Source: Lentilactobacillus buchneri
Lineage (GTDB): Bacteria; Bacillota; Bacilli; Lactobacillales; Lactobacillaceae
Direction: 5' to 3'
Assembly (NCBI RefSeq): GCF_018314255.1
Contig: NZ_CP073066.1
Location: 1,426,001 to 1,490,000, forward strand
DNA: 64,000 nucleotides
Positions 1 to 64,000 of the stretch are shown in pieces. The position numbers and the translations under genes were made by a program. The notes under the pieces were generated by a model, which searched no databases, was not told the origin of the DNA, and saw only the letters and a list, made by a program, of their open reading frames with translations. Positions within the stretch are counted from its first letter, which is position 1. The number at the start of each line of letters is the position of its first letter.

Positions 1-48
1 TTTGGAGTGACGCCGGCCGAATATCGGCAAAAAGGGGTAGGTCATTAA
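1..48 (+). CDS. AraC-family regulator, C-terminal tail (partial)
   Basis: The first 15 codons in frame 1 read FGVTPAEYRQKGVGH and then stop. FG.TP.EYR is the usual end of the second helix-turn-helix of AraC/XylS regulators, so this is the last piece of a DNA-binding activator whose gene starts left of the window. Nothing can be said about its ligand. A hairpin terminator follows about 180 bp further on. Confidence 0.6.
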   Translation, partial: FGVTPAEYRQKGVGH

Positions 49-230
49 AACCAAATTGGTTTTAACAGTGTGGTTGCTTGCCCAGAAGTTTATATTAAAG
101 ATATGGTACCGCTTTCAAAATAATTTGAAAAGTTATCATGATCACTTAGTATTTTGTTACGCCCTTATTGCATTAAGTCACTGTGTGCCAGCGTTCGCCT
201 TACACCCCAAGTGCTGAAGCAGGTATGCGT

Positions 231-267
231 CAAATAGGCCCAAGCCTTCGTGGCTTAGGCCTATTTG
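231..267. terminator. Bidirectional hairpin terminator
   Basis: A GC-rich stem (AAATAGGCC.AAGCC with GGCTT.AGGCCTATTT) around a TTCG-type loop, followed by a T-rich stretch. It lies between the converging AraC tail and the small minus-strand gene at 337, so it can serve both. Confidence 0.7.
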
Positions 268-336
268 TGTTTCATAAATGAATTAGGGAATCCGTTCTCT
301 AAAAGGCAATTGCTTAATCGGATTTCCAAATGGGTA

Positions 337-486
337 TTATCGGTTCATATAACGATAAATCATATACAGCACCAAGGCCACGATCAGCCCGATGCCAAGG
401 AGCGGTTGTTCATTGAAGATGAAGTGAATAAAACGAATTGAGTGGACCCCATGGAGGCCCGCAATAAGAAAATTGAATAAATCCAT
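337..486 (-). CDS. Small single-span membrane protein
   Basis: 49 residues from the ATG at 486 (MDLFNFLIAG...). A longer reading from 525 exists but has no clear ribosome site. The C-terminal half, LGIGLIVALVLYMIYRYMNR, is one strong transmembrane helix ending in a positively charged tail, so I predict a small inner-membrane protein. It is divergent from cardiolipin synthase, with about 80 bp of shared promoter region. I do not recognise a family; the call rests on composition and on a plausible purine-rich ribosome site (GAAGCGG). Confidence 0.45.
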   Translation of the reverse strand: MDLFNFLIAGLHGVHSIRFIHFIFNEQPLLGIGLIVALVLYMIYRYMNR

Positions 487-563
487 AATTTTTCCGCTTC
501 TTTCTAGTATACTTACAGTATGCATTCTTATTTTAGCCTAAAAGTGGCTGCGGGGAGGAAAAA

Positions 564-2024
564 ATGACTATTGATTGGTCGATGGTATTTAATGTAATTG
601 TCGTCATTAACGCAATTTTGGCGATCTTCACGGTATTTAGGGAGAAACGCGATATTGCCGCGATTTGGGCTTGGCTGTTAGTGCTGGTCTTTTTACCGCT
701 GGTCGGCTTTATTGCTTATGCCTTTCTGGGTCGAAAATTACCTAAGAATCGGTTGTTTAAATTACATAAACACGTTCAGATGCAGTTAGATGAGCGACTT
801 AACGAACAGCGAAAACAATTGGGCCATGATGAAAAGACACCGGCCGATGAAGTCGTTACCGAGGCCAAGACCGCTGTTGATATGTTCATGACAACCGATC
901 ACGCTTTTTTGTCTCGTCAAAATAAAGTTCATATTTTTACTGACGGCAACAGCTTATTTCATAAAGTCATCGGTGACATTGAAGCTGCCAAAAAGAGTAT
1001 TCATATTGAATTCTATACTTTTTACAATGATCAGATCGGAAATGAAATTTTAAACCTGTTAGTTAAAAAAGCCCATGAAGGCGTTGAAGTCCGGGTGATT
1101 TATGATTCCTGGGGCTCGATGGGCACAACCCGGAAGTTCTTCCAGCCTCTGGTTGATGCCGGTGGCAAGGCCTTTCCATTCTTGAACACCCGCTCAGTTC
1201 TCTTGGATTTCCGGATTAACTTCCGTGATCACAGAAAGATTATTGTCATTGACGGAACTATTGGCTATACTGGTGGCTTCAACATTGGTGACCAGTATTT
1301 GGGCCGCAAGAAAAAATTCGGCAATTGGCGGGATACCCACATTCGCATTATTGGGTCGGGGGTCTTCGGACTACAAGCCCGGTTCATTCTGGATTGGAAC
1401 GCCACCAGTCCCCGGGATCAAATCGATGAGGATCAAGTTGAACCCAAATACTTCCCGGTTACGACTACTAAAGGAAATGTCAATATGCAGATTGTCTCCA
1501 GCGGACCGGATTCGGATTTGCAACAGATCAAAATGGGTTATATTAAGCTGATTACCATGGCCAAAGATTACTGTTGGATTCAATCTCCCTACCTGATTCC
1601 AGACGATAGTATGATGGATGCCCTGCGGATTGCGGCTATGTCCGGCGTTGACGTGCGGATTATGGTGCCAAGCATGCCCGATCATCCATTTGTCTACCGG
1701 GCGACTCAGTATTATGCCCGCCAACTGGCTGAGGAAGGCGTTAAAATTTACTATTATGGCGATGGCTTCATTCATGCCAAAACGATGGTGATTGACGACA
1801 AGATTTCTTCGGTTGGTTCAGCGAACCTGGATTATCGCAGCTTTAAATTAAACTTTGAGATCAATGCGTTTATTTATGATCAGAAGTTCTCGGCCGATTT
1901 GCGTGACATCTTCTTAAATGATATTGATGTTAGTGAATTGCAGACCCCGGAAAAATTTGAGCAACAGTCGCTGTGGCTGAAGTTTAAGCAGACGTTTAGT
2001 AGGCTGCTGTCACCAATTTTGTAA
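564..2024 (+). CDS. cls: Cardiolipin synthase
   Basis: 486 residues, the normal length for bacterial Cls. It condenses two phosphatidylglycerol molecules into cardiolipin and glycerol at the membrane. Two N-terminal transmembrane helices (about residues 8-26 and 34-55) are followed by two phospholipase-D domains, each with an HKD motif: HRKIIVID then GG.N near residue 223, and HAKTMVIDD then GSANLD.RS near residue 405. The start is fixed by GGGGAGGAA just upstream. A small alarmone synthetase gene follows about 30 bp downstream on the same strand, so co-transcription is likely. Confidence 0.93.
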   Translation: MTIDWSMVFNVIVVINAILAIFTVFREKRDIAAIWAWLLVLVFLPLVGFIAYAFLGRKLPKNRLFKLHKHVQMQLDERLNEQRKQLGHDEKTPADEVVTEAKTAVDMFMTTDHAFLSRQNKVHIFTDGNSLFHKVIGDIEAAKKSIHIEFYTFYNDQIGNEILNLLVKKAHEGVEVRVIYDSWGSMGTTRKFFQPLVDAGGKAFPFLNTRSVLLDFRINFRDHRKIIVIDGTIGYTGGFNIGDQYLGRKKKFGNWRDTHIRIIGSGVFGLQARFILDWNATSPRDQIDEDQVEPKYFPVTTTKGNVNMQIVSSGPDSDLQQIKMGYIKLITMAKDYCWIQSPYLIPDDSMMDALRIAAMSGVDVRIMVPSMPDHPFVYRATQYYARQLAEEGVKIYYYGDGFIHAKTMVIDDKISSVGSANLDYRSFKLNFEINAFIYDQKFSADLRDIFLNDIDVSELQTPEKFEQQSLWLKFKQTFSRLLSPIL

Positions 2025-2053
2025 CATTTTGAAAGTGTAAGGTGGAATCAAAT

Positions 2054-2740
2054 ATGATACTAGAACGTAGTAATTTCATGGATGTTAAGCAGATTATGAA
2101 AGAGTTGGATAAATTGCCCATGAAAAGCGAGATTGGCGATCTCAAAGAATTAGCCCAAATCTACCAATTGCGGCACTCGGGGGTTAACGAGATTGGCACT
2201 AAGCTGGAGAACCTGGACGAAGAGTATTCAATGAATTATGACCATAACCCGATTCATCATATGGAAGAACGGATGAAAAGTGTCCGCAGTTTGGTGGGTA
2301 AAATTCAGCGAAAAGGCTATCCACTCAACATGGATACCATTCATCACAAAATTTTAGACGTTGGCGGCATTCGGGTGATTACCAACTACATCGATGACGT
2401 TTATCGGGTTGAAGACGCCCTGACTCAGCAATCCGATGTAACCTTGATCAAACGCAAGGACTACATCAAGGATCCCAAACCCAGTGGCTATCGCAGCCTG
2501 CATTTGGTGGTGTCGGTGCCGGTCTTTCAATCCAACGGTGTGTTTGATGTTCCAATCGAGGTTCAGTTAAGAACGATCGGGATGGATATGTGGGCCAGCT
2601 TGGAACACAAGTTACGTTATAAGACGGATGTCCCGGAAGAAAAAGTTGAACAGCACACCGGTAATCTCAAGGAATATGCCAGTGAATTATTCGACATTGA
2701 AAGCAAAATGCAGGAAATCTTCCGCGACTTGCAGGAATAA
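2054..2740 (+). CDS. Small alarmone synthetase, (p)ppGpp synthetase (RelQ/RelP type)
   Basis: 228 residues with only the RelA/SpoT synthetase fold and no HD hydrolase, TGS or ACT domain, which defines a small alarmone synthetase. It transfers pyrophosphate from ATP to GDP/GTP. Visible motifs are KILDVGGIRV, KPSGYRSLHLVV and the catalytic stretch IEVQLRT.GMDMWASLEHKLRYK. An in-frame GTG at 2042 overlaps the ribosome site AAGGTGG, so I choose the ATG at 2054, 8 nt after it. I cannot tell RelP from RelQ by eye. It follows cls by 29 bp. Confidence 0.88.
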   Translation: MILERSNFMDVKQIMKELDKLPMKSEIGDLKELAQIYQLRHSGVNEIGTKLENLDEEYSMNYDHNPIHHMEERMKSVRSLVGKIQRKGYPLNMDTIHHKILDVGGIRVITNYIDDVYRVEDALTQQSDVTLIKRKDYIKDPKPSGYRSLHLVVSVPVFQSNGVFDVPIEVQLRTIGMDMWASLEHKLRYKTDVPEEKVEQHTGNLKEYASELFDIESKMQEIFRDLQE

Positions 2741-2757
2741 TTTTGAAGACGGATTGG

Positions 2758-2786
2758 TTGTACCGCTAACTTATAAATTATATAAT
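2758..2786 (+). promoter_or_regulatory. Promoter of the 2793-3022 RNA
   Basis: TTGTAC (-35, 2758-2763), a 17-bp spacer and a perfect TATAAT (-10, 2781-2786). The predicted start is near 2793, just after the alarmone synthetase stop. Confidence 0.65.
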
Positions 2787-2792
2787 AATGGT

Positions 2793-3022
2793 GAAAGGTG
2801 AATGAACTAATCACCTGCAAGACAGACGAGGGATTTCCGAAAATAATGTAGGTACTAAGCCAGCGAGCTTAGATCCGAGTAGTCTGCCGTTCCACCCTGC
2901 AGAAGATATTTAAATGATACGAATACCGACCATGAATTGGTCAATGATTGGTTCGAATGCCTTTCAGACAACATGTTTCAGATAGGATCCGATCACCTAG
3001 AGGGTGGTTGGGTCCTATTTTT
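2793..3022 (+). ncRNA. Candidate independent structured RNA, about 230 nt
   Basis: This stretch has its own consensus promoter and ends in a strong terminator (2982-3022), and I see no gene in it. It holds a 5' hairpin (AGGTGA, loop, TCACCT, 2796-2816), a long-range CAGAC/GTCTG pairing around 2823-2885, and a GACCA/TGGTC hairpin near 2928-2942. The following gene has its own promoter at 3067, so this is probably a stand-alone RNA rather than a leader. It lacks T-box, SAM, TPP, tmRNA, SRP and RNase P signatures; a divergent 6S RNA is possible but not shown. Confidence 0.45.
2982..3022 (+). terminator. Terminator of the candidate RNA
   Basis: A 16-bp stem, ATAGGATCCGATCACC with GGTGGTTGGGTCCTAT, including G-U pairs, a 5-nt loop and a run of five T. 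Confidence 0.8.
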
Positions 3023-3023
3023 G

Positions 3024-3049
3024 AGAGTGGGGCACGAGGCGTTTTGATC
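3024..3049 (-). repeat. Solo arm of palindrome family A (reverse orientation)
   Basis: The reverse complement matches the right-hand arm of the 112-bp palindromes at 19857 and 52691 (GATCAAAACGCCT..TG..CCACTCT) at nearly every position. The other arm is absent, so it looks like a fragment. Confidence 0.6.
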
Positions 3050-3066
3050 GCAGAAGAGCCTTTTGT

Positions 3067-3095
3067 TTGATAACCAAATTGATAACCCTTACAAT
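3067..3095 (+). promoter_or_regulatory. Promoter of the quinone oxidoreductase gene
   Basis: TTGATA (3067-3072), 17-bp spacer, TACAAT (3090-3095). TTGATAACC is repeated directly at 3067 and 3079 within the promoter, which could be an operator. Confidence 0.5.
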
Positions 3096-3136
3096 TTTAT
3101 TAAACAATATGGGATATAGGGATAGGAGTGCTAGTG

Positions 3137-4060
3137 ATGAAAGCATTTGGATACGATCATAACGGGGCTGCGGACGTTTTTGAAGAATACGAGGTGCCGA
3201 CCCCGGAAATTTCCGACGATCAGATTTTGATTCAGACCAAGGCCTTTAACCTGAATAATTTTGAAAAATCGATGCGGGCTGGGGAATATAAGGCGACTAC
3301 TCATCAGGTAATTCCTGGTCGGGATGTTGCCGGAACGGTTGCCAAGCTTGGTGCCAATGTGGATGGCTTCCAAGTTGGTGATCGAGTAGTTGCCCATGGC
3401 CATGGGGCTTACGCTGAATACGCTTATGCCACCGCTGCTCGAACCGTCAAGATTCCCGATGGGGTTTCGTTTGCGGAAGCTGCCGGGATTGTCACCCCAG
3501 GGATTACCGCCTACAAAGCAGTTTATTACTTTGGTGAAGTCAAGGCCGGCCAAACGGTGGTGGTTCGCGGTGCTTCAGGCGGCGTCGGTTCGCTGGCTGC
3601 GCAGTTAGCGCTTAATTTGGGCGCAACCGTCATCGGTATCGGTGCCAGCAAGAACGAAGCCTACGTTAAATCGCTGGGAGTTGACGAGTACGTCTCATAT
3701 AACAAGCAGGACCCGGCACTGGTTCTCGCCAACCGGGCAGACGTGGTGATCAATTCGGCCTTGAATGGTGCCGATAGTGACAGCGATGCCCGGATTGTGA
3801 AAGAAAATGGCATCATCACAACGGTTGGCGGGGATGAGCCGTTATCCAATAAGCAGTTCCAGTTCAAGCCGATTATGCCGACAAAGGCAATTTCGGATGC
3901 CGAAGCTTTGACCGCACTGTTGAAATTGATGGCAGAGAAGAAGCTCTCAATTCGAATTGGTTATGAACTGCCATTTACCGTCGCCGGTGTCATCCAAGGA
4001 CACGAGTTATTGAGCAAAAAGCATGACGGCCGCATTATTGTGACGACTGAGACAAAATAA
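3137..4060 (+). CDS. NADPH:quinone oxidoreductase-like MDR-family dehydrogenase
   Basis: 307 residues from the ATG at 3137, which sits 8 nt after ATAGGAG; an upstream GTG at 3128 overlaps that ribosome site. It is a medium-chain dehydrogenase/reductase: a GroES-like N-terminal half (IPGRDVAGTVAKLG, GDRVVAHG) and a Rossmann domain with the NADPH loop RGASGGVGSLAAQLA near residue 145. The catalytic and structural zinc cysteines are absent, which places it in the zinc-free quinone oxidoreductase/enoyl reductase branch. The substrate is unknown. It is a single-gene unit with its own promoter and terminator. Confidence 0.85.
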   Translation: MKAFGYDHNGAADVFEEYEVPTPEISDDQILIQTKAFNLNNFEKSMRAGEYKATTHQVIPGRDVAGTVAKLGANVDGFQVGDRVVAHGHGAYAEYAYATAARTVKIPDGVSFAEAAGIVTPGITAYKAVYYFGEVKAGQTVVVRGASGGVGSLAAQLALNLGATVIGIGASKNEAYVKSLGVDEYVSYNKQDPALVLANRADVVINSALNGADSDSDARIVKENGIITTVGGDEPLSNKQFQFKPIMPTKAISDAEALTALLKLMAEKKLSIRIGYELPFTVAGVIQGHELLSKKHDGRIIVTTETK

Positions 4061-4097
4061 ATCGATCTTAATATTGGCTCATCTGGGCCATTTAAAC

Positions 4098-4139
4098 AAA
4101 GACAGCGGCTATTCCGAGAATGGGATAGCCGCTGTCTTT
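4098..4139. terminator. Bidirectional terminator, also related to palindrome family A
   Basis: An 18-bp stem AAAGACAGCGGCTATTCC around GAGAAT, between the convergent oxidoreductase and gldA genes. Upstream GGCCATTTAA and the CTATTCC core match family A, again with a different 12-bp stem (CAAAGACAGCGG). Confidence 0.75.
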
Positions 4140-4179
4140 GCGTACATTATAAGTTCAAAAATCGGGTTGAACCAACTGG

Positions 4180-5280
4180 TTATTGATTCTGAAAGTCTTT
4201 ACTATACTCGTCGACTGCCTTGATGGCCGCGAAGACGTCTTCCGGCGTAATGTCGGTTGGCATGCATTTCATCGTGTCGTTCTCATCGCAAGCTTGGGTA
4301 GCTACCTTCATCAGGTCCTCATCTGAAGCCGACTCTAAATGCAAATTGGCCAGAGTGGTCGGCAAGCCAAGTTTGAGGTCAAATTTCAGGAATTTCTCGA
4401 ACCGGGCGTGATCACTGCCGTCTAAAATCAATTCGACCAATGTGCCATATGCCACCTTCTCACCATGGGTGAGGTGATGGATGTCGCCGGTCAAAGCGGT
4501 GAAGCCGTTGTGAATGGCGTGAGCAGCTGCCAGGCCGCCGCTTTCGAAGCCCAAACCACTGAGAAGGGTGTTGGCCTCAACGATGTGGTCCAAAGCTGGC
4601 GTGGCGACGTGGGCCTTGTTAGCGGCAATCGCTAGGTCGGCGTATTCAAACAAATTATCCTCACAGGCTTGGCCAATCGCGCCGGCAACGATGGTTTGCT
4701 TGGCGCCCAACATGTTATCGGCATTGGCAGCACGAACGTCGGTGGCTTCAACGTTTGTGGCCAACGCATCGGCGATTCCGGAAATCAGTAGGTGAACCGG
4801 ACCGCCAGCGATGACCTTGGTGTCGAGGAGGACAATTTCGGGATTCTTCTTGTAAAAGCGGTAATGGTCGAACGCCCCATCATCGGTATAGATAACTGAC
4901 AATCGTGAGCAGGGGGCATCTGTTGACGCGATGGTTGGGGCGATCATCGCAGCAATGTCGAGGTTGTCGGCAATTGCCTTGGCTGAGTCGGCAGTCTTCC
5001 CACCGCCTAAACCAATGATGATCTGGTCTTGGTTGGATTTACCAATCTCAGTCACCCGATTAATTTCGGATTCGGAAGCCTCACCCTCGAACTGGGCAAG
5101 GGTGACGTCGAAGCCATTATTTTGAAGATAATCGTTAAAGTCGTTACCAACAATTTTTAACACTGTCGGATCAGACAGCAAGAGAACTTTTTTGCCATAC
5201 TTTTCAATATATCCGGCGCTCTTGAACAGCTCGCCGGGACCTTGGATATAGGTGTTGGGACTTGCAAATAATTCTGTCAT
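4180..5280 (-). CDS. gldA: Glycerol dehydrogenase
   Basis: 366 residues, standard for this iron/zinc-dependent alcohol dehydrogenase family. It oxidises glycerol to dihydroxyacetone with NAD+, or the reverse to dispose of reducing power. Visible are the NAD-binding loop GLGGGKTADSAKAIAD near residue 91, the metal-site region TIASTDAPCSRLSVIYTD, and metal histidines in HAIHNGFTAL and LTHGEKVAYG. AGGAGG precedes the ATG. It forms a single-gene unit; the shared terminator at 4098 lies downstream. Confidence 0.93.
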   Translation of the reverse strand: MTELFASPNTYIQGPGELFKSAGYIEKYGKKVLLLSDPTVLKIVGNDFNDYLQNNGFDVTLAQFEGEASESEINRVTEIGKSNQDQIIIGLGGGKTADSAKAIADNLDIAAMIAPTIASTDAPCSRLSVIYTDDGAFDHYRFYKKNPEIVLLDTKVIAGGPVHLLISGIADALATNVEATDVRAANADNMLGAKQTIVAGAIGQACEDNLFEYADLAIAANKAHVATPALDHIVEANTLLSGLGFESGGLAAAHAIHNGFTALTGDIHHLTHGEKVAYGTLVELILDGSDHARFEKFLKFDLKLGLPTTLANLHLESASDEDLMKVATQACDENDTMKCMPTDITPEDVFAAIKAVDEYSKDFQNQ

Positions 5281-5367
5281 GATGGAACCTCCTAAATAAA
5301 AATTGTGATTATATTCACAACTATATTTTAAGATATTTTGGACAGGAGGTAAACGATTCGGTTATCT

Positions 5368-5402
5368 AAAAAACCGCAACCAGAATTTCTGATTGCGGTT
5401 TT
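5368..5402 (-). terminator. Terminator of queT
   Basis: AAAACCGCAA paired with TTGCGGTTTT, read on the minus strand and followed by a run of T. Confidence 0.75.
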
Positions 5403-5407
5403 CATAT

Positions 5408-5926
5408 TTACTTATTCAAATCATATCTCAAACTGATGATGTAAACCAACACAGCACCAATCGTCATAGTCACAAACTCACCGATGGCAGTGGTCAGATA
5501 TGCACCCCAGAAGGTCGGCCAAAAGGCGGTGTTTCCGAGATAAGCAATTTCTGCAGCCACGATGAACATGTAAAAGGTTCCGATCAAAACGGATGCAACC
5601 AGCTTCAATGGCAGTGACTTGATGAACCGGGTGACGATGTTGATGGTCAACAGCGCAATCAGCGTTTCACCAGTTCCGACAACCATATCCAGTGGTCCGA
5701 GTGACGACATCATATTCGAAATGAAGCATCCCAGCGTGATCGCCACAACGTAACGCTTATTGAAGACAGCAAGGTTATTCAAACCTTCTGAAAAGCGGAA
5801 TTGAATTGGGCCAAAACTCAAGGCTGCAAAGACCATCGTGATCACGATGTAGAGTGCAGATACAACAGCGGCTTTCGTGAGGTCACGAACGTTGCTGATG
5901 CCAAACAAATTAGTCTTAGAATTCAT
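5408..5926 (-). CDS. queT: QueT family transporter (ECF S component for a queuosine precursor)
   Basis: 172 residues with five to six hydrophobic segments. The stretch GPIQFRFSEGLNNLAVF near residue 40 is typical of the QueT family, proposed substrate-binding subunits of ECF transporters importing preQ0/preQ1 or queuine for tRNA modification. Ribosome site AAGGAAGG precedes the ATG. I searched the 160 bp upstream for preQ1-I and preQ1-II riboswitches and saw neither. The ECF energising module is not in this window. Confidence 0.85.
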   Translation of the reverse strand: MNSKTNLFGISNVRDLTKAAVVSALYIVITMVFAALSFGPIQFRFSEGLNNLAVFNKRYVVAITLGCFISNMMSSLGPLDMVVGTGETLIALLTINIVTRFIKSLPLKLVASVLIGTFYMFIVAAEIAYLGNTAFWPTFWGAYLTTAIGEFVTMTIGAVLVYIISLRYDLNK

Positions 5927-6089
5927 AACAAATTCCTTCCTTGTTAAATATTCAGTTGTTAAACAACCTTTATACCTTACCGCTTTTGGGGTGTGAGGTC
6001 AAAATGGGTTTGGCCCGAAGAGTTGAATTTGGCGCAAGAGAATATGTTTGTCAGATTCTTTAAGTGTTTCTTTCAGACCTTGTCGCGCT

Positions 6090-7400
6090 CTAATTGTTGA
6101 GTATCCAAAGGAAGATCACAAACACAACTGCCAATCCATACATCATGGCGCTGACTTCTTTGCCACGACGAGCGGCGATCATCGTGATTGGGTAGGTAAT
6201 AAATCCAAGGGCAATCCCATCGGCGATACTGTAGGTTAATGGCATGCCGACAAGTGTGATGAATGCTGGGGCGGCAATTTCAAATTGTTCCCAGTGAACA
6301 CTCTTCAGTGCTTGAGCCATCAAAATACCAACGATAATCAAGGCTGGTGCCGTTACTTGGCTGGTGATAACGGTCAATAATGGTGAGAAGAAAGTACCTA
6401 AAATGAACAGAATTCCCACGATGACGGCAGTAAATCCAGTTCGACCACCAACGGCGATTCCGGCTGAAGATTCAACGAATGCGCCCATTGGGGAAGTTCC
6501 CAGAACAGATCCAACTAACATGGTTGAAGAATCAGCAATTAATGCGTGACCGATTCGAGGAATTTTGTTATTCTTGATAAATCCGGCTTGTTCAGCCAAG
6601 CCAACCAACGTACCGGCGGTATCAAAGAAGGTTACCAGCAGGAACGTTAAGACGACCACGACTAACTGAACCGAGTTGATATCACCAATGTGTGACAAGG
6701 CAACACCAAAAGTTGGTTTTAAGCTGGGAATCGAAGAAACCCATTGATGTGGTAATGGAATCAACCCGGTCACCATTCCAAGAATGGCATTTAATACCAT
6801 TCCGATGAAGATGGCACCTGGAATCCGCATGCTCATCAAAACGACGGTGATTAACAGACCGAAGATCGTCAGCCAAGTTGTCCCGACGTGTAACGATCCT
6901 AGGCTCACCAAGGTGTCTTTGTTGGCAGTGACCAAGCCACCGTCGCTCAGCCCGATAAAGGCAATGAATAAACCAATCCCACCACCGATGGCAGCTTTCA
7001 AGTCAGCTGGAATGGAATCGATGATTTTTTCACGCAGCTTCAAAGCGGTCAAAATCATGAAAATAACTGAGGCAACGAAGACCCCGGCTAAAGCAGTCTG
7101 CCATGAAACCTTCATGCCAATCACAACTGAGTAGGCAAAGAAGGCATTGATCCCCAGACTGGCAGAAATCGCAATTGGGTAGTTGGCAATGAAGCCCATC
7201 ATGAAACAGCCAAATGCGGAAGCAAGGGCAGTCGCGGTGAAGACGGCCCCTTTGTCCATCCCACTGACTCCAAGAACGTTAGGGTTAACGAACAAGATGT
7301 AAACCATTGAAACAAACGTCGTAATTCCGGCGATAATTTCTTTACGGAAATTCGTATTTCGTTCATCAAACTCGAAATACTTGGCAATTGAATTTAACAT
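6090..7400 (-). CDS. NCS2-family nucleobase permease (AzgA-like, purines)
   Basis: 436 residues, about 12 to 14 membrane segments. The N-terminus (FEFDERNTNFRKEIIAGITTF) and the loop FFDTAGTLVGLAEQAG match the adenine/guanine/hypoxanthine branch of proton-driven NCS2 permeases, and SSAGIAVGGRTGFTAV is the other family landmark. It imports purine bases. The upstream 280 bp hold no recognisable purine riboswitch, and the PurR-box-like sequences there are poor matches. The exact base cannot be assigned. Confidence 0.85.
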   Translation of the reverse strand: MLNSIAKYFEFDERNTNFRKEIIAGITTFVSMVYILFVNPNVLGVSGMDKGAVFTATALASAFGCFMMGFIANYPIAISASLGINAFFAYSVVIGMKVSWQTALAGVFVASVIFMILTALKLREKIIDSIPADLKAAIGGGIGLFIAFIGLSDGGLVTANKDTLVSLGSLHVGTTWLTIFGLLITVVLMSMRIPGAIFIGMVLNAILGMVTGLIPLPHQWVSSIPSLKPTFGVALSHIGDINSVQLVVVVLTFLLVTFFDTAGTLVGLAEQAGFIKNNKIPRIGHALIADSSTMLVGSVLGTSPMGAFVESSAGIAVGGRTGFTAVIVGILFILGTFFSPLLTVITSQVTAPALIIVGILMAQALKSVHWEQFEIAAPAFITLVGMPLTYSIADGIALGFITYPITMIAARRGKEVSAMMYGLAVVFVIFLWILNN

Positions 7401-7561
7401 ATAATAGCTCCTTCTATCGTTCGTGTATGAATAAAAAATTACATATTTATTTTAGCATTATCATTAAAAGGGTTCAATAAACGAATTAAATTAATAAAAA
7501 GCAATAAAATGTTTACCGTTATGCCTGAATGTTTATGTAACTGGTTACACCAATTTCCTAG

Positions 7562-7597
7562 TAAAAAACTGCTCGCGACATTCATCGTGAGCAGTTA
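7562..7597 (-). terminator. Terminator of the SDR gene
   Basis: A 12-bp stem AACTGCTCGCGA with TCGTGAGCAGTT and a 6-nt loop; read on the minus strand it is followed by six T. Confidence 0.75.
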
Positions 7598-7678
7598 ATA
7601 AAAATCAATATTTTGAGTTGGATTATTAAGCAGTGCCAATCATCACGCCCCAGTCAGGACTTCTCAAGCCATGATGAA

Positions 7679-8419
7679 TTATTGTGCTGTATAACCACCG
7701 TCAACGACGAACTCGGAACCAGTCGAGAATGATGATTCATCCGAAGCCAGATACAAGGCCATGTTGGCAATTTCCTTTGGATCTGCCAGTCGTTTCATCG
7801 GGTGAAGGCTCTCGAGTTTTTGTCTGAGTTCAGGGTAGGAATCAACCATTGGTGTGTGGGCATACCCTGGGTGAATCGAGTTAACCCGGATTGGATAATC
7901 CTTCTCAGCAGCGTATAGCGCAGCCGACTTCGTGATGAGTCGAACACCACCTTTGGCTGCATTGTAGGAATAAAGGTTGCTGATCCCGATCAGGCTGGCA
8001 ATTGATGCCAGGTTGATGATCGATCCGCCTTTTTCCTTCATATACTTGATGCCATACTTAACTCCAAGCATGACACCATCCAGGTCAACCGATAAAATCT
8101 TGTGCCATTGATCCATGTCGACGTTTTCAGCATCGTCAAAAATTAAGATACCGGCGTTGTTCAACAGAACATTGACTGGGCCAAACTGGTCAATCGTCTT
8201 TTGGAAAACCGGATCCCAGTCGGCTTCTTTGGAAACATCTTGTTGAACAAAAATCGCCTTGTCCTTGCCAATTTCATTTAAAGCTTGTTCAGCCTTGGAA
8301 TCATTGACATCGGTAATGGTTACCTTGGAACCTTCTTGGACAAATAATTTGGCAGCTGCCAAACCAAAGCCACTAACACCACCAGTAATAATTGCAACTT
8401 TTCCATCTAAACGGTTCAT
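7679..8419 (-). CDS. Short-chain dehydrogenase/reductase
   Basis: 246 residues from MNRLDGKVAIITGG. A further upstream ATG adds 20 residues without a ribosome site, while GAGGGGG precedes the chosen start. Visible: nucleotide loop TGGVSGFG, NNAG, the catalytic YNAAK and the end GSEFVVDGGYTAQ. It resembles Lactobacillus R-specific alcohol dehydrogenase, whose C-terminus is the same and binds Mg2+. An Asp in VTITDV at the end of strand 2 suggests NAD(H) rather than NADP(H). The substrate is unknown. A good CcpA-box candidate lies just upstream. Confidence 0.85.
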   Translation of the reverse strand: MNRLDGKVAIITGGVSGFGLAAAKLFVQEGSKVTITDVNDSKAEQALNEIGKDKAIFVQQDVSKEADWDPVFQKTIDQFGPVNVLLNNAGILIFDDAENVDMDQWHKILSVDLDGVMLGVKYGIKYMKEKGGSIINLASIASLIGISNLYSYNAAKGGVRLITKSAALYAAEKDYPIRVNSIHPGYAHTPMVDSYPELRQKLESLHPMKRLADPKEIANMALYLASDESSFSTGSEFVVDGGYTAQ

Positions 8420-8444
8420 AAAGGAGGCCCCCTCATAACTTAAT

Positions 8445-8458
8445 TGTAAGCGCTCTCC
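8445..8458. promoter_or_regulatory. Candidate cre site (CcpA)
   Basis: TGTAAGCGCTCTCC matches the cre consensus TGWNANCGNTNWCA at every fixed position except the last. It sits about 25 bp upstream of the SDR start, which would suit carbon catabolite repression. Confidence 0.5.
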
Positions 8459-8604
8459 GATCCAACTTGAGTATACCATTTGTCGTTAAGCGGGGGTCAC
8501 AAATGCATTTTAAAAAAATTCTATATCAAGGCCTGACCATTGAAGCGGTTTGCAAAGAAATTTGCGCTAAACATTGGTGGCCTCGATGTCTGTTTAGATG
8601 TGGA

Positions 8605-9546
8605 TTAGAATCTAAATGCGTTATCAATCGTATTGTATTCCTGATCCGACAGGGCAACGTTCATTGCTTTGGCATTGCTGCGGACTTGCTCTGGCGTTTT
8701 GGCACCGGGGATGACGACGCTGATGTCAGGATTCTTGATGTACCAAGCTAAGACAACCTGGGCAATCGTGGCATCGTGGTTGTCTGCAATTGGTTGGAGG
8801 TTCTTGACTGACTCTGTGATGGCGTGGAAGCGGCTGCCAGAAAAATTGGGGTCGCCGCTTCGAAGGTCATCTTCAGGAAAATTAACCGGACTACCATCGT
8901 ATTTACCAGTTAGCAGACCGGATGCCAGCGGGAAGAATGGCACAAATGAAATCTGTTCTTGCTCCAGATACGGGAACAGCTCTTTTTCGGCATCGCGATG
9001 AACCAGGCTATACTGGTCTTCCACAATATCAACATCGTGATTCTGGTTAGCTTCTTTGAGTTGTTCCAGCGAGAAGTTGGAAACGCCAATCGCTTTGATG
9101 AGTCCTTGCTTTTTCAGCTCGGCTAACTTGCCGATGGCTTCTGCTTTCGGTGTTTGATCATCGGGGAAGTGAATGTAAAAGATGTCGAGGTAATCGGTAT
9201 TCAACCGTTTGAGGCTGTCCTTCACAAATTTCTCAAGATCAGCGGGTCGGTTACTGATGGTGACCTGATCGCCGTTCACAATTTGGGCGCCTTTGGTAGC
9301 CACAACGACTTTTGAGCGGTCATAGTCTTTAAGCACCTTGCCGATTAATTCTTCAGAGCGGCCGAAGCCATAGGCAAATGCGGTATCCAGCATGGTGATG
9401 CCACTATCCAATGCCGCCCGAACGGAATTCATGCCGGCCTGTTCGTCCAAATTAGGAAACAGGTTGTGACCGCCGACAGCGTTGGTTCCAAAGCCTAACG
9501 GGGTGCTGACAACGTCTGATTGACCAATTTTAACTTTTTGGGACAT
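8605..9546 (-). CDS. Aldo/keto reductase
   Basis: 313 residues from MSQKVKIGQ; the ATG follows AAAGGAGG by 8 nt, so the longer upstream reading is rejected. It is a TIM-barrel NADPH-dependent reductase of carbonyl compounds. The catalytic tetrad is visible: Asp and Tyr in LDTAFAYGFGRSEELIG, Lys in VVVATKG and His in IFYIHFPD. The cofactor region VVIPGAKTPEQVRSNAKA is intact. It is divergent from the 9647 gene across about 100 bp. The substrate is not predictable. Confidence 0.88.
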   Translation of the reverse strand: MSQKVKIGQSDVVSTPLGFGTNAVGGHNLFPNLDEQAGMNSVRAALDSGITMLDTAFAYGFGRSEELIGKVLKDYDRSKVVVATKGAQIVNGDQVTISNRPADLEKFVKDSLKRLNTDYLDIFYIHFPDDQTPKAEAIGKLAELKKQGLIKAIGVSNFSLEQLKEANQNHDVDIVEDQYSLVHRDAEKELFPYLEQEQISFVPFFPLASGLLTGKYDGSPVNFPEDDLRSGDPNFSGSRFHAITESVKNLQPIADNHDATIAQVVLAWYIKNPDISVVIPGAKTPEQVRSNAKAMNVALSDQEYNTIDNAFRF

Positions 9547-9646
9547 TTTTACGTCCTCCTTTGATTTTCCATTGTTATTATGGTACACATTAATTATGGT
9601 CCATTATGCACAATTTGAAAAACATTTAGATTAGGAAGCCACCGAT

Positions 9647-10222
9647 TTGAAAAAATTATTAATCATTAATCAAAATAGCCCCGTGGTGCCGCCACTAAAC
9701 GCGTTACTTAAGCAACGCTCCGACATTTCTGTCGAGGTCTATTCGGGTAATTTGGAATCAGCAAGTGACTATGCTCAAGCCTTGCCGAATACCAACCTGC
9801 TTTTCATCGCCGTTGGTCCCAACGACGCCGACCTTTATGTGGAAGCGCTCTTTGAGGCGGTCGATGAGGTTCAGCCGCCAATCAGTGATATTGTGATGCT
9901 CTCATACGCCGGTGTTGATGACGAGTTGAGTGAGTCGGTCACTTATGCTGGCGTGAAAGACCCCCAAGAATTTATAAAACAGCAAAGATATGCCATCAAG
10001 ATTGTCGACGAATCCGAAATTGCGTATTCTATAATTAGAATGGGTCAATTAAAGGACCAGCAGGCCAGCGACTATGAACTGTTTAATGAAGGAACGCCGA
10101 TGCCGGCTAAAACGGTATCTCCAAAAGCGGTTGCTAAGCTGGCTTATGAAATGCTGATCAAGCAAAAATTAATGAATCATTCAATTGGAATTATTGATCA
10201 AACACCGATGGGAGGGCGATAA
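9647..10222 (+). CDS. NAD(P)-binding (atypical SDR/NmrA-like) protein
   Basis: 191 residues with a TTG start, 8 nt after AGGAAG. The layout (KKLLIINQNSPVV, then NTNLLFIAVG, then ISDIVMLSYAGV, then SIIRMGQL) is that of an atypical short-chain dehydrogenase fold, but the usual GxxGxxG loop is replaced, so nucleotide binding and catalysis are uncertain. It is followed directly by a small unknown gene (one-base gap), and the pair ends at a terminator. It might be a redox-sensing or structural relative of NmrA proteins. Confidence 0.6.
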   Translation: MKKLLIINQNSPVVPPLNALLKQRSDISVEVYSGNLESASDYAQALPNTNLLFIAVGPNDADLYVEALFEAVDEVQPPISDIVMLSYAGVDDELSESVTYAGVKDPQEFIKQQRYAIKIVDESEIAYSIIRMGQLKDQQASDYELFNEGTPMPAKTVSPKAVAKLAYEMLIKQKLMNHSIGIIDQTPMGGR

Positions 10223-10223
10223 A

Positions 10224-10577
10224 ATGGCAATTAAACTGGAAGCAGAACAAATTGAACAGCTAAAAAATCAGTTGGAAGAAGCAAATCGCAATTCCCACTT
10301 CGTCATCATTTCTGCGGTCTCGAAGAAAGAACACAGTGGCGTCAATATGGTGACCGACTGGAATAACTTTTTGAATATGAAATCCACAAATGGCGATAAT
10401 TTCGACTTTCACGTCATTCGGGACATTCTGCCGATTACCACCAACCTGGTTTATTGGGCGGTTGCCCAGCAGAATCTCCACGCTGTAACGGCTCAGGGAG
10501 ATCAGGATGATCAGGCAGTCGATGATTTGGAGTTTTATACCAATAAGGTGATGGAAGAAAATAAGGTGCGGGCTTAG
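10224..10577 (+). CDS. Conserved-looking protein of unknown function
   Basis: 117 residues from MAIKLEAEQIEQLKNQ, with GGGAGGG six bases upstream inside the preceding gene. It is soluble and acidic, with an amphipathic N-terminal helix, a strand-like HFVIISAVSKK and a long C-terminal helix. I do not recognise a family. It forms a two-gene operon with the NAD(P)-binding protein before it and is followed by a terminator at 10602. Confidence 0.6.
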   Translation: MAIKLEAEQIEQLKNQLEEANRNSHFVIISAVSKKEHSGVNMVTDWNNFLNMKSTNGDNFDFHVIRDILPITTNLVYWAVAQQNLHAVTAQGDQDDQAVDDLEFYTNKVMEENKVRA

Positions 10578-10601
10578 GTTCTTTGCATCGATACCATTAT
10601 T

Positions 10602-10632
10602 AAAGGAGGCAACCGTGTTGGCTGCCTCCTTT
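10602..10632 (+). terminator. Terminator of the 9647-10577 operon
   Basis: AAAGGAGGCA paired with TGCCTCCTTT; the following T-tract is weak. Confidence 0.65.
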
Positions 10633-10766
10633 GATGTATTTTGGTTTGTGGTGTGTGACTGTTAGTTGGCAAAGGTGTGTTCCGACGGGCCAGATTGTTT
10701 CGCTTTATCTAATAATGAGTCTTGAGGCAAAGAGCGCATCAAAGTTTGGAGCTTTACTCTTATTTA

Positions 10767-10890
10767 GTGGAAATGTGCTACACAAGCCAGCTTCGTCCGC
10801 TTAATTCGATAACCAGTTTCGATGCGAAATACGCATCAAAACTGGTTATCAAATTAATGCTCCGAAGCTAACCGGCTTGTTTCGCACTCT
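10767..10890. repeat. Palindrome family B, copy 1 (124 bp)
   Basis: Nested inverted repeat. Outer arms are GTGGAAA.GTGC, AAGCCAGCTT and CCGCTTAAT on the left, with ATTAATGCTC, AAGCTAACCGGCTT and GCACTCT on the right. A 12-bp stem GATAACCAGTTT/AAACTGGTTATC surrounds a GATGC...GCATC core. It has exactly the length of copy 2 (48222-48345) and shares its outer arms and core. Just upstream (10665-10760) is a decayed relative. The rest of 10633-11290 holds no convincing gene apart from the rexB promoter region. Confidence 0.75.
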
Positions 10891-11290
10891 GTTCTTTATG
10901 TACACCCAGTTTTCACCGGGCGTTATTAGGAGTAGGGCCTATCAGTATTTGAACTTGAAAGATATATTGGGGGTAGATCGTAAATTCTTGCTTCCGATAC
11001 TTAATCGTGGAATGCACTGGTAGGCTCTCTAACAAGATCAATGCAAGCATAAAGCTTTCATTTAGGTCAAATAGATGGATGTAAGATACATCCAACCCTC
11101 ATAATAGACCCTTTTTGTTAATGTTCAATGATAATGTTCCGGAAATTCACAAATCATTTTGATACCCAACCAATCCCTTGCTGGGCGCGCGATTGGCGTT
11201 TCCCTCCACTTAAGAAATCATCGTCAATCTTCATCAAACATGAGGAATATACTATGGTAAAATTAAAGTAATTTTAAAGAGGTGAGAGCA

Positions 11291-14200
11291 GTGACCCTTC
11301 AGTTTGTCTTAGGTCGAGCAGGTGTCGACCATCAATCGAAAATGATCGACATTCTGCGCCAGCAAAAATCAGACAATCCCCACGACCAATTTTTCTACTT
11401 GGTTCCAAACCACATTAAGTTTGAATCAGAAGTCAGTATTTTAAAACAACTTGGCGACGCCAACCAAATGACCACTGCTCAAAGTGATGTTCAGGTGTTA
11501 TCCTTCACCCGATTAGCGTGGTTCTTTTTGCGCAACACACCGGAATATCAAAAGCAGCGGATCAGCAGTGCCGGTATCAATATGCTGCTGTATCAAATTA
11601 TTGTTGATAACGCCGATCGATTGGTGCTCTTTGACCACGAAATTCATAATCCCGGGTTTATTGATCAGATTGCTACCCAAATTGCCGAGATGCAGGCCGG
11701 CAATGTCTTGCCTGAAGATCTTTTGGAAATGCTGCAGCGGCCTGACAGCACGATTACTAATGATCTGCGTGATAAACTCCACGATTTTGCCATTATTTAT
11801 TCCCAGTATGTCAAACGCATTTCTGAGAATTATTTTGACAGCCACACCGTTTTGAACCTGCTGAGCAGCAAACTGCAGGACATTGATTTAAGTGGTTATC
11901 ACTTCTATATTGACGGTTTTTCAAAATTCACCGCCCAGGAATGCGGCTTGGTGCAAACCTTGATCAACCAATCCGCTTCGGTGACGGTGTCATTGACGTT
12001 GGACCGGCCATACCCAACTGAACTGCCGGAACAGCCGAATATTTTCTTTCAGCCGGCTAAATTGTTCCATCAGCTCTATCGATTTGCCGCTGACAACCGG
12101 GTGCCTTATTTAAAGGCCGTCATGGCTGATCAGCCGCGGGTTGATGAAGATATGCAAAAATTAGAGGCCTATTGGATTACGTCCAGCAGTCTGGGAAACC
12201 ACCAACTGCCCGACCAAATTTCCCCAAACTCGGTTCAAATTTATCAAGCTGACAACCTTTACTCCGAACTGGACCAAGTTGCCACGAAGATTCATCAAAT
12301 GGTCGCCACCGGCAAGTACCGATACTCGGATTTTCTTATTTTGACCCGCCATTTGGACGCCTATCAAAATATTTTAGAGCCGGTGTTTACCACCCAGCAG
12401 ATTCCCTATTTCAAGGATATTCAGCAGTCAATGGCTGACCATCCACTGGTGGAACTATTAGCAGCGCTATTTGATATCTACGACCCAAATCGAACCCGCA
12501 ATTATCGCTATGATGACGTGATGCGGTTCTTAAAATCTGAATTAGTCCTACCAATGATTGATGGCAAGCCGATGGCCATTGATGATTATCGTCAAGCAGT
12601 GTCCTTGACCGACAACTTGGTGCTGAAAAACGATTACGCCGACACCCGCTGGACGCAAAAGGCTGATTGGCAGTACGTTTGGCTGCCGGACAGCGACGAA
12701 GAACAGAAGACCACAAAGATCACCGACCAAGATCGGGAAATTTCCCGCAAGATCAATATCATCCGCCATATGGTGCGAGATTTATTGCCCAATTTTTACA
12801 AACAATTTTTCAAAGCTAAAACCAACCAGGAAGCTGCTCAAATTCTCTACCAGTTTCTAGTGGATGCCGGCGTTGTTGACCGGCTCCAGGACTGGCGGGA
12901 TGCGGCAACAGACGAGGGCGATATCAATCGTTCCAACCAAATTGAGCAGGTTTGGCGGACATTTTGTTCCCTGCTGGACGAATGTGTCCAAATTCTGGGG
13001 GACAAACCGTTTGTGCCCGGCGATTTTTGGTCACTCATCTATGCCGGCTTTGAAGGAGCGGACTATTCACAAATTCCGTCCACGCTGGATCAGGTGAGCG
13101 TCTCTGAAAGCGGCATGGTTCAGATGAATGATTATCGAGTCACGTTCATGATCGGCGCTAACGATGACAACATGCCGGATCGGCTAGTCAATGAAAATCT
13201 CTTTGGCGATGACGACATCAACCAACTCCAAAGCAACCTCAGTGACGATCAGTACTTAAATGATCCCGCCGAAGTCCAAATGGCTTTTGAACCGTACTTG
13301 AACTATTTGGCCTTCATGACCGCTTCGGACAAGCTTATCTTCACCTACACCAACAAATTAAACGACGAATCTGCTGTGAAACTTTCACCTTATGTTTCAC
13401 GGATTCAGCATTTCTTTAACCTCAAAATCGTCAACAACCCGGCGATCCCCGATGATGAGCACGACGTGATGCCATACGTGGGCACCAAGAGCGGGACACT
13501 TCACCATTTGATTCAGGTCATTCAAAATAACTTTGATGTTCAGCAGGACTTGAGTGCCGGCTGGGCAGTGATTTTGCAGTACCTGCAGCAGGATCCGGAA
13601 GTCAGCCGGCAGACGTCCAAGCTGCTTAAAAGCATTAATTACACAAATGTTCCGCAGTCATTAGCACCTGAAATCATCACGGATCTATACGGTTCAGAAC
13701 TAAATATTTCGATTTCTCAGCTGGAAACCTTCTATAAGAACCCCTATGAATATTTCCTCAAATATGGGCTAAAACTCCAGGAACGACCGAAGTTTGAGCT
13801 GTCGACGGCATCGACTGGGACCTTTTATCATGACGCCATGGACCGGATTATTAAGCAGATTCATGCCCAAAACATTGATTTGGCCAGCTTATCTGATCAA
13901 GATGTGAGCGACCTCGTCAAAGAAACCGTCGACCGAATCATCAATGATCCCCAAAACTTTGACTACGTTGTGCTGACCAGTTCCAATCGGATGCATTATA
14001 TTTCCATGCAGTTAGCCGCAACCATCCAGCAGATGATCCGAGCCTTGCGTGACCAACAGAAACTGACGCCAATGCGGCCGCAAAATACTGAACTGATTTT
14101 TGGCCAGCCCAATCAAAAGCAGGCCCTCAATGGTCTAAGCTTTGATTTGGCTGATGATCATCAGGTTAAAGTGCGGGGCAGAATTGACCGAATTGATTCG

Positions 14201-14851
14201 ATGACCACCAAGGACAAACGCTACTTCGGAATCGTTGACTACAAGTCCTCTGACCGCAAATTTGATTTCAATGCAGCTTATGACGGAACTTCGATGCAAC
14301 TGTTGACGTATCTGGACGTGTTAAAGCACAATCTGGAACGGCTTAATCCCGATGATAAGGAAGTCGCCTTGGCCGGCGCGTTGTACCTGCACATTTATAA
14401 TGCCGTCTTCAAACCCGAGGACCTTCAAAAGGTGACCTTTGACGATGCCTTGTTAAAGAAGCATCGCTATAACGGCATTTTGGTTGACGAGTCCGGCTTG
14501 ATTGATCATTTGGATGAGGAGCTGGATAGCGGCTACTCACCGATTTATCCAATTAGAAAGACCGCCAAAGGCTACACGGGTAAAAAATCACTGATTAATC
14601 CACTGCAGTTAGATGCGTTTCTCACCCACACTGAGAAACTTATTGTCGATGCGGCAGAAAAGATTTTTGCCGGTGACGTTCGACTGTGGCCGTTTAAGCA
14701 GGGTCAAACCACCGGGATGCAGTTTACCCCGTACAAATCAATCATGAACTTTGACCCAATTTTGCCGGGTAACCAGTATCGGCCGGTTAACAGTGATTCG
14801 ATTGAGGATATTAAGAAAAAATTAGGGGAGGAAAAGTCCGATGGCATTTGA
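11291..14851 (+). CDS. rexB: ATP-dependent helicase/nuclease subunit B
   Basis: 1186 residues from a GTG at 11291, 7 nt after AGAGGTG. With RexA it forms the Chi-dependent double-strand-break repair helicase-nuclease of lactic acid bacteria (AddAB equivalent). The N-terminus has a degenerate nucleotide loop (VLGRAGVDHQSK) and the C-terminal nuclease domain carries GIVDYKSS. The positions where AddB has its four iron-sulfur cysteines hold other residues (YKNPYEYF near 815; TTGMQFTPYKSIMNFD near the end), so the cluster seems to be lost. The last 11 nt overlap rexA, so translation is coupled. Confidence 0.9.
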   Translation: MTLQFVLGRAGVDHQSKMIDILRQQKSDNPHDQFFYLVPNHIKFESEVSILKQLGDANQMTTAQSDVQVLSFTRLAWFFLRNTPEYQKQRISSAGINMLLYQIIVDNADRLVLFDHEIHNPGFIDQIATQIAEMQAGNVLPEDLLEMLQRPDSTITNDLRDKLHDFAIIYSQYVKRISENYFDSHTVLNLLSSKLQDIDLSGYHFYIDGFSKFTAQECGLVQTLINQSASVTVSLTLDRPYPTELPEQPNIFFQPAKLFHQLYRFAADNRVPYLKAVMADQPRVDEDMQKLEAYWITSSSLGNHQLPDQISPNSVQIYQADNLYSELDQVATKIHQMVATGKYRYSDFLILTRHLDAYQNILEPVFTTQQIPYFKDIQQSMADHPLVELLAALFDIYDPNRTRNYRYDDVMRFLKSELVLPMIDGKPMAIDDYRQAVSLTDNLVLKNDYADTRWTQKADWQYVWLPDSDEEQKTTKITDQDREISRKINIIRHMVRDLLPNFYKQFFKAKTNQEAAQILYQFLVDAGVVDRLQDWRDAATDEGDINRSNQIEQVWRTFCSLLDECVQILGDKPFVPGDFWSLIYAGFEGADYSQIPSTLDQVSVSESGMVQMNDYRVTFMIGANDDNMPDRLVNENLFGDDDINQLQSNLSDDQYLNDPAEVQMAFEPYLNYLAFMTASDKLIFTYTNKLNDESAVKLSPYVSRIQHFFNLKIVNNPAIPDDEHDVMPYVGTKSGTLHHLIQVIQNNFDVQQDLSAGWAVILQYLQQDPEVSRQTSKLLKSINYTNVPQSLAPEIITDLYGSELNISISQLETFYKNPYEYFLKYGLKLQERPKFELSTASTGTFYHDAMDRIIKQIHAQNIDLASLSDQDVSDLVKETVDRIINDPQNFDYVVLTSSNRMHYISMQLAATIQQMIRALRDQQKLTPMRPQNTELIFGQPNQKQALNGLSFDLADDHQVKVRGRIDRIDSMTTKDKRYFGIVDYKSSDRKFDFNAAYDGTSMQLLTYLDVLKHNLERLNPDDKEVALAGALYLHIYNAVFKPEDLQKVTFDDALLKKHRYNGILVDESGLIDHLDEELDSGYSPIYPIRKTAKGYTGKKSLINPLQLDAFLTHTEKLIVDAAEKIFAGDVRLWPFKQGQTTGMQFTPYKSIMNFDPILPGNQYRPVNSDSIEDIKKKLGEEKSDGI

Positions 14852-17800
14852 ATACACGCCTGATCAACTAAAGGCAATTAAAGACCGCCCGGCAGGCAAT
14901 GTCCTGGTTTCCGCCTCTGCGGGATCCGGGAAGACCCGGGTGTTGGTCGATCGAATTATTGACATGGTCAAAAATCAGCACGTCGACATCGACCAACTCC
15001 TGGTGGTGACGTTTACCAACGCCGCTGCCAAAGAAATGCGCCAACGACTACAGGCAGCCCTCCGAGAAGAATTTAATCAGGCAGCTGAAGCCGAAAAGGG
15101 CCGGCTGCTCACCCAAATCCAAAAAGTCGCGGTGGCCGACATTACGACGATGGACGCTTATTGTCAGAAATTAGTCGGCAGATACTACTATCTCTTGGGA
15201 ATCGATCCCAACTTCCGCATTTTGGCCGACGATACTGAAAAACAGCTGCTAAAAGATCAAGTTTGGGGAGCGGTTCGAGAAGACCTATATGGCAACGATG
15301 AAGATGGCTCATTTGCCCGATTGACGGAGAACTTTTCCAACGACCGCAGTGACGACGGCTTAGCCGACCTGATTTACCGATTGGACGAGTTCGCAAATGT
15401 TACCGACGATCCGGATGGTTGGCTGAATGCGGTCACCGATTTTTATGATCTTGGCGGCAAACCATTGTATGACAGTGATTTCTATCAACAAAACGTTGCC
15501 CCAAAGATTGCTGAAGCATTCACCAAACTTAAAATCAATCATCAGTACATGATTAAATTGGCCCAAAGCGGTGCCTTGGATAAGGACGAAAAAGCTTTCA
15601 CTGACCAGCTGGCAGCCATTGAAGCCCTTCAAAAAGCGGTTTCAAATTGCACATCATTTGACGATGTCCGCAAGTCACTGACTGGTTTTGAATTTGCCGA
15701 TTTGCCAAGGCTAACCAAACCGCAGGGTGAACAAAAACAGTTTCATGGCCAAATTCGCGCAATTAATCAACAAACCAAAAAAGACTTCAATGCCTTTTGC
15801 AATAAATATTTCGGTATGGACGAACAGGCCAACGTTGACCTGATGGCAGCCGCCAAGCAACGGGTGGCCAAACTGATTTCAGCGGTCAAAGCCTTTCGAA
15901 CCGCTTACGAGGCAACCAAGCATCAGCGCCATTTGATGGAATTCATCGATATTGAGCAGGCTGCTTACCGGATTTTGAACGACGACAGCCCGCAGGCCCG
16001 CCAAGTTCAAGCAAAGCTCCGGGATCAGTATTATGAAATTATGACCGACGAATATCAGGATAATAACCGGCTTCAGGACGCCATTTTGAATAAACTGGCC
16101 AAAGAAGGCGGCGGAAACCGATTCATGGTGGGGGATTCCAAACAGTCGATTTATCGCTTCCGGCTGGCCGATCCCCAGATGTTCATTAATAAGCAGCGGA
16201 CCTATTCGCTGGCTGATAATGACGATGAATTAATCACCTTGGCCGATAACTTCCGGTCAACTGAGAACGTCGATAATTTCATTAACTTAATCTTTGAGCA
16301 GATCATGGACCGCCAAGTTGGCGAAATTGATTATTCAGATGCCAAGCTGCAGTTTGGCGCCAAGTATTATCCAAAAGACGTAAACGCTGACGTTTCGGTG
16401 CTGCTGTACAGCCCTAAAAAGCCGCTGTCAGAAGGTGAGAACCTTCCTGCCGAGCAAGTTATGGATGCTGACGTTGGGCAGGTTGAAATCATTGCCCAAA
16501 AGATTCGCCAGATGGTCGATGATAAGGAATGGATTGCGGATGGCGATGGCGATCGACCGGTTGACTACGGTGACTTTGCTGTCATTTCGCCAACTCGGGG
16601 CAGCCAGATTACCATGTCTTCAATTTTCAAAGATTATGGCATTCCGGCCGAAATTACCGGTGCCAAGAGTTATCTGAAAACCACGGAAATTCAGGTGATG
16701 CTATCCCTGCTGTCGATTATCGACAATCCTTACCAAGATATCCCCTTGGTAGCCGTGCTGCGGTCGCCGATCGTCGGTTTGGATGAAAATCAGCTGGCCT
16801 ATTTGCGGATTAATCAAAAGACGGGGAATTATTATGAGTCGGTATTGAAATTTTACCGGGACTATCCCAACGCTGAACCCAACAAATATGCTCAGGCAAT
16901 CTATCCGTTAATCGACACCTTGTTCAAGCAGCTGGATCATTTTAAAAACGTTGCCAAACAAGACGGCTTGGTTGCCCTGATTTGGGAAATTTATAATCAA
17001 ACCGGCTATTTGGATTATGTTGGCGGGATGCCCGGGGGCTATCAGCGCCAGACGAACCTGCATGCTTTGTATGAGCGGGCCTTTGATTACGAGAAGAATG
17101 GGTTTAAGGGTTTGTTCAGATTTGTCCTGTTTATCGAGCGAATGCAGGCCAGGGATGACGACTTAGCCACAGCGGTGCCGAACACTTCCGACAACATGGT
17201 TCACGTGATGACGATTCACGGCAGTAAGGGCCTCCAGTTCCCGATTGTCTTTTTGAATGATATTGGTAAACAATTCAACCAGCAGGACACCATGGGACGT
17301 GCCGTGTTGAATGATCATCTGGGAATTGGCATTTCTTATTTGGATACCAAAACCCGGGAGATTCAAGAACCTTTGCAACGCCAGGCCGTCTTGGATGTGA
17401 CCAAAAATGCCGGTTTGTCTGAAGAAATGCGGAAGTTATACGTTGCCTTAACCCGGGCCGAGCAGCGGCTGTTCTTGGTCGGTAAAGTCGACCCAGGAAA
17501 AGGCGGGTCTCGCAAACCAACGTTAGATTTGCAGTCGATCGTTGAAAGCTGGCAGTCACAGACTGAAGAATCGGCCATCTTATTGCCAATGGCGGAGCGC
17601 AACAGCGCCAAAAGCTATTTGGACTGGATTGGTCCGGCAATTTCCCGTCATCCGGATGTGGTTAAAGACTATGGCGACAGCCGAATTGTCAACCTGCTCG
17701 CCGATGACCCCAGCCGGTTGAGCCTGGAATTTTATGACAATGCCAAGGTGGCTGAAGGAAAGAAGCGGGCTGGCCGTGTAGCGGTTGATCCTCGTAGTTG

Positions 17801-18599
17801 GCTCGATCAGCAGCAGCCGGTCGAATCCGATTCAGCCGTTGATCGCCGACAAATTAAGGCCATCATGAATTTCCGTTACCCACACCAGGCAGCAACTCGC
17901 ACGACAGCCTACCAATCCGTTTCCGAAATTAAGCGGCTGTTCGATGATCCCGATAACGTCCAGCTGGGCAATTATTCGCTGATTGACAGCGATCAGCTGA
18001 TCAAACCCGGCCGTTATACGCAGCCCAGTCTGGCTACGCCAAAATTTATTTCAGAAAATGGAACTCATAAACCCGCACCTACTGAGGTTGGAACGGCGAC
18101 CCACTTGGTACTGCAGCAGATTGATTTACACCAACAGCCGACAAAGGCCACTATCGTTGAGTTGATCGCCAACCTGGTAAAGGAAGGCATTTTAGAAGAG
18201 AATGTTGCCGGAGAAATTAACGTCGACGGGATTCTGAGATTTTATGCGTCATCTCTGGGCGCGGTTGTTTTGGCTAACCCAGAGACAACTTACCGCGAAG
18301 TCCCGTTTTCACTATTAATGAAGGCTAAAAACGCTTTCAAGGATTTTGACCAAGATGATGATCAACCGATCTTGATTCACGGAATTATTGACGGCTATGT
18401 GGAGTCGGAGGCGGGCGTCGTGTTGTTCGATTATAAGACTGACCGACTGACCCCGAAGACCACTGTTGATACGGTTCATGAACGTTATGACGGCCAGATC
18501 CGCCTGTACGCGACTGCTTTGGATCAAATTCTCGGCAGGCCGGTTACAAAGAAATATCTGTATCTGTTATCATCAGATCAATTGGTTCCTGTTCAGTAG
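14841..18599 (+). CDS. rexA: ATP-dependent helicase/nuclease subunit A
   Basis: 1252 residues, typical of AddA/RexA. It is an SF1A 3'-5' helicase fused to a RecB-type nuclease. Visible: Walker A SASAGSGKTRVL near residue 27, Walker B region TDEYQDNN, motif III GDSKQSIYRFR, NFRS, MTIHGSKGLQFPIVF, YVALTRAEQRLFLVG, and the nuclease motif VLFDYKTDR near residue 1195. The ATG lies inside the end of rexB behind AGGGGAGGAAAA. Both subunits should act together on DNA ends. Confidence 0.95.
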   Translation: MAFEYTPDQLKAIKDRPAGNVLVSASAGSGKTRVLVDRIIDMVKNQHVDIDQLLVVTFTNAAAKEMRQRLQAALREEFNQAAEAEKGRLLTQIQKVAVADITTMDAYCQKLVGRYYYLLGIDPNFRILADDTEKQLLKDQVWGAVREDLYGNDEDGSFARLTENFSNDRSDDGLADLIYRLDEFANVTDDPDGWLNAVTDFYDLGGKPLYDSDFYQQNVAPKIAEAFTKLKINHQYMIKLAQSGALDKDEKAFTDQLAAIEALQKAVSNCTSFDDVRKSLTGFEFADLPRLTKPQGEQKQFHGQIRAINQQTKKDFNAFCNKYFGMDEQANVDLMAAAKQRVAKLISAVKAFRTAYEATKHQRHLMEFIDIEQAAYRILNDDSPQARQVQAKLRDQYYEIMTDEYQDNNRLQDAILNKLAKEGGGNRFMVGDSKQSIYRFRLADPQMFINKQRTYSLADNDDELITLADNFRSTENVDNFINLIFEQIMDRQVGEIDYSDAKLQFGAKYYPKDVNADVSVLLYSPKKPLSEGENLPAEQVMDADVGQVEIIAQKIRQMVDDKEWIADGDGDRPVDYGDFAVISPTRGSQITMSSIFKDYGIPAEITGAKSYLKTTEIQVMLSLLSIIDNPYQDIPLVAVLRSPIVGLDENQLAYLRINQKTGNYYESVLKFYRDYPNAEPNKYAQAIYPLIDTLFKQLDHFKNVAKQDGLVALIWEIYNQTGYLDYVGGMPGGYQRQTNLHALYERAFDYEKNGFKGLFRFVLFIERMQARDDDLATAVPNTSDNMVHVMTIHGSKGLQFPIVFLNDIGKQFNQQDTMGRAVLNDHLGIGISYLDTKTREIQEPLQRQAVLDVTKNAGLSEEMRKLYVALTRAEQRLFLVGKVDPGKGGSRKPTLDLQSIVESWQSQTEESAILLPMAERNSAKSYLDWIGPAISRHPDVVKDYGDSRIVNLLADDPSRLSLEFYDNAKVAEGKKRAGRVAVDPRSWLDQQQPVESDSAVDRRQIKAIMNFRYPHQAATRTTAYQSVSEIKRLFDDPDNVQLGNYSLIDSDQLIKPGRYTQPSLATPKFISENGTHKPAPTEVGTATHLVLQQIDLHQQPTKATIVELIANLVKEGILEENVAGEINVDGILRFYASSLGAVVLANPETTYREVPFSLLMKAKNAFKDFDQDDDQPILIHGIIDGYVESEAGVVLFDYKTDRLTPKTTVDTVHERYDGQIRLYATALDQILGRPVTKKYLYLLSSDQLVPVQ

Positions 18600-18632
18600 C
18601 ACCACCACTTTGGAGAGATAGGAGATTTTTTA

Positions 18633-19778
18633 ATGGTTAAATTTAATACATTACTGGTTCGCGGCGGCCGTCCCAATGACAACTCCACCGGAGCTGTGAA
18701 CGTGCCGATCTACAACTCATCAACTTTTCGCTACCCCAAGCTGGGGGCGGATGTTAAATGGGACTATGAACGTTCCGGCAACCCAACTCGAGATGCCGTT
18801 GAAGACGTGTGTGCCAAATTGGAAAACGGTGACCGCGGCTTTGCTTTTTCAAGCGGGATGGCGGCCATTCATGCGGCATTGGCGCTCTTTAAGCCTGGCG
18901 ATCATCTGATTATCGGCGATAACATTTACGGTGGGACTTTCCGACTGGTGAATGATTTTTTGAAGCCACGTGGGTTGGAATTCACCGAAGTTGATACCCA
19001 AGATGCCGATGCGGTGGCAGCGGCTTTCAAGCCGAATACCAAAGGCGTCTACTTCGAGCCGGTGACCAACCCGTTACTCAAGGTTTCAAGCGTCAAGCAG
19101 ATTTCCCAAATTGCTCATCAACACAATGCCTTGGTGGTTGTCGACAATACCTTTTTGACACCTTATCTCCAACGCCCATTAGACTTGGGCGCCGATGTGG
19201 TGCTGCACTCGGCAACTAAATACTTGGGTGGTCATTCTGACTTTACGGCGGGGATGATTGTCACCAAAACCAAGGATTTGAGCGATCAAATTTATGCGAT
19301 TCAAAATACCATTGGCGCAGTTTTGGCACCTCAAGAAGCCAACTTGCTTCGCCGTGGTATTCAAACCCTAAACATCCGGATGGATCGGCACATTCAAAAC
19401 GCCGAGAAAATCATCGCTTATTTGCAAAGTAATCCCAAAGTCGCCAAGATTTATTACCCAACTGTTGACAAAACCAGTCAGGATTACCAAATCATCAGTG
19501 ATGAAGCTAAAGGTGCCGGTGGGGTGCTCTCCTTTGAAGTCCAACCCGGATTGGACGCTGCCAAGTTTGTCAACAGCCTTCAGCTCATCATTCTGGCCGT
19601 TAGTTTGGGCGCTGCTGAAAGTTTGGTCGAAGTGCCGGCATTCATGTCACACTTCGAGATTCCCAAGCCAGAACGGCTTAAAATGGGTATTCAGGACGAA
19701 TTGATCCGCCTGTCAGTCGGCTTGGAAGACGCTGACGACTTGATTGCTGATTTGGATCAGGCATTCCAACAAATTTAG
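18633..19778 (+). CDS. Cystathionine gamma-synthase / beta-lyase family PLP enzyme
   Basis: 381 residues, a complete Cys/Met-metabolism PLP enzyme. The PLP lysine is in HSATKYLGGHSD near residue 196; YGGTFRLV and SSGMAAIHAA are also typical. It may make or cleave cystathionine in trans-sulfuration, or act on methionine/homocysteine; MetB, MetC and gamma-lyases cannot be separated by eye. It lies 33 bp after rexA with its own ribosome site (GGAG) and ends at a strong terminator. I see no T-box or SAM riboswitch in front of it. Confidence 0.87.
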   Translation: MVKFNTLLVRGGRPNDNSTGAVNVPIYNSSTFRYPKLGADVKWDYERSGNPTRDAVEDVCAKLENGDRGFAFSSGMAAIHAALALFKPGDHLIIGDNIYGGTFRLVNDFLKPRGLEFTEVDTQDADAVAAAFKPNTKGVYFEPVTNPLLKVSSVKQISQIAHQHNALVVVDNTFLTPYLQRPLDLGADVVLHSATKYLGGHSDFTAGMIVTKTKDLSDQIYAIQNTIGAVLAPQEANLLRRGIQTLNIRMDRHIQNAEKIIAYLQSNPKVAKIYYPTVDKTSQDYQIISDEAKGAGGVLSFEVQPGLDAAKFVNSLQLIILAVSLGAAESLVEVPAFMSHFEIPKPERLKMGIQDELIRLSVGLEDADDLIADLDQAFQQI

Positions 19779-19786
19779 TTTAAATA

Positions 19787-19833
19787 AAACAAACGGGTGA
19801 GACAATTTGTGTTGTCTCACCCGTTTGTTTTTA
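19787..19833 (+). terminator. Terminator of the cystathionine enzyme gene
   Basis: A 19-bp stem AAACAAACGGGTGAGACAA with its complement, followed by a run of T. Confidence 0.88.
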
Positions 19834-19856
19834 TTCCTCTGTTATCTAGTTTAAAC

Positions 19857-19968
19857 GTGCGGCAGTCGGCTGATCCCGGCCATTTAAGCAAATAATCCGG
19901 CTATTCCAAAGACAGGAATAACCGGATTATTTGCTTAAATTCTGGGATCAAAACGCCTTATGTCCCAC
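19857..19968. repeat. Palindrome family A, copy 1 (112 bp)
   Basis: Nested inverted repeat: TGATCCC/GGGATCA, then ATTTAAG/CTTAAAT, a 12-bp stem CAAATAATCCGG/CCGGATTATTTG, and a core ATTCC-aaagaca-GGAAT. The copy at 52691 has the same length, arms and core but an entirely different 12-bp stem. The outermost arm here has mismatches. It ends next to the small membrane protein gene at 19972. Confidence 0.85.
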
Positions 19969-19971
19969 TCT

Positions 19972-20163
19972 TTAATTTAGATTAATCACATTGACTAAGA
20001 TAATTCCCATTACTAAAATCACCCCGACAAGGCCGACTGAGAACTTGGTAAACCATTTTCCGTTGACTTTATCGAGTAGGAAGAATGTGATTCCCAGACA
20101 AACTACGCCGATAACGTACATAATGATTAGTGCGGTCTTTACGGCAGCATCATCTTGTGCCAT
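19972..20163 (-). CDS. Small two-span membrane protein
   Basis: 63 residues: a short polar N-terminus (MAQDDAAVK), a first helix TALIIMYVIGVVCLGITFFLL, a charged loop DKVNGKWFTK and a second helix SVGLVGVILVMGIILVNVI. GAGGTG lies 6 nt before the ATG, which supports real translation. No family is recognised. It stands downstream of the GNAT gene on the same strand with a 40-bp gap and may be co-transcribed. Confidence 0.6.
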   Translation of the reverse strand: MAQDDAAVKTALIIMYVIGVVCLGITFFLLDKVNGKWFTKFSVGLVGVILVMGIILVNVINLN

Positions 20164-20204
20164 ATTATCACCTCATTAACCATATTGTACTCCAACTTGT
20201 TCGC

Positions 20205-20738
20205 TTACCCAATAACCAGTTGGTAGGCATAGCGTGGGGATGCTTCGCTGTCTTTTTCAGCCATGTAAATCGTGCCCCGTTTGGTAAAACCATTCGTGGT
20301 GATCACGTGCTGCATTCCCAAGTTGTCGGGATGCGTGTCAATTCGGATATCTTTGTAACCCAGAACACCGGAAATGGTGATTAGGCCGCTGATCATCTTT
20401 TGGGATAGGTGCTGGCCGCGGAAATTCGACGACATGGCGATCCGATGAATGGCGGTATAGCGGCCGTGGACGCCGTTGACCCATTCGCCATCGTGAATGT
20501 TGAGGTAGTTGACGTCCAATCCTTGGTGGAGAGCTGCGGTTCCGGCGATTTGGCCGTCAATAATTAACACGTAGGTGATCCCGTTGTTGACATCAAACTC
20601 CAAGTCTTCGGTGGCCGGATAGCCATCCTGCCATTGGTCGATGCCTTGCTTTTTAAGGTAGGCTTTTGCTTCTTCAATAATTTTTTTGATTTCTGGAAGG
20701 TCTGCATTGGTTGCTTGACGCAAATAAGTTGCTGACAT
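20205..20738 (-). CDS. GNAT-family N-acetyltransferase
   Basis: 177 residues covering one GNAT domain. The order of elements fits: LRQATNADLPEI at the N-terminus, VLIIDGQIAGTAAL as strands 2-3, and the acetyl-CoA loop RIAMSSNFRGQHLSQKMISG near residue 118, followed by IRIDTHPDNLGMQHVITTNGF. It acetylates an amine; the acceptor is unknown. The ATG at 20738 has no strong ribosome site nearby, so the start is less sure than the gene. Confidence 0.8.
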   Translation of the reverse strand: MSATYLRQATNADLPEIKKIIEEAKAYLKKQGIDQWQDGYPATEDLEFDVNNGITYVLIIDGQIAGTAALHQGLDVNYLNIHDGEWVNGVHGRYTAIHRIAMSSNFRGQHLSQKMISGLITISGVLGYKDIRIDTHPDNLGMQHVITTNGFTKRGTIYMAEKDSEASPRYAYQLVIG

Positions 20739-20872
20739 TTCGATTCACATCCCTGTTCATATTTCTAATTCAATTGATTAGATCAAAATAACACGAGAGT
20801 GAATTATAGAACAATATTATTTGGCATGCAATACAAAACATGTAAAAAGTTTTACTTTCTCATTTTTGGGGA

Positions 20873-20915
20873 AAGAAACCCGATACCATGCGATTCGCAG
20901 GTATCGGGTTTCTTA
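20873..20915. terminator. Hairpin terminator
   Basis: AGAAACCCGATACC with GGTATCGGGTTTCT around a 12-nt loop, downstream of csbD on the minus strand. Confidence 0.7.
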
Positions 20916-20930
20916 TTTAACAGCTGGATT

Positions 20931-21125
20931 TTACTTCTTGTCGTCCAAGGCATCATTCACTTTCTTGGACGCCTTTTCCTTGGCATCTTCAACCTTATCT
21001 TTGGCTTTCCCAGATGTCTTTTGAGCTTTGCCTTTCAGCTTCAACTTGTCGTTTCCGGTTACGTCGCCAACGGTTTCTTTGACTTTGCCGATGACTTCAT
21101 CGGACTTGTTTTTCAGATTTCCCAT
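20931..21125 (-). CDS. CsbD family stress protein
   Basis: 64 residues from the ATG at 21125; the GTG nine bases upstream overlaps the ribosome site. The sequence MGNLKNKSDEVIGKVKET.GD.TGN.KL..KGKAQ is the CsbD signature: small, soluble, rich in Lys, Asp and Gly, and predicted helical. In other Firmicutes such proteins accumulate under general stress; the molecular role is unknown. Confidence 0.88.
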   Translation of the reverse strand: MGNLKNKSDEVIGKVKETVGDVTGNDKLKLKGKAQKTSGKAKDKVEDAKEKASKKVNDALDDKK

Positions 21126-21238
21126 TAGTTTCACACCCTTTCCTTATCTCTACCATAAGCATACAGACTTTTTGAATGAATCACAAAAATAACGCCTCAG
21201 ATTTGAAAATTGTTTCAGAATGGTTAATTCCCCATTTG

Positions 21239-21281
21239 TTGGCAATGATTCGCCATAGTTTATGATATTATAGTCATAATA
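21239..21281 (+). promoter_or_regulatory. Promoter with palindromic operator candidate
   Basis: TTGGCA (21239), a 16-bp spacer and TATGAT (21261). The -10 box runs into a perfect inverted repeat TATTAT-agtc-ATAATA (21266-21281), placed over the expected transcription start, where a repressor would block. Confidence 0.5.
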
Positions 21282-21299
21282 CTAGGGGGTGGTTTCGAA

Positions 21300-22886
21300 A
21301 TGAATAAGGCCAGTTCGTCGGTAAATGATTCCGACACCCGTTCGAAACAACAAAAAATTCTCAGCATGTTGGGGTTAATGACTTCAAAAGTGCTGGGAGA
21401 AAATACTTACGCTAAGAGCTCAATCTATTCTGAACGAATTACCCGGGGCTTGCGGTCGTTTTTGCCCGGTCCGCTGCAGCCAAGTGTTTCGTTGGCAGAG
21501 TTTAAAATGTCCAAACCAATGCAGATGGGGTATTTGGCAGCCGCCAAGGATTTAAAACATGTCAGCATTGATCAATTTAACTATATGTCGCTGTGGGCGA
21601 CCGGAGATGACGACAGTTCAGTCGTCAACCGGGCAGCCGGCACTCAATTTTCTGAATACTTAAGTCAGAGCCAGGCTCCTGAAAAGTACGTTGTTGGTTA
21701 TAAGACAGCGGTGATTCAATTTGTCCGGGCGATTGCCGGCGCCGGTGGCGTTGTTTTCCGGATTAACTCTGCCTTGCAGAACCTGGATCTCAATCAACAG
21801 CGGACCCTGGTTAATCAGTGGTTTGACCACGTCAACGGCTATATGAACGGTGCTTCACCATTTAAAGCGATTAATAACCAAACGACCAAGCCATCGGCCA
21901 TCGATGAGACGATCGCCACGGGCGTTGCCAGGGAAATTAGCGATGGCTTTTTAAGCAACCAGCCAGTCGGTAATGATGAACAGTCGCTGCTCGGAAATTA
22001 TTCCTATAATGAAGACGATTTTAGTGACGAGCACGATTTACCCAAGATGATGACCGATGCGATCGGCAAAGTTTCGCTGACAGAAGATATTAATCTATTT
22101 GTCAACAACACGTTGGCCGGCATGGTCAATTCACTGGGATCAATCGGTTTATATGCGTTGGTTTACGCAAAATTCACTCAAAATAATCCCGATTTAGTCG
22201 GTGCTCCGATCACCAGTGCCGCTGATCAGGCAACGGTTCTTGCCAAGACCAAAGCCGCAGTTGAGGCAATTGGGAAATATTTGAACTTACCCCAATCAGG
22301 TGCTGATCTGGCAGAAAAGTTGGCTGTATTGAATTTAAGTAACGCCGGCAGTGCCAGAAATGCCAAACATCAGAACTATCAATTGCGATACAGTCGGGTG
22401 TTGGAAAATGACCGGCCACAGGTGAATGATCGCGGTGAAACGGTCAAGGTAGCCTATGGGATTTTTGAAACCACTCATCAGATTCTACAGAATGTTTTTT
22501 TAACGCCATTGATGGTGCAATATACGATGAGCAGAAATCAGTTGTTGACCCAAATTGCCTCCGGACAGTACACAACGTCACGGCAGGTGATTGAGCCGAG
22601 TTTCCAAGCTGCCGGAACCCTCTTTGATTATGTGGACGCCCTGGCGCGATTCCAGGTTGATCAATTAATTGGCCTGGTTGAACGGGGGAAGAAGGACGAT
22701 GACGGGATGTCTGCTGCTGGAAGTTTCAGTGCCTTCAGTCATTTAATGCGGGTCTATCCGGAAGTTAAATCGATCAATCCTGCGTATGCTGAGATGACAA
22801 AAGCCACCAAGCGGGTTTATTATTGGCTGTATCAATCTTCGTTTAAAGACCACTTACCTGAAGATGAACAGATAAAACTTAATTAA
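21300..22886 (+). CDS. Protein of unknown function, 528 residues
   Basis: A full-length soluble protein with AGGGGGTGG before its ATG. The first 18 residues are polar and probably disordered. Then comes SIYSERITRGLRSFLPGPLQPSVSLAEF, and a largely helical body with one hydrophobic stretch (VVGYKTAVIQFVRAIAGAGGVVFRI near 130-155) and another near 270-290 (LAGMVNSLGSIGLYALVYAKF). I recognise no domain or catalytic motif. It is a single-gene unit between a strong promoter and the terminator at 22889. Codon use resembles that of its neighbours. Confidence 0.7.
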   Translation: MNKASSSVNDSDTRSKQQKILSMLGLMTSKVLGENTYAKSSIYSERITRGLRSFLPGPLQPSVSLAEFKMSKPMQMGYLAAAKDLKHVSIDQFNYMSLWATGDDDSSVVNRAAGTQFSEYLSQSQAPEKYVVGYKTAVIQFVRAIAGAGGVVFRINSALQNLDLNQQRTLVNQWFDHVNGYMNGASPFKAINNQTTKPSAIDETIATGVAREISDGFLSNQPVGNDEQSLLGNYSYNEDDFSDEHDLPKMMTDAIGKVSLTEDINLFVNNTLAGMVNSLGSIGLYALVYAKFTQNNPDLVGAPITSAADQATVLAKTKAAVEAIGKYLNLPQSGADLAEKLAVLNLSNAGSARNAKHQNYQLRYSRVLENDRPQVNDRGETVKVAYGIFETTHQILQNVFLTPLMVQYTMSRNQLLTQIASGQYTTSRQVIEPSFQAAGTLFDYVDALARFQVDQLIGLVERGKKDDDGMSAAGSFSAFSHLMRVYPEVKSINPAYAEMTKATKRVYYWLYQSSFKDHLPEDEQIKLN

Positions 22887-22888
22887 AA

Positions 22889-22944
22889 TAAAATAGGATC
22901 GTGGGTCAAACGTTGTCAGCGTTTAGCCTACGGTCCTATTTTTT
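22889..22944. terminator. Shared bidirectional terminator
   Basis: AAAATAGGA...TCCTATTTT with an inner AAACG/CGTTT stem, between the converging 528-residue protein gene and the thiolase. Confidence 0.8.
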
Positions 22945-22948
22945 GTGA

Positions 22949-24133
22949 TTAAAGAAGTTTGATTGCCAGTGCGGAGCCCATCCCGCCGCCCATACAAAGA
23001 GAGGCAACGCCAAATTCTTGGTCGGTCCGGCGCAGATTATGCAATAACGTCGTCACGATGCGGGCACCAGAATCTCCGAGCGGATGACCCAGTGCGATTG
23101 CCCCACCGTTAATGTTAACTTTATCAACTGAAATGCCCAGATCACGAACAACTGCCACTGATTGAGAAGCAAAGGCCTCGTTGATTTCATAGAGGTCGAT
23201 GTCGTTGACTGACATGTTGAGCTGGGAGACCAATTGATTAATGGCTAAGTAGGGCGCATACCCCATGACTTCCGGGTTGATCCCGCGCTCGGCGTAACCC
23301 AGCACCTCTGCCATTGGAGATAGTCCCAACTGGTTTGCCCGGTCTTCAGTCATCATGATCAGAGCAGAAGCGCCGTCGTTTAGTGGTGCACTGTTGCCGG
23401 CAGTGACGGATCCGTTCGGTTTAAAAGCGGGACGAAGGGCGGCCAGTTTTTCCAAATTTGTGTCGACCCGGATCGATTCATCTTGCGCTACGATGTGGGG
23501 AGCGTGTGATTTGGGTTGGTTGAGTTCAATGGGAATAATTTCATCATCAAAATAATGCTGTTCAGTAGCTCGCGCAGCCAGTTGATGTGATCGCAATGCA
23601 AAAGCATCCTGTTCTTCACGTGAGACATGATATTGATCGGCAACGTTTTCAGCAGTCATTCCCATTGGTTCATCCGTCGCGGAATCACTTAGGCCGTCTC
23701 GTTGCAGCCCATCATATAATGTGACCGGCCCAAACTTGGTTGCCTTTCGTTGTGACATGTTCAAGTAAGGAACGTTGGACATGCTTTCGGTTCCGCCGGC
23801 AATGACCGTTTCCACTTCCCCGAGAAGCAAGGCGGATTGTGCTTGATGGATTGCTTGCAGTCCTGAACCACAGACTTGGTTGACTGTGAAAGCTGTTTTG
23901 CTTTCTGGAATTTGACTGTTCAATTCGATTTGTCGGGCAATGTTTTGGCCATTTCCGGCCTGGATGGCGTTGCCAAAGATAACTTGATCAACTTGGCTGC
24001 CGGAAAGACTAGCATCTTTTAATAAAGCACGCGTGACTTTTGAACCAAGTTGTTCGGCAGTTAATGAAGATAATGAGCCGTTTAATTTGCCGATGGCTGA
24101 TCGTTTGGCATCGATAATTACAATTTTCTTCAA
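22949..24133 (-). CDS. Acetyl-CoA C-acetyltransferase (thiolase)
   Basis: 394 residues, TTG start 9 nt after AAAGGAA. Thiolases join two acetyl-CoA into acetoacetyl-CoA, or the reverse; in lactobacilli this feeds the mevalonate pathway. The nucleophile Cys88 is in NQVCGSGLQA, His in GGAIALGHPLGDSGARI near residue 350, and the second Cys in SLCMGGGMG near residue 380. YEINEAFA is also intact, so it should be active. No HMG-CoA synthase or reductase lies beside it here. Confidence 0.92.
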   Translation of the reverse strand: MKKIVIIDAKRSAIGKLNGSLSSLTAEQLGSKVTRALLKDASLSGSQVDQVIFGNAIQAGNGQNIARQIELNSQIPESKTAFTVNQVCGSGLQAIHQAQSALLLGEVETVIAGGTESMSNVPYLNMSQRKATKFGPVTLYDGLQRDGLSDSATDEPMGMTAENVADQYHVSREEQDAFALRSHQLAARATEQHYFDDEIIPIELNQPKSHAPHIVAQDESIRVDTNLEKLAALRPAFKPNGSVTAGNSAPLNDGASALIMMTEDRANQLGLSPMAEVLGYAERGINPEVMGYAPYLAINQLVSQLNMSVNDIDLYEINEAFASQSVAVVRDLGISVDKVNINGGAIALGHPLGDSGARIVTTLLHNLRRTDQEFGVASLCMGGGMGSALAIKLL

Positions 24134-24272
24134 ATGATGACAGTTCCTTTCGCGAAGATTTCAATTGCCAGTATACAGGCTAAATGGTGTTTGCGGGGAG
24201 GATTTGTTCCCGGTATTAACAATCTTTAAGCTTTGTCAGCAACGATTTATTGAATTAATTTGAAATTACCTG

Positions 24273-24301
24273 TTGACCTCGGCCGAAATAGCTGATAATA
24301 T
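24273..24301 (+). promoter_or_regulatory. rRNA operon promoter P1
   Basis: TTGACC (24273-24278), 17-bp spacer, TAATAT (24296-24301), about 330 bp before the 16S gene. Confidence 0.7.
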
Positions 24302-24360
24302 ATTACTCGTTGCTTCAATGACATGAACACATATACCAATTGCTAATTAAAAAGTTTTTG

Positions 24361-24389
24361 TTGACTTGAAAGATTGGCTGTTATATAAT
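24361..24389 (+). promoter_or_regulatory. rRNA operon promoter P2
   Basis: TTGACT (24361-24366), 17-bp spacer, perfect TATAAT (24384-24389). Tandem strong promoters are usual for rRNA operons. Confidence 0.8.
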
Positions 24390-24500
24390 TGTTCTTGCTG
24401 TTAGAGGCAAGGGACACAAGGATTTGAATAAACGAACAATTCTAATTTATTCGCCAAAAATGTTTGTGTTCTGATGTAGACCTTTGAAAACTGAACAAAA

Positions 24501-24526
24501 TTTTCGACAAACAAATGTGCAGGACG
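24501..24526 (+). other. 16S precursor processing stem, 5' arm
   Basis: TCGACAAACAAATGTGCAGGA in the leader pairs with TCCTGCACATTGTCGA at 26222-26240 after the 16S gene, giving the long stem that RNase III cuts to free pre-16S. A CTTTGAAAACT box lies just before (24482) and recurs in the spacer near 26279. Confidence 0.65.
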
Positions 24527-24627
24527 TTTCAATTCTTCGGAATTGGAACCAAACATTTGCGAAGTCAATTCGTAAAACAAATAATAAATTTAAATCATGA
24601 GCTATCACAGGCTTATCATTTTAAACA

Positions 24628-29350
<4,723 letters not shown>

Positions 29351-29425
29351 TAGAAATGGTGTTCAAGGGCAGAAAATTAATATTAGCTAGTTTTGAGAGA
29401 ACGAAGTTCTTTCAAGGAAAAATAG

Positions 29426-29542
29426 TGTGGTGGCGATAGCCAGAAGGATACACCTGTTCCCATGCCGAACACAGAAGTTAAGCTTCTGCACGCCAAGAGT
29501 AGTTGGGGGATCGCCCCCTGCGAGGGTAGGACGTTGCCACGC
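29426..29542 (+). rRNA. 5S ribosomal RNA
   Basis: About 117 nt, TGTGGTGGCGATAGCCAGAA to ACGTTGCCACGC, with the conserved CCCATGCCGAACACAGAAG. The 5' and 3' ends pair (GTGGTGGCG/CGTTGCCAC). Confidence 0.95.
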
Positions 29543-29549
29543 AATTTAG

Positions 29550-29583
29550 AAAGTCTTCAATGGTATTTACTATTGAAGGCTTT
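29550..29583 (+). terminator. rRNA operon terminator
   Basis: GTCTTCAAT/ATTGAAGGC hairpin followed by TTTTGTTTTAT. No tRNA cluster precedes it, so the operon is 16S-23S-5S only. Confidence 0.8.
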
Positions 29584-29630
29584 TGTTTTATATTGAAATA
29601 GTACATATTTTTGGGAAAATGGGTGAAATT

Positions 29631-30929
29631 ATGAAACGATACAGAGCTTACCGGCTGAGCCTCGGCTGGCAGATTCTTATTGGTCTATTACTTGGTGTCT
29701 TTTTTGGTGTGATTTTCTACAAAAACAATACCGCGATAACGGCCATGCAGAATATTGGAACCATGTTTATCAACTTGATTCAAATGATTGTTTTACCGAT
29801 TGTCGTTTCATGTTTAACAGTTGGAATTGCCAGTATGGGAGATATTAAGAAACTCGGTCGAGTTGGTCTCAAGACGATCATCTATTTCGAGTTGATGACA
29901 ACCATCGCCATCGCCCTTGGAATGGTTGTCGCAAACGTCCTACATCCTGGGACACTGATTGATATTCACTCGCTGCACGGATCTGATATCAGCCAATATA
30001 TGGCAACCGCCAAGACTGCGCAGCATACCGGTATCTGGGGGACATTGCTGGGAATTATTCCAACCAACATCTTCAAGTCCCTAGCAAATGGGGATATGAT
30101 GCCAGTCATTTTCTTCTCAGTTTTCTTTGGTTTAGGAATTGCCGCCATTGGTGAAAAGGGACAGATTCTAATTGACGGTTTGAATGCAGTTGCCGAAGTC
30201 ATGTTTAAAGTGACTAACTGGGTCATGCATGCCGCTCCCATCGGAGTCTGTGCCTTGATTGGAGTTGCCTTGGCTGAAATGGGGATTGGTGCCTTAATCC
30301 CACTCGGTTATTTTGTGGCAATTGCTTATGTCACGATGGCCGCGTTCATTCTCATTATTATGGGGATCGTTGCCAAGATCTTTGGCTTTAGTATTTTTGA
30401 TCTCTTGCTAGTCATTAAGGATGAAATTGTTTTGGCATTTTCAACGGCTAGTTCTGAAGCCGTTTTGCCTAAGATGATTGAGAAAATGGACAAATTTGGG
30501 AGTAGTCAAGGAATCGTCTCGTTTGTCATTCCCACAGGCTATACTTTTAACCTGGATGGGTCGGCAATCTATCAATCGATTGCTGCCTTGTTCCTCGCTC
30601 AGGCTTATCATATTAACCTCTCGATCGGCCAACAGATCACTTTGCTGGTGGTGCTGATGATTACTTCTAAAGGAATGGCCGGGGTTCCAGGGGCCTCATT
30701 TGTGGTTTTGCTGGCGACTATTTCGACCATCGGGGTACCAGTTACCGGACTCACTTTTATCGCCGGAATTGACCGAATTGTCGACATGGGTCGGACTGCC
30801 GTGAACGTGGTGGGGAACTCACTCGCTACGGTTGTCATTGGTAAATCTGAAAAAGAGTTTGACGAAGAGAAATCCAAGAAATATATTGCATCATTTAAAA
30901 AGAAAAAACCTGTCGAAGAAGCTGGATAG
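29631..30929 (+). CDS. Dicarboxylate/amino acid:cation symporter (glutamate/aspartate type)
   Basis: 432 residues from MKRYRAYRLSLGWQ at 29631; the frame is open further upstream into the rRNA terminator, but GGGTGA precedes this ATG. About eight membrane helices plus two re-entrant loops. DAACS signatures: the serine-rich loop FSTASSEAVLPKM, GYTFNLDGSAIYQS and GMAGVPGASFVVLLATI. It should take up glutamate, aspartate or C4-dicarboxylates with Na+ or H+. A second, less similar member lies at 34278. Confidence 0.88.
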   Translation: MKRYRAYRLSLGWQILIGLLLGVFFGVIFYKNNTAITAMQNIGTMFINLIQMIVLPIVVSCLTVGIASMGDIKKLGRVGLKTIIYFELMTTIAIALGMVVANVLHPGTLIDIHSLHGSDISQYMATAKTAQHTGIWGTLLGIIPTNIFKSLANGDMMPVIFFSVFFGLGIAAIGEKGQILIDGLNAVAEVMFKVTNWVMHAAPIGVCALIGVALAEMGIGALIPLGYFVAIAYVTMAAFILIIMGIVAKIFGFSIFDLLLVIKDEIVLAFSTASSEAVLPKMIEKMDKFGSSQGIVSFVIPTGYTFNLDGSAIYQSIAALFLAQAYHINLSIGQQITLLVVLMITSKGMAGVPGASFVVLLATISTIGVPVTGLTFIAGIDRIVDMGRTAVNVVGNSLATVVIGKSEKEFDEEKSKKYIASFKKKKPVEEAG

Positions 30930-30942
30930 GTTACTAAGATAA

Positions 30943-30983
30943 AGGCCGGGACAAAACTGAATGTTTTGCTCCGGCCTTTTTGT
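30943..30983 (+). terminator. Terminator of the symporter gene
   Basis: AAAGGCCGG...CCGGCCTTTTT with an inner AAAAC/GTTTT pairing. A second small hairpin (AAAGCCG.CAAC / GTTG.CGGCTTT) follows near 31000-31033. Confidence 0.85.
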
Positions 30984-31258
30984 ATTCTAACGACAAATTA
31001 AAAGCCGCCAACGAATTTACGTTGACGGCTTTATAATGTTATTGGTCGATAAGATAGCAGTCATCTTTCAAGAATCAGTTTCCACCGGATTCTTGGAGGT
31101 ATGGTCCTCATAATTACTATTATTATCGCTTTATGTGTGGCAATTTAACACGATTAATTGATTTCTCCCCAATTAGTTTCCTAAAAGGTGAAGCGTTTTT
31201 CGACTATGAGTAGTCGACCGGACACAAGTACGCCAGTACCAACGTGTTCGAGACCACC

Positions 31259-31423
31259 GAGAAATTGCATTAACCGAATTCCCAAAAGTTGACTCATCTA
31301 AACAAACGAAGTCGGGAAATTTCTTGTGATGCGCTTAGCTGTAAAGCTAGTAAGCAAGAAACAAAACGTTTAGAGTCGTCAAACAATTATTCAATTCGGG
31401 AAGATCGGTTACAACAATTTCTC
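31259..31423. repeat. 165-bp nested palindrome
   Basis: Symmetric about a GTAA loop at 31341-31344. Paired blocks from outside in: GAGAAATTG/CAATTTCTC, TAACCGA/TCGGTTA, TCCC/GGGA, TTGAC/GTCAA, TCTAAAC/GTTTAGA, TTTCTTG/CAAGAAA, CTTAGCT/AGCT.TAAG, separated by small internal loops. Read as RNA it folds into one long bulged hairpin. Its right edge is 2 bp from the stop codon of the 30-codon ORF. The rest of 31034-31258 has only short hairpins (for example CGACTA/TAGTCG at 31201) and no gene I can support. Confidence 0.75.
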
Positions 31424-31424
31424 G

Positions 31425-31517
31425 TTAACGATTAAGTCGTGAGAGAGTTATCACAACCGGGCTTCCCTTGGTAGACTGATGCTTCGTCGCTCCTGGGTCT
31501 ATAAATTCTGCTGTCAT
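31425..31517 (-). CDS. 30-residue ORF under M-box control (mini-gene or truncated gene)
   Basis: The first reading frame after the M-box terminator. AGAGGTG stands 6 nt before the ATG, a good ribosome site. The product starts MTAEFIDPGATKHQSTKG and ends in ITLSRLNR; it is polar with no membrane span. The stop lies 2 bp from the 165-bp palindrome. No transporter gene follows on this strand before the convergent symporter. It may be a regulatory or small functional peptide, or what is left of a Mg2+ transporter gene interrupted by the palindrome. I recognise no homolog. Confidence 0.4.
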   Translation of the reverse strand: MTAEFIDPGATKHQSTKGSPVVITLSRLNR

Positions 31518-31550
31518 AACTCTCACCTCTTCAAAGTTTTATTTGGTAAT

Positions 31551-31582
31551 GAAAAGTGTCCAGCCGTTCAACGACTGGACAC
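31551..31582 (-). terminator. M-box expression-platform terminator
   Basis: Minus-strand stem GTGTCCAGTCGTT / ACGGCTGGACAC then TTTT. Its left arm CCAGTCGTT (31578-31570) can instead pair with AACGACTGG (31608-31600) at the 3' end of the aptamer, giving a clear terminator/antiterminator switch. Confidence 0.8.
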
Positions 31583-31599
31583 ATCAAAAATACTTCTCG

Positions 31600-31755
31600 C
31601 CAGTCGTTGAGCTTTAGCACTATGTGATGTAGTTAAAAATTAACAGCTACGTTAGTCCAAGCCTTACTTTGACCTGGACAGCTGACTCATTGGCGTTTTT
31701 CGACGTTTCTGAGCAGTAGCATTTTCCACATAGGAGCCTCACCTAACAGCTTTAT
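31600..31755 (-). promoter_or_regulatory. M-box (ykoK) magnesium riboswitch
   Basis: Minus-strand sequence contains the conserved blocks GTTAGGTGAGGCTCCTAT, CTACTGCTCAGAAACGTCG, AAACGCCAATGAGTCA and, at the 3' end, TAGTGCTAAAGCTCAACGA. These are in order and spaced as in the B. subtilis M-box. It senses Mg2+ and stops transcription when Mg2+ is high. Downstream comes only a 30-codon ORF, which is unusual because M-boxes normally precede Mg2+ transporter genes. Confidence 0.92.
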
Positions 31756-31776
31756 TCATTTTTCATTCCACAAGTT

Positions 31777-31805
31777 ATAATATCACGTCAACCAATTATG
31801 CGCAA
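31777..31805 (-). promoter_or_regulatory. Promoter of the M-box transcript
   Basis: Minus-strand TTGCGC (31805-31800), 17-bp spacer, TATTAT (31782-31777). It begins about 10 bp after the multicopper oxidase stop codon. Confidence 0.55.
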
Positions 31806-31814
31806 CAATTAGGC

Positions 31815-33329
31815 TTACATATCCATTCCAGGAATATTCAGATCTTCAACCTTAACACCACGCTCTTTAGCAAAGGCATTCATCAAAGTATCCATATCCA
31901 TTAGCTTGTATTGCTTTGGATGATCCGGATCATAAACCTCAAATTGCGCCATCATGCCACCATCTTCGTGTTCAATAATGTGGCAGTGGTTCATGAAGAC
32001 GCCTAGATGATTGAACCAAACTTTCAGCCGAACGGTTTCGCCAGGGTTGACGCCGACCGTATCTTTCAAGCCATTTTCATTTGGATAAGGCGCATGGCCG
32101 TTTCTGGAAACCACCCTGAACTGTGTCCCGTGCATGTGGTAGGGGTGGACCATCCCGTTACTCATATCGTTGGTGTTGCTGATGTCCCAATATTCCACGT
32201 TGCCGAGCTTTTGTTTGTCGTCGATCCGCTGCATATCAAATTTCTTCCCGTTCATCATGACTTCTTCATCCATTCCAGACATAACAACCTTGTGGACTGG
32301 TGCACCTGGGGTGACATCCGGATCAGGAATGTCCACCAGATGATCAGGCAAGGTGGTATTGTCCGGCGCAAATTCATGGATTCTAAAGCGCATGATTGGC
32401 ACGTCGTCACAGAACAAGGAGACTTCATCGCCGGGCTTGTATTGGCCAAAGTCGACGATAACTTCCGCCCGCTCAGCACACGTGAGCATCAGGTGGGTAA
32501 AATCAACCGGTTCAGGGAGAATGCCACCATCTGAAGCGATTTGGGTAAATTTCAAATCATCACTAAAATGCAGCCGCCATTCACGGCGGTTAGCACCGTC
32601 CAGAAAGCGTAATCTAAGCCGCTGGGTTGTTACATCAAAGTATGGATTAATGGTCCCGTTGATCATCGCAGTCGGCCCCTGCACGCCGTCAGGGTCATAG
32701 TCAGCCATGTAATCCCACTGATTGTCTTCATGGAAGCGACGATCCTGCAAAATGACGGGAATGTCGTCAACCCCATAATTTCTTGGGAATGGTAGCTTGG
32801 CTTCAACGTCATCTTTGACAACGACAGCCGTAGCTAATCCCTTCCAAACATGTTCGGCCGTTGCTGGGCATGGGTGCGCGTGAAGCCACAAGGTTGCCGC
32901 AACTTGGTCGCATTTAAAATCAATGTGGGTGCTTTCACCTGGATAAACCGGCGCGTGGCAGCCACCATCCGTGATGGGACCGGGGACGTTTAAACCGTGC
33001 CAATGAAAAGTGGTTAGTTCAGGTAATTCATTTTTTAAAGTAATATGAATCATTTTGCCCTTTTTGAACAAAATGGTTTTACCAAGTAAATCAGTATTAT
33101 AGCCCCATGTCTTGGTCTTCTTACCAGGCATCAGCTGTGCTTCACCGGTTTGGGCGATGACCGTGTAGTACATGTCAGTATCGGTCTCTTTATCCGGCTT
33201 AAGCAATTCCGGAATCTTCAGCGGCTGCTGTGGTGTCTTAGGTTCCTCAAGGGGAACAAAGCCACCGTCATGGGTATTGTAAGCTGGTTCGTCAAAAAAA
33301 TAATCTGTGTAAACTTTTCGTTCTGACAT
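31815..33329 (-). CDS. Multicopper oxidase (laccase-like)
   Basis: 504 residues with three cupredoxin domains. All four copper-binding blocks are intact: HWHGLNVPG near residue 105, WLHAHPCPATAEH near 149, HPYHMHGTQF near 397, and HCHIIEHEDGGM near 450, the last two serving the type 1 and trinuclear sites. It oxidises phenols, amines or metal ions with O2 reduced to water; homologs in lactobacilli are reported as laccases that degrade biogenic amines. No signal peptide is visible, so it should be cytoplasmic. The intact ligands argue for activity. Confidence 0.93.
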   Translation of the reverse strand: MSERKVYTDYFFDEPAYNTHDGGFVPLEEPKTPQQPLKIPELLKPDKETDTDMYYTVIAQTGEAQLMPGKKTKTWGYNTDLLGKTILFKKGKMIHITLKNELPELTTFHWHGLNVPGPITDGGCHAPVYPGESTHIDFKCDQVAATLWLHAHPCPATAEHVWKGLATAVVVKDDVEAKLPFPRNYGVDDIPVILQDRRFHEDNQWDYMADYDPDGVQGPTAMINGTINPYFDVTTQRLRLRFLDGANRREWRLHFSDDLKFTQIASDGGILPEPVDFTHLMLTCAERAEVIVDFGQYKPGDEVSLFCDDVPIMRFRIHEFAPDNTTLPDHLVDIPDPDVTPGAPVHKVVMSGMDEEVMMNGKKFDMQRIDDKQKLGNVEYWDISNTNDMSNGMVHPYHMHGTQFRVVSRNGHAPYPNENGLKDTVGVNPGETVRLKVWFNHLGVFMNHCHIIEHEDGGMMAQFEVYDPDHPKQYKLMDMDTLMNAFAKERGVKVEDLNIPGMDM

Positions 33330-33435
33330 TTTATCCGCATCCTTTGTTTATATTGGATTCAATTTAATAATACTACTAAATTAGACGCCAATACAGGATT
33401 TGTGGCATAATGGAAATACAAGAGGAGGTGGCACT

Positions 33436-33780
33436 GTGGCAGATGTAGTATCTTTCGACAAGTTAGATGAGACAGCAACCAATCAAGCAGTGGAAGACTT
33501 TATCGATTTTTACCTTCGATGGTTCAAGAAAAATGATTTGGAAATTTTGGCTGAGTACAAGATTGACTATTACTTGGCTGACATTAACCATTACATTTTC
33601 GAAAACAAGTCCTTCACGCCAGAACAGATGAGAAAAGATTTACTGGAACAACGCGGAAACGACCTTAAACACGTGATTTCAGTGATCAACCCAGAGTATG
33701 ATGAGAACGGGAGCCTGAAGGCAGGTTCTTGGGATCAATGGTACCAGGCAAAGTTTGAAAAAGTTCCTGATCGCGACTAG
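33436..33780 (+). CDS. Small acidic protein of unknown function
   Basis: 114 residues from the GTG at 33436, which lies 8 nt after AGAGGAGG; the ATG further upstream has no such site. The product is soluble and rich in Asp, Glu and aromatic residues (DFIDFYLRWFKKNDLEIL, DYYLADINHYIF), probably all-helical. No family is recognised. It is followed 69 bp later by another small gene on the same strand. Confidence 0.6.
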   Translation: MADVVSFDKLDETATNQAVEDFIDFYLRWFKKNDLEILAEYKIDYYLADINHYIFENKSFTPEQMRKDLLEQRGNDLKHVISVINPEYDENGSLKAGSWDQWYQAKFEKVPDRD

Positions 33781-33849
33781 GCTTTTGAATATACATTCAA
33801 TTGTGAATTTGCTATTATTGAGCTATACAGAGTAGTGGGAGGGATTTTC

Positions 33850-34095
33850 ATGGCTAAAGGAAAGACCGAAAAATCAAAGAAAAAGCAAAGTTCCAAGAAA
33901 TTGCAATATAAGACTGACGTTGATGTCCATCAAATGGTTATCAACAAATCAGTCATGTCTTTGAAGGTACCGACGATTCTTGCACAAAAGGAAGCTCAGG
34001 GGTTGTTAACCAAGGCCATTGATGACGGGATTACCCCTTACTACCTCAAGCAAGAAACGATTGAACGATTAGGTGGCATTAGTCACCACGAATAA
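33850..34095 (+). CDS. Small basic protein of unknown function
   Basis: 81 residues from the ATG at 33850, 6 nt after GGGAGG. The first 25 residues are Lys/Ser-rich (MAKGKTEKSKKKQSSKK), the remainder a short helical domain ending in IERLGGISHHE. The basic tail could bind nucleic acid, but nothing more can be read. A terminator follows at 34163. Confidence 0.6.
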   Translation: MAKGKTEKSKKKQSSKKLQYKTDVDVHQMVINKSVMSLKVPTILAQKEAQGLLTKAIDDGITPYYLKQETIERLGGISHHE

Positions 34096-34162
34096 AACAG
34101 CGGGCGTTCATTACCTGGTCTGGTCGACTGGGACTGATGGACGTCGGGTAACGAATTTCACA

Positions 34163-34211
34163 AAAGACCAGCACGCTGAGACGTCTAGTAATCTCAGGTG
34201 CTGGTCTTTTT
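34163..34211 (+). terminator. Terminator after the two small genes
   Basis: AAAGACCAGCAC.CTGAGA ... TCTCAG.TGCTGGTCTTT followed by seven T. Confidence 0.88.
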
Positions 34212-34277
34212 TTGTGGTAGAAAAGTGTTGCAGGTTTTCCTGCATGAATCTATGGTACTTAAATCGAAGAAGTGATC

Positions 34278-35525
34278 TCACAAGTTGTTTTTTGGTGCCA
34301 TCTTGTCGACATGCAGTTTATAAAGGTCCCGGTTGAGCAATTTTTCGTCGGATGCCACTGCAATCGCGGTTGTCGTATCTCCAACCACGTTGAGGACGGT
34401 TCGAAACATTCCTGAGAACCAGTCAATGCCGGCTAAAATGGCAATGCTTTGCAATGGCAGTCCCAAAGTTGGGACAACGATTGTCAATGCAACCAGGCCG
34501 CCGCCGGGAACGACAACCGTTCCCAAGCAAGCGATCACTGACAGCAGGACAATTTTGACCATCGACATTGGTGAAACAGACATCCCGTAAAGTTGGGTGA
34601 GCGTCAAGCATGACAGTGACAAATACATCGCCAAACCATTGCTGTTTAACGCCATCCCCAGCGGTAATACCAGTTGGCTAATCGATTTTTCGACCCCCAA
34701 CCGGTTTTCAGCATCTTCCATTTCAATTGGAAGTGAAATTGCTGACGAAGTTGTTGTAAAAGCAACTAAAATAATTCTTGAAAAGCCGCGGACCAATCCT
34801 CTGAGCGGTACTTTGGCGTACCAGCTGATGAAGCTAAACAGGACAATCAAGAAAGCGATCGAGCCCAGCCCAAATGCGGTTAGGAACTTGAGCAGGGGCA
34901 GGATGACTTTAATCCCGCTGGTAGCGGTGACCCAGGCCATCAAGGCGGCAATTCCGATGGGGGCGAGCTTCATCACCAGCATGACCAGCTTGACAGTTAG
35001 CTGGTTCATCTGTTTGACGAAACTCAACACTTGATTGAATTTGCCGTCAGTATTGGCACGGTTCAAAACGATCCCAAACAGAATTGCGAAAATAATCACC
35101 TGAATCACATTACCTTTGGCGAGGGCGTCAAAAATGTTTGTCGGAAAGAAATCTAAGACAGTCTGGCTAAAACTAGTCCCTGCCTTGGCGACCGTTGCAG
35201 ATGTGCTGACCGAAGCCAGCTTGATGCCGCTGCCCGGATTGACTGCGTAGCCAATGGCCAAGCCGAGGACTGCTGCAATTAAGGTTGTGATCAAGAACCA
35301 CATGGCAGTTTTGCCACCCAATCTTCCCAGTTGATCGGATTTTAAGCTGCCCAGTGCTTCGATGACCGCCCCGAAAATGAGCAGGACGACCGCCATTTGA
35401 ATCAGGCGAAGGAAAATATTTCCCAGTAATTGGATGCCGGCGATTTTTGGACCAAATGCCAATCCAAGAAGTGCCCCGCCAATCATGCCGATTCCAATTT
35501 GTGCAGTTATACTAATGTGTTTCAA
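34278..35525 (-). CDS. Dicarboxylate/amino acid:cation symporter
   Basis: 415 residues, TTG start 5 nt after GGGGGAA. DAACS family: about eight helices, the serine-rich loop AFTTTSSAISLPIEMED, and the conserved ALNSNGLAMYLS in the place of NxDG. The motif VVPGGGLVALTIV replaces the usual VPGAS loop, so substrate choice may differ from the paralog at 29631. Only 16 bp separate it from the amidohydrolase upstream, so it is probably the last gene of the TPP-controlled operon and may import a substrate for it. Confidence 0.83.
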   Translation of the reverse strand: MKHISITAQIGIGMIGGALLGLAFGPKIAGIQLLGNIFLRLIQMAVVLLIFGAVIEALGSLKSDQLGRLGGKTAMWFLITTLIAAVLGLAIGYAVNPGSGIKLASVSTSATVAKAGTSFSQTVLDFFPTNIFDALAKGNVIQVIIFAILFGIVLNRANTDGKFNQVLSFVKQMNQLTVKLVMLVMKLAPIGIAALMAWVTATSGIKVILPLLKFLTAFGLGSIAFLIVLFSFISWYAKVPLRGLVRGFSRIILVAFTTTSSAISLPIEMEDAENRLGVEKSISQLVLPLGMALNSNGLAMYLSLSCLTLTQLYGMSVSPMSMVKIVLLSVIACLGTVVVPGGGLVALTIVVPTLGLPLQSIAILAGIDWFSGMFRTVLNVVGDTTTAIAVASDEKLLNRDLYKLHVDKMAPKNNL

Positions 35526-35541
35526 AATGGTTCCCCCAAAC

Positions 35542-36762
35542 TTAATAGGCTTGTTGGTGGAGGCTTGCGGCTAACAGCTCAACGCCGCGAAGTAAATCTT
35601 CTTGGCTGGTGTTCTCAGCTGGCGCATGGCTGATGCCGTTGATGCTTGGGACAAAAATCATTGTCGTCCGAGTGTGCTTAGCCATGATTTGACTGTCGTG
35701 ACCGGCACCGGAGGCCAGCTGAATGGATTTGAAGCCCAGTTGATTAGCAATTGCCTGATTATTCTCGAGCAATTGGCGATCCAGCCGGGTAACGTCGCTT
35801 TTCGCCCAGCGATTGGCCGTGCTGGTAATCCGTTGGTTGCCAGGAGCCGTAACGGTTTGCTGAAGGAGTCGTTCAAATTGATCCAAAACGGCTTCATCAC
35901 TATTCCGGCAGTCAACCGTAAACGTGACCAGGCCGGGGATAACGTTGGACGTATTGGGCGAAATGTGCATTTCCCCAACCGTGAAAGTTAAATCCGGATT
36001 CAATCGACGGGCCTGTTCTCGCAGGGCGACGATGAGATCCACAGCGTGCTGCAGGGCATCCGCTCGGTCATTCATCGGCGTGGTGCCGGCGTGATTGGCG
36101 ATCCCCTTAACGGTGACGGTGTACCGGCGTTGGCCGACAATGCTTTTAACCAAGCCGATTTGTAAACCCTGGTCAATTAATCGCGGTCCCTGTTCGATGT
36201 GCAGTTCGGTAAAGGTGTCCGGTAAATCCGGCAGTTGGTGGTGAACGCCAGCGAGCATCAACTTGATAACCGCCTGTTTTCGAGCATCATCAAATTGAAT
36301 GCCGGCAGGATCCTTCATCGTCAAATCCACCTGTTGGCCGGTATAGTGCTTCGAACCGGTAAAGGTATCCGGAAAGCGGCTGCCCTCTTCTTCGCTGAAT
36401 GAAATCAGTCGAAGCGTTTTCTGCGGACGGCCGAATTCTGTTACCAGATTTTCAATTGCCTGAAGGCCACCAAGTACCCCGTACAAGCCGTCATATTGAC
36501 CGCCTTGCGCGACAGTATCAATGTGTGAGCCGGTCGCAATGACTGCTTCCGGTTCTGTGGTTCCCGGCATATCCAGATAGGCAGTCCCAAAGTCATCAAC
36601 GCTTACCTGAAAGCCAAGCTCAAGCCCCCATTTGATGACTTGTCTTTGAGCCTCAACCCAGGTTGGTGAATAGACCAGCCGGTTTTGACCGGCTTCGTTG
36701 GTCTTAAATTGGTTGATTGTCGCTAAACGATGTGCGAGTTCAGTTAATTGGGTTGTTGTCAT
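35542..36762 (-). CDS. M20 amidohydrolase (N-carbamoyl-amino-acid hydrolase / allantoate amidohydrolase family)
   Basis: 406 residues, usual length. Zinc ligands and catalytic residues are visible: GSHIDTVAQGGQYDG near residue 79, FSEEEGSRF near 125, ELHIEQGP near 188 and GHDSQIMA near 377, with the dimerisation segment HAGTTPMNDRADA. Family members cut carbamoyl or formyl-type amides from amino acids, ureido compounds or pyrimidine precursors. Its ATG is 10 bp after the thiG stop, so it belongs to the thiamine operon. A role like that of YlmB (formylaminopyrimidine salvage) is my inference. Confidence 0.85.
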   Translation of the reverse strand: MTTTQLTELAHRLATINQFKTNEAGQNRLVYSPTWVEAQRQVIKWGLELGFQVSVDDFGTAYLDMPGTTEPEAVIATGSHIDTVAQGGQYDGLYGVLGGLQAIENLVTEFGRPQKTLRLISFSEEEGSRFPDTFTGSKHYTGQQVDLTMKDPAGIQFDDARKQAVIKLMLAGVHHQLPDLPDTFTELHIEQGPRLIDQGLQIGLVKSIVGQRRYTVTVKGIANHAGTTPMNDRADALQHAVDLIVALREQARRLNPDLTFTVGEMHISPNTSNVIPGLVTFTVDCRNSDEAVLDQFERLLQQTVTAPGNQRITSTANRWAKSDVTRLDRQLLENNQAIANQLGFKSIQLASGAGHDSQIMAKHTRTTMIFVPSINGISHAPAENTSQEDLLRGVELLAASLHQQAY

Positions 36763-36772
36763 ATGACCGCCC

Positions 36773-37549
36773 CTATTTTACCGCGCTGACACCAGTAAGT
36801 GGCGATGAGGCAACCGCCCCGTGTTCGATGACCCGGCCTGGTTTTGCTAAGTAAGCTTTGCGGCCTGCTTCAACGGCCGGCTTGAAGGCTTCGGCCATTA
36901 ACGGAATGTTGCCGGCGGTCGCCATTGAGGTGTTGGCCATGACAGCTGCGGCACCCATTTCCATGGCTTCGGCAGCTTGACTTGGTCGACCAATGCCGGC
37001 GTCAACGATAATTGGCAGGTCAATTTCGTCAATCAAAATTTGGATTAAGTCTTTGGTGGACAATCCTTTGTTGGTACCGATTGGTGCGCCCAAAGGCATG
37101 ACGGTGGCAGCTCCGGCATCGACCAACTGGTGAGCGACATTCAAGTCCGGCAGCATGTACGGCATGACGATGAAGCCTTCGTTAGCCAAAACTTCGGTTG
37201 CCTTGAGGGTTTCGTAGTTGTCCGGCATCAAATATTTCTTGTCGGGAACGACTTCCAATTTGATGAAATTGCTGCCGCTTAGTTCACGGGCAATTCGCGC
37301 AGTCCGAATGGCTTCTTCAGCGTTGGTCGAGCCTGACGTGTTGGGCAAAATGGTGATGCCTTCAGGAATGTAGTTTAAGATGTTTTCCTTGCCGGTCTTG
37401 TTGCGGCGCAGGGCCATCGTGATGATTTGTGCCTTGGCGTTATTAATGGCTGAATCAATCAAATCGTATGAATATTTTCCTGAACCTAAAATAAATCGAG
37501 ATGTGAAGGCGTGTCCGCCAATCATTAACTCATCTTTTTCGTTTGCCAT
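36773..37549 (-). CDS. thiG: Thiazole synthase
   Basis: 258 residues. ThiG builds the thiazole phosphate of thiamine from deoxyxylulose phosphate, dehydroglycine and ThiS thiocarboxylate. It is a TIM barrel; visible are the N-terminal [50 protein letters not shown] and [11 protein letters not shown], with the Schiff-base lysine in the first barrel strands (MALRRN segment). AGGAGG sits inside the end of thiF, so the genes are tightly coupled. The enzyme giving dehydroglycine (ThiO or ThiH) is not in the window. Confidence 0.93.
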
Positions 37550-37562
37550 GAATAAATCCTCC

Positions 37563-38210
37563 TCAGATTTCTGTATCTCCTAAAATTAACCGGGTAATCA
37601 TATTGGCTTCGTGACCGGCCGCAATCATGACCCGCGGTGCCATCAAGCCCTCAGCCCCCATGGATTCACCGTCACCAGCGATGTATAAATTCTTGCGGGG
37701 ATGCTTGGTGGTAATCGTGTTGGAACTGTGAATGCCGGCCATCCCGGTGCCCATCACAATTGGCTTGTCGGGATAGAACTCGGATGCGGCATCCAGCAGC
37801 ATCGCCTTGGCAGCAGGGTTATCGAACGCTTCAGTGATGATGTCAGCGTCTTCGAACAATTCTTTGACGTTGTCATGAGTCACTTTAGTTTGGTGAATTT
37901 GAATTTCCACGAACGGATTAAATTCCTGCAGGTTTTGCTTTAAGGCCACAACTTTTGGCATGTCCACCTGACTGAGTTTAAATTGCTGACGGTTGAGGTT
38001 ACTGAGCTCAACTGTGTCAAAGTCAATCAACGTCAAGTGGCCGACGCCAATCCGGGTCAGCGCAATCGCGATATTGGACCCTAAACCACCGGCCCCGGCA
38101 ATCGTGACGTGAGCGGCAGCTAATTTGTCAGTTGACCCCTTAACATTGCGTTCTTTCATGCCGAGATAAACGTCATCGTAACTCATTCCTTGAATTTCTG
38201 GTTCTTGCAT
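37563..38210 (-). CDS. thiF: ThiF-type sulfur-carrier adenylyltransferase
   Basis: 215 residues, the short ThiF form found in many Firmicutes. It activates the C-terminus of ThiS with ATP. Motifs: nucleotide loop [19 protein letters not shown] near residue 35, [17 protein letters not shown] near 60, and [13 protein letters not shown] near 130. The ribosome site AAAGGAG is about 12 nt from the ATG, which is long. It sits between the palindrome-filled spacer after thiS and thiG. Confidence 0.88.
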
Positions 38211-38232
38211 GTTGTCAATCGACTCCTTTTAT

Positions 38233-38508
38233 ATCAGTGAGCGGATCCAAGCGGTTAGGAGTCGGAGTGTAAGTCTCCTTCAAGAGAAATTCCCGGTTTT
38301 GGAATTTATCTTGAAGGTGCTTACAGGCAGACTCCTGCTTGGAGGAGCTGTCCTAATCAGTGAGCGGATCCAAGCGGTTAGGAGTCGCCAAGTAGGCTAG
38401 GCGTTTCACGGCCGTCGGATTGTAAGTCTCCTCGGAAGTAAATTCCCTGGTTTTGGGGATTTGCTTCCGAGGTGCTTACAAGGAGACTCCTGCTTGGAAC
38501 CACCATCC
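38233..38508. repeat. Tandem palindromic elements between thiS and thiF (family D)
   Basis: Two units start with the same 32 bases (38233-38264 and 38356-38387), 123 bp apart. Each is a nested palindrome with conserved outer arms (CCAAGCGGTTAGGAGTC ... GACTCCTGCTTGG; TGTAAG/CTTACA) and a conserved GGTTTTGG loop. The middle stem differs but stays complementary: CCTTCAAGA/TCTTGAAGG in unit 1, CCTCGGAAG/CTTCCGAGG in unit 2. Unit 2 carries about 30 extra bases, and its outermost TCCTAACCG arm overlaps the thiS stop. Confidence 0.8.
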
Positions 38509-38705
38509 TAACCGCCACCAACAAACGAGATTAACTCCAGTTTGTCGTTGTCGGCAATTTTAGTTGTGTCAAATTCAGAGCGGTGGACAATCTTGCCGTT
38601 CTGTTCGACGACGATGTTTTCAATTGGTGCTTCTCTTTGTTTCAAGAACTCGGTGATTGTTTGACCAACCATACCGGATTCTTGTTCACCGTTAACCATC
38701 ACCAT
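38508..38705 (-). CDS. thiS: Sulfur carrier protein ThiS
   Basis: 65 residues of ubiquitin-like fold ending in ELISFVGGG; the last two glycines carry the thiocarboxylate handed to ThiG. The start is the ATG at 38705, 9 nt after AAAGGGG. That ribosome site lies inside a terminator hairpin (38713-38745), so folding would hide it. It is the first gene after the TPP riboswitch. Confidence 0.88.
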   Translation of the reverse strand: MVMVNGEQESGMVGQTITEFLKQREAPIENIVVEQNGKIVHRSEFDTTKIADNDKLELISFVGGG

Positions 38706-38707
38706 AC

Positions 38708-38745
38708 AAAAAGACCCCTTTCTTCAGATTCCGAAGAAAGAGGTC
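38708..38745 (-). terminator. Second riboswitch hairpin, overlapping the thiS ribosome site
   Basis: Minus-strand stem GACCTCTTTCTTC / GAAGAAAGGGGTC followed by TTTTT. It is a standard intrinsic terminator and also sequesters the AAAGGGG of thiS. Confidence 0.75.
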
Positions 38746-38786
38746 AGTGGATGTCTTTTCAACATTAAGTTCGATTCACAGAAAAG

Positions 38787-38817
38787 AAAAACCTTCTTTT
38801 CTGCAAAAAGAAGGTTT
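38787..38817 (-). terminator. First terminator after the TPP aptamer
   Basis: Minus-strand AAACCTTCTTTT / AAAAGAAGGTTT with a short loop and TTTTTC, 30 bp after the aptamer. Confidence 0.75.
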
Positions 38818-38844
38818 AAGGTCAAAATAAATTCAACATTAAAT

Positions 38845-38922
38845 TCGCTCTTCCTTCGGCAGTACAAACTACATCAGGTTCGATGGGTGTAATCTCAGCC
38901 GTTTCAGGCACCCCAGACGAAA
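38845..38922 (-). promoter_or_regulatory. TPP riboswitch (THI box)
   Basis: On the minus strand: GGGGTGCC, GGCTGAGATTACACCC, GAACCTGATGTAGTT, GTACTGCCGAAGGAA. These are the universal thiamine pyrophosphate aptamer blocks in order. It controls the thiS-thiF-thiG-amidohydrolase-symporter operon, turning it off when TPP is plentiful. Confidence 0.95.
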
Positions 38923-39069
38923 TATTCAATTAGGCTTGAAACTTTGCTCAAGCTCATAATCTATTTATAACCGCTTACAATCTGAAAGTCAAGTGAGAAA
39001 TACTTCTATACTTTTTGCCGAGGTTCATTTACACTGATGGCAAATGAGAAAATATTGGAGGAAATGATT

Positions 39070-39702
39070 GTGAAACTAACAAATCGACCACTCTATTTGG
39101 TGACGGACCACACCGGATTGACTGATGAACAATTCTTTGGCGCGATTGAAGCGGGTGTGCAAAATGGGGTTGGCTTGGTCCAACTTAGGCAAAAAGAGGG
39201 CAGTAGCCGCGAAATTTTTGAACTTGCTCTAAAGGTAAAGGCCATTACCGATCGGTACAAGATTCCCCTGATTATTGATGACCGATTGGACATTGCTCAA
39301 GCGGTTGATGCCGCCGGTGTTCATCTTGGTCAAAGTGATTTGCCGGTAGACATCGCTCGCCGAATCTTAGGACCCAAGAAGATTATCGGTGCAACGGCCA
39401 AGACATTGAAGCAGGCTAAAGCAGCTGAAGAGATGGGCGCCGATTACCTGGGAACCGGAGCCATTTTCCCAACCACGACACACGTTAAGACCGTTCATAC
39501 GACGGTAGAAACCCTTGGTAAGATCAAACGATTGGTGGATATTCCCGTGTATGCGATTGGCGGCTTGAAGGCCGATAATGTCGAGGCTATTGATGGTGCC
39601 CACGTTGATGGGGTGGCTGTGGTTTCTGCGATTATGAAGGCTGCCGATCCGGCGAGTGCTACCCGGGAGTTGCGGGATGCGGTTGAGGAAGCTATTGGGT
39701 AA
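39070..39702 (+). CDS. thiE: Thiamine phosphate synthase
   Basis: 210 residues from the GTG at 39070, 7 nt after TTGGAGGAA; an upstream ATG at 39037 lies before that site. It joins the pyrimidine diphosphate and thiazole phosphate into thiamine phosphate. Visible: VQLRQKEGS, IIDDRLDIAQAVDAAGVHLGQSDLP, YLGTGAIFPTTTH, VYAIGGLKADN and VAVVSAIM. It is divergent from the thiS operon and has no TPP box of its own in its direction. Confidence 0.93.
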   Translation: MKLTNRPLYLVTDHTGLTDEQFFGAIEAGVQNGVGLVQLRQKEGSSREIFELALKVKAITDRYKIPLIIDDRLDIAQAVDAAGVHLGQSDLPVDIARRILGPKKIIGATAKTLKQAKAAEEMGADYLGTGAIFPTTTHVKTVHTTVETLGKIKRLVDIPVYAIGGLKADNVEAIDGAHVDGVAVVSAIMKAADPASATRELRDAVEEAIG

Positions 39703-39874
39703 ATTATATCGGGCCACGAATAGTGTTCCAGAAGCAACATACATTCAGCAAATACTGCAGAAGGAATCTAAACAATCTTTTGGTTCATTGTTGACTTAAA
39801 ATGTATTTCTTGCAGGATCATAAGTGACAGCTACAATTGGCCTCATTTAGAATTTAAATTCCAGCTTAAGAAAC

Positions 39875-39907
39875 CAAAAACAGCTACTCGTAATGAGTAG
39901 CTGTTTT
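39875..39907 (+). terminator. Terminator downstream of thiE
   Basis: AAACAGCTACTC/GAGTAGCTGTTTT hairpin 170 bp after thiE. The 39703-40084 stretch holds no gene; I see only this hairpin and AT-rich sequence. Confidence 0.75.
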
Positions 39908-40084
39908 ATCGAAGGCACCAAAGGAACTGCCGCCTTGTGGCCTTAAGGCCCTATTTATTTCTCTGTACATTTAATTTACCATCTATTACTAACACTGTCA
40001 ACGCAGGCGGCTTTTAACGCTTTATATGATGGGGCGCCAATATCCTGCAGTATTCTGGAATTTAAATCATAACCTCAATTGTCA

Positions 40085-41265
40085 AATCAAGTGCAACACT
40101 AAGAATCTATTCTTAGAAGTGGTCTAGTTGCTAAGCTAGTTCAGGCATTAGATCGGCTGGGCAGCGATAGTTCAATGACCGCCGTAGCCGGTTGTTTAAG
40201 GTATCTTGAGCCAGCTGAATGTCAATGAGTGAGGCCGAAGCCAAGGATCTGCCCTTCGGGAAGAACTCGCGCAAAAGGCCGTTAGTGTTCTCATTGGTTC
40301 CACGTTCCCATGGTGAATAAGGATGGGCAAAGTAGATGTCAGTTCCCTTGACTTGACTCAAGCTTGAGAACTCAGCACCATTATCAAAAGTAATGGTTTT
40401 AAAGTGCTCGGTTCCATAGTCATATAAGGTATTCTGGAGGGCTTTCAAGCAAGTGTCGGCATGATAATTGGGAAGTTTAACGATGATCTCTAAGCGACTA
40501 ACACGTTCAGTCAAAGTCATTAATGCTGGCTCAGATTCAACCCGTTTGCCTTTGACCAAGTCACCTTCCCAGTGTCCAAGCTCTTGACGCGCTTGAACCA
40601 TGGCGGGACGCTCTTCGATTGAATGGCCCAGATTTTTCTTATTGATTCGATGATGCTTTGCCCCGGGGCATTTAATCCGGCGACGTAGTTTAGCTGGTAG
40701 GTCTGAATTGCGGATAACTAAACGCTGGTCATCAATATACCGGTACACCGTCGGTGTTGAGGGGCAGACAAGCCTTGGGTGATCAGTCTTGAATTGGTGG
40801 ACAAAAGTATCCACACTATGCATCCTGGGACGCGCTTTTAAAGCTGTCACCAAAGCATTACAGAAGGTTTGACAATGATCAAAGAGTCCACGATAACAGC
40901 TATTTAGTCGGTGCTTACGATAAATTGCTTCACCAGTTTCTGCCAGATATGACTGTTCAAAGATATGAGTACTAGCGTTAATCTGTGTCGTTGTCCCACG
41001 TTTTAATTCACGTGAAATCGTGCTGGGATTACGATGAAGGGCCTGGGCAATCCGGCGGATAGACCAATCTAAGTCCCTTAGGGATTCAATTCGACCACGT
41101 TCAGCTAAATTGAGTTGGTGATACTGATTAGATATGATATTCTTAATTCGGGTCATGAAGATACCTCTTTCTTGTTTGTGGTGAATTAAGAATAGGTCTT
41201 CATGGCCTTTTTGACTAGTCTGAATAAAGAACTGGTCTAGTAGAGCAGGTGTTGCACTTCAATTT
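40085..41265. mobile_element. IS30-family insertion sequence
   Basis: A single IS30-type transposase flanked by imperfect inverted ends: AAATCAAGTGCAACACT on the left (40085-40101) and, reverse-complemented, AATTGAAGTGCAACACC on the right (41249-41265). The length of about 1.2 kb fits the family. I could not identify the short target duplication, so the exact ends are uncertain by several bases. Confidence 0.8.
40131..41156 (-). CDS. IS30-family transposase
   Basis: 341 residues. An N-terminal helix-turn-helix (YHQLNLAERGRIESLRDLDWSIRRIAQALHRNPSTISREL) recognises the IS ends. The DDE catalytic core is intact: Asp in GHWEGDLVKG near residue 195, Asp in ITFDNGAEFSS near 255 and Glu in ERGTNENTNGLLREFFPKG near 290. 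It ends within 50 bp of the left end of the element, as usual for IS30, and no frameshift is seen, so the element is probably still mobile. Confidence 0.93.
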   Translation of the reverse strand: MTRIKNIISNQYHQLNLAERGRIESLRDLDWSIRRIAQALHRNPSTISRELKRGTTTQINASTHIFEQSYLAETGEAIYRKHRLNSCYRGLFDHCQTFCNALVTALKARPRMHSVDTFVHQFKTDHPRLVCPSTPTVYRYIDDQRLVIRNSDLPAKLRRRIKCPGAKHHRINKKNLGHSIEERPAMVQARQELGHWEGDLVKGKRVESEPALMTLTERVSRLEIIVKLPNYHADTCLKALQNTLYDYGTEHFKTITFDNGAEFSSLSQVKGTDIYFAHPYSPWERGTNENTNGLLREFFPKGRSLASASLIDIQLAQDTLNNRLRRSLNYRCPADLMPELA

Positions 41266-41491
41266 TAAATCGAGGGTATGAATTAATTTATTCAATGGCG
41301 GCTTCAATCCTTTTTCCAACAGTTTGAATATGATTTGAACTAACTTTCAGCCTTGCCTGTTATTGTGCGAGTCCTAATTTCTGCCTTTAGACTTTTGAAG
41401 CCAATTCCCCAGCTATTTTAGTTGCAATTTCCCCCAAATTACTATAATCTATTATCATACTTACAAAAAGTAAGCAACGGGAGGAAAAAGC

Positions 41492-42544
41492 ATGAGCATG
41501 GTTGATGTAGACAAATTACAATTTGGCCTCGAAACGTTTGGCGATATCGTTCGGGGAGAAGACGGCGAGCTGTTGACGGCTGGCCAATCCATTCGCCAAA
41601 TCGTGAAGGAAGGCGAGCTGGCTGACAAGCTGGGCGTCGATGTCTTTGGGATCGGCGAACATCACCGGCCCGATTACAGTGTCTCAAGTCCTGAAATTGT
41701 CCTGGGCGCACTTGCTTCAGTGACTGACCGCATCAAGCTGGCGACCGCGGTGACTGTGCTAAGCTCTGATGATCCGGTCAGAGTCTATGAACGGTTTGCC
41801 ACGCTTGAAGGCTTATCTCAAGGCCGCGCTCAAGTGATGCTTGGCCGGGGATCCTTCACGGAATCATTTCCACTCTTTGGTTATGATTTAACCGACTATG
41901 ATGATTTATTCAATGAAAAATTAGAGATGTACAGCCAACTGATTAAGGAAAAGCCGATTACTTGGGATGGCAAATTTACCCAATCCTTGAAGGATCAGGA
42001 TGTCTATCCAAAGACCGATTATAACGGCATTGAAACTTACATCGGTATCGGCGGCTCACCCGAATCAATTATTCGGACTGCCCGGTATGGTTACAAGGTC
42101 ATCTTGGCGATTATCGGCGGCCAGGCGGATCGTTTTGTGCCGTATTTGAATTTGTACAAGAAAGCTGCCGAAAAATACAATATGCCGGTTCAACCCGTTG
42201 CCGTTCACTCTCATGGCTTTATTGCTGACGATGAGGATCAGGCCGTTGAAGTTGCTTGGAAGAATATCAAGGCCAACTTCGACCGCATCGGTTTAACTCG
42301 CGGCTGGGCCCCGATGAGTCGGGAACAATTTGACGGTGAAACCAAGGTCGGCTCATTTTACGTCGGTAATCCGGAACACGTCGCCCAACGAATGGCCCGC
42401 ACCATCAACCTGATGAACCTGGGTCGATTTGACTTGGTTTACGGTGCCGGCAACCAGACGGCTGCCCAGCGTGAACGCATGATTGAGCTGTACGCGACTA
42501 AGGTGATTCCTCGCGTCAAAGAAATTTTGTCTGAGGAGGGCTAA
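41492..42544 (+). CDS. LLM-class flavin-dependent oxidoreductase
   Basis: 350 residues of the bacterial luciferase-like fold. Visible are FGIGEHHRPDYSVSSPEIVLGALAS, RIKLATAVTVLSSDDPVRVYERFATLEGLSQGR, ML.GRGSFTESFPLFGYDL and IGIGGSPESIIRTARYGY. It uses reduced flavin on an unknown substrate. GGGAGG lies 6 nt before the ATG; a second ATG six bases later is also possible. The next gene, an F420-reductase-like protein, follows after 2 bp, so the two form an operon. Confidence 0.88.
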   Translation: MSMVDVDKLQFGLETFGDIVRGEDGELLTAGQSIRQIVKEGELADKLGVDVFGIGEHHRPDYSVSSPEIVLGALASVTDRIKLATAVTVLSSDDPVRVYERFATLEGLSQGRAQVMLGRGSFTESFPLFGYDLTDYDDLFNEKLEMYSQLIKEKPITWDGKFTQSLKDQDVYPKTDYNGIETYIGIGGSPESIIRTARYGYKVILAIIGGQADRFVPYLNLYKKAAEKYNMPVQPVAVHSHGFIADDEDQAVEVAWKNIKANFDRIGLTRGWAPMSREQFDGETKVGSFYVGNPEHVAQRMARTINLMNLGRFDLVYGAGNQTAAQRERMIELYATKVIPRVKEILSEEG

Positions 42545-42546
42545 GC

Positions 42547-43230
42547 ATGGCTGAAATTAAAAATGTGGGCATCCTGGGTGCCGGCAAAGTAGGTATCGTA
42601 TTAGCTCAGTTAGCGTTAAAGGCTGGCTACCACGTGCGAATTTCCGGTTCCGGATCGGTCGAAAAAATTGCCATGACCATCGAGACTTTGGTACCGGGTG
42701 CAGTTCCGGCGACCAATCAAGGGGTTGTTGCCAAAAGTGATCTGATTATCTTAGCGATTCCACTGAGCCGCTACAAGAACATCAAATCCAAGCTCTTAAA
42801 GGGCAAATTGGTGATCGATGCCATGAACTACTGGTGGGAAACTGACGGGATTCGAGAAGAAGTTTTGGATCCATCGTCGACTTCCAGTGAACAGGTTCAG
42901 CAGTATTTCAATAAGAGTACCGTGGTGAAAACATTTAACCACATGGGCTATCACAACCTGCAGGAAGAGGCCAAACCAGCTGGAGCAGACAATCGCAAAG
43001 CGTTGTTTGTGACCGGCGATAACCAAGCAGCCGTTGATCAAGTGGCTGAATTTGTCGACAGCATGGGCTTTGACACCGTGGTTTATTACAACATTGCTGA
43101 CGGCATCATGACGGAGCCCGGCAGTGAGCTGTTTGGCGCTAGCTTAACCAAGGCGGATCTTCAAAACGTGATCGATCATTTTGATGAAACTGCTTTTGGT
43201 AAGAAGATTAAGGCTGGCGAGCAGGGCTAG
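42547..43230 (+). CDS. NADPH-dependent F420 reductase-like protein
   Basis: 227 residues. The N-terminal Rossmann domain starts VGILGAGKVGIVLAQLALKAGYHV, followed by DLIILAIPLSRYKNI, KLVIDAMNYWW and TVVKTFNHMGYHNL, the pattern of F420-dependent NADP reductase relatives. Lactobacilli do not make F420, so it probably moves hydride between NADPH and another carrier, perhaps the flavin used by the luciferase-like partner gene directly upstream. That link is inferred from the operon. Confidence 0.78.
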   Translation: MAEIKNVGILGAGKVGIVLAQLALKAGYHVRISGSGSVEKIAMTIETLVPGAVPATNQGVVAKSDLIILAIPLSRYKNIKSKLLKGKLVIDAMNYWWETDGIREEVLDPSSTSSEQVQQYFNKSTVVKTFNHMGYHNLQEEAKPAGADNRKALFVTGDNQAAVDQVAEFVDSMGFDTVVYYNIADGIMTEPGSELFGASLTKADLQNVIDHFDETAFGKKIKAGEQG

Positions 43231-43277
43231 CGTTTGGTTAATTGTTGACCCGTTAAATAACCATTTAGACAAAGAAT

Positions 43278-43350
43278 GGCCCATGGCCAAATCCCGGTAA
43301 CATGATGTTCGTGAGAACAATCATGATCGGAATTTGGCCATGGGCCATTT
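43278..43350. terminator. Long palindromic hairpin between convergent genes
   Basis: AATGGCCCATGGCCAAAT paired perfectly with ATTTGGCCATGGGCCATT, enclosing a second hairpin CATGAT/ATCATG. It probably terminates transcription from both sides. The left flank CCATTTAGACAAAG and the right TTTTAAG recall palindrome family A. Confidence 0.7.
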
Positions 43351-43404
43351 TAAGCATCTGAAGATTTATGAAATGTAGAACTTACGTGATTTATTCAAAA
43401 TTAA

Positions 43405-45225
43405 TTAATCACGCTTACGCCGTTTGAAAATCATGGCGCCGGAAATGATAATGACGGCCAATGAAACGTCACCCAGAATACTGAGCCAATTTTGTCGCTT
43501 ATCACCAGTTTGTGGTAAGACGGATGCTTTTTCAATTGGTGTCTTGCCAGTTATATCTCGGGAATTCCGCGATGTGCGGTTAGTAGTGGTTCCCGTTGAA
43601 TGATTTGGCTTAGTCGGCCAATTGGAGTGAGTCGACTTGGTTGGCTGGTTAGGCTGATTTGGCCGACTTGGTTTATTCGGCGTATTTGGTCGATTAGGTT
43701 GTGTCGGTTTATTTGGCTTATTCGGCTGATTCGGTCGATTTGGTTTATTTGGCTTATTCGGCTGATTAGGCCGATTTGGTTTATTTGGCTTATTTGGCTT
43801 ATTTGGCTTATTTGGTTGCGTTGGCTGATTAGGTTGCGTTGGTTGATTAGGTTGCGTTGGCTGATTAGGCTGAGTTGGTTGGTTAGGTTGTGTCGGCTGG
43901 TTCGGCTGAGTTGGCTGGTTCGGTTGCGTCGGCTGGTTCGGCTGAGTTGGTTGGTTTGGTTCAGTTGGCTGATTAGGCGTGGATGGAGTAACCCACAGAA
44001 TGATTCCAGGGACGTCAGAAAGTATTGGGTACTGCAGTTCCCCAAGAATGGTGGCCACCATGGAATCAATAAACTCGCCAATCGTATCACCAAAATCTAT
44101 AGGTTGGCCGGAAACACTCGCGGTCGCTAAGTTTGTCGTTTCACTTTGATTAGGACTAGTTACAGGGGCGGTGGTAGTGGTTGAGCTGCTATTAAGCCCC
44201 AACCCATCCTTCAAGGCATTCCAAATATCCCAAGGGGAAGACCACAGTCCACCAGTTAAGAACTGAAGAACTCGTCCAGGAATCACGATCGGTTCCGATG
44301 AGGAGTTAATCGGATACAAGGATATTGTCCCACCACCAAGAATTGCAGGTGCCGAAATGACTGCGCCGGCAATGGCTTGTGGAATAATAGTCGCTAGTTG
44401 AAAGACCTGTTCCCAAAAATCACTGGAATTTGGGTCCGCCAGTGACTGGGTATCAATGGGTGTCTTGGCTAACGAAGCAGTCTGATCGGCTGTTGCCGAT
44501 GAAGCAGTGGGGTCCGCGGTAGTGGCTGTCTTTGCGGAATCAGCAGTTGCATCAGTGTTTTCAGTAGTGGCCGTGTTCTGATCATCGGTTGTGGTTGGGT
44601 CAGAGGCTTTGTTCTGGTCGTCAGCCGCATTTTGATCAGGTTGGTCGCTTGTCTGGTTCGATGGGTCAGTCGTGGTGGCATCATTGTCAGTGCCGGTTGT
44701 AGATGGATCATTAGTCGTATTCGTAGTCGTTGCGGGTTGATTACTCTCTTGATCAGTCCCAGTCGTCTGGGTCGAGTTATTCGTCTCCGTTGTTGCAGGA
44801 TCCGCAGTCGGTGCTTGATCAGTTCCCTGATCATCTGCCGTCGTTGCTGGAGTGGTTGCACCACTTGTTTGATTAGCGTCAGGAGTCGTGGTGGTTGCAC
44901 CACTTGCTTGGTTAGAATCAGAAGTGGTCGTCGCTGCAGTGTTCTGTGACTGAGCTGGAGTCTGGCTATTATCCGTTGTGGCTGTCGAGCTGTCAGCTGA
45001 ACTGGTTTGGGCAGCGGTTTGCGTATCGGCACTCGGTTGAGTAGTCGCAGCTGTCGTAGTTGGTGCCGGTGCCTGATTATCGCTGGTATCGGCTTCGACT
45101 GTGCTGGCACCAAACGCACCGCCGGCCATCAAGCCAACGGTGAGTAGTGAAGCGTACAGCCAATGTTTCCCGGCCTTATACATTTTGTAATGAACCTTTG
45201 AATTGGTTCGATTTAATTTTGTCAT
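43405..45225 (-). CDS. LPXTG cell-wall-anchored surface protein, Ser/Thr-rich
   Basis: 606 residues. The N-terminus holds a KxYKxGKxW-type signal (MYKAGKHWLYASLLTVGLMAGGAFGAS). A Thr/Ser/Asp/Gln-rich region spans about 48-255, a more ordered segment about 260-410, then Pro-rich repeats (PTQPNQ, then KPNKPN/RPNQPN) to about 550 that would span the cell wall. LPQTG at 570, a membrane helix and the tail KRRKRD form the sortase signal. The low-complexity DNA keeps other frames open; those are not genes. A glycosyltransferase gene lies 71 bp upstream on the same strand. Confidence 0.93.
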   Translation of the reverse strand: MTKLNRTNSKVHYKMYKAGKHWLYASLLTVGLMAGGAFGASTVEADTSDNQAPAPTTTAATTQPSADTQTAAQTSSADSSTATTDNSQTPAQSQNTAATTTSDSNQASGATTTTPDANQTSGATTPATTADDQGTDQAPTADPATTETNNSTQTTGTDQESNQPATTTNTTNDPSTTGTDNDATTTDPSNQTSDQPDQNAADDQNKASDPTTTDDQNTATTENTDATADSAKTATTADPTASSATADQTASLAKTPIDTQSLADPNSSDFWEQVFQLATIIPQAIAGAVISAPAILGGGTISLYPINSSSEPIVIPGRVLQFLTGGLWSSPWDIWNALKDGLGLNSSSTTTTAPVTSPNQSETTNLATASVSGQPIDFGDTIGEFIDSMVATILGELQYPILSDVPGIILWVTPSTPNQPTEPNQPTQPNQPTQPNQPTQPNQPTQPNQPTQPNQPTQPNQPTQPNQPTQPNKPNKPNKPNKPNRPNQPNKPNKPNRPNQPNKPNKPTQPNRPNTPNKPSRPNQPNQPTKSTHSNWPTKPNHSTGTTTNRTSRNSRDITGKTPIEKASVLPQTGDKRQNWLSILGDVSLAVIIISGAMIFKRRKRD

Positions 45226-45296
45226 GGTATTATTTCCCCTCGAATAATGTATTTTGTAGAAATGAACTTAATTGAATTGTTCAATTAGTTTGTCAT

Positions 45297-46781
45297 TCAT
45301 TGATTTTGAATAAAGTTGTGCCACATCTGCTGCACATGGCTTGCCGAATACTTCTCAACAGACGCCGGCGCATTTTGACCGTATCGTTGAAGGATCTCTC
45401 GGTGTGTCAACAGGTGCAGCAGTCGGCGATAAAGTTCGCGTTCATCGCCGGCTGTGATTAGTTCCCCGTTATGCTTGTCTTGAATCATTTCTGCCGGCCC
45501 GTAATTGATATCGTAGCTAAGGACCGGGCACCCGTAACCAAGGGCTTCTAAGATCGCCATTGCAAACCCCTCATATGAACTGGTCAGGGTTAACAAGTCC
45601 GCGTGCTGATAGACTGACGCCAAATCGTGAACGTAGCCTTTGAAAGTGATATAGCTCTCAGCCCCAGATGTTTTGACGAGTTGGCGCAGCTTGTTGCCTT
45701 CCTGAAAATCATTGACATTTTCGTACCCATAAGTATCCAGAGTAACGAAGGGCAGGTGTTGATGAACTAAGATAATGGCTTGAATAATGTGGCTCAGCTG
45801 TTTTAACGGCGTGATCCGCGCGACAGCAATCACTTTGCCGGGAATCCGGTCGCTAAATGATTCCGACTGATGAATCAGCTGGTCGTCAAGGTAACTGACC
45901 GGAATAACGGTCGTTTGAACCATCGGGAACCGCGACTGAATGTCACTGGCTTCCTGCTGAGTGGAAACGATGATGCCGGATAACTTGTCCTTTAGTTCAA
46001 TTGCTTGCTGGAAATATGGAAATAGCTCACCATCGTGCTTGGCATTTTGCGTAAAAATAGAATGCAAAATGAGATAGCGTTTGGCGGGCTTGGTCATCAA
46101 TTTAAATGCGGGGATGGCAACGTCCTCGCGGTCACTATAAAACGTGGCGTTGGAATCGTCTGTTGCCAGGCAGTCAAGAAAGTAGCCCATTAACTCATCT
46201 TGATTATCGAACTGCCAGAGCCGGCCGTTATGCCGTAAGTGAATCAGTGTCAGCACCGGCTGGTTGCCAGGGCCACCCCGATAGTATTCAGTCATGACGA
46301 TGTGCCCATCTTTTTGATAGAATACCCGCGTGATTAATTTTGCATGATCGTCAAAGTATTCTGAAGACACCCGCTGATTGAAGTCGTACAGGTCGCGACG
46401 GTCGGTGAAGCCGAACGGGTCCAAATAATCGATGTTATTGATCCAGCCATTCTGTTCATTGACCCGAACCCGGAGCTTGCCGTCCTTATATCCCAGATTA
46501 TTTTCAATCGGAATGTTGGTGAAATCGTGCAACACATCTTCAGCTTTGGGCATCGGCTCGGTTTGGTTGGGAAGCTCAGTAAAGTATTGGTAGAGGTTAA
46601 TGATTTGATGATTGTCGATTAGCTGCTGTAACACCCGATTACTACCACGATTGCGATTGCGGGTCACAATCTTGGCAGGAACCTTGAGTTTCGAAAACAA
46701 ATGTAATCGTTGAATCTCCGCAATTTCGATCGCAGATGTGTTCTCATCAATCTGCGACGTCAAAAAGTAATGCGTTATCAT
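45297..46781 (-). CDS. GT4-family glycosyltransferase (TagE/GtfA type)
   Basis: 494 residues from MITHYFLTSQIDENTSAIEI, just after AGGGGGGTG; the reading to 46928 adds 49 residues without support. The N-terminal 200 residues are the beta-rich domain seen in TagE and the adhesin glycosyltransferase GtfA. The C-terminal half is a retaining GT-B domain: GKVIAVARITPLKQL, ESYITFKGYVHDLASVYQHADLL and the EX7E motif in SSYEGFAMAILEALGYGCPVL. It may glycosylate the Ser/Thr-rich surface protein downstream, or teichoic acid. Confidence 0.82.
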   Translation of the reverse strand: MITHYFLTSQIDENTSAIEIAEIQRLHLFSKLKVPAKIVTRNRNRGSNRVLQQLIDNHQIINLYQYFTELPNQTEPMPKAEDVLHDFTNIPIENNLGYKDGKLRVRVNEQNGWINNIDYLDPFGFTDRRDLYDFNQRVSSEYFDDHAKLITRVFYQKDGHIVMTEYYRGGPGNQPVLTLIHLRHNGRLWQFDNQDELMGYFLDCLATDDSNATFYSDREDVAIPAFKLMTKPAKRYLILHSIFTQNAKHDGELFPYFQQAIELKDKLSGIIVSTQQEASDIQSRFPMVQTTVIPVSYLDDQLIHQSESFSDRIPGKVIAVARITPLKQLSHIIQAIILVHQHLPFVTLDTYGYENVNDFQEGNKLRQLVKTSGAESYITFKGYVHDLASVYQHADLLTLTSSYEGFAMAILEALGYGCPVLSYDINYGPAEMIQDKHNGELITAGDERELYRRLLHLLTHREILQRYGQNAPASVEKYSASHVQQMWHNFIQNQ

Positions 46782-46929
46782 CACCCCCCTGTTGGTTATG
46801 TATAACGATATAGGCATGAATATTATGTCGAAGCATTGAAATAATCTATTTTCAAAATTGATTTGAGCACACTGAAGTGCTTTGCTGACGGCATCCTTGT
46901 CAATGGTGTGAGCCAAGTTGGCCATCATG

Positions 46930-47195
46930 TCTACTTGGAAACAGTCAATTCAAGAGCCCTCACTCTATAACTGTTTTCCTATCTATAATTATTATAACAA
47001 TAAATATAGTATTTTAATATGATTGCGAGCAATTTTTATTAATGGGATTTTGAATTTGAATCCTGGAAAGGGATTTGGTGTTAATTTGACAGTGATTGAG
47101 TGGGTATGTTATCTGAGTGCTTGAGTGAACAAATTTGATGCTCAAATATCAAGATCAGCTCATCTTAAAGGATGGGTATTTACCAAGGTAAGTAC
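46930..47195. other. AT-rich intergenic stretch without genes
   Basis: Between the glycosyltransferase and the MazEF promoter. It contains runs such as TAATTATTATAACAATAAATATAG near 46986 that may hold the glycosyltransferase promoter on the minus strand. I see no gene, RNA or repeat in it. Confidence 0.5.
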
Positions 47196-47224
47196 TTGTA
47201 ATAACATTGTAATTACGATATACT
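47196..47224 (+). promoter_or_regulatory. mazEF promoter
   Basis: TTGTAA (47196-47201), 17-bp spacer, TATACT (47219-47224). The spacer holds a palindrome GTAATTAC and a second GTAAT, which could be the antitoxin binding site. Confidence 0.65.
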
Positions 47225-47252
47225 TAGCTCAAATTTTAGGGAGGAATTGATC

Positions 47253-47516
47253 ATGAATAACTTAAAAATTGCAAACACAAAAACGCATAAAACTGGCAAT
47301 TCGGTCAGCGTAACCTTGCCTAAAAGCACAGGATTTTCGAGCAACGAGCCGGTGGTAATTGAAAAAGTGGATGAAGATACTTTGATTATCCGGCGCGCCC
47401 ACAGCCATAAAAACCCGTGGATATCGGGCGCATATGACAATGTTGATTTTCGTAGCCAGATTGACGAGATTGGTTTCAATGTTGGAAACGAGTCAAGGAA
47501 AGGTCGGGAATTATGA
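47253..47516 (+). CDS. mazE: MazE-type (AbrB-fold) antitoxin
   Basis: 87 residues from the ATG at 47253, 8 nt after GGGAGG; an in-frame TTG lies just upstream. The N-terminal half is a swapped-hairpin AbrB/MazE DNA-binding domain (KTHKTGNSVSVTLPKSTGFSSNEPVVIEKVDEDTLIIRR), the C-terminal tail would wrap the toxin (KNPWISGAYDNVDF). It neutralises MazF and represses its own promoter. Its end overlaps the toxin start by four bases. Confidence 0.88.
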   Translation: MNNLKIANTKTHKTGNSVSVTLPKSTGFSSNEPVVIEKVDEDTLIIRRAHSHKNPWISGAYDNVDFRSQIDEIGFNVGNESRKGREL

Positions 47517-47878
47517 GTACATCCTTTCCTGAACAAGGCGATATTATTGTTTTAGATTTTGACCCCCACACTGGGCATGAAATGGGCGGACATACGACTA
47601 GCCACCTGCGACGACCAGCAGTGGTGGTATCGAACGCCCAATATAATCGGTTGACAGGATTTGTTGTCGTGATGCCTATCACGCACGGCACTAGTCAAAT
47701 TCAAAAGGGATTCGAACCGATTCTTGACCCAAGTAGTCGTACCAATGGCTATATTGTGACTTGGCAAACACCCAATTATGATTATGTTGCCCGTAACGGC
47801 GCGATCATTGGTCAAGTTCCTGATAAACTTCGTAAACGCTTATGTACCTTGGCGGTCGACATTGTGGCTGCCAATTAA
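47513..47878 (+). CDS. mazF: MazF/PemK-type endoribonuclease toxin
   Basis: 121 residues. The fold starts QGDIIVLDFDPHTGHEMGGH, then RRPAVVVSNAQYNRLTGFVVVMPIT and RNGAIIGQVPDKLRKRL, all standard MazF/PemK features including the active-site Arg and Thr positions. It cuts mRNA at short sequences when freed from the antitoxin. ATGA overlap with mazE couples translation. A terminator follows directly. Confidence 0.92.
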   Translation: MSTSFPEQGDIIVLDFDPHTGHEMGGHTTSHLRRPAVVVSNAQYNRLTGFVVVMPITHGTSQIQKGFEPILDPSSRTNGYIVTWQTPNYDYVARNGAIIGQVPDKLRKRLCTLAVDIVAAN

Positions 47879-47888
47879 GTGAAATACC

Positions 47889-47922
47889 AAGAGCTGGTGT
47901 GTTAGTGCTAGCTCTTTTTGTA
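47889..47922 (+). terminator. Terminator of mazEF
   Basis: AGAGCT/AGCTCT stem, 18-nt span, then TTTTT. Confidence 0.7.
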
Positions 47923-47929
47923 AAGAGTC

Positions 47930-48017
47930 GGAATTCCCGCTTAGTCCAATAAGGACCGTTAACGTAAAAACAGCGTTAACGGTCCTTGTTAAATTAATGC
48001 TCAAAAGCTTGATTGGC
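47930..48017. repeat. Palindrome family B, copy 3 (partial)
   Basis: It shares CCGCTTA on the left and ATTAATGCTCAAAAGCT on the right with the 124-bp family B copies, but carries a new 14-bp stem AAGGACCGTTAACG/CGTTAACGGTCCTT. The outer arms are degraded. Confidence 0.6.
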
Positions 48018-48055
48018 ATTTATGGTTATTTTTCAGATTTGGCTGCCTTTGAGGA

Positions 48056-48172
48056 CAGCTCCGACAACCCTGACCCCTACCACATAAGCCAAAAAAATCA
48101 TGGATGAACAAGAAGCGTTCATCCATGATTTTTCTGACTTATGTTCCGGGGTCAACCCGGGTTTCGTCGCTC
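48056..48172. repeat. Large nested palindrome (family C)
   Basis: Paired blocks from outside in: CGAC/GTCG, CCC/GGG, TGACCCC/GGGGTCA, CATAAG/CTTATG and a perfect 17-bp stem AAAAATCATGGATGAAC / GTTCATCCATGATTTTT with a 7-nt loop. It lies between families B3 and B2, so about 420 bp here are made almost wholly of palindromes. Confidence 0.75.
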
Positions 48173-48221
48173 ACTACTGTTCTTCCAACAGGTTGAGTAG
48201 TGTGTTCTCGACTTCTACATA

Positions 48222-48345
48222 GTGGAAACGTGCCATTTAAGCCAGCTTTCTCCGCTTAATAAAATAACAGGCATTGATGCAAAAAGCGCATCAACACCTG
48301 TTATTCCATTAATGCTCAAAAGCTAACCGGCTTAAAGGGCACTCT
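48222..48345. repeat. Palindrome family B, copy 2 (124 bp)
   Basis: Same length, outer arms and GATGC...GCATC core as copy 1 (10767-10890), with a different middle stem (AATAACAGG/CCTGTTATT). The right end overlaps the gnd stop codon by two bases, so it may also act as the gnd terminator. Confidence 0.8.
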
Positions 48346-49777
48346 ATTGTTCTTCATACCAAGTATAATGGAAACTCCCTGGACGGTCGACACGCTCATA
48401 GGTGTGGGCACCGAAGTAGTCACGTTGTGCTTGGAGCAAGTTTGCTGGGACAACTTCTGAACGATATGAGTCGTAGTATGAGACAGCGGCGGCTAATGAT
48501 GGTACTGGGACGCCGGCCTTGGTTGCCAATGCTACGACGTCACGTGCTGATTCTTGATACTTCTTGGCGATATCCGTGAAGTATGGATCCAGCAGCAGGT
48601 TTTGCAAATCTGGGTTCTTGTCGTAGGCGTCGGTAATGTTTTGAAGGAATCGGGCACGAATAATGCAGCCGGCTCTCCAAATCTTGGCCATTTCGCCTAA
48701 TTGGATATCCCACTTGTATTGTTCTGAAGCAGCCTTTAATTGAGCAAAGCCCTGGGCATAACTCATAACTTTACCGAAGTAGAGGGCTTCACGAACTTTT
48801 TCAACGATTTCTTTCTTATCAAAATCAACTTTGCCTTCCGGCTTAGGGAGGACTTTGGATGCTGCGACACGTTCGTTCTTGATCATTGAGATATAACGAG
48901 CGTAAACGGCTTCGGTGATCACTGATTGGTCAACACCGACTTCGAGGGCATCTTGTGAGCTCCACTTACCAGTTCCTTTGTTGGCACCACGGTCAAGAAT
49001 CATGTCAACGATTGGCTTGGTCTTGTCAGCACCAATATCATCCTTATGAGTCAAAATGTCGGCGGTAATTTCGATTAAGTAGCTGTCGAGTTCACCTTTG
49101 TTCCAATCTTTAAAGATGTCAGCCAATTCATCAACTGAGTAGCCGGCAAGGTTTCTTAAAATGTTGTAACTTTCATCAATTAACTCTTCATCACCATATT
49201 CGATACCGTTGTGCACCATCTTAACGTAGTGTCCGGCACCATTTGGTCCAATGTAAGTAACACATGGTTCGCCGTCAGCAGGTGCCTTGGCAGCGATTTG
49301 CTTGAGAATTGGTTCTACCAAATCATAAGCTTCTTTTTGGCCGCCTGGCATCAATGATGGTCCTTGTAAGGCACCAAGTTCACCACCTGAGACACCCATG
49401 CCGATAAAGTTGATTCCTGATTTATCAAGACGGGCATTTCGAGCCATCGTATCGTGGAAGTTTGTGTTACCACCATCGATCAGGACATCGCCTTTATCGA
49501 GGAGTGGCAGTAATTCATCAATAACAGCATCGGTTGGTTTACCAGCCTTAACCATTAAAATAATTCGACGAGGCGTTTCAAGTGATTTAACAAAGTCTTC
49601 AATCTTGTAACTTGGAACTAGTTTCTTGTCTCCATGATCCTTCATAACTGCTTCAGTCTTGGAGCCGGTTCTGTTGAAAATGCCAACAGTGTAACCGCGG
49701 CTTTCGATGTTAAGGGCTAAGTTCTTACCCATAACAGCCATACCAACAACACCAATGTTTGCTTTTTGATCAGCCAT
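48344..49777 (-). CDS. gnd: 6-phosphogluconate dehydrogenase, decarboxylating
   Basis: 477 residues from [17 protein letters not shown]; the longer upstream reading lacks a ribosome site, while AAAGGATGG precedes this ATG. It converts 6-phosphogluconate to ribulose 5-phosphate, CO2 and NAD(P)H, the step that feeds phosphoketolase in heterofermenters. Motifs: [50 protein letters not shown] and the C-terminal [16 protein letters not shown]. zwf lies upstream on the same strand but as a separate transcript. Confidence 0.96.
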
Positions 49778-49917
49778 TTCAAAACCATCCTTTTCTATAT
49801 AAGAATTACTACACAATTAGTGTACCATCTCACAAGTGGAAAGTGAAACAAAAACGCGTTGGAACAGTATGCCGAATTTGTTAGATGAGAGATTGTGAAA
49901 ATGAAAAGTCGTTTTGT

Positions 49918-49931
49918 GGGGAGCGCTTACA
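49918..49931. promoter_or_regulatory. Candidate cre site upstream of gnd
   Basis: GGGGAGCGCTTACA matches TGWNANCGNTNWCA except at two left positions. It is about 140 bp before the gnd start. The core TAAGCGCT (reverse strand) is shared with the site at 8445. Confidence 0.35.
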
Positions 49932-50057
49932 TAATTCAAAATGACCGATTTTCAATCATTGAGGGATTTTGTTGCTTGAAAAATGTAAATCTGGATCCAT
50001 GGACTTTCAGCAAAATGGTAAAAATTTACAATTTATTTCAAACGTTAACCCAAACAA

Positions 50058-50095
50058 AAAGCTGACCGAAAACGAATTGGTTTTCGGTCAGCTAA
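50058..50095 (-). terminator. Terminator of zwf
   Basis: AGCTGACCGAAAAC/GTTTTCGGTCAGCT, then TTTTTG on the minus strand. Confidence 0.85.
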
Positions 50096-50107
50096 ATTGG
50101 TTAGATG

Positions 50108-51586
50108 TTACTTATTCAATTTGTATACCCATTCACGGTGATCGCGGGCAAGCAATTCATCAGCTGAAACTGGGCCCATTGATCCTGGAATGTAGTTAGG
50201 GAACATTGGTTGTTGAATATCCCAAACTCGACGGATTTGATCAACAAACTTCCAAGCACTGGCAACTTCTGGCCAGCTGGCGAAGTTGGTACCGTCGCCC
50301 TTCAAAACGTCGTGGATTAAGCGTTCGTAAGGTTGTGGTGTTTCGCGGGTGCGCTTTGAATCTTCAAGGTATTGCAACTGAACGGGTTCAGTGTGGAATC
50401 CTTGTTCGGAGTTCTTGGCGTTAACCATCAATGAGAAGCCTTGGTTTGGTTCGATGAAGATAGTCAAAACGTTGGCACTCAGTGGTGCACTGCCGCTTTG
50501 TGGGAAGGCGAAGATGTCAACTAATGGCTTCTTGAAGACAACATCAACTCGGGTGAACTTGTCAGCGAGTTTCTTACCGGTTCTAATGTAGAACGGTGTG
50601 CCTGACCAACGGTAGTTATCGAATAACAACTTGCCGGCAACAAAGGTTTCAGTGTTGGAATCCTTTGGAACACCGTCTTCTTCACGGTATTCTTTATCGT
50701 TACCAACGGCAGCGTATTGACCACGGACAAAGTTGCTTGATGCTTCGGCAACGTTGTAAACCCGCAGGCTACGCAATGCTTTGACTTTTTCAGCACGGAT
50801 ATCAGTATCCTTGAACGCAACCGGTTGTTCCATCGCAAGCAAACTGACAATCTGCATGATGTGGTTTTGAACCATGTCACGAAGGGCACCGGAGTTGTCG
50901 TAGTAACCGGCACGCTCTTCAACACCCAGCTTCTCAGCAAGGGTGACTTGAATGTTGTCGATGTAACGGTTGTTCCAGAGGGCTTCGAAAATGGTGTTAC
51001 CGAAACGAATAGCTTCGATGTTTTGGATCATTTCCTTACCTAAGTAATGGTCAATTCGGAAGATTTGGTCTTCTTCAAAGGCATTGCTTAGGTCGTCGTT
51101 TAACTGTTTGGCTGATTCGAAATCACGGCCAAATGGCTTTTCAATGACCAAGCGGTTAAAGCCGTTTCCTTCGGAGAGAAGGTGTTGAGCCTTAAGGTTT
51201 TTAGCAACGGTTCCGAAGAAGTTGGGTGCCATTGAAATGTAGAACACGCGGTTCCCGTTCAATTCATACTTCTTGTCCAACTCGTTGGCTTTGTTTTTCA
51301 ATACAGAATAGTGTTCAAGGTCAGTCACATCATGGGTCACAAAATAGAAATGGCTGGCGAAATCAGCAATTTGTTTTTTATTAGTAGATTCTTTAGAAAC
51401 AGACTTGATGACCATTTCACGGTATTTTTCATCATCGAACTTGTAACGGGAAGTTCCAATCACAGCAAAGTGATCGCGAATGTTTCCCTTCTCGAAAAGC
51501 TTTAACATTGCGGGATAAAGTTTACGAGTGGCAAGGTCACCAGTTGCTCCGAAGAGCATAATCAAAGAACGTCTTTCAGTTGGCAA
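50108..51586 (-). CDS. zwf: Glucose-6-phosphate 1-dehydrogenase
   Basis: 492 residues from a TTG at 51586, 8 nt after ATAGGAG; the open frame runs 35 codons further but contains no better start. It oxidises glucose 6-phosphate to the lactone with NAD(P)+, the entry to the phosphoketolase pathway. Visible: coenzyme loop FGATGDLATRKLYPA, active-site RIDHYLGKEMIQN near residue 175 and WSGTPFYIRTGKKL near 340. A promoter with a perfect -10 lies about 65 bp upstream. Confidence 0.95.
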   Translation of the reverse strand: MPTERRSLIMLFGATGDLATRKLYPAMLKLFEKGNIRDHFAVIGTSRYKFDDEKYREMVIKSVSKESTNKKQIADFASHFYFVTHDVTDLEHYSVLKNKANELDKKYELNGNRVFYISMAPNFFGTVAKNLKAQHLLSEGNGFNRLVIEKPFGRDFESAKQLNDDLSNAFEEDQIFRIDHYLGKEMIQNIEAIRFGNTIFEALWNNRYIDNIQVTLAEKLGVEERAGYYDNSGALRDMVQNHIMQIVSLLAMEQPVAFKDTDIRAEKVKALRSLRVYNVAEASSNFVRGQYAAVGNDKEYREEDGVPKDSNTETFVAGKLLFDNYRWSGTPFYIRTGKKLADKFTRVDVVFKKPLVDIFAFPQSGSAPLSANVLTIFIEPNQGFSLMVNAKNSEQGFHTEPVQLQYLEDSKRTRETPQPYERLIHDVLKGDGTNFASWPEVASAWKFVDQIRRVWDIQQPMFPNYIPGSMGPVSADELLARDHREWVYKLNK

Positions 51587-51650
51587 AATGTTCACTCCTA
51601 TCAGAATATTAACTAAGTAATTTGGTATATGTCTATACCAGTTCCCCAAC

Positions 51651-51679
51651 ATTATATAACACATGAGACCCCAACAAAA
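51651..51679 (-). promoter_or_regulatory. zwf promoter
   Basis: Minus-strand TATAAT at 51656-51651 with a T-rich weak -35 (TTTTGT) 17 bp upstream. Confidence 0.55.
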
Positions 51680-51787
51680 GCGAATTGCCAATGTAAATGA
51701 ATAAAATTTACAAGCATATTCTTTTCATAATTAGCCCGCTAAAAGCGATGCCTAAACAGTGACGGTTTTCTTAAGAAAAGGATAAAT

Positions 51788-51815
51788 GAAGGCCGACTTG
51801 ACGGCTTTTTTTGCC
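51788..51815 (+). terminator. Short hairpin terminator
   Basis: AGGCCG/CGGCTT stem followed by seven T, just upstream of the secreted-protein gene, which has its own TATAAT near 51826. Confidence 0.55.
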
Positions 51816-51866
51816 CATATCCTTTATAATGAGTCATGCAAAATAAAGATTAGGGAGCAATATCAA

Positions 51867-52595
51867 ATGAAGAAATTTAAGTTTATCGCGTTCTTTGCTG
51901 TCCTCGCATCATTTTTGATTGGGTTCAGTGTCAACGCTTCTGCAAGTTCTCCGTCACTTAAAGTCAATAACATTTACACGACCTCAAAGGCAGTGACTGG
52001 AACTGCCACCAAAGGTGTTGCCATTATTGTTCGAAACACCAACAAAACCACCATTGCCAGCACCACTGCTGACAGTTCAACTGGCAAGTTCAGTGCCGAG
52101 CTGCACACCAGTGTTAAAGCCAACCAGAAGCTTTATGTCTACGCCCGGAAGTCATCAACCTCATACTTCTACCGAATTATGACCGTTAAGACTCCTAAGA
52201 CTGCCACGACAACAACCACGACTGGTTCAAGCACCAAATCAACCAGCAGTAAGATCAACATTTCAGAACCAACTGGTCGTTGGCAATCAGGCAACAACAA
52301 TGGCTACAGCGTTGTCACCAACTTCAGCCAAAAGGGTGGTTTGAACCAAGGCTTGTATAAGAATGGCAAGTATCAAAAGAAGCTGATCAACTTCGCCAAC
52401 TACAAAGTTACGACTTACTCAAAGACCTTCTGGGGAATTACTTACCGTGAACGCGGCAGCAAGACTTACCACAAGTTCTACTTGAGATTCACTGACAATA
52501 CGCATTTCATCATTGTCAACAAAGCCAACCATGCGATCAAGGTTCAATATGGCAACACACCGCTTCACTACTACAAATTTGCTTTAGTTAAATAA
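51867..52595 (+). CDS. Secreted protein with Ig-like domain
   Basis: 242 residues from MKKFKFIAFFAVLASFLIGFSVNASA, a typical signal peptide cut after ASA. The start follows AGGGAG; a longer upstream frame is not supported. Residues 30-110 form a bacterial Ig-like domain (LKVNNIYTTSKAVTGTATKGVAIIV). A Thr/Ser linker (TATTTTTTGSSTKST) leads to a beta-rich C-terminal domain of about 100 residues (GRWQSGNNNGYSVVTNF, FWGITYRERGSKTYHKFYLRF) that I do not recognise. There is no LPXTG, so it is released or bound non-covalently. Confidence 0.78.
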   Translation: MKKFKFIAFFAVLASFLIGFSVNASASSPSLKVNNIYTTSKAVTGTATKGVAIIVRNTNKTTIASTTADSSTGKFSAELHTSVKANQKLYVYARKSSTSYFYRIMTVKTPKTATTTTTTGSSTKSTSSKINISEPTGRWQSGNNNGYSVVTNFSQKGGLNQGLYKNGKYQKKLINFANYKVTTYSKTFWGITYRERGSKTYHKFYLRFTDNTHFIIVNKANHAIKVQYGNTPLHYYKFALVK

Positions 52596-52615
52596 TTTTA
52601 ACCAGCTATTTGATT

Positions 52616-52664
52616 CGGGGCTGGGACATGACTGCTTTTATGTTATGTTCCAGCCTCTTTTTGA
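52616..52664 (+). terminator. Terminator of the secreted protein gene
   Basis: GGGGCTGGGACAT / ATGTTCCAGCCTC with TTTTT. Confidence 0.85.
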
Positions 52665-52690
52665 GTTTCTACTGTTATCCTTGATTAAAC

Positions 52691-52802
52691 GTGGAACGCG
52701 AGGCTGATCCCGGCCATTTAAGGCACAAATCGAGTCATTCCAAGAACAGGAATAACTCGATTTGTGCCTTAAATTCTGGGATCAAAACGCCTCGTGTTCC
52801 AC
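52691..52802. repeat. Palindrome family A, copy 2 (112 bp)
   Basis: The best-preserved copy: GTGGAACGCGAGGC.TGATCCC on the left pairs with GGGATCA.GCCTCGTGTTCCAC on the right. Inside are ATTTAAG/CTTAAAT, the stem GCACAAATCGAG/CTCGATTTGTGC and the core ATTCC-aagaaca-GGAAT. Length and everything but the 12-bp stem agree with copy 1. Confidence 0.88.
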
Positions 52803-52848
52803 TCTGCCTATGCTATGATAGCTGTAACTCAAAGGTTTGGAGGCCTTA

Positions 52849-53463
52849 ATGATGAATGAAGATCAACGAATGCTTGCCGGCAAATTGAGCAATCCCCGCG
52901 ACCCCGAATTATTGGCGCGTCAGCGATTGGCCCATCGGCTGGTCAAACAATATAACGACACCTTTGATGATGAACGTGAGAAGCGGGCTGATTTATTGAA
53001 GCAACTGCTGCCTAATTCATCTGAACGAATTTATCTGCAGGGGCCGATCTTTGTGGATTATGGCACTCACATCAAGATTGGTGATCATTTCTACGGCAAC
53101 ACCAACATCACATTTTTGGATACCGGCATGATTACCATCGGCGACAACGTCTTATTTGGGCCGAATATCAGCTTGGTCACACCGATGCATCCACTGCGCT
53201 ACCAGGACCGAAACTTTGCTGCCAATAATGATTTACCCGGCAAGGAGTACAGCAAGCCAATCACAATTGAGGACAACTGCTGGTTGGCCAGTAACGTAAC
53301 CGTGATCGGTGGGGTGACGATCGGCAACGGATCAGTGATTGGCGCCGGCAGTGTGGTCACCAGAGATATTCCGGCCAATTCCCTGGCAGTGGGCAATCCT
53401 TGTCACGTGGTGAGAAAGATTACCGATCAAGACGATATTAGGCTGAAAAAGGAATTATTTTAA
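52849..53463 (+). CDS. Sugar O-acetyltransferase (LacA/Maa family)
   Basis: 204 residues from the ATG at 52849, after TTGGAGG; the next ATG three bases on is equally possible. It has the N-terminal maltose-acetyltransferase cap (NEDQRMLAGKLSNPRDPELL) and a left-handed beta-helix of hexapeptide repeats with the catalytic His in TPMHPLRYQDR and the acetyl-CoA region IEDNCWLASNVTVIGGVTIGNGSVIGAGSVVTRDIP. It acetylates a sugar or glycoside. The C-terminus VVRKITDQDDIRLKKELF is complete, unlike the paralog at 61855. Confidence 0.88.
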   Translation: MMNEDQRMLAGKLSNPRDPELLARQRLAHRLVKQYNDTFDDEREKRADLLKQLLPNSSERIYLQGPIFVDYGTHIKIGDHFYGNTNITFLDTGMITIGDNVLFGPNISLVTPMHPLRYQDRNFAANNDLPGKEYSKPITIEDNCWLASNVTVIGGVTIGNGSVIGAGSVVTRDIPANSLAVGNPCHVVRKITDQDDIRLKKELF

Positions 53464-53561
53464 ATAATCTTCAGTAATAAATACAGTTTCTGTCATTAAT
53501 ATGCGAAAATGGACGTAGAAGATTTTGTGGTTAAAAATGAGTGTAAGAGGGGACTGAGCAA

Positions 53562-54746
53562 TTGATAAAACAACGGAGTGAAATTAGATTTAATTCGGTC
53601 ATTGTGTATTCACTGATTTTAAACGCCGGGGCGGCTTTCATGTGGCCGCTGGTGACGGTGTATCTGCATAACTACCTACATAAGTCGTTGACGCTAGCCG
53701 GAATGGTCCTGCTGGCGATGTCGTGTTGTATGATGCTGGGTAACTATCTTGGCGGCTATTTATTTGATCGCTGGTCTCCCTACAAGGCAACGATTATCGG
53801 TTCACTGATTTCAACGACGGCCATTGTCACGTTGGTCTTCTTCCATGGCTGGCCGATGTTTGGGATTATGCTGCTGTTCGTTGGCTTTGGTGACGGTGCT
53901 TGTTTGACGCTGCTGAATTCATATGCCGCCAGTATCAAGACCCGTTCGACACGGGATATCTTTAACATCTTGTACATTGGCCAAAACGTCGGGATTGTGA
54001 TTGGGACTTTAATGGTTGGCTTCCTGTTAAAACATGGGGTCACCTTGGTGTTTACCGTGACGGCAGCCTTTTATGCCGTGCTGGTCCTCATCACGATTTT
54101 GGAATTCAATGTTCACGTTGATCGGCGGGCACCTGGGAAACCAGTCAAGCCAGGCGCACCAGTTGAAGCCAAAGTTGGCGGGATGATTCTGGCAATTTGT
54201 GGCGTGGTCCTGTCAGTCTATCTGGCGTATGCCTTATGGGAAAGTGTCCTGCCGGTGCACATGACCAGCCTGCACATTCCATTTGAAAATTACAGTTTAC
54301 TGTGGACGTTAAACGGGTTGATGATTGTCATCGGTCAGCCGTTCGTCAATCGGATTGGGACGCACTTCAAACTGAGTACTCAGACCTACGTAGGGGTGGC
54401 AATCTTTGCGGCATCGTTTGTGTGGTTAATCTTTGCCCGCGATTATACTGCCTTTGTTTTGGTGATGATCGTGACGACAATTGGGGAGATGATTGGCTTT
54501 CCTGGGATTCCAGCGTGGATTGACAGCTTATCGACGCCTCAACAACGGGGAAAGTTCCAAGGCTTGTATAACCTGTTCATGTCGTGCGGCCGGGCAGTTG
54601 GACCGCTGATTGGCGGCATTGTGCTGGACTTTGCGTCCTATAAAGAGCTGTTCTCACTAGCAGCCGGCTTGATCATTATCTTTGTGGTCATTTTGTGGGC
54701 GATGAATCGACGGCGGACGCGGCAACAGCTCGCTGAAACGAAATAA
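53562..54746 (+). CDS. MFS transporter
   Basis: 394 residues with about 12 membrane helices and a TTG start 9 nt after AGAGGGG. The loop between helices 2 and 3 carries motif A in the form GGYLFDRWSPYKAT. The central loop (DRRAPGKPVKPGAPVEAK) splits the two six-helix halves. It resembles the multidrug/efflux branch of the major facilitator family; the substrate cannot be read. It is a monocistronic unit, 98 bp after the acetyltransferase. Confidence 0.85.
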   Translation: MIKQRSEIRFNSVIVYSLILNAGAAFMWPLVTVYLHNYLHKSLTLAGMVLLAMSCCMMLGNYLGGYLFDRWSPYKATIIGSLISTTAIVTLVFFHGWPMFGIMLLFVGFGDGACLTLLNSYAASIKTRSTRDIFNILYIGQNVGIVIGTLMVGFLLKHGVTLVFTVTAAFYAVLVLITILEFNVHVDRRAPGKPVKPGAPVEAKVGGMILAICGVVLSVYLAYALWESVLPVHMTSLHIPFENYSLLWTLNGLMIVIGQPFVNRIGTHFKLSTQTYVGVAIFAASFVWLIFARDYTAFVLVMIVTTIGEMIGFPGIPAWIDSLSTPQQRGKFQGLYNLFMSCGRAVGPLIGGIVLDFASYKELFSLAAGLIIIFVVILWAMNRRRTRQQLAETK

Positions 54747-54756
54747 TGTAGAAATC

Positions 54757-54803
54757 AATCCAGTTAGCAATTGGCTTAGTTCAGCTGCTAACTGGATTTT
54801 TTT
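54757..54803 (+). terminator. Terminator of the MFS gene
   Basis: ATCCAGTTAGCA/TGCTAACTGGAT followed by seven T. Confidence 0.88.
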
Positions 54804-54814
54804 GACGATGATAT

Positions 54815-54862
54815 AAAAAAGCAACTGATTATTCTCAGGGTGAGGATAACCAGTTGCTTTAT
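54815..54862 (-). terminator. Terminator of nrdI
   Basis: AAAGCAACTG...CAGTTGCTTT with an inner CTC/GAG stem; T-run on the minus strand. Confidence 0.8.
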
Positions 54863-54910
54863 ATTAATTCAGAATCATTTGATTCCTGTTAATTTAATTG
54901 TGGAACCCGT

Positions 54911-55360
54911 TTAGCTTTGGGCCAACAATTTATAAATCCGTTCAACATCCCGGCCGGTTCCGCGGAGTTCGTAGTCCGCAAGGAAAGGTTTATTAAACTG
55001 TGAGGCGTAACGCTTGGCGGTCAGACAATACTGCTCGTTGAAATTTTTATTGCCGCTGCCAACAATTCCGTGACACAATTTGGCATTGTCATCGTAGGCG
55101 ATGTATTCCCCTAAGGCATTGGTCATCAGCTCTTTAACGCCGTTGTCAATGCCGTTACCGCCGTCCAAATACGTTGGGACAAAAGCAAAGAATGGTTCCG
55201 TCTCGTCAGCAAAATCTGTCTGTTCACTGATTTCCTTTGAGACCACCAATGGATTGGCTGGATCTTGGTCGTGCATGCCAGTCGCATAACTGGTTAAATT
55301 TTTAACGAATGAACGCGTATTTCCCTCAATTGAAATGAATAGAATTTTTATTGGGCTCAC
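54911..55360 (-). CDS. nrdI: NrdI flavodoxin-like protein
   Basis: 149 residues, GTG start after GAGGAGG. NrdI delivers the oxidant that builds the dimanganese-tyrosyl radical in class Ib ribonucleotide reductase. The FMN-binding loops are visible: ISIEGNTRSFVKNL near residue 10 and GIVGSGNKNFNEQYCLTAKRYA near residue 100, with the family ending ELRGTGRDVERIY. No nrdH, nrdE or nrdF is next to it here, so it is separated from its usual operon. Confidence 0.9.
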   Translation of the reverse strand: MSPIKILFISIEGNTRSFVKNLTSYATGMHDQDPANPLVVSKEISEQTDFADETEPFFAFVPTYLDGGNGIDNGVKELMTNALGEYIAYDDNAKLCHGIVGSGNKNFNEQYCLTAKRYASQFNKPFLADYELRGTGRDVERIYKLLAQS

Positions 55361-55448
55361 AATGGACCTCCTCAGATTAGATGGAAATGATTTTTGAAAA
55401 ATTTGTTTGTTATCCTAACTTTAACGATTGGGCCACCAGTTGGCAACC

Positions 55449-58400
55449 TCAATTTGACTGGCTCTTGCAATGTTTTGGCTTGTGCTGTTGACCGGTTCGT
55501 TCCGGTAAGAATTTACCGATGATCGCAAAGCCCAGCAGGATGATAAATGCCAACCAGCTGATACCTGAAACCAACTTGCCGACTTTAATGCCTGGCGTCG
55601 TATAGTCAAGCTTGATCTGGTGCTGGCCAGCAGGCAGGTTGGCGCCGACAAAGCCCTTATTAACAACGAAGGTCTTCGTCGGTTTCCCATCAATGGTTAA
55701 TTTCCAGCCAGTTGAGTATGGAATCGAGGTAACCATCGTGCCAGAGCGCTGGTTGTTGGCCGTGCCGCTGACGTGATTGCCGTTGACTTTCAAATTGGCA
55801 GGCTTAGTCTGCTTGAGTTTCTGCATTTGAGTGTCATAAGTCTTATTGAACGGCATGGCAACCAGCTTGGCCGACTTGAACTTGATGTTCTTGACCTGAT
55901 TGAAGTTGAGGTCAATGTTCTTGCGTTGGTGAGTTGAGTAACCCAGATTAAGGACGATATTACTGATCTGACGGTAATTGGATAGATTATTGTTGTCATA
56001 TTGGTTATACCCATTTTGATGATCTTTAGCGAAGGCATTGAAAATGTAACCGCCAAAGGTGGGCTTCAAAATGCTGTGACGATACTCGTCCATCTTGCCC
56101 ATCCGCGAGTAGAGTTTGTTATCCAACAGGAACTGGTTAGCCATCCACTGTCTGTGTTCGGCAGGGGTACCATCGGTTTGCTTAATCCCGGAGAGAACCA
56201 GGAACAATTCAGTGTTCTTGGTGGCCTTGGGGTTCTTAACCTTCAAGGTATAGTCGATTGGATTACCAACAACGTCTGAGGTCATCTCTTTTAGGCCATT
56301 AATGTTCTTGTAGTGGTTAGTCTCGATGATCGAGCGGTTGGTTGCCAAGAGGTCCTTGGTCTTTTGCAGGTTGGCACCCAGGCTGACCTGTTCGTGGGGT
56401 TGGTCGACCAGCTGATCCGAGTTGGCTTTATTGATAATGCCAAGTCGATACTTGGTGAGTTGACGGCCGTTATAGACAATCTTGGAGGTATCCATTTTCA
56501 CGGTATAATCAATGTTTTTCTTGGGTGATTGGTAATTGAGGGGATGGGTATTATACTTTGATTGATTCACCACCGCCCCTTGAGTCATGACACGCTCCCG
56601 ATCGACAGCACTCATTTTGTCATAGGCACTGGGTGAAACGGTGTTGTACTGCGTATAAACCAGCGGCAGTGCGTTATTGGATTTATAAATTGTCGTCCCA
56701 TACATATTTTCGATTGCCTGGACGGCATCCGTCCGCGCCTTAGCAGGAAAGACTTTGATTTGGCCATTCTTGTCACGAACTGGTTTGTAGCCATAAGGGA
56801 CAACCGGTGGATTCTTGGTGTTGGCTTTGGCAAACATGTACTTGACGCCCAGCAGGTTGTTAAAGGCGGTTCGATAATCACCTTGCGCAATCGGCGTGTT
56901 CATTGAAAATTGGCTGTTGCCGACGGACTGTGAGAATTTACCCAGATAACCATTCTGCAGGGTCAGATAGACTGATGTGTCGTTGAGCCCACTGTTGATT
57001 GGGAAATCTGTATTGGTATTCGAATAGTTGGCTAAATTTTGAATGTGGGTATTGTAGTGATACCGCGGATTCATGGAAACTCTGAAGAAGCCGGGCATTT
57101 TTTTGAGGTATTTCTGAGCCCCACTAAAGTAATCGTTGCTAAATCGGGTTGCCAGACCGCGGTTTAGCTGCTGCAGCGCTAATTTGCTGGAGTGCGGACT
57201 GTAAATGCCAATGATGTTGGCGGATAAGTTCAGCATGAAGACGGTTGAGACCAGGATGACTTTAGTCGAGCGTTTCCAATCAAAGACGACACAGCCCATC
57301 ACCACAATCACTGTCAGCAGTAAGAACCCGTAGACGATGAAATCGTGGGGCTGGAGATTCATTAAGAAGCCGCCAAATGCCCAGACTAAGACAATCAGGC
57401 CAATCGAAGCCCAACCGAACCAGGCGATATCCTGCTTCGTAAAATCGCTGAGATGTTCAATAAAGACCATCGTTGCAAACCCAAACAGGATGTTTACCAG
57501 GAAGACCCAGCGGTTGGAAGGCGTCGAAATCGCGTTCATAATGGCGCCGACAGCCGGCAATAGGATCCCGATGAACATGGTAATCAGGGCGACATTTTGC
57601 CATAAATAGCGTTTAAAGTGCCTCAGCATGTACACCAGGCCGAGATATGACAACCCGGAAATCCCGATGACCAGCCAAAAGTTCATCGCCCGACCAGTCG
57701 GTAGAATTGCCCCAGGAATGTCTAAGTAATACTGGAGCGGAAAGAAAGTCATGCCATTGGCAAAGTTGTCATTGAGTCGGGTGGAGCCCGTCGCCAAAAT
57801 AATCGTTGGCAAGAAGACGATGGCCGCCATCCCAAGGCCAATCGCTGCTGAAAGGACCAATTTACCAAAGGATTTGAGTGGCGTAAAATCAGGCCATTTT
57901 CTCAGGCTCAGCATTCTCAGAATGACATAAGCAATTGAACCAAATCCCAGAATCCAGGCAAAGTAGAAATTGCTTAAAAAAACCAGGAAGACCGCAAAGA
58001 TCAATTGCAGCCATGACTTGTTATGTAAAACGCGATCGATGCCGTAGCAAAGCAGTGGGAAGAAAATCAAAGGCAGAATAAAGAATGGGTGGTGCAAAGC
58101 AGTTGCCAAGGCGTAACCGTTAAATGCATAGGCGATCGACCCGATGATCCGGCTGGACTTCTTAAATTGATACGATGAAGCCCACAACATAAAGCTCAGA
58201 CCGGAAAAATACATTCGGAGAAAGACCAGTAAGGCAAAGACATTTTCGATCTGACTCTTTGGAAATAGTGCAATTAGGTAATTGAACGGGTCGCCAATCA
58301 CATAATAAGCAAGATTGGTCAGCTGATCGGACCCTAAGCTGATGTTCCAGGCCCAATGAGTAAAGCCGCCACTTGGATTGTGCAGAAATGACAGTATCAT

Positions 58401-58565
58401 GTGCCTGAGCTGCACTAAAATGGGATAGTGCTGGGCCATCCCGTCCAGCTCCCAAATCATTGATCGACCTGTTAAGAACAAGCAACCGACTAAAACACAG
58501 ATCAGCGCGGTAAACAGCACCGTGTATGTGATCCACGCTGGTGTTTTTTGCCATAGCTTTTTCAC
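55449..58565 (-). CDS. yfhO: YfhO family membrane glycosyltransferase-like protein
   Basis: 1038 residues. The N-terminal half has about 12 to 14 membrane helices (from WITYTVLFTALICVLVGCLF to FGWASIGLIVLVWAFGGF), with GSDQLTNLAYYVIGDPFNYLIALFP as an early extracytoplasmic loop. The C-terminal half (about 480-985) is a large outside domain ending in a last helix near 1010. YfhO/GtlB-type proteins are GT-C-like enzymes that add sugars to lipoteichoic acid or teichoic acid in other Firmicutes. The acceptor here is inferred. Confidence 0.85.
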   Translation of the reverse strand: MKKLWQKTPAWITYTVLFTALICVLVGCLFLTGRSMIWELDGMAQHYPILVQLRHMILSFLHNPSGGFTHWAWNISLGSDQLTNLAYYVIGDPFNYLIALFPKSQIENVFALLVFLRMYFSGLSFMLWASSYQFKKSSRIIGSIAYAFNGYALATALHHPFFILPLIFFPLLCYGIDRVLHNKSWLQLIFAVFLVFLSNFYFAWILGFGSIAYVILRMLSLRKWPDFTPLKSFGKLVLSAAIGLGMAAIVFLPTIILATGSTRLNDNFANGMTFFPLQYYLDIPGAILPTGRAMNFWLVIGISGLSYLGLVYMLRHFKRYLWQNVALITMFIGILLPAVGAIMNAISTPSNRWVFLVNILFGFATMVFIEHLSDFTKQDIAWFGWASIGLIVLVWAFGGFLMNLQPHDFIVYGFLLLTVIVVMGCVVFDWKRSTKVILVSTVFMLNLSANIIGIYSPHSSKLALQQLNRGLATRFSNDYFSGAQKYLKKMPGFFRVSMNPRYHYNTHIQNLANYSNTNTDFPINSGLNDTSVYLTLQNGYLGKFSQSVGNSQFSMNTPIAQGDYRTAFNNLLGVKYMFAKANTKNPPVVPYGYKPVRDKNGQIKVFPAKARTDAVQAIENMYGTTIYKSNNALPLVYTQYNTVSPSAYDKMSAVDRERVMTQGAVVNQSKYNTHPLNYQSPKKNIDYTVKMDTSKIVYNGRQLTKYRLGIINKANSDQLVDQPHEQVSLGANLQKTKDLLATNRSIIETNHYKNINGLKEMTSDVVGNPIDYTLKVKNPKATKNTELFLVLSGIKQTDGTPAEHRQWMANQFLLDNKLYSRMGKMDEYRHSILKPTFGGYIFNAFAKDHQNGYNQYDNNNLSNYRQISNIVLNLGYSTHQRKNIDLNFNQVKNIKFKSAKLVAMPFNKTYDTQMQKLKQTKPANLKVNGNHVSGTANNQRSGTMVTSIPYSTGWKLTIDGKPTKTFVVNKGFVGANLPAGQHQIKLDYTTPGIKVGKLVSGISWLAFIILLGFAIIGKFLPERTGQQHKPKHCKSQSN

Positions 58566-58618
58566 TTGTTAGATCCCCCTTAAACGTTATGATGTCTAAA
58601 TCGTCTCTAATATGTAAA

Positions 58619-58656
58619 AAGACTGCTCGCAAAACAATTGTCTTGTCACAGTCTTA
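58619..58656 (-). terminator. Terminator of the CNNM-family gene
   Basis: AAGACTG/CAGTCTT hairpin and T-run on the minus strand, between this gene and yfhO. Confidence 0.6.
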
Positions 58657-58671
58657 TTGAAACTTTAACCA

Positions 58672-60060
58672 TTAATTGTCATGGTGATCGTCATCATCGT
58701 CAGGCTTTGGCACGACCTTGTGCTTGGTTACCTCAAACCAGTTGATAAATGAGTTTTCGTAGTCAACAATTTTGAAATCGAAGTTCTCAAATGAGATCAC
58801 GTCGCCGGCCTTGATATCCGGGTAGTTATCCAAGAAGTATCCGGCCAGGGTAACGGCGTCTGAATTGGTAAACTCTGGGAAATCAGCATCAAAGTATCGC
58901 TCAAAGTCATGAGTGGTTAATTTTCCGTTCACCTGATAGGTGCCGTTTGGCTGTTTGAAGATATAGTCGGTAATTGATGGATCAATTTCATCCCGAACAG
59001 TTCCAAACAACTCTTCGTAAATGTCCTTGTCAGTAATGATTCCGGAAGTTCCACCGTATTCGTCAACAACGACGACAATTGGTGTCCGCTTCTGAATCAT
59101 TTGGTGGAGAACATCAGTGATCGGCGTCATTTCCGGCGTGGTTGAAATATCTCTGAGCAGGCGGTCGATCTTGATGGTGGGGTCAACTTGAGATTGACGA
59201 ATCAGGTCATAGTTGTAGACATAGCCCAGAATCTTATCCTTATCGCCATTGGCAACCACAGGAATTCGGCTGAACTTTTGCTGCAGATAGACTTGAACGG
59301 CTTCTTTAACCGTGGTTGTAATGTCGATGACGACCAACTGAGTCCGGTCAATCATGATGTCTTTGGCAACCTTATCATTTAACTGGAAGGCCCGCTGCAT
59401 GTACAGATAATCGTTCTGTTCAAGGGCACCGCTCTTAACGGCATTTCTCGACAGGTTCAAGATTTCTGCTTGTGAGAACGACTCGTCGTTTTCGTTGGCA
59501 ACTTTTAAGCCCAGCATCTTAACGATTCCGTTGGCTGAAATGTTGAGCAACCAGACAAACGGATAAAAGATGACATGGAAATAATGCAGTGGCGTACTGA
59601 TAAAGGACAGCACCTGCATTGGCATATCAATACTAATGTTTTTGGGAACAATTTCAGTTAACACAACTTCCAAATAAGTTAAGATGATAATCCCCAGCAC
59701 AGCGCCCACAGCGTGAGCAGCGGTTGGATCAATTGGCGAGTTGTGGATTTCCATCACATCAACCAAAATTGTGACCACAAATGATTCACCCAGATAACCT
59801 AGGATAATTCCGGCCAAGCTGACACCAACTTGGGTGGTCGAAAGATATTCATTCAGGTTGGTGACCATGTGAATCTCACGGTCGAGCTTCTTTAACCCCT
59901 TGGCTTTATTGCCTTTGGCTTCTTCTAGATTTTTCTTGCGTTCTTCCAGCGCACTTGCCCGTGTTTGAACCAGGGCAAATTCACTTGCCACGAAGAAAGC
60001 AGCGAACAAAAACGTTACTATCACAATAATTAGATTAGTCAGTATCTGGCTATCGTCCAA
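58672..60060 (-). CDS. CNNM/CorC-type transporter (hemolysin-family protein, DUF21-CBS-CorC_HlyC)
   Basis: 462 residues, TTG start after GAGGAA. Order: DUF21 membrane domain (residues 1-190, ASEFALVQTRASALEE, LSTTQVGVSLAGIILGYLGE), two CBS domains (about 215-340, MIDRTQLVVIDITTTVKEA, RTPIVVVVDEYGGTSGIITDKDIYEELFG) and a C-terminal CorC_HlyC domain. Relatives act in Mg2+ or Co2+ transport or resistance; the hemolysin name is historical. The C-terminus ends in a His/Asp-rich tail (KPDDDDDHHDN) that may bind metal. Confidence 0.88.
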   Translation of the reverse strand: MDDSQILTNLIIVIVTFLFAAFFVASEFALVQTRASALEERKKNLEEAKGNKAKGLKKLDREIHMVTNLNEYLSTTQVGVSLAGIILGYLGESFVVTILVDVMEIHNSPIDPTAAHAVGAVLGIIILTYLEVVLTEIVPKNISIDMPMQVLSFISTPLHYFHVIFYPFVWLLNISANGIVKMLGLKVANENDESFSQAEILNLSRNAVKSGALEQNDYLYMQRAFQLNDKVAKDIMIDRTQLVVIDITTTVKEAVQVYLQQKFSRIPVVANGDKDKILGYVYNYDLIRQSQVDPTIKIDRLLRDISTTPEMTPITDVLHQMIQKRTPIVVVVDEYGGTSGIITDKDIYEELFGTVRDEIDPSITDYIFKQPNGTYQVNGKLTTHDFERYFDADFPEFTNSDAVTLAGYFLDNYPDIKAGDVISFENFDFKIVDYENSFINWFEVTKHKVVPKPDDDDDHHDN

Positions 60061-60203
60061 AATTCAATTCCTCATTTCAAAAATGATATATTCAAATTAG
60101 ATCAATCTGTAACCTACAGATTACATCTAATTATACGCCCCCACAAGGTATTTTTAAAAGTGTTTGAAATATTATTGATGGAAATGGTCGTTTTTCTTAA
60201 CTA

Positions 60204-60232
60204 TTGTCTTCAATCAGTGCTAGCATTAAGAT
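60204..60232 (+). promoter_or_regulatory. Promoter of the 60258 gene
   Basis: TTGTCT (60204-60209), 17-bp spacer, TAAGAT (60227-60232). Farther upstream, AATCTGTAACCTACAGATT (60104-60122) is a 19-bp palindrome between the two divergent genes. Confidence 0.55.
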
Positions 60233-60257
60233 AGATCAAAATAAAGGGGATGTTATC

Positions 60258-60623
60258 ATGGCTGAAAAGGTAAAGGAAAGTGCTGCCGAAAAGAAAGCCG
60301 ATGCCGAAGAACGAGATAATGATAAAGACCTCAAATACACCGACGAACAAATTAAAAAAGCAGTTGATCTGATTAACGAGCAAGGTTACGTGACCAAGAA
60401 GGATATTCCAGAAATGGATGACGATGACTGGTCAAAGGGATTTGCCGACAAGATCGATAATGTATTTAAAGACAGCGACAAGGATCCTTACATCTATTAT
60501 GAAAAGTTTGACTATGCCGGAGGTGAAATCGACACAATCATTTGGAACATGGATGTGATTAAGACTCGTGACGATGCTTTAAAGAAATTAGCTGACGTAA
60601 TGGGTCAAAAGATCGTTCGTTAA
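60258..60623 (+). CDS. Small charged protein of unknown function
   Basis: 121 residues from MAEKVKESAAEKKADAEERD; AAAGGGGATG precedes the ATG. The first 30 residues are a highly charged, probably disordered or coiled segment. Next comes a compact part YTDEQIKKAVDLINEQGYVTKKDIPEMDDDDW that looks like a small helical domain, and the end FDYAGGEIDTIIWNMDVIKTRDDALKKLADVMG. No family is recognised. It stands alone between a divergent promoter region and the terminator at 60758. Confidence 0.65.
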   Translation: MAEKVKESAAEKKADAEERDNDKDLKYTDEQIKKAVDLINEQGYVTKKDIPEMDDDDWSKGFADKIDNVFKDSDKDPYIYYEKFDYAGGEIDTIIWNMDVIKTRDDALKKLADVMGQKIVR

Positions 60624-60757
60624 TTTTTAATTGAGTTGCTTAGTGAATTTAACAATCCAGTTACGATTGCGAATTTCACTAAAGCTAAAGGGATTGATGC
60701 CGATTCCCTGGAAGTGGGGATGAGGGTCAATCCTTTTTTTGGAATAATAATGAATGC

Positions 60758-60807
60758 TAAAAGAGGGGGAAACACAAGCGCAATGCTTTGTTTCCCCCTC
60801 TTTTTAT
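60758..60807. terminator. Bidirectional terminator
   Basis: AAAAGAGGGGGAAACA ... TGTTTCCCCCTCTTTT with T-runs at both sides, between the 60258 gene and the convergent AEC transporter. Confidence 0.88.
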
Positions 60808-60822
60808 TCAGGTTTATCAAAT

Positions 60823-61755
60823 TTAAAATGCCATCATTACAGCAAACACTAACGGAATGGTCGCCAAACTCAAAATGGTCGATAAACTCATCAACGCAAC
60901 TGCCGGGCTGGCATCTCCGTATGCCTGTAAGGTGAACAGAACCACCAAACCAGCCGTTGGGCAGGCAGCCATCAATACAGTCGTATCCAAGGCAACCCCG
61001 GAAACGGTCAATGCTTGGAGAATGAGCATCGCCACGATTGGGAATAACAGGTTGCGAAAGAAGATCGCCAACCATAGGTGCCAGTCAATCAGTTGACGGC
61101 TGATGCGAATATTTCCCAAGCTGTTACCAATGACGATCATTGACAACGGCGTGTTAATCGAGCTGACGTAGTGAATGACGCGGTCGACCGGTGTCGGCAG
61201 CTGAAACGATAGTAGGAAAATAACCAAGCCAACAAAGATCGCAATGATGTTGGGATTGATGATGATTTCGCGAAAGTTCTGCCAGTGGTCGGGATGCTTC
61301 TTGGTCGTTTTAAATAATGAAACACCGTGGGTCCAGCTAAAAATGTTAAAACCAGCCAGTGACGCGACGGCGAAGAAGACCCCCGTGTTGCCAAATAATG
61401 CGGAGGTCAGGGGAATGCCCATAAACCCGGCGTTGGAGTAAATGCTCCCATATTTGGTAATTCGCTGTAGGTCGATGTTGCTGATGCGGCCAAAGGAAAA
61501 TTTGGCGATGAGGATTTCAATTATGTAAAAGAAGCAGATGCCGACACATACCAGCATCAATTGCTTCATGCGAGCAGCCGAATAGGTTTGTTCAAATGCC
61601 CCAATGATCAGGCAGGGCGAAACGATATACAGCAGAATGTTAGTGAGATCGTTGGAAGTCTGGGTATGCATAAACCCGACTTTGTTGATGAGGACACCAA
61701 TTAACATCAATACAAACATCAACACAATTTGATTCGTCAGTTGTCCAAGGGCCAT
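60823..61755 (-). CDS. AEC-family transporter (malate/auxin-efflux type)
   Basis: 310 residues, about 10 membrane helices in two repeats of five (LTNQIVLMFVLMLIGVLINK ... and NIIAIFVGLVIFLLSF ...). The conserved NLLLYIVSPCLII-like segment (NILLYIVSPCLIIGAF) and the second-half SINTPLSMIVIGNSLG are the family crossing points. Lactic acid bacterial members are malate or other carboxylate permeases. It is near a truncated sugar acetyltransferase and an aldo/keto reductase on the same strand; a functional link is unclear. Confidence 0.85.
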   Translation of the reverse strand: MALGQLTNQIVLMFVLMLIGVLINKVGFMHTQTSNDLTNILLYIVSPCLIIGAFEQTYSAARMKQLMLVCVGICFFYIIEILIAKFSFGRISNIDLQRITKYGSIYSNAGFMGIPLTSALFGNTGVFFAVASLAGFNIFSWTHGVSLFKTTKKHPDHWQNFREIIINPNIIAIFVGLVIFLLSFQLPTPVDRVIHYVSSINTPLSMIVIGNSLGNIRISRQLIDWHLWLAIFFRNLLFPIVAMLILQALTVSGVALDTTVLMAACPTAGLVVLFTLQAYGDASPAVALMSLSTILSLATIPLVFAVMMAF

Positions 61756-61854
61756 GCCATCACTTCCTTATTAAGATTTGAAATATTACTTTAAAGATTT
61801 CCGGTATTCAGCTTCCTGATTTTCCCACTCAGTTTTATCATCTGCGGTGATTGG

Positions 61855-62394
61855 TCAAATGACCCGGCAGGGATTTCCCACCGCCACCGAATTGGCAGGG
61901 ATATCGTGAGTCACCACCGATCCGGAACCGATGACCACATTATTGCCAATGGTCACACCGGGATTCAGGGTGGCGTTGCCGCCAATCCAGACATCATCGC
62001 CGATTGTAATTGGCTTGGCGAACCCGAGCCATTGATTGCGGACACCGGCATCAATTGGGTGGCCGGCAGCAAATAAGTTGACCCGTGGCCCAATCAGGAC
62101 GCGACTGCCGATGGTAATCTTGCCGGAGTCCAAGAAGACGCCGTTGGTATTGCAGTAGACATCATCGCCAACGGTAATGTTTCCGCCAAAGTCGCAGAAA
62201 AACGGCGGTTCAAAATAGACGTTGTTACCGGTTCGACCCAGCAGTTGTCTGAAGAGCTTTTGAACGTCGGTCCCTTCTTCGGCAAAATTAATCTGATGAA
62301 GCAAATGATCTTTTTTGGCGTACTTCTTGGCCAAGTCCTTACCGTAAACGTTATAGAGTTTACCGGACAGCATCCGTTGTTCTTCTGTGGACAT
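61855..62394 (-). CDS. Sugar O-acetyltransferase with in-frame premature stop (full frame reaches 61786)
   Basis: 179 residues of a LacA/Maa-type acetyltransferase: cap STEEQRMLSGKLYNVYGKDL, catalytic His in AAGHPIDAGVRNQW, and beta-helix IGDDVWIGGNATLNPGVTIGNNVVIGSGSVVTHDIP. It stops at TGA (61855) right after NPCRVI. The same frame then continues for 22 codons (PITADDKTEW...EYRKSLK) to TAA at 61786, exactly where family members end. One C-to-T change from CGA (Arg) explains it. The lost tail is a helix; the catalytic core is whole, so activity may survive. Confidence 0.85.
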   Translation of the reverse strand: MSTEEQRMLSGKLYNVYGKDLAKKYAKKDHLLHQINFAEEGTDVQKLFRQLLGRTGNNVYFEPPFFCDFGGNITVGDDVYCNTNGVFLDSGKITIGSRVLIGPRVNLFAAGHPIDAGVRNQWLGFAKPITIGDDVWIGGNATLNPGVTIGNNVVIGSGSVVTHDIPANSVAVGNPCRVI

Positions 62395-62423
62395 GGTGAA
62401 AGCCTCCTTTTTGCGAGCCCAAA

Positions 62424-63263
62424 TTAGTATTGGTGGCCCAGTTCATAGACCAATTCAGGCTCATTGCCAGTTCGCTGGTTCTTATTCATGACGTCAATCA
62501 TGCTCATCTCGTCTGGGCTGAGTTCAAAGTCCAATTCGGTATTTTCTTTGACTCTCGCCGGCGTCTTTGACTTGGGGATGATGGAGATTCCGCGTTGGAG
62601 GTCCCATCTTAAAATAATTTGGGCCGGCGTTTTGCCATGATGCTTGGCCATCTTATTGAGCATCGGATTATCCAAGACAATGCCTCTTCCCAACGGACTC
62701 CACGCCTGGGTCACGATCGACATCTTCTTGTCGAAATCGATCAAAGGCTGCTGAGTGAGATATGGGTGGGTTTCAATCTGGTTGACCACCGGCATTTCGT
62801 TGGCCTGGGTCTTCAGTAATTCCAATTGGGAACGGGTGAAATTGCTGACGCCGATTGATTTGGCCTTGCCCTGCTTCTTCAATTCTTCCATTGCCTGCCA
62901 AGTTTCAAAGAAGTGTTCAGCGACCGGCCAGTGAATTAATAAGAGATCAACGTAGTCGGTGCCCAGCTGCTGGAGTGAAAAATCGGTGCTGTTAATGGTC
63001 AAATCATGGCCCTGGTTCATTTCCATGACCTTGTCGATAATGAAGACATCTTCTCTTCTGGCAACTTTTTTGATGGCGTCGCCGAGCTGTTTTTCGTTGC
63101 GGTAGAGTTGCGCGGTATCAAACATTCGGTAGCCACTGTCATAGGCAGTGGCTACCGAATGATCCATTAATTCGGGATTGTCGATTTTATAAGTGCCGAA
63201 ACCAAGCTTTGGCATTTGATGGCCATCGGCTAATTGATAGGTGCTTTTATCTGGTTGAAACAT
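62424..63263 (-). CDS. Aldo/keto reductase (AKR5-like)
   Basis: 279 residues from MFQPDKSTYQLADG; AAGGGGG stands 7 nt before this ATG, and the upstream 28-codon extension is rejected. The tetrad is intact: Asp and Tyr in MFDTAQLYRNEKQLG, Lys in FIIDKV and His in LLIHWPV. The segment SIIPKSKTPARVKENTE binds NADPH. It resembles 2,5-diketogluconate/methylglyoxal reductases of lactobacilli, of general carbonyl-reducing type. It lies 29 bp before the acetyltransferase on the same strand and probably shares its transcript. Confidence 0.88.
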   Translation of the reverse strand: MFQPDKSTYQLADGHQMPKLGFGTYKIDNPELMDHSVATAYDSGYRMFDTAQLYRNEKQLGDAIKKVARREDVFIIDKVMEMNQGHDLTINSTDFSLQQLGTDYVDLLLIHWPVAEHFFETWQAMEELKKQGKAKSIGVSNFTRSQLELLKTQANEMPVVNQIETHPYLTQQPLIDFDKKMSIVTQAWSPLGRGIVLDNPMLNKMAKHHGKTPAQIILRWDLQRGISIIPKSKTPARVKENTELDFELSPDEMSMIDVMNKNQRTGNEPELVYELGHQY

Positions 63264-63438
63264 TTCATTTCCCCCTTGCGAGTTAGTTAGATTCATTTTA
63301 GCATACCCGCCAGTCGATGTTTGGCAACGTTTTGGCCTGAAAATCATAAAAATCCGATAAACTTAATTCGTTGCGTCCAAATAAATGTGATTTTCGGCCG
63401 TAATTTTGTACAATTATGGTAAAGCGAGGTGTTAAGCG

Positions 63439-64000
63439 ATGGCAGACGGAAATAGTCAACAGGTCGACCCCGAAGTTGGATTGAGTGACGCTCAAGTTGA
63501 GCAACTCATTAAAGACGGCCACAAAAATACTGGCGAGGAATCACTTACCCGAAGTGTTTCGGATATTTTGCGCGACAATACGTTCACGCTTTTTAACTTG
63601 ATTAACGTGATTTTGGGGGCGCTGGTTTTCTACACCGGCAGCTACAAAAATCTGCTGTTTCTGGGGATTGCTATCTTTAACACCGCGATTGGGATTATCC
63701 AAGAAATCCGTTCCAAACGCCAAGTCGACAAAATGGTCTTATTGGCGGAAGGAAAAATTAACGTGATTAGAAACGGTGAGGATCTGCAGGTCTACTCCAA
63801 CGATATTGTCCTGGGCGATATTATCCAGTTGGGACGAGGCGACCAGATCCCGGTTGACGGCATCGTCGTCCGGTCACGGGGGATTGAAGTCGATGAATCC
63901 CCGATTACCGGTGAGTCGGTAACCATTTCCAAAAATATTGGGGATCCATTAACCTCCGGTACGTATCTGGTCGGCGGTTCCGGCAAAATGCAGGTGACAA
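63439..64000 (+). CDS. P-type cation-transporting ATPase (N-terminal part, runs off the window)
   Basis: An open frame of 187 codons from the ATG at 63439 (AGCGAGG upstream) to the window edge. After a short cytosolic N-terminus come two membrane helices (TLFNLINVILGALVFYTG and LLFLGIAIFNTAIGIIQ), then the actuator domain with GDIIQLGRGDQIPVDGIV and DESPITGES, which holds the TGES dephosphorylation motif. The phosphorylation (DKTGT) and ATP-binding domains lie outside. The type looks like the Ca2+/Mg2+-type group rather than heavy-metal ATPases, since no CXXC domain is present. Confidence 0.9.
   Translation, partial: MADGNSQQVDPEVGLSDAQVEQLIKDGHKNTGEESLTRSVSDILRDNTFTLFNLINVILGALVFYTGSYKNLLFLGIAIFNTAIGIIQEIRSKRQVDKMVLLAEGKINVIRNGEDLQVYSNDIVLGDIIQLGRGDQIPVDGIVVRSRGIEVDESPITGESVTISKNIGDPLTSGTYLVGGSGKMQVT

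Follow-up and report, generated by a model that had tools for sequence, protein, structure and literature searches.

A dispersed, gene-less hairpin element of Lentilactobacillus buchneri and other Lactobacillaceae, often placed behind stop codons and probably selected as an RNA fold

The 64,000-nucleotide stretch of Lentilactobacillus buchneri DNA analyzed here (the window; contig NZ_CP073066.1, positions 1,426,001 to 1,490,000) contains two palindromes of exactly 112 bp at 19857–19968 and 52691–52802. Inspection of the sequence confirmed the original prediction that the two share their arms and core and differ in a 12-bp stem, which is perfectly paired in each. Between stem and core, both palindromes carry one C-A mismatch on the plus strand, equivalent to U-G on the minus strand. 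Folding of the two palindromes on both strands gave z-scores from −9.5 to −15.9, and none of 200 shuffles folded equally well; the strands are indistinguishable by folding energy, which counts against reading the palindromes as an RNA fold. The predicted unit length of 112 bp is exact for the palindromes, but the homologous unit is longer and comprises a 117-nt modelled core and a conserved tail. Copy 1 of this element occupies 19854–19970 on the minus strand, with a tail to about 19837 (covariance model score 121.1 bits; RNA fold z −9.5), and starts 1 nt past the TAA stop codon of a listed 63-amino-acid open reading frame (19972–20163, minus strand), in a region that aligns between relatives. 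The 117-nt core of copy 2 lies at 52688–52804, also on the minus strand (131.9 bits; z −15.1), antisense between two plus-strand genes, a position that likewise counts against an RNA fold.

The gene for 6-phosphogluconate dehydrogenase (gnd; 48344–49816, minus strand; Pfam 6PGD) precedes an array of elements on the same strand. The first, a divergent element at 48227–48344 (63.7 bits), begins with the G of the gnd TAG stop codon and has orthologous 3′ flanks; the second (48053–48174; 56.4 bits with covariance model R2) is of the AGTGAGCG...GGAGCTGTCC type and has matches behind gnd in genomes G015 and G013, and the third (47941–47997) is the hairpin of a truncated element, recognized by inverted repeat I18 and by sequence. 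Another divergent element, of the GTGCGAAACAAGCC-GGTT-AGCTTCG type, lies at 10772–10889 on the minus strand (65.5 bits, R2). By the start of a thiF-like gene (ThiF), a divergent element at 38237–38353 on the plus strand (52.1 bits) is antisense to the gene and is accompanied by a tandem second copy on the same strand (38418–38485; 26 bits, upper part modelled), marked by direct repeats D4, D8, and D11. The hairpin at 4098–4139 carries a third stem, as claimed, and sits in a degenerate minus-strand copy (4071–4177; 35.4–37 bits). The predicted lone right arm at 3024–3049 is present, but it is the 5′ arm, and all that remains, of a truncated plus-strand copy (3024–3055; inverted repeats I1 and I4); in L. 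parakefiri, the sequence upstream of this site is followed by a complete copy (L146:253–369). Judged by eye, the 3024 site is located past a terminator-like hairpin, which counts against an RNA fold. All lone pieces inspected belong to truncated, degenerate, or interrupted copies, so arms and core were not found to occur independently of each other.

A covariance model built from the genome's own copies places 43 matches at 87 bits or above and 65 at 30 bits or above in this genome (71 merged places, six of them below 30 bits, with other-strand rows of listed places partly omitted). The model also matches 82 of 251 sampled Lactobacillaceae genomes in 20 of 40 genera. In a class-level search, the own genome was the single match among 299 genomes, two other Lactobacillaceae sampled there being without one. 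Four queries against plasmids matched one record, seven records, and, in two cases, none, and one query against a phage collection gave no match. At the curated cut-offs of Rfam 15, the window yielded only rRNAs, M-box, and TPP, none of them at an element, and 18 further loci yielded a T-box and a tRNA and nothing else, in both cases outside the elements; copy 1 searched at E ≤ 1 gave below-cut-off matches only, mostly microRNA-type hairpins. Searches of open-access literature brought up no description of this hairpin family, which appears to be a large, so far undescribed family of structured RNAs.

The element is a gene-less, dispersed, strongly folded unit of 100–200 bp whose copies share one architecture on one strand: an outer helix, a 4-nt bulge (mostly GNUU), a 7-bp helix, an internal loop (mostly AGA/GGCC), a long upper helix, a loop, and a conserved tail. 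The bulge, internal loop, and tail are conserved although unpaired, and most full copies run on into CUUAAAU-GGCC-helix. Position −1 is almost always an A (90% and 97%), and no conserved promoter was seen by eye at the 5′ end. A pseudoknot between bulge and tail, examined by eye, was inconsistent across families. The defined strand, the placement at stop codons, and the existence of further sequence families sharing the shape were not part of the original prediction.

The alignments comprised 25 chosen copies (A1), 41 matches with E ≤ 1e-19 drawn from 40 chosen loci (A2), and 75 matches with E ≤ 1e-15 drawn from 62 loci (A3), the last leaving out the pattern loci L109, L117, and L128 (3 of 52). 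In the 41 own copies, 390 of 1919 cells were changed on both sides, a value that none of 500 shuffles reached, and the 75 copies from other genomes gave 856 of 3493 cells and 43 of 47 pairs. Under a tree-aware null, 27 of the 47 structure pairs covary (E < 0.05), compared with none of 6281 other tested column pairs. Where pairs on the element strand depart from Watson-Crick, G-U greatly outnumbers A-C (62:8, 87:10, and 139:18 in three counts), which points to RNA, with the reservation that the model itself picked the strand of each A3 copy, which could sharpen this bias. The stems are nearly free in sequence and compensated, and it is the shape that is conserved. This extends to the 52688 site, where G015 has a copy as well: the two species differ by scattered single compensated helix pairs and one G-U step and do not retain one common stem by descent. 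Tree-aware covariation, strand-specific G-U tolerance, and the compensated changes at this shared site give good support to the predicted selection for structure.

The original prediction had also offered joint rewriting of both arms during copying. Taken by itself, this would mean that template switching or gene conversion alone produces the pairing and that the structure is unselected. The gnd array suggests whole-hairpin exchange between elements of this kind: the first element of the L. parakefiri array has a frame like that of element 1 in this genome and a hairpin like that of element 3. The gnd hairpin of G015, parts of which still align, resembles element 3 here. The copy L056:1355–1471 is also hybrid-looking, with four unpaired cells in the upper helix. 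A strand-blind process is not expected to give 139 G-U against 18 A-C, to conserve a bulge, internal loop, and tail that do not pair, or to leave scattered single compensated pairs and a G-U step at the 52688 site, and a mutational origin alone is therefore improbable. Recombination among tandem copies seems instead to act in addition to selection for structure.

Copies are present or absent between related species. Among seven genomes compared behind CGL, a copy facing CGL occurs alone in two, a copy in the CGL direction alone in one, and both together in one, whereas one genome has a degenerate half and two have none. The outer helix of the element provides inverted ends, and inspection by eye showed no target duplication at the compared sites, none of which is an exact empty site of a very near strain. 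Such turnover of dispersed, gene-less copies would fit a DNA-level mobile element, in which the hairpin is the single-stranded DNA structure recognized by a transposase, as in IS200/IS605 and REP, and pairing is kept for mobility. Folded single-stranded DNA also tolerates G-T pairs, and one copy (L140) lies directly 3′ of a tRNA gene, where no ribosome terminates, which counts against an RNA fold as well. REPs go with the RAYT (Y1) transposase, whereas the element's own genome (0 of 1) has no match to the Y1 profile PF01797, which matched 5 of 14 genomes of a control set and covers the Y1 type only. The apparent lack of target duplication also speaks against this explanation, and copies track genes and their reading direction, which transposition of single-stranded DNA alone does not predict. 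We consider it unlikely that mobility at the DNA level is what preserves the pairing.

The placement of copies relative to genes is consistent with selection as an RNA fold. In 22 of 41 own copies and 39 of 75 copies from other genomes, a sense stop codon lies −2 to 15 nt from the 5′ end, compared with 0 of 41 and 1 of 75 in mirror controls and a random expectation of about 0.8 per set; 13 of the 75 have the G of a TAG stop as their first base. On plasmids, the element begins 0–12 nt after the end of a coding sequence in all six annotated regions opened (of eight records), which span four genera and involve four different genes. For roughly half of the copies, no sense stop was detected within 15 nt, which counts against the RNA fold. 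The locus comparison that gave the L. parakefiri and L140 copies used 84 of 135 rows, excluding same-place other-strand rows and at least three places (L108:5037, L145:7899, and L152:1577). The placement may also partly reflect sites where insertions are least harmful, an argument made for pneumococcal repeats in PMC3049150.

A further alternative is that the element is a worn-out or decorated intrinsic terminator whose upper hairpin belongs to a terminator family with a common cap. The 4098–4139 hairpin looks terminator-like, as does the element remnant, followed by a T run, at the 19854 site in G015. A strict scan for intrinsic terminators (two of the 75 rows with short flanks dropped) scored the element itself as a terminator in 7 of 41 copies of one set and 10 of 73 of the other, a result that T runs in the element arms probably explain; separate terminators were found downstream of 7 and 9 copies of these sets, respectively, and upstream of 0 and 3. 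An intrinsic terminator consists of a G+C-rich hairpin with a direct U tract, whereas most full copies have no U tract after the helix and their arms pass the internal loop into two more covarying helices. Element-free compared sites, judged by eye, have an ordinary terminator of their own. A terminator origin is accordingly about as improbable as the purely mutational one.

We favor, with a probability of about 0.6, a repeat, dispersed and gene-less, that selection maintains as an RNA fold and that often opens the 3′ UTR, controls the message end, and spreads by transposition. The fold would be read on the minus strand for copies 1 and 2, and the element sometimes provides the TAG stop of the upstream gene. 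Under such a mechanism, the element would be co-transcribed with the upstream gene and, as the terminating ribosome leaves the stop codon, would fold into a very stable hairpin, of which a trans-acting factor may recognize the conserved bulge, internal loop, and tail. The fold could then set the fate of the message end, either by blocking 3′ exonucleases or by slowing or destabilizing termination, much like the effects reported or proposed for REP, ERIC, and BOX repeats, and copies may spread by some transposition route and recombine inside tandem arrays. A more specific version, in which a mobile, gene-less RNA element of Lactobacillaceae inserts at stops, brings its own TAG, and persists purely as a three-dimensional shape because a dedicated host factor reads its bulge, internal loop, and tail at the message end, is tentative and on balance doubtful. 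If this version is correct, dozens of genes would share one RNA shape with hardly any common stem sequence, amounting to genome-wide 3′-UTR control. Similar repeats are usually recognized by sequence, whereas here the shape is conserved and the stems are nearly free. The dozens of copies in some genomes are natural replicates for comparison, making compensatory evolution and structures at the site of translation termination testable in food bacteria, and the element would add a structured RNA family, present in half of the 40 sampled genera, that had no Rfam 15 match as tested.

In its working, the element appears to resemble the BOX, ERIC, and REP repeats most, and membership is established for none of them. 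REPs of E. coli are palindromes behind genes; PMC12306157 places 446 of 4,072 no more than 15 nt from a stop codon and reports that these stall ribosomes or reduce translation. At 20–40 bp (PMC3733652), they are much shorter than a 117-nt core with a tail. The L17 downstream element RF01708, another structured RNA located behind a gene in Lactobacillales, has a proposed 3′-UTR role (PMC2864571) but is bound to the gene for ribosomal protein L17 alone, and the present elements, in the window and at 18 further loci, reached the cut-off of no Rfam family. ERIC of enterobacteria is described in PMC2229807 as a 127-bp long stem loop that is transcribed with its neighbors and destabilizes upstream transcripts in an orientation-dependent, ribosome-linked manner. 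The element is similar to ERIC and other MITEs in being gene-less, dispersed, strongly folded, and 100–200 bp long, whereas ERIC, as described there, has terminal inverted repeats, TA termini, and a target duplication, which was not seen by eye for the element, and occurs in another phylum. BOX of Streptococcus pneumoniae is dispersed, gene-less, tightly folded, and over-represented between convergent genes, and 36 annotated genes end inside a BOX copy from which they take their stop codon (PMC3049150). Compared by these descriptions, BOX is built from modules (boxA, boxB, and boxC) with sequence profiles, whereas the element keeps its architecture with free stems; the two are alike in having copies at gene 3′ ends that sometimes supply the stop codon, as the element does in 13 of 75 copies and behind gnd.

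Copy 1 (19857–19968) and copy 2 (52691–52802) are 112-bp palindromes with the arms, the core and the two differing, paired 12-bp stems described in the original prediction. On both strands they fold with z-scores of –9.5 to –15.9, far better than 200 dinucleotide shuffles, and fold strength is about equal between the two strands. The proposed search for further copies found dispersed ones in both the Lentilactobacillus buchneri genome and its relatives, and we refer to this hairpin repeat family as the element. Copy 1 had 54 BLAST matches in its own genome, while a covariance model built on 25 copies, with the best 150 of 1476 candidates scored, gave at least 115 matches at E ≤ 10, counting both strands of a place. 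After merging, these corresponded to at least 43 distinct places at 87 bits, at least 59 at 45 bits and at least 65 at 30 bits; the window copies near 10772, 48055 and 48227 are absent from these matches, although other model searches found them.

Read on the minus strand (117-nt cores 19854–19970 and 52688–52804), copies 1 and 2 begin with A and GAGUG, followed by an outer helix of 14 bp. A 5′-side bulge of 4 nt (GUUU in these two, mostly GNUU in other copies) separates it from a helix of 7 bp; then come the AGA/GGCC internal loop, identical in most copies, and an upper helix some 26 bp long that ends in a loop of about 7 nt. After the closing CAC, the tail is near GUUUCRGCUARGUAACA. Most copies of family A, the sequence family of copies 1 and 2, lack Watson-Crick pairing midway along the outer helix. 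The same shape with other stems forms several sequence families within the genome and is also found in copies of other species. In some copies, an extra hairpin (about 35 nt) is located towards the end of the outer helix. An optional hairpin module was observed near the outer-helix 3′ arm, starting near GCCAAGTAGGCTAG, in loci L008, L010, L012, L013, L017, L020 and L030, and a similar module lies at about 38387–38416, between tandem copies. In L133, L143 (L. diolivorans) and L310 (L. backii plasmid), a second small hairpin with a loop like that of the main element seems to follow the conserved tail. At L024/L028 (G000:C1:684957-686573 of the L. buchneri genome), a segment of roughly 1.5 kb with inverted ends, probably an IS, seems to have inserted into the hairpin loop of one element and divided it.

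Covariation, the other check proposed, bears out the structure. Across 41 copies from the L. buchneri genome, 93.6% of cells were paired (37–43% when the partner was slid) and both sides were changed in 390 of 1919 cells, a count reached in 0 of 500 shuffles; across 75 further copies (62 from named loci, 49 of 52 of which are Lentilactobacillus, and 13 from the family search), 95.5% were paired and double changes occurred in 43 of 47 pairs, both alignments having been fitted to a model of the same structure, which favours that structure. An alignment of 25 copies made without the structure model had 91.4% of cells paired and double changes in 23 of 47 pairs. A tree-keeping null on the 75 copies (FastTree, Fitch states, and 40 replicates in which the substitutions of each branch were redistributed across columns) was applied to the 6328 column pairs with a spacing of 5 columns or more; 27 pairs had E < 0.05, all within the 47 structure pairs, and many of the 20 structure pairs without significance hardly vary. 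Pairing is weakest in the outer helix, with 73%, 82% and 88% of cells paired in the sets of 25, 41 and 75 copies, respectively.

Cells that are G-U on the minus-type strand become A-C when read on the other strand. On the minus-type strand, departures from Watson-Crick pairing were G-U rather than A-C by 62 to 8, 87 to 10 and 139 to 18 in the three copy sets, the strand having been chosen by homology in the set of 25 and by model score in the other two. A copying process blind to strand could be considered as the cause of the paired changes, but it does not predict this excess of G-U over A-C. By this polarity, selection for the shape acts on one strand, although the polarity may come from G-T pairs in folded single-stranded DNA instead of G-U pairs in RNA.

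The element is often positioned behind stop codons. With ORFs of at least 80 codons considered, 22 of 41 and 39 of 75 copies have a same-direction stop codon –2 to 15 nt upstream, compared with 0 of 41 and 1 of 75 in a mirror control (opposite strand, 3′ end) and about 0.8 per set at random positions in the same loci; at 30 codons the counts were 25 and 40, with 5 and 4 in the mirror control and 4.0 and 5.6 at random positions. In 13 of 75 copies, a TAG stop shares its final base with the first G of the element, and the element behind gnd (6-phosphogluconate dehydrogenase, 48344–49816, minus strand) likewise starts with the G of the TAG stop. Copy 1 had appeared remote from a stop (235 nt), which was overturned by a 63-aa ORF (19972–20163, minus strand) ending 1 nt ahead of it. 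The independent CDS annotation of plasmids agrees with this placement, as the element follows the CDS end after 0–12 nt behind a PTS gene (L. kefiri), fabI (Loigolactobacillus backii), a nucleobase symporter (Lactiplantibacillus plantarum, three plasmids with the same protein) and add (Levilactobacillus brevis, where the match is limited to the first part of the element). In Secundilactobacillus similis, a tRNA gene (L140:5886-5958) has an element (L140:5959-6079) immediately downstream of its 3′ end; thus, a terminating ribosome is not always present and the element can follow an untranslated gene.

Of the 54 copies examined in the genome, 24 lie between convergent and 16 between co-directional genes; for 13, including copy 2, the genes on either side are both on the opposite strand (2 of the 13 flagged inside an ORF). 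For BOX repeats, PMC3049150 reports 36 annotated genes whose stop codon is supplied by a copy, and a preference for gaps between convergent genes; according to that paper, the preference may reflect mobile, parasitic elements in tolerant sites, and the same explanation is a real alternative for the placement of the element.

At 38233–38511, a tandem pair of divergent elements with a hairpin insert lies antisense to a thiF-like gene, next to its start and not far from a TPP riboswitch (38833–38925); the alignment to L. parakefiri (G015) omits 38069–39292, which contains both elements. The window also holds an M-box magnesium riboswitch (31592–31757, minus strand) and dense 9-bp-period repeats (43603–43989) within a long minus-strand ORF (43405–45225), which may encode a repetitive surface protein. 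No tRNA genes were detected by ARAGORN next to the rRNA operon (24631–29542).

The element is present in some species and absent from others. Matches occurred in 17 of 24 genomes of the genus at E ≤ 0.01 (1 to at least 138 per genome, both strands counted, with at most the best 150 candidates scored), in 82 of 251 genomes and 20 of 40 genera of the family at E ≤ 1e-8, and in 1 of 299 genomes of a class-level sample, L. buchneri itself. Around CGL, the gene neighbouring copy 1 (18633–19778), 6 of 17 loci had a match (L189, L192, L194, L195, L196 and L204). Among seven genomes compared in detail, a copy on the strand facing CGL is found in L. buchneri and G012, a copy in CGL's own direction in G013, and one of each in G003, where the far neighbour may be a different gene; G015 has a degenerate half element by eye, and G007 and G022 have no element behind CGL. 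Behind gnd, a clear element is present in 10 of 24 genomes, all with a TAG stop, and a degenerate one in L254 (TAA); the 13 without an element have 11 TAA and 2 TAG stops, and by eye most have an ordinary terminator instead.

Copies at sites shared between species show how the pairing changed during descent. At the 52688 site, five pairs differ on both sides between L. buchneri and G015 and are still paired, while one became a G-U pair and two no longer pair in one of the species. At the 19854 site, L. buchneri and G012 differ on both sides in eight pairs and on one side in one pair of the upper helix, and on both sides in one pair of the 7-bp helix, all still paired, whereas 4 of 5 changed pairs in the outer helix are unpaired in one or both species. 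In element 1 of the tandem array behind gnd, the frame is almost identical between L. buchneri and G015 and the hairpin strongly different, the G015 hairpin resembling array element 3 of L. buchneri, a pattern best explained by recombination among members of the array. In the upper helix of another L. buchneri copy (L056:1355-1471), four cells are unpaired, compared with none in 32 of 41 copies, and this copy looks like the product of an exchange inside the cap.

In the most likely mechanism, the element would be co-transcribed with the upstream gene and fold while the terminating ribosome departs, a factor would recognize its fixed unpaired parts, and the fold would affect mRNA end stability or termination. 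No Rfam family matched the element at its cut-off, in the window or in 18 further loci. Membership in the REPs was set aside, as the element is much longer and no Y1 transposase match was found in the L. buchneri genome. The nearest published parallels are REPs located no more than 15 nt from a stop codon, for which ribosome stalling is reported (PMC12306157), and ERIC, which destabilizes upstream transcripts with ribosomes having a role (PMC2229807); a terminator close behind a gene is also described as repressed, an effect attributed there to the ribosome (PMC4824070). By analogy, the element may work like REP, ERIC and BOX repeats, while being filed under none of them.
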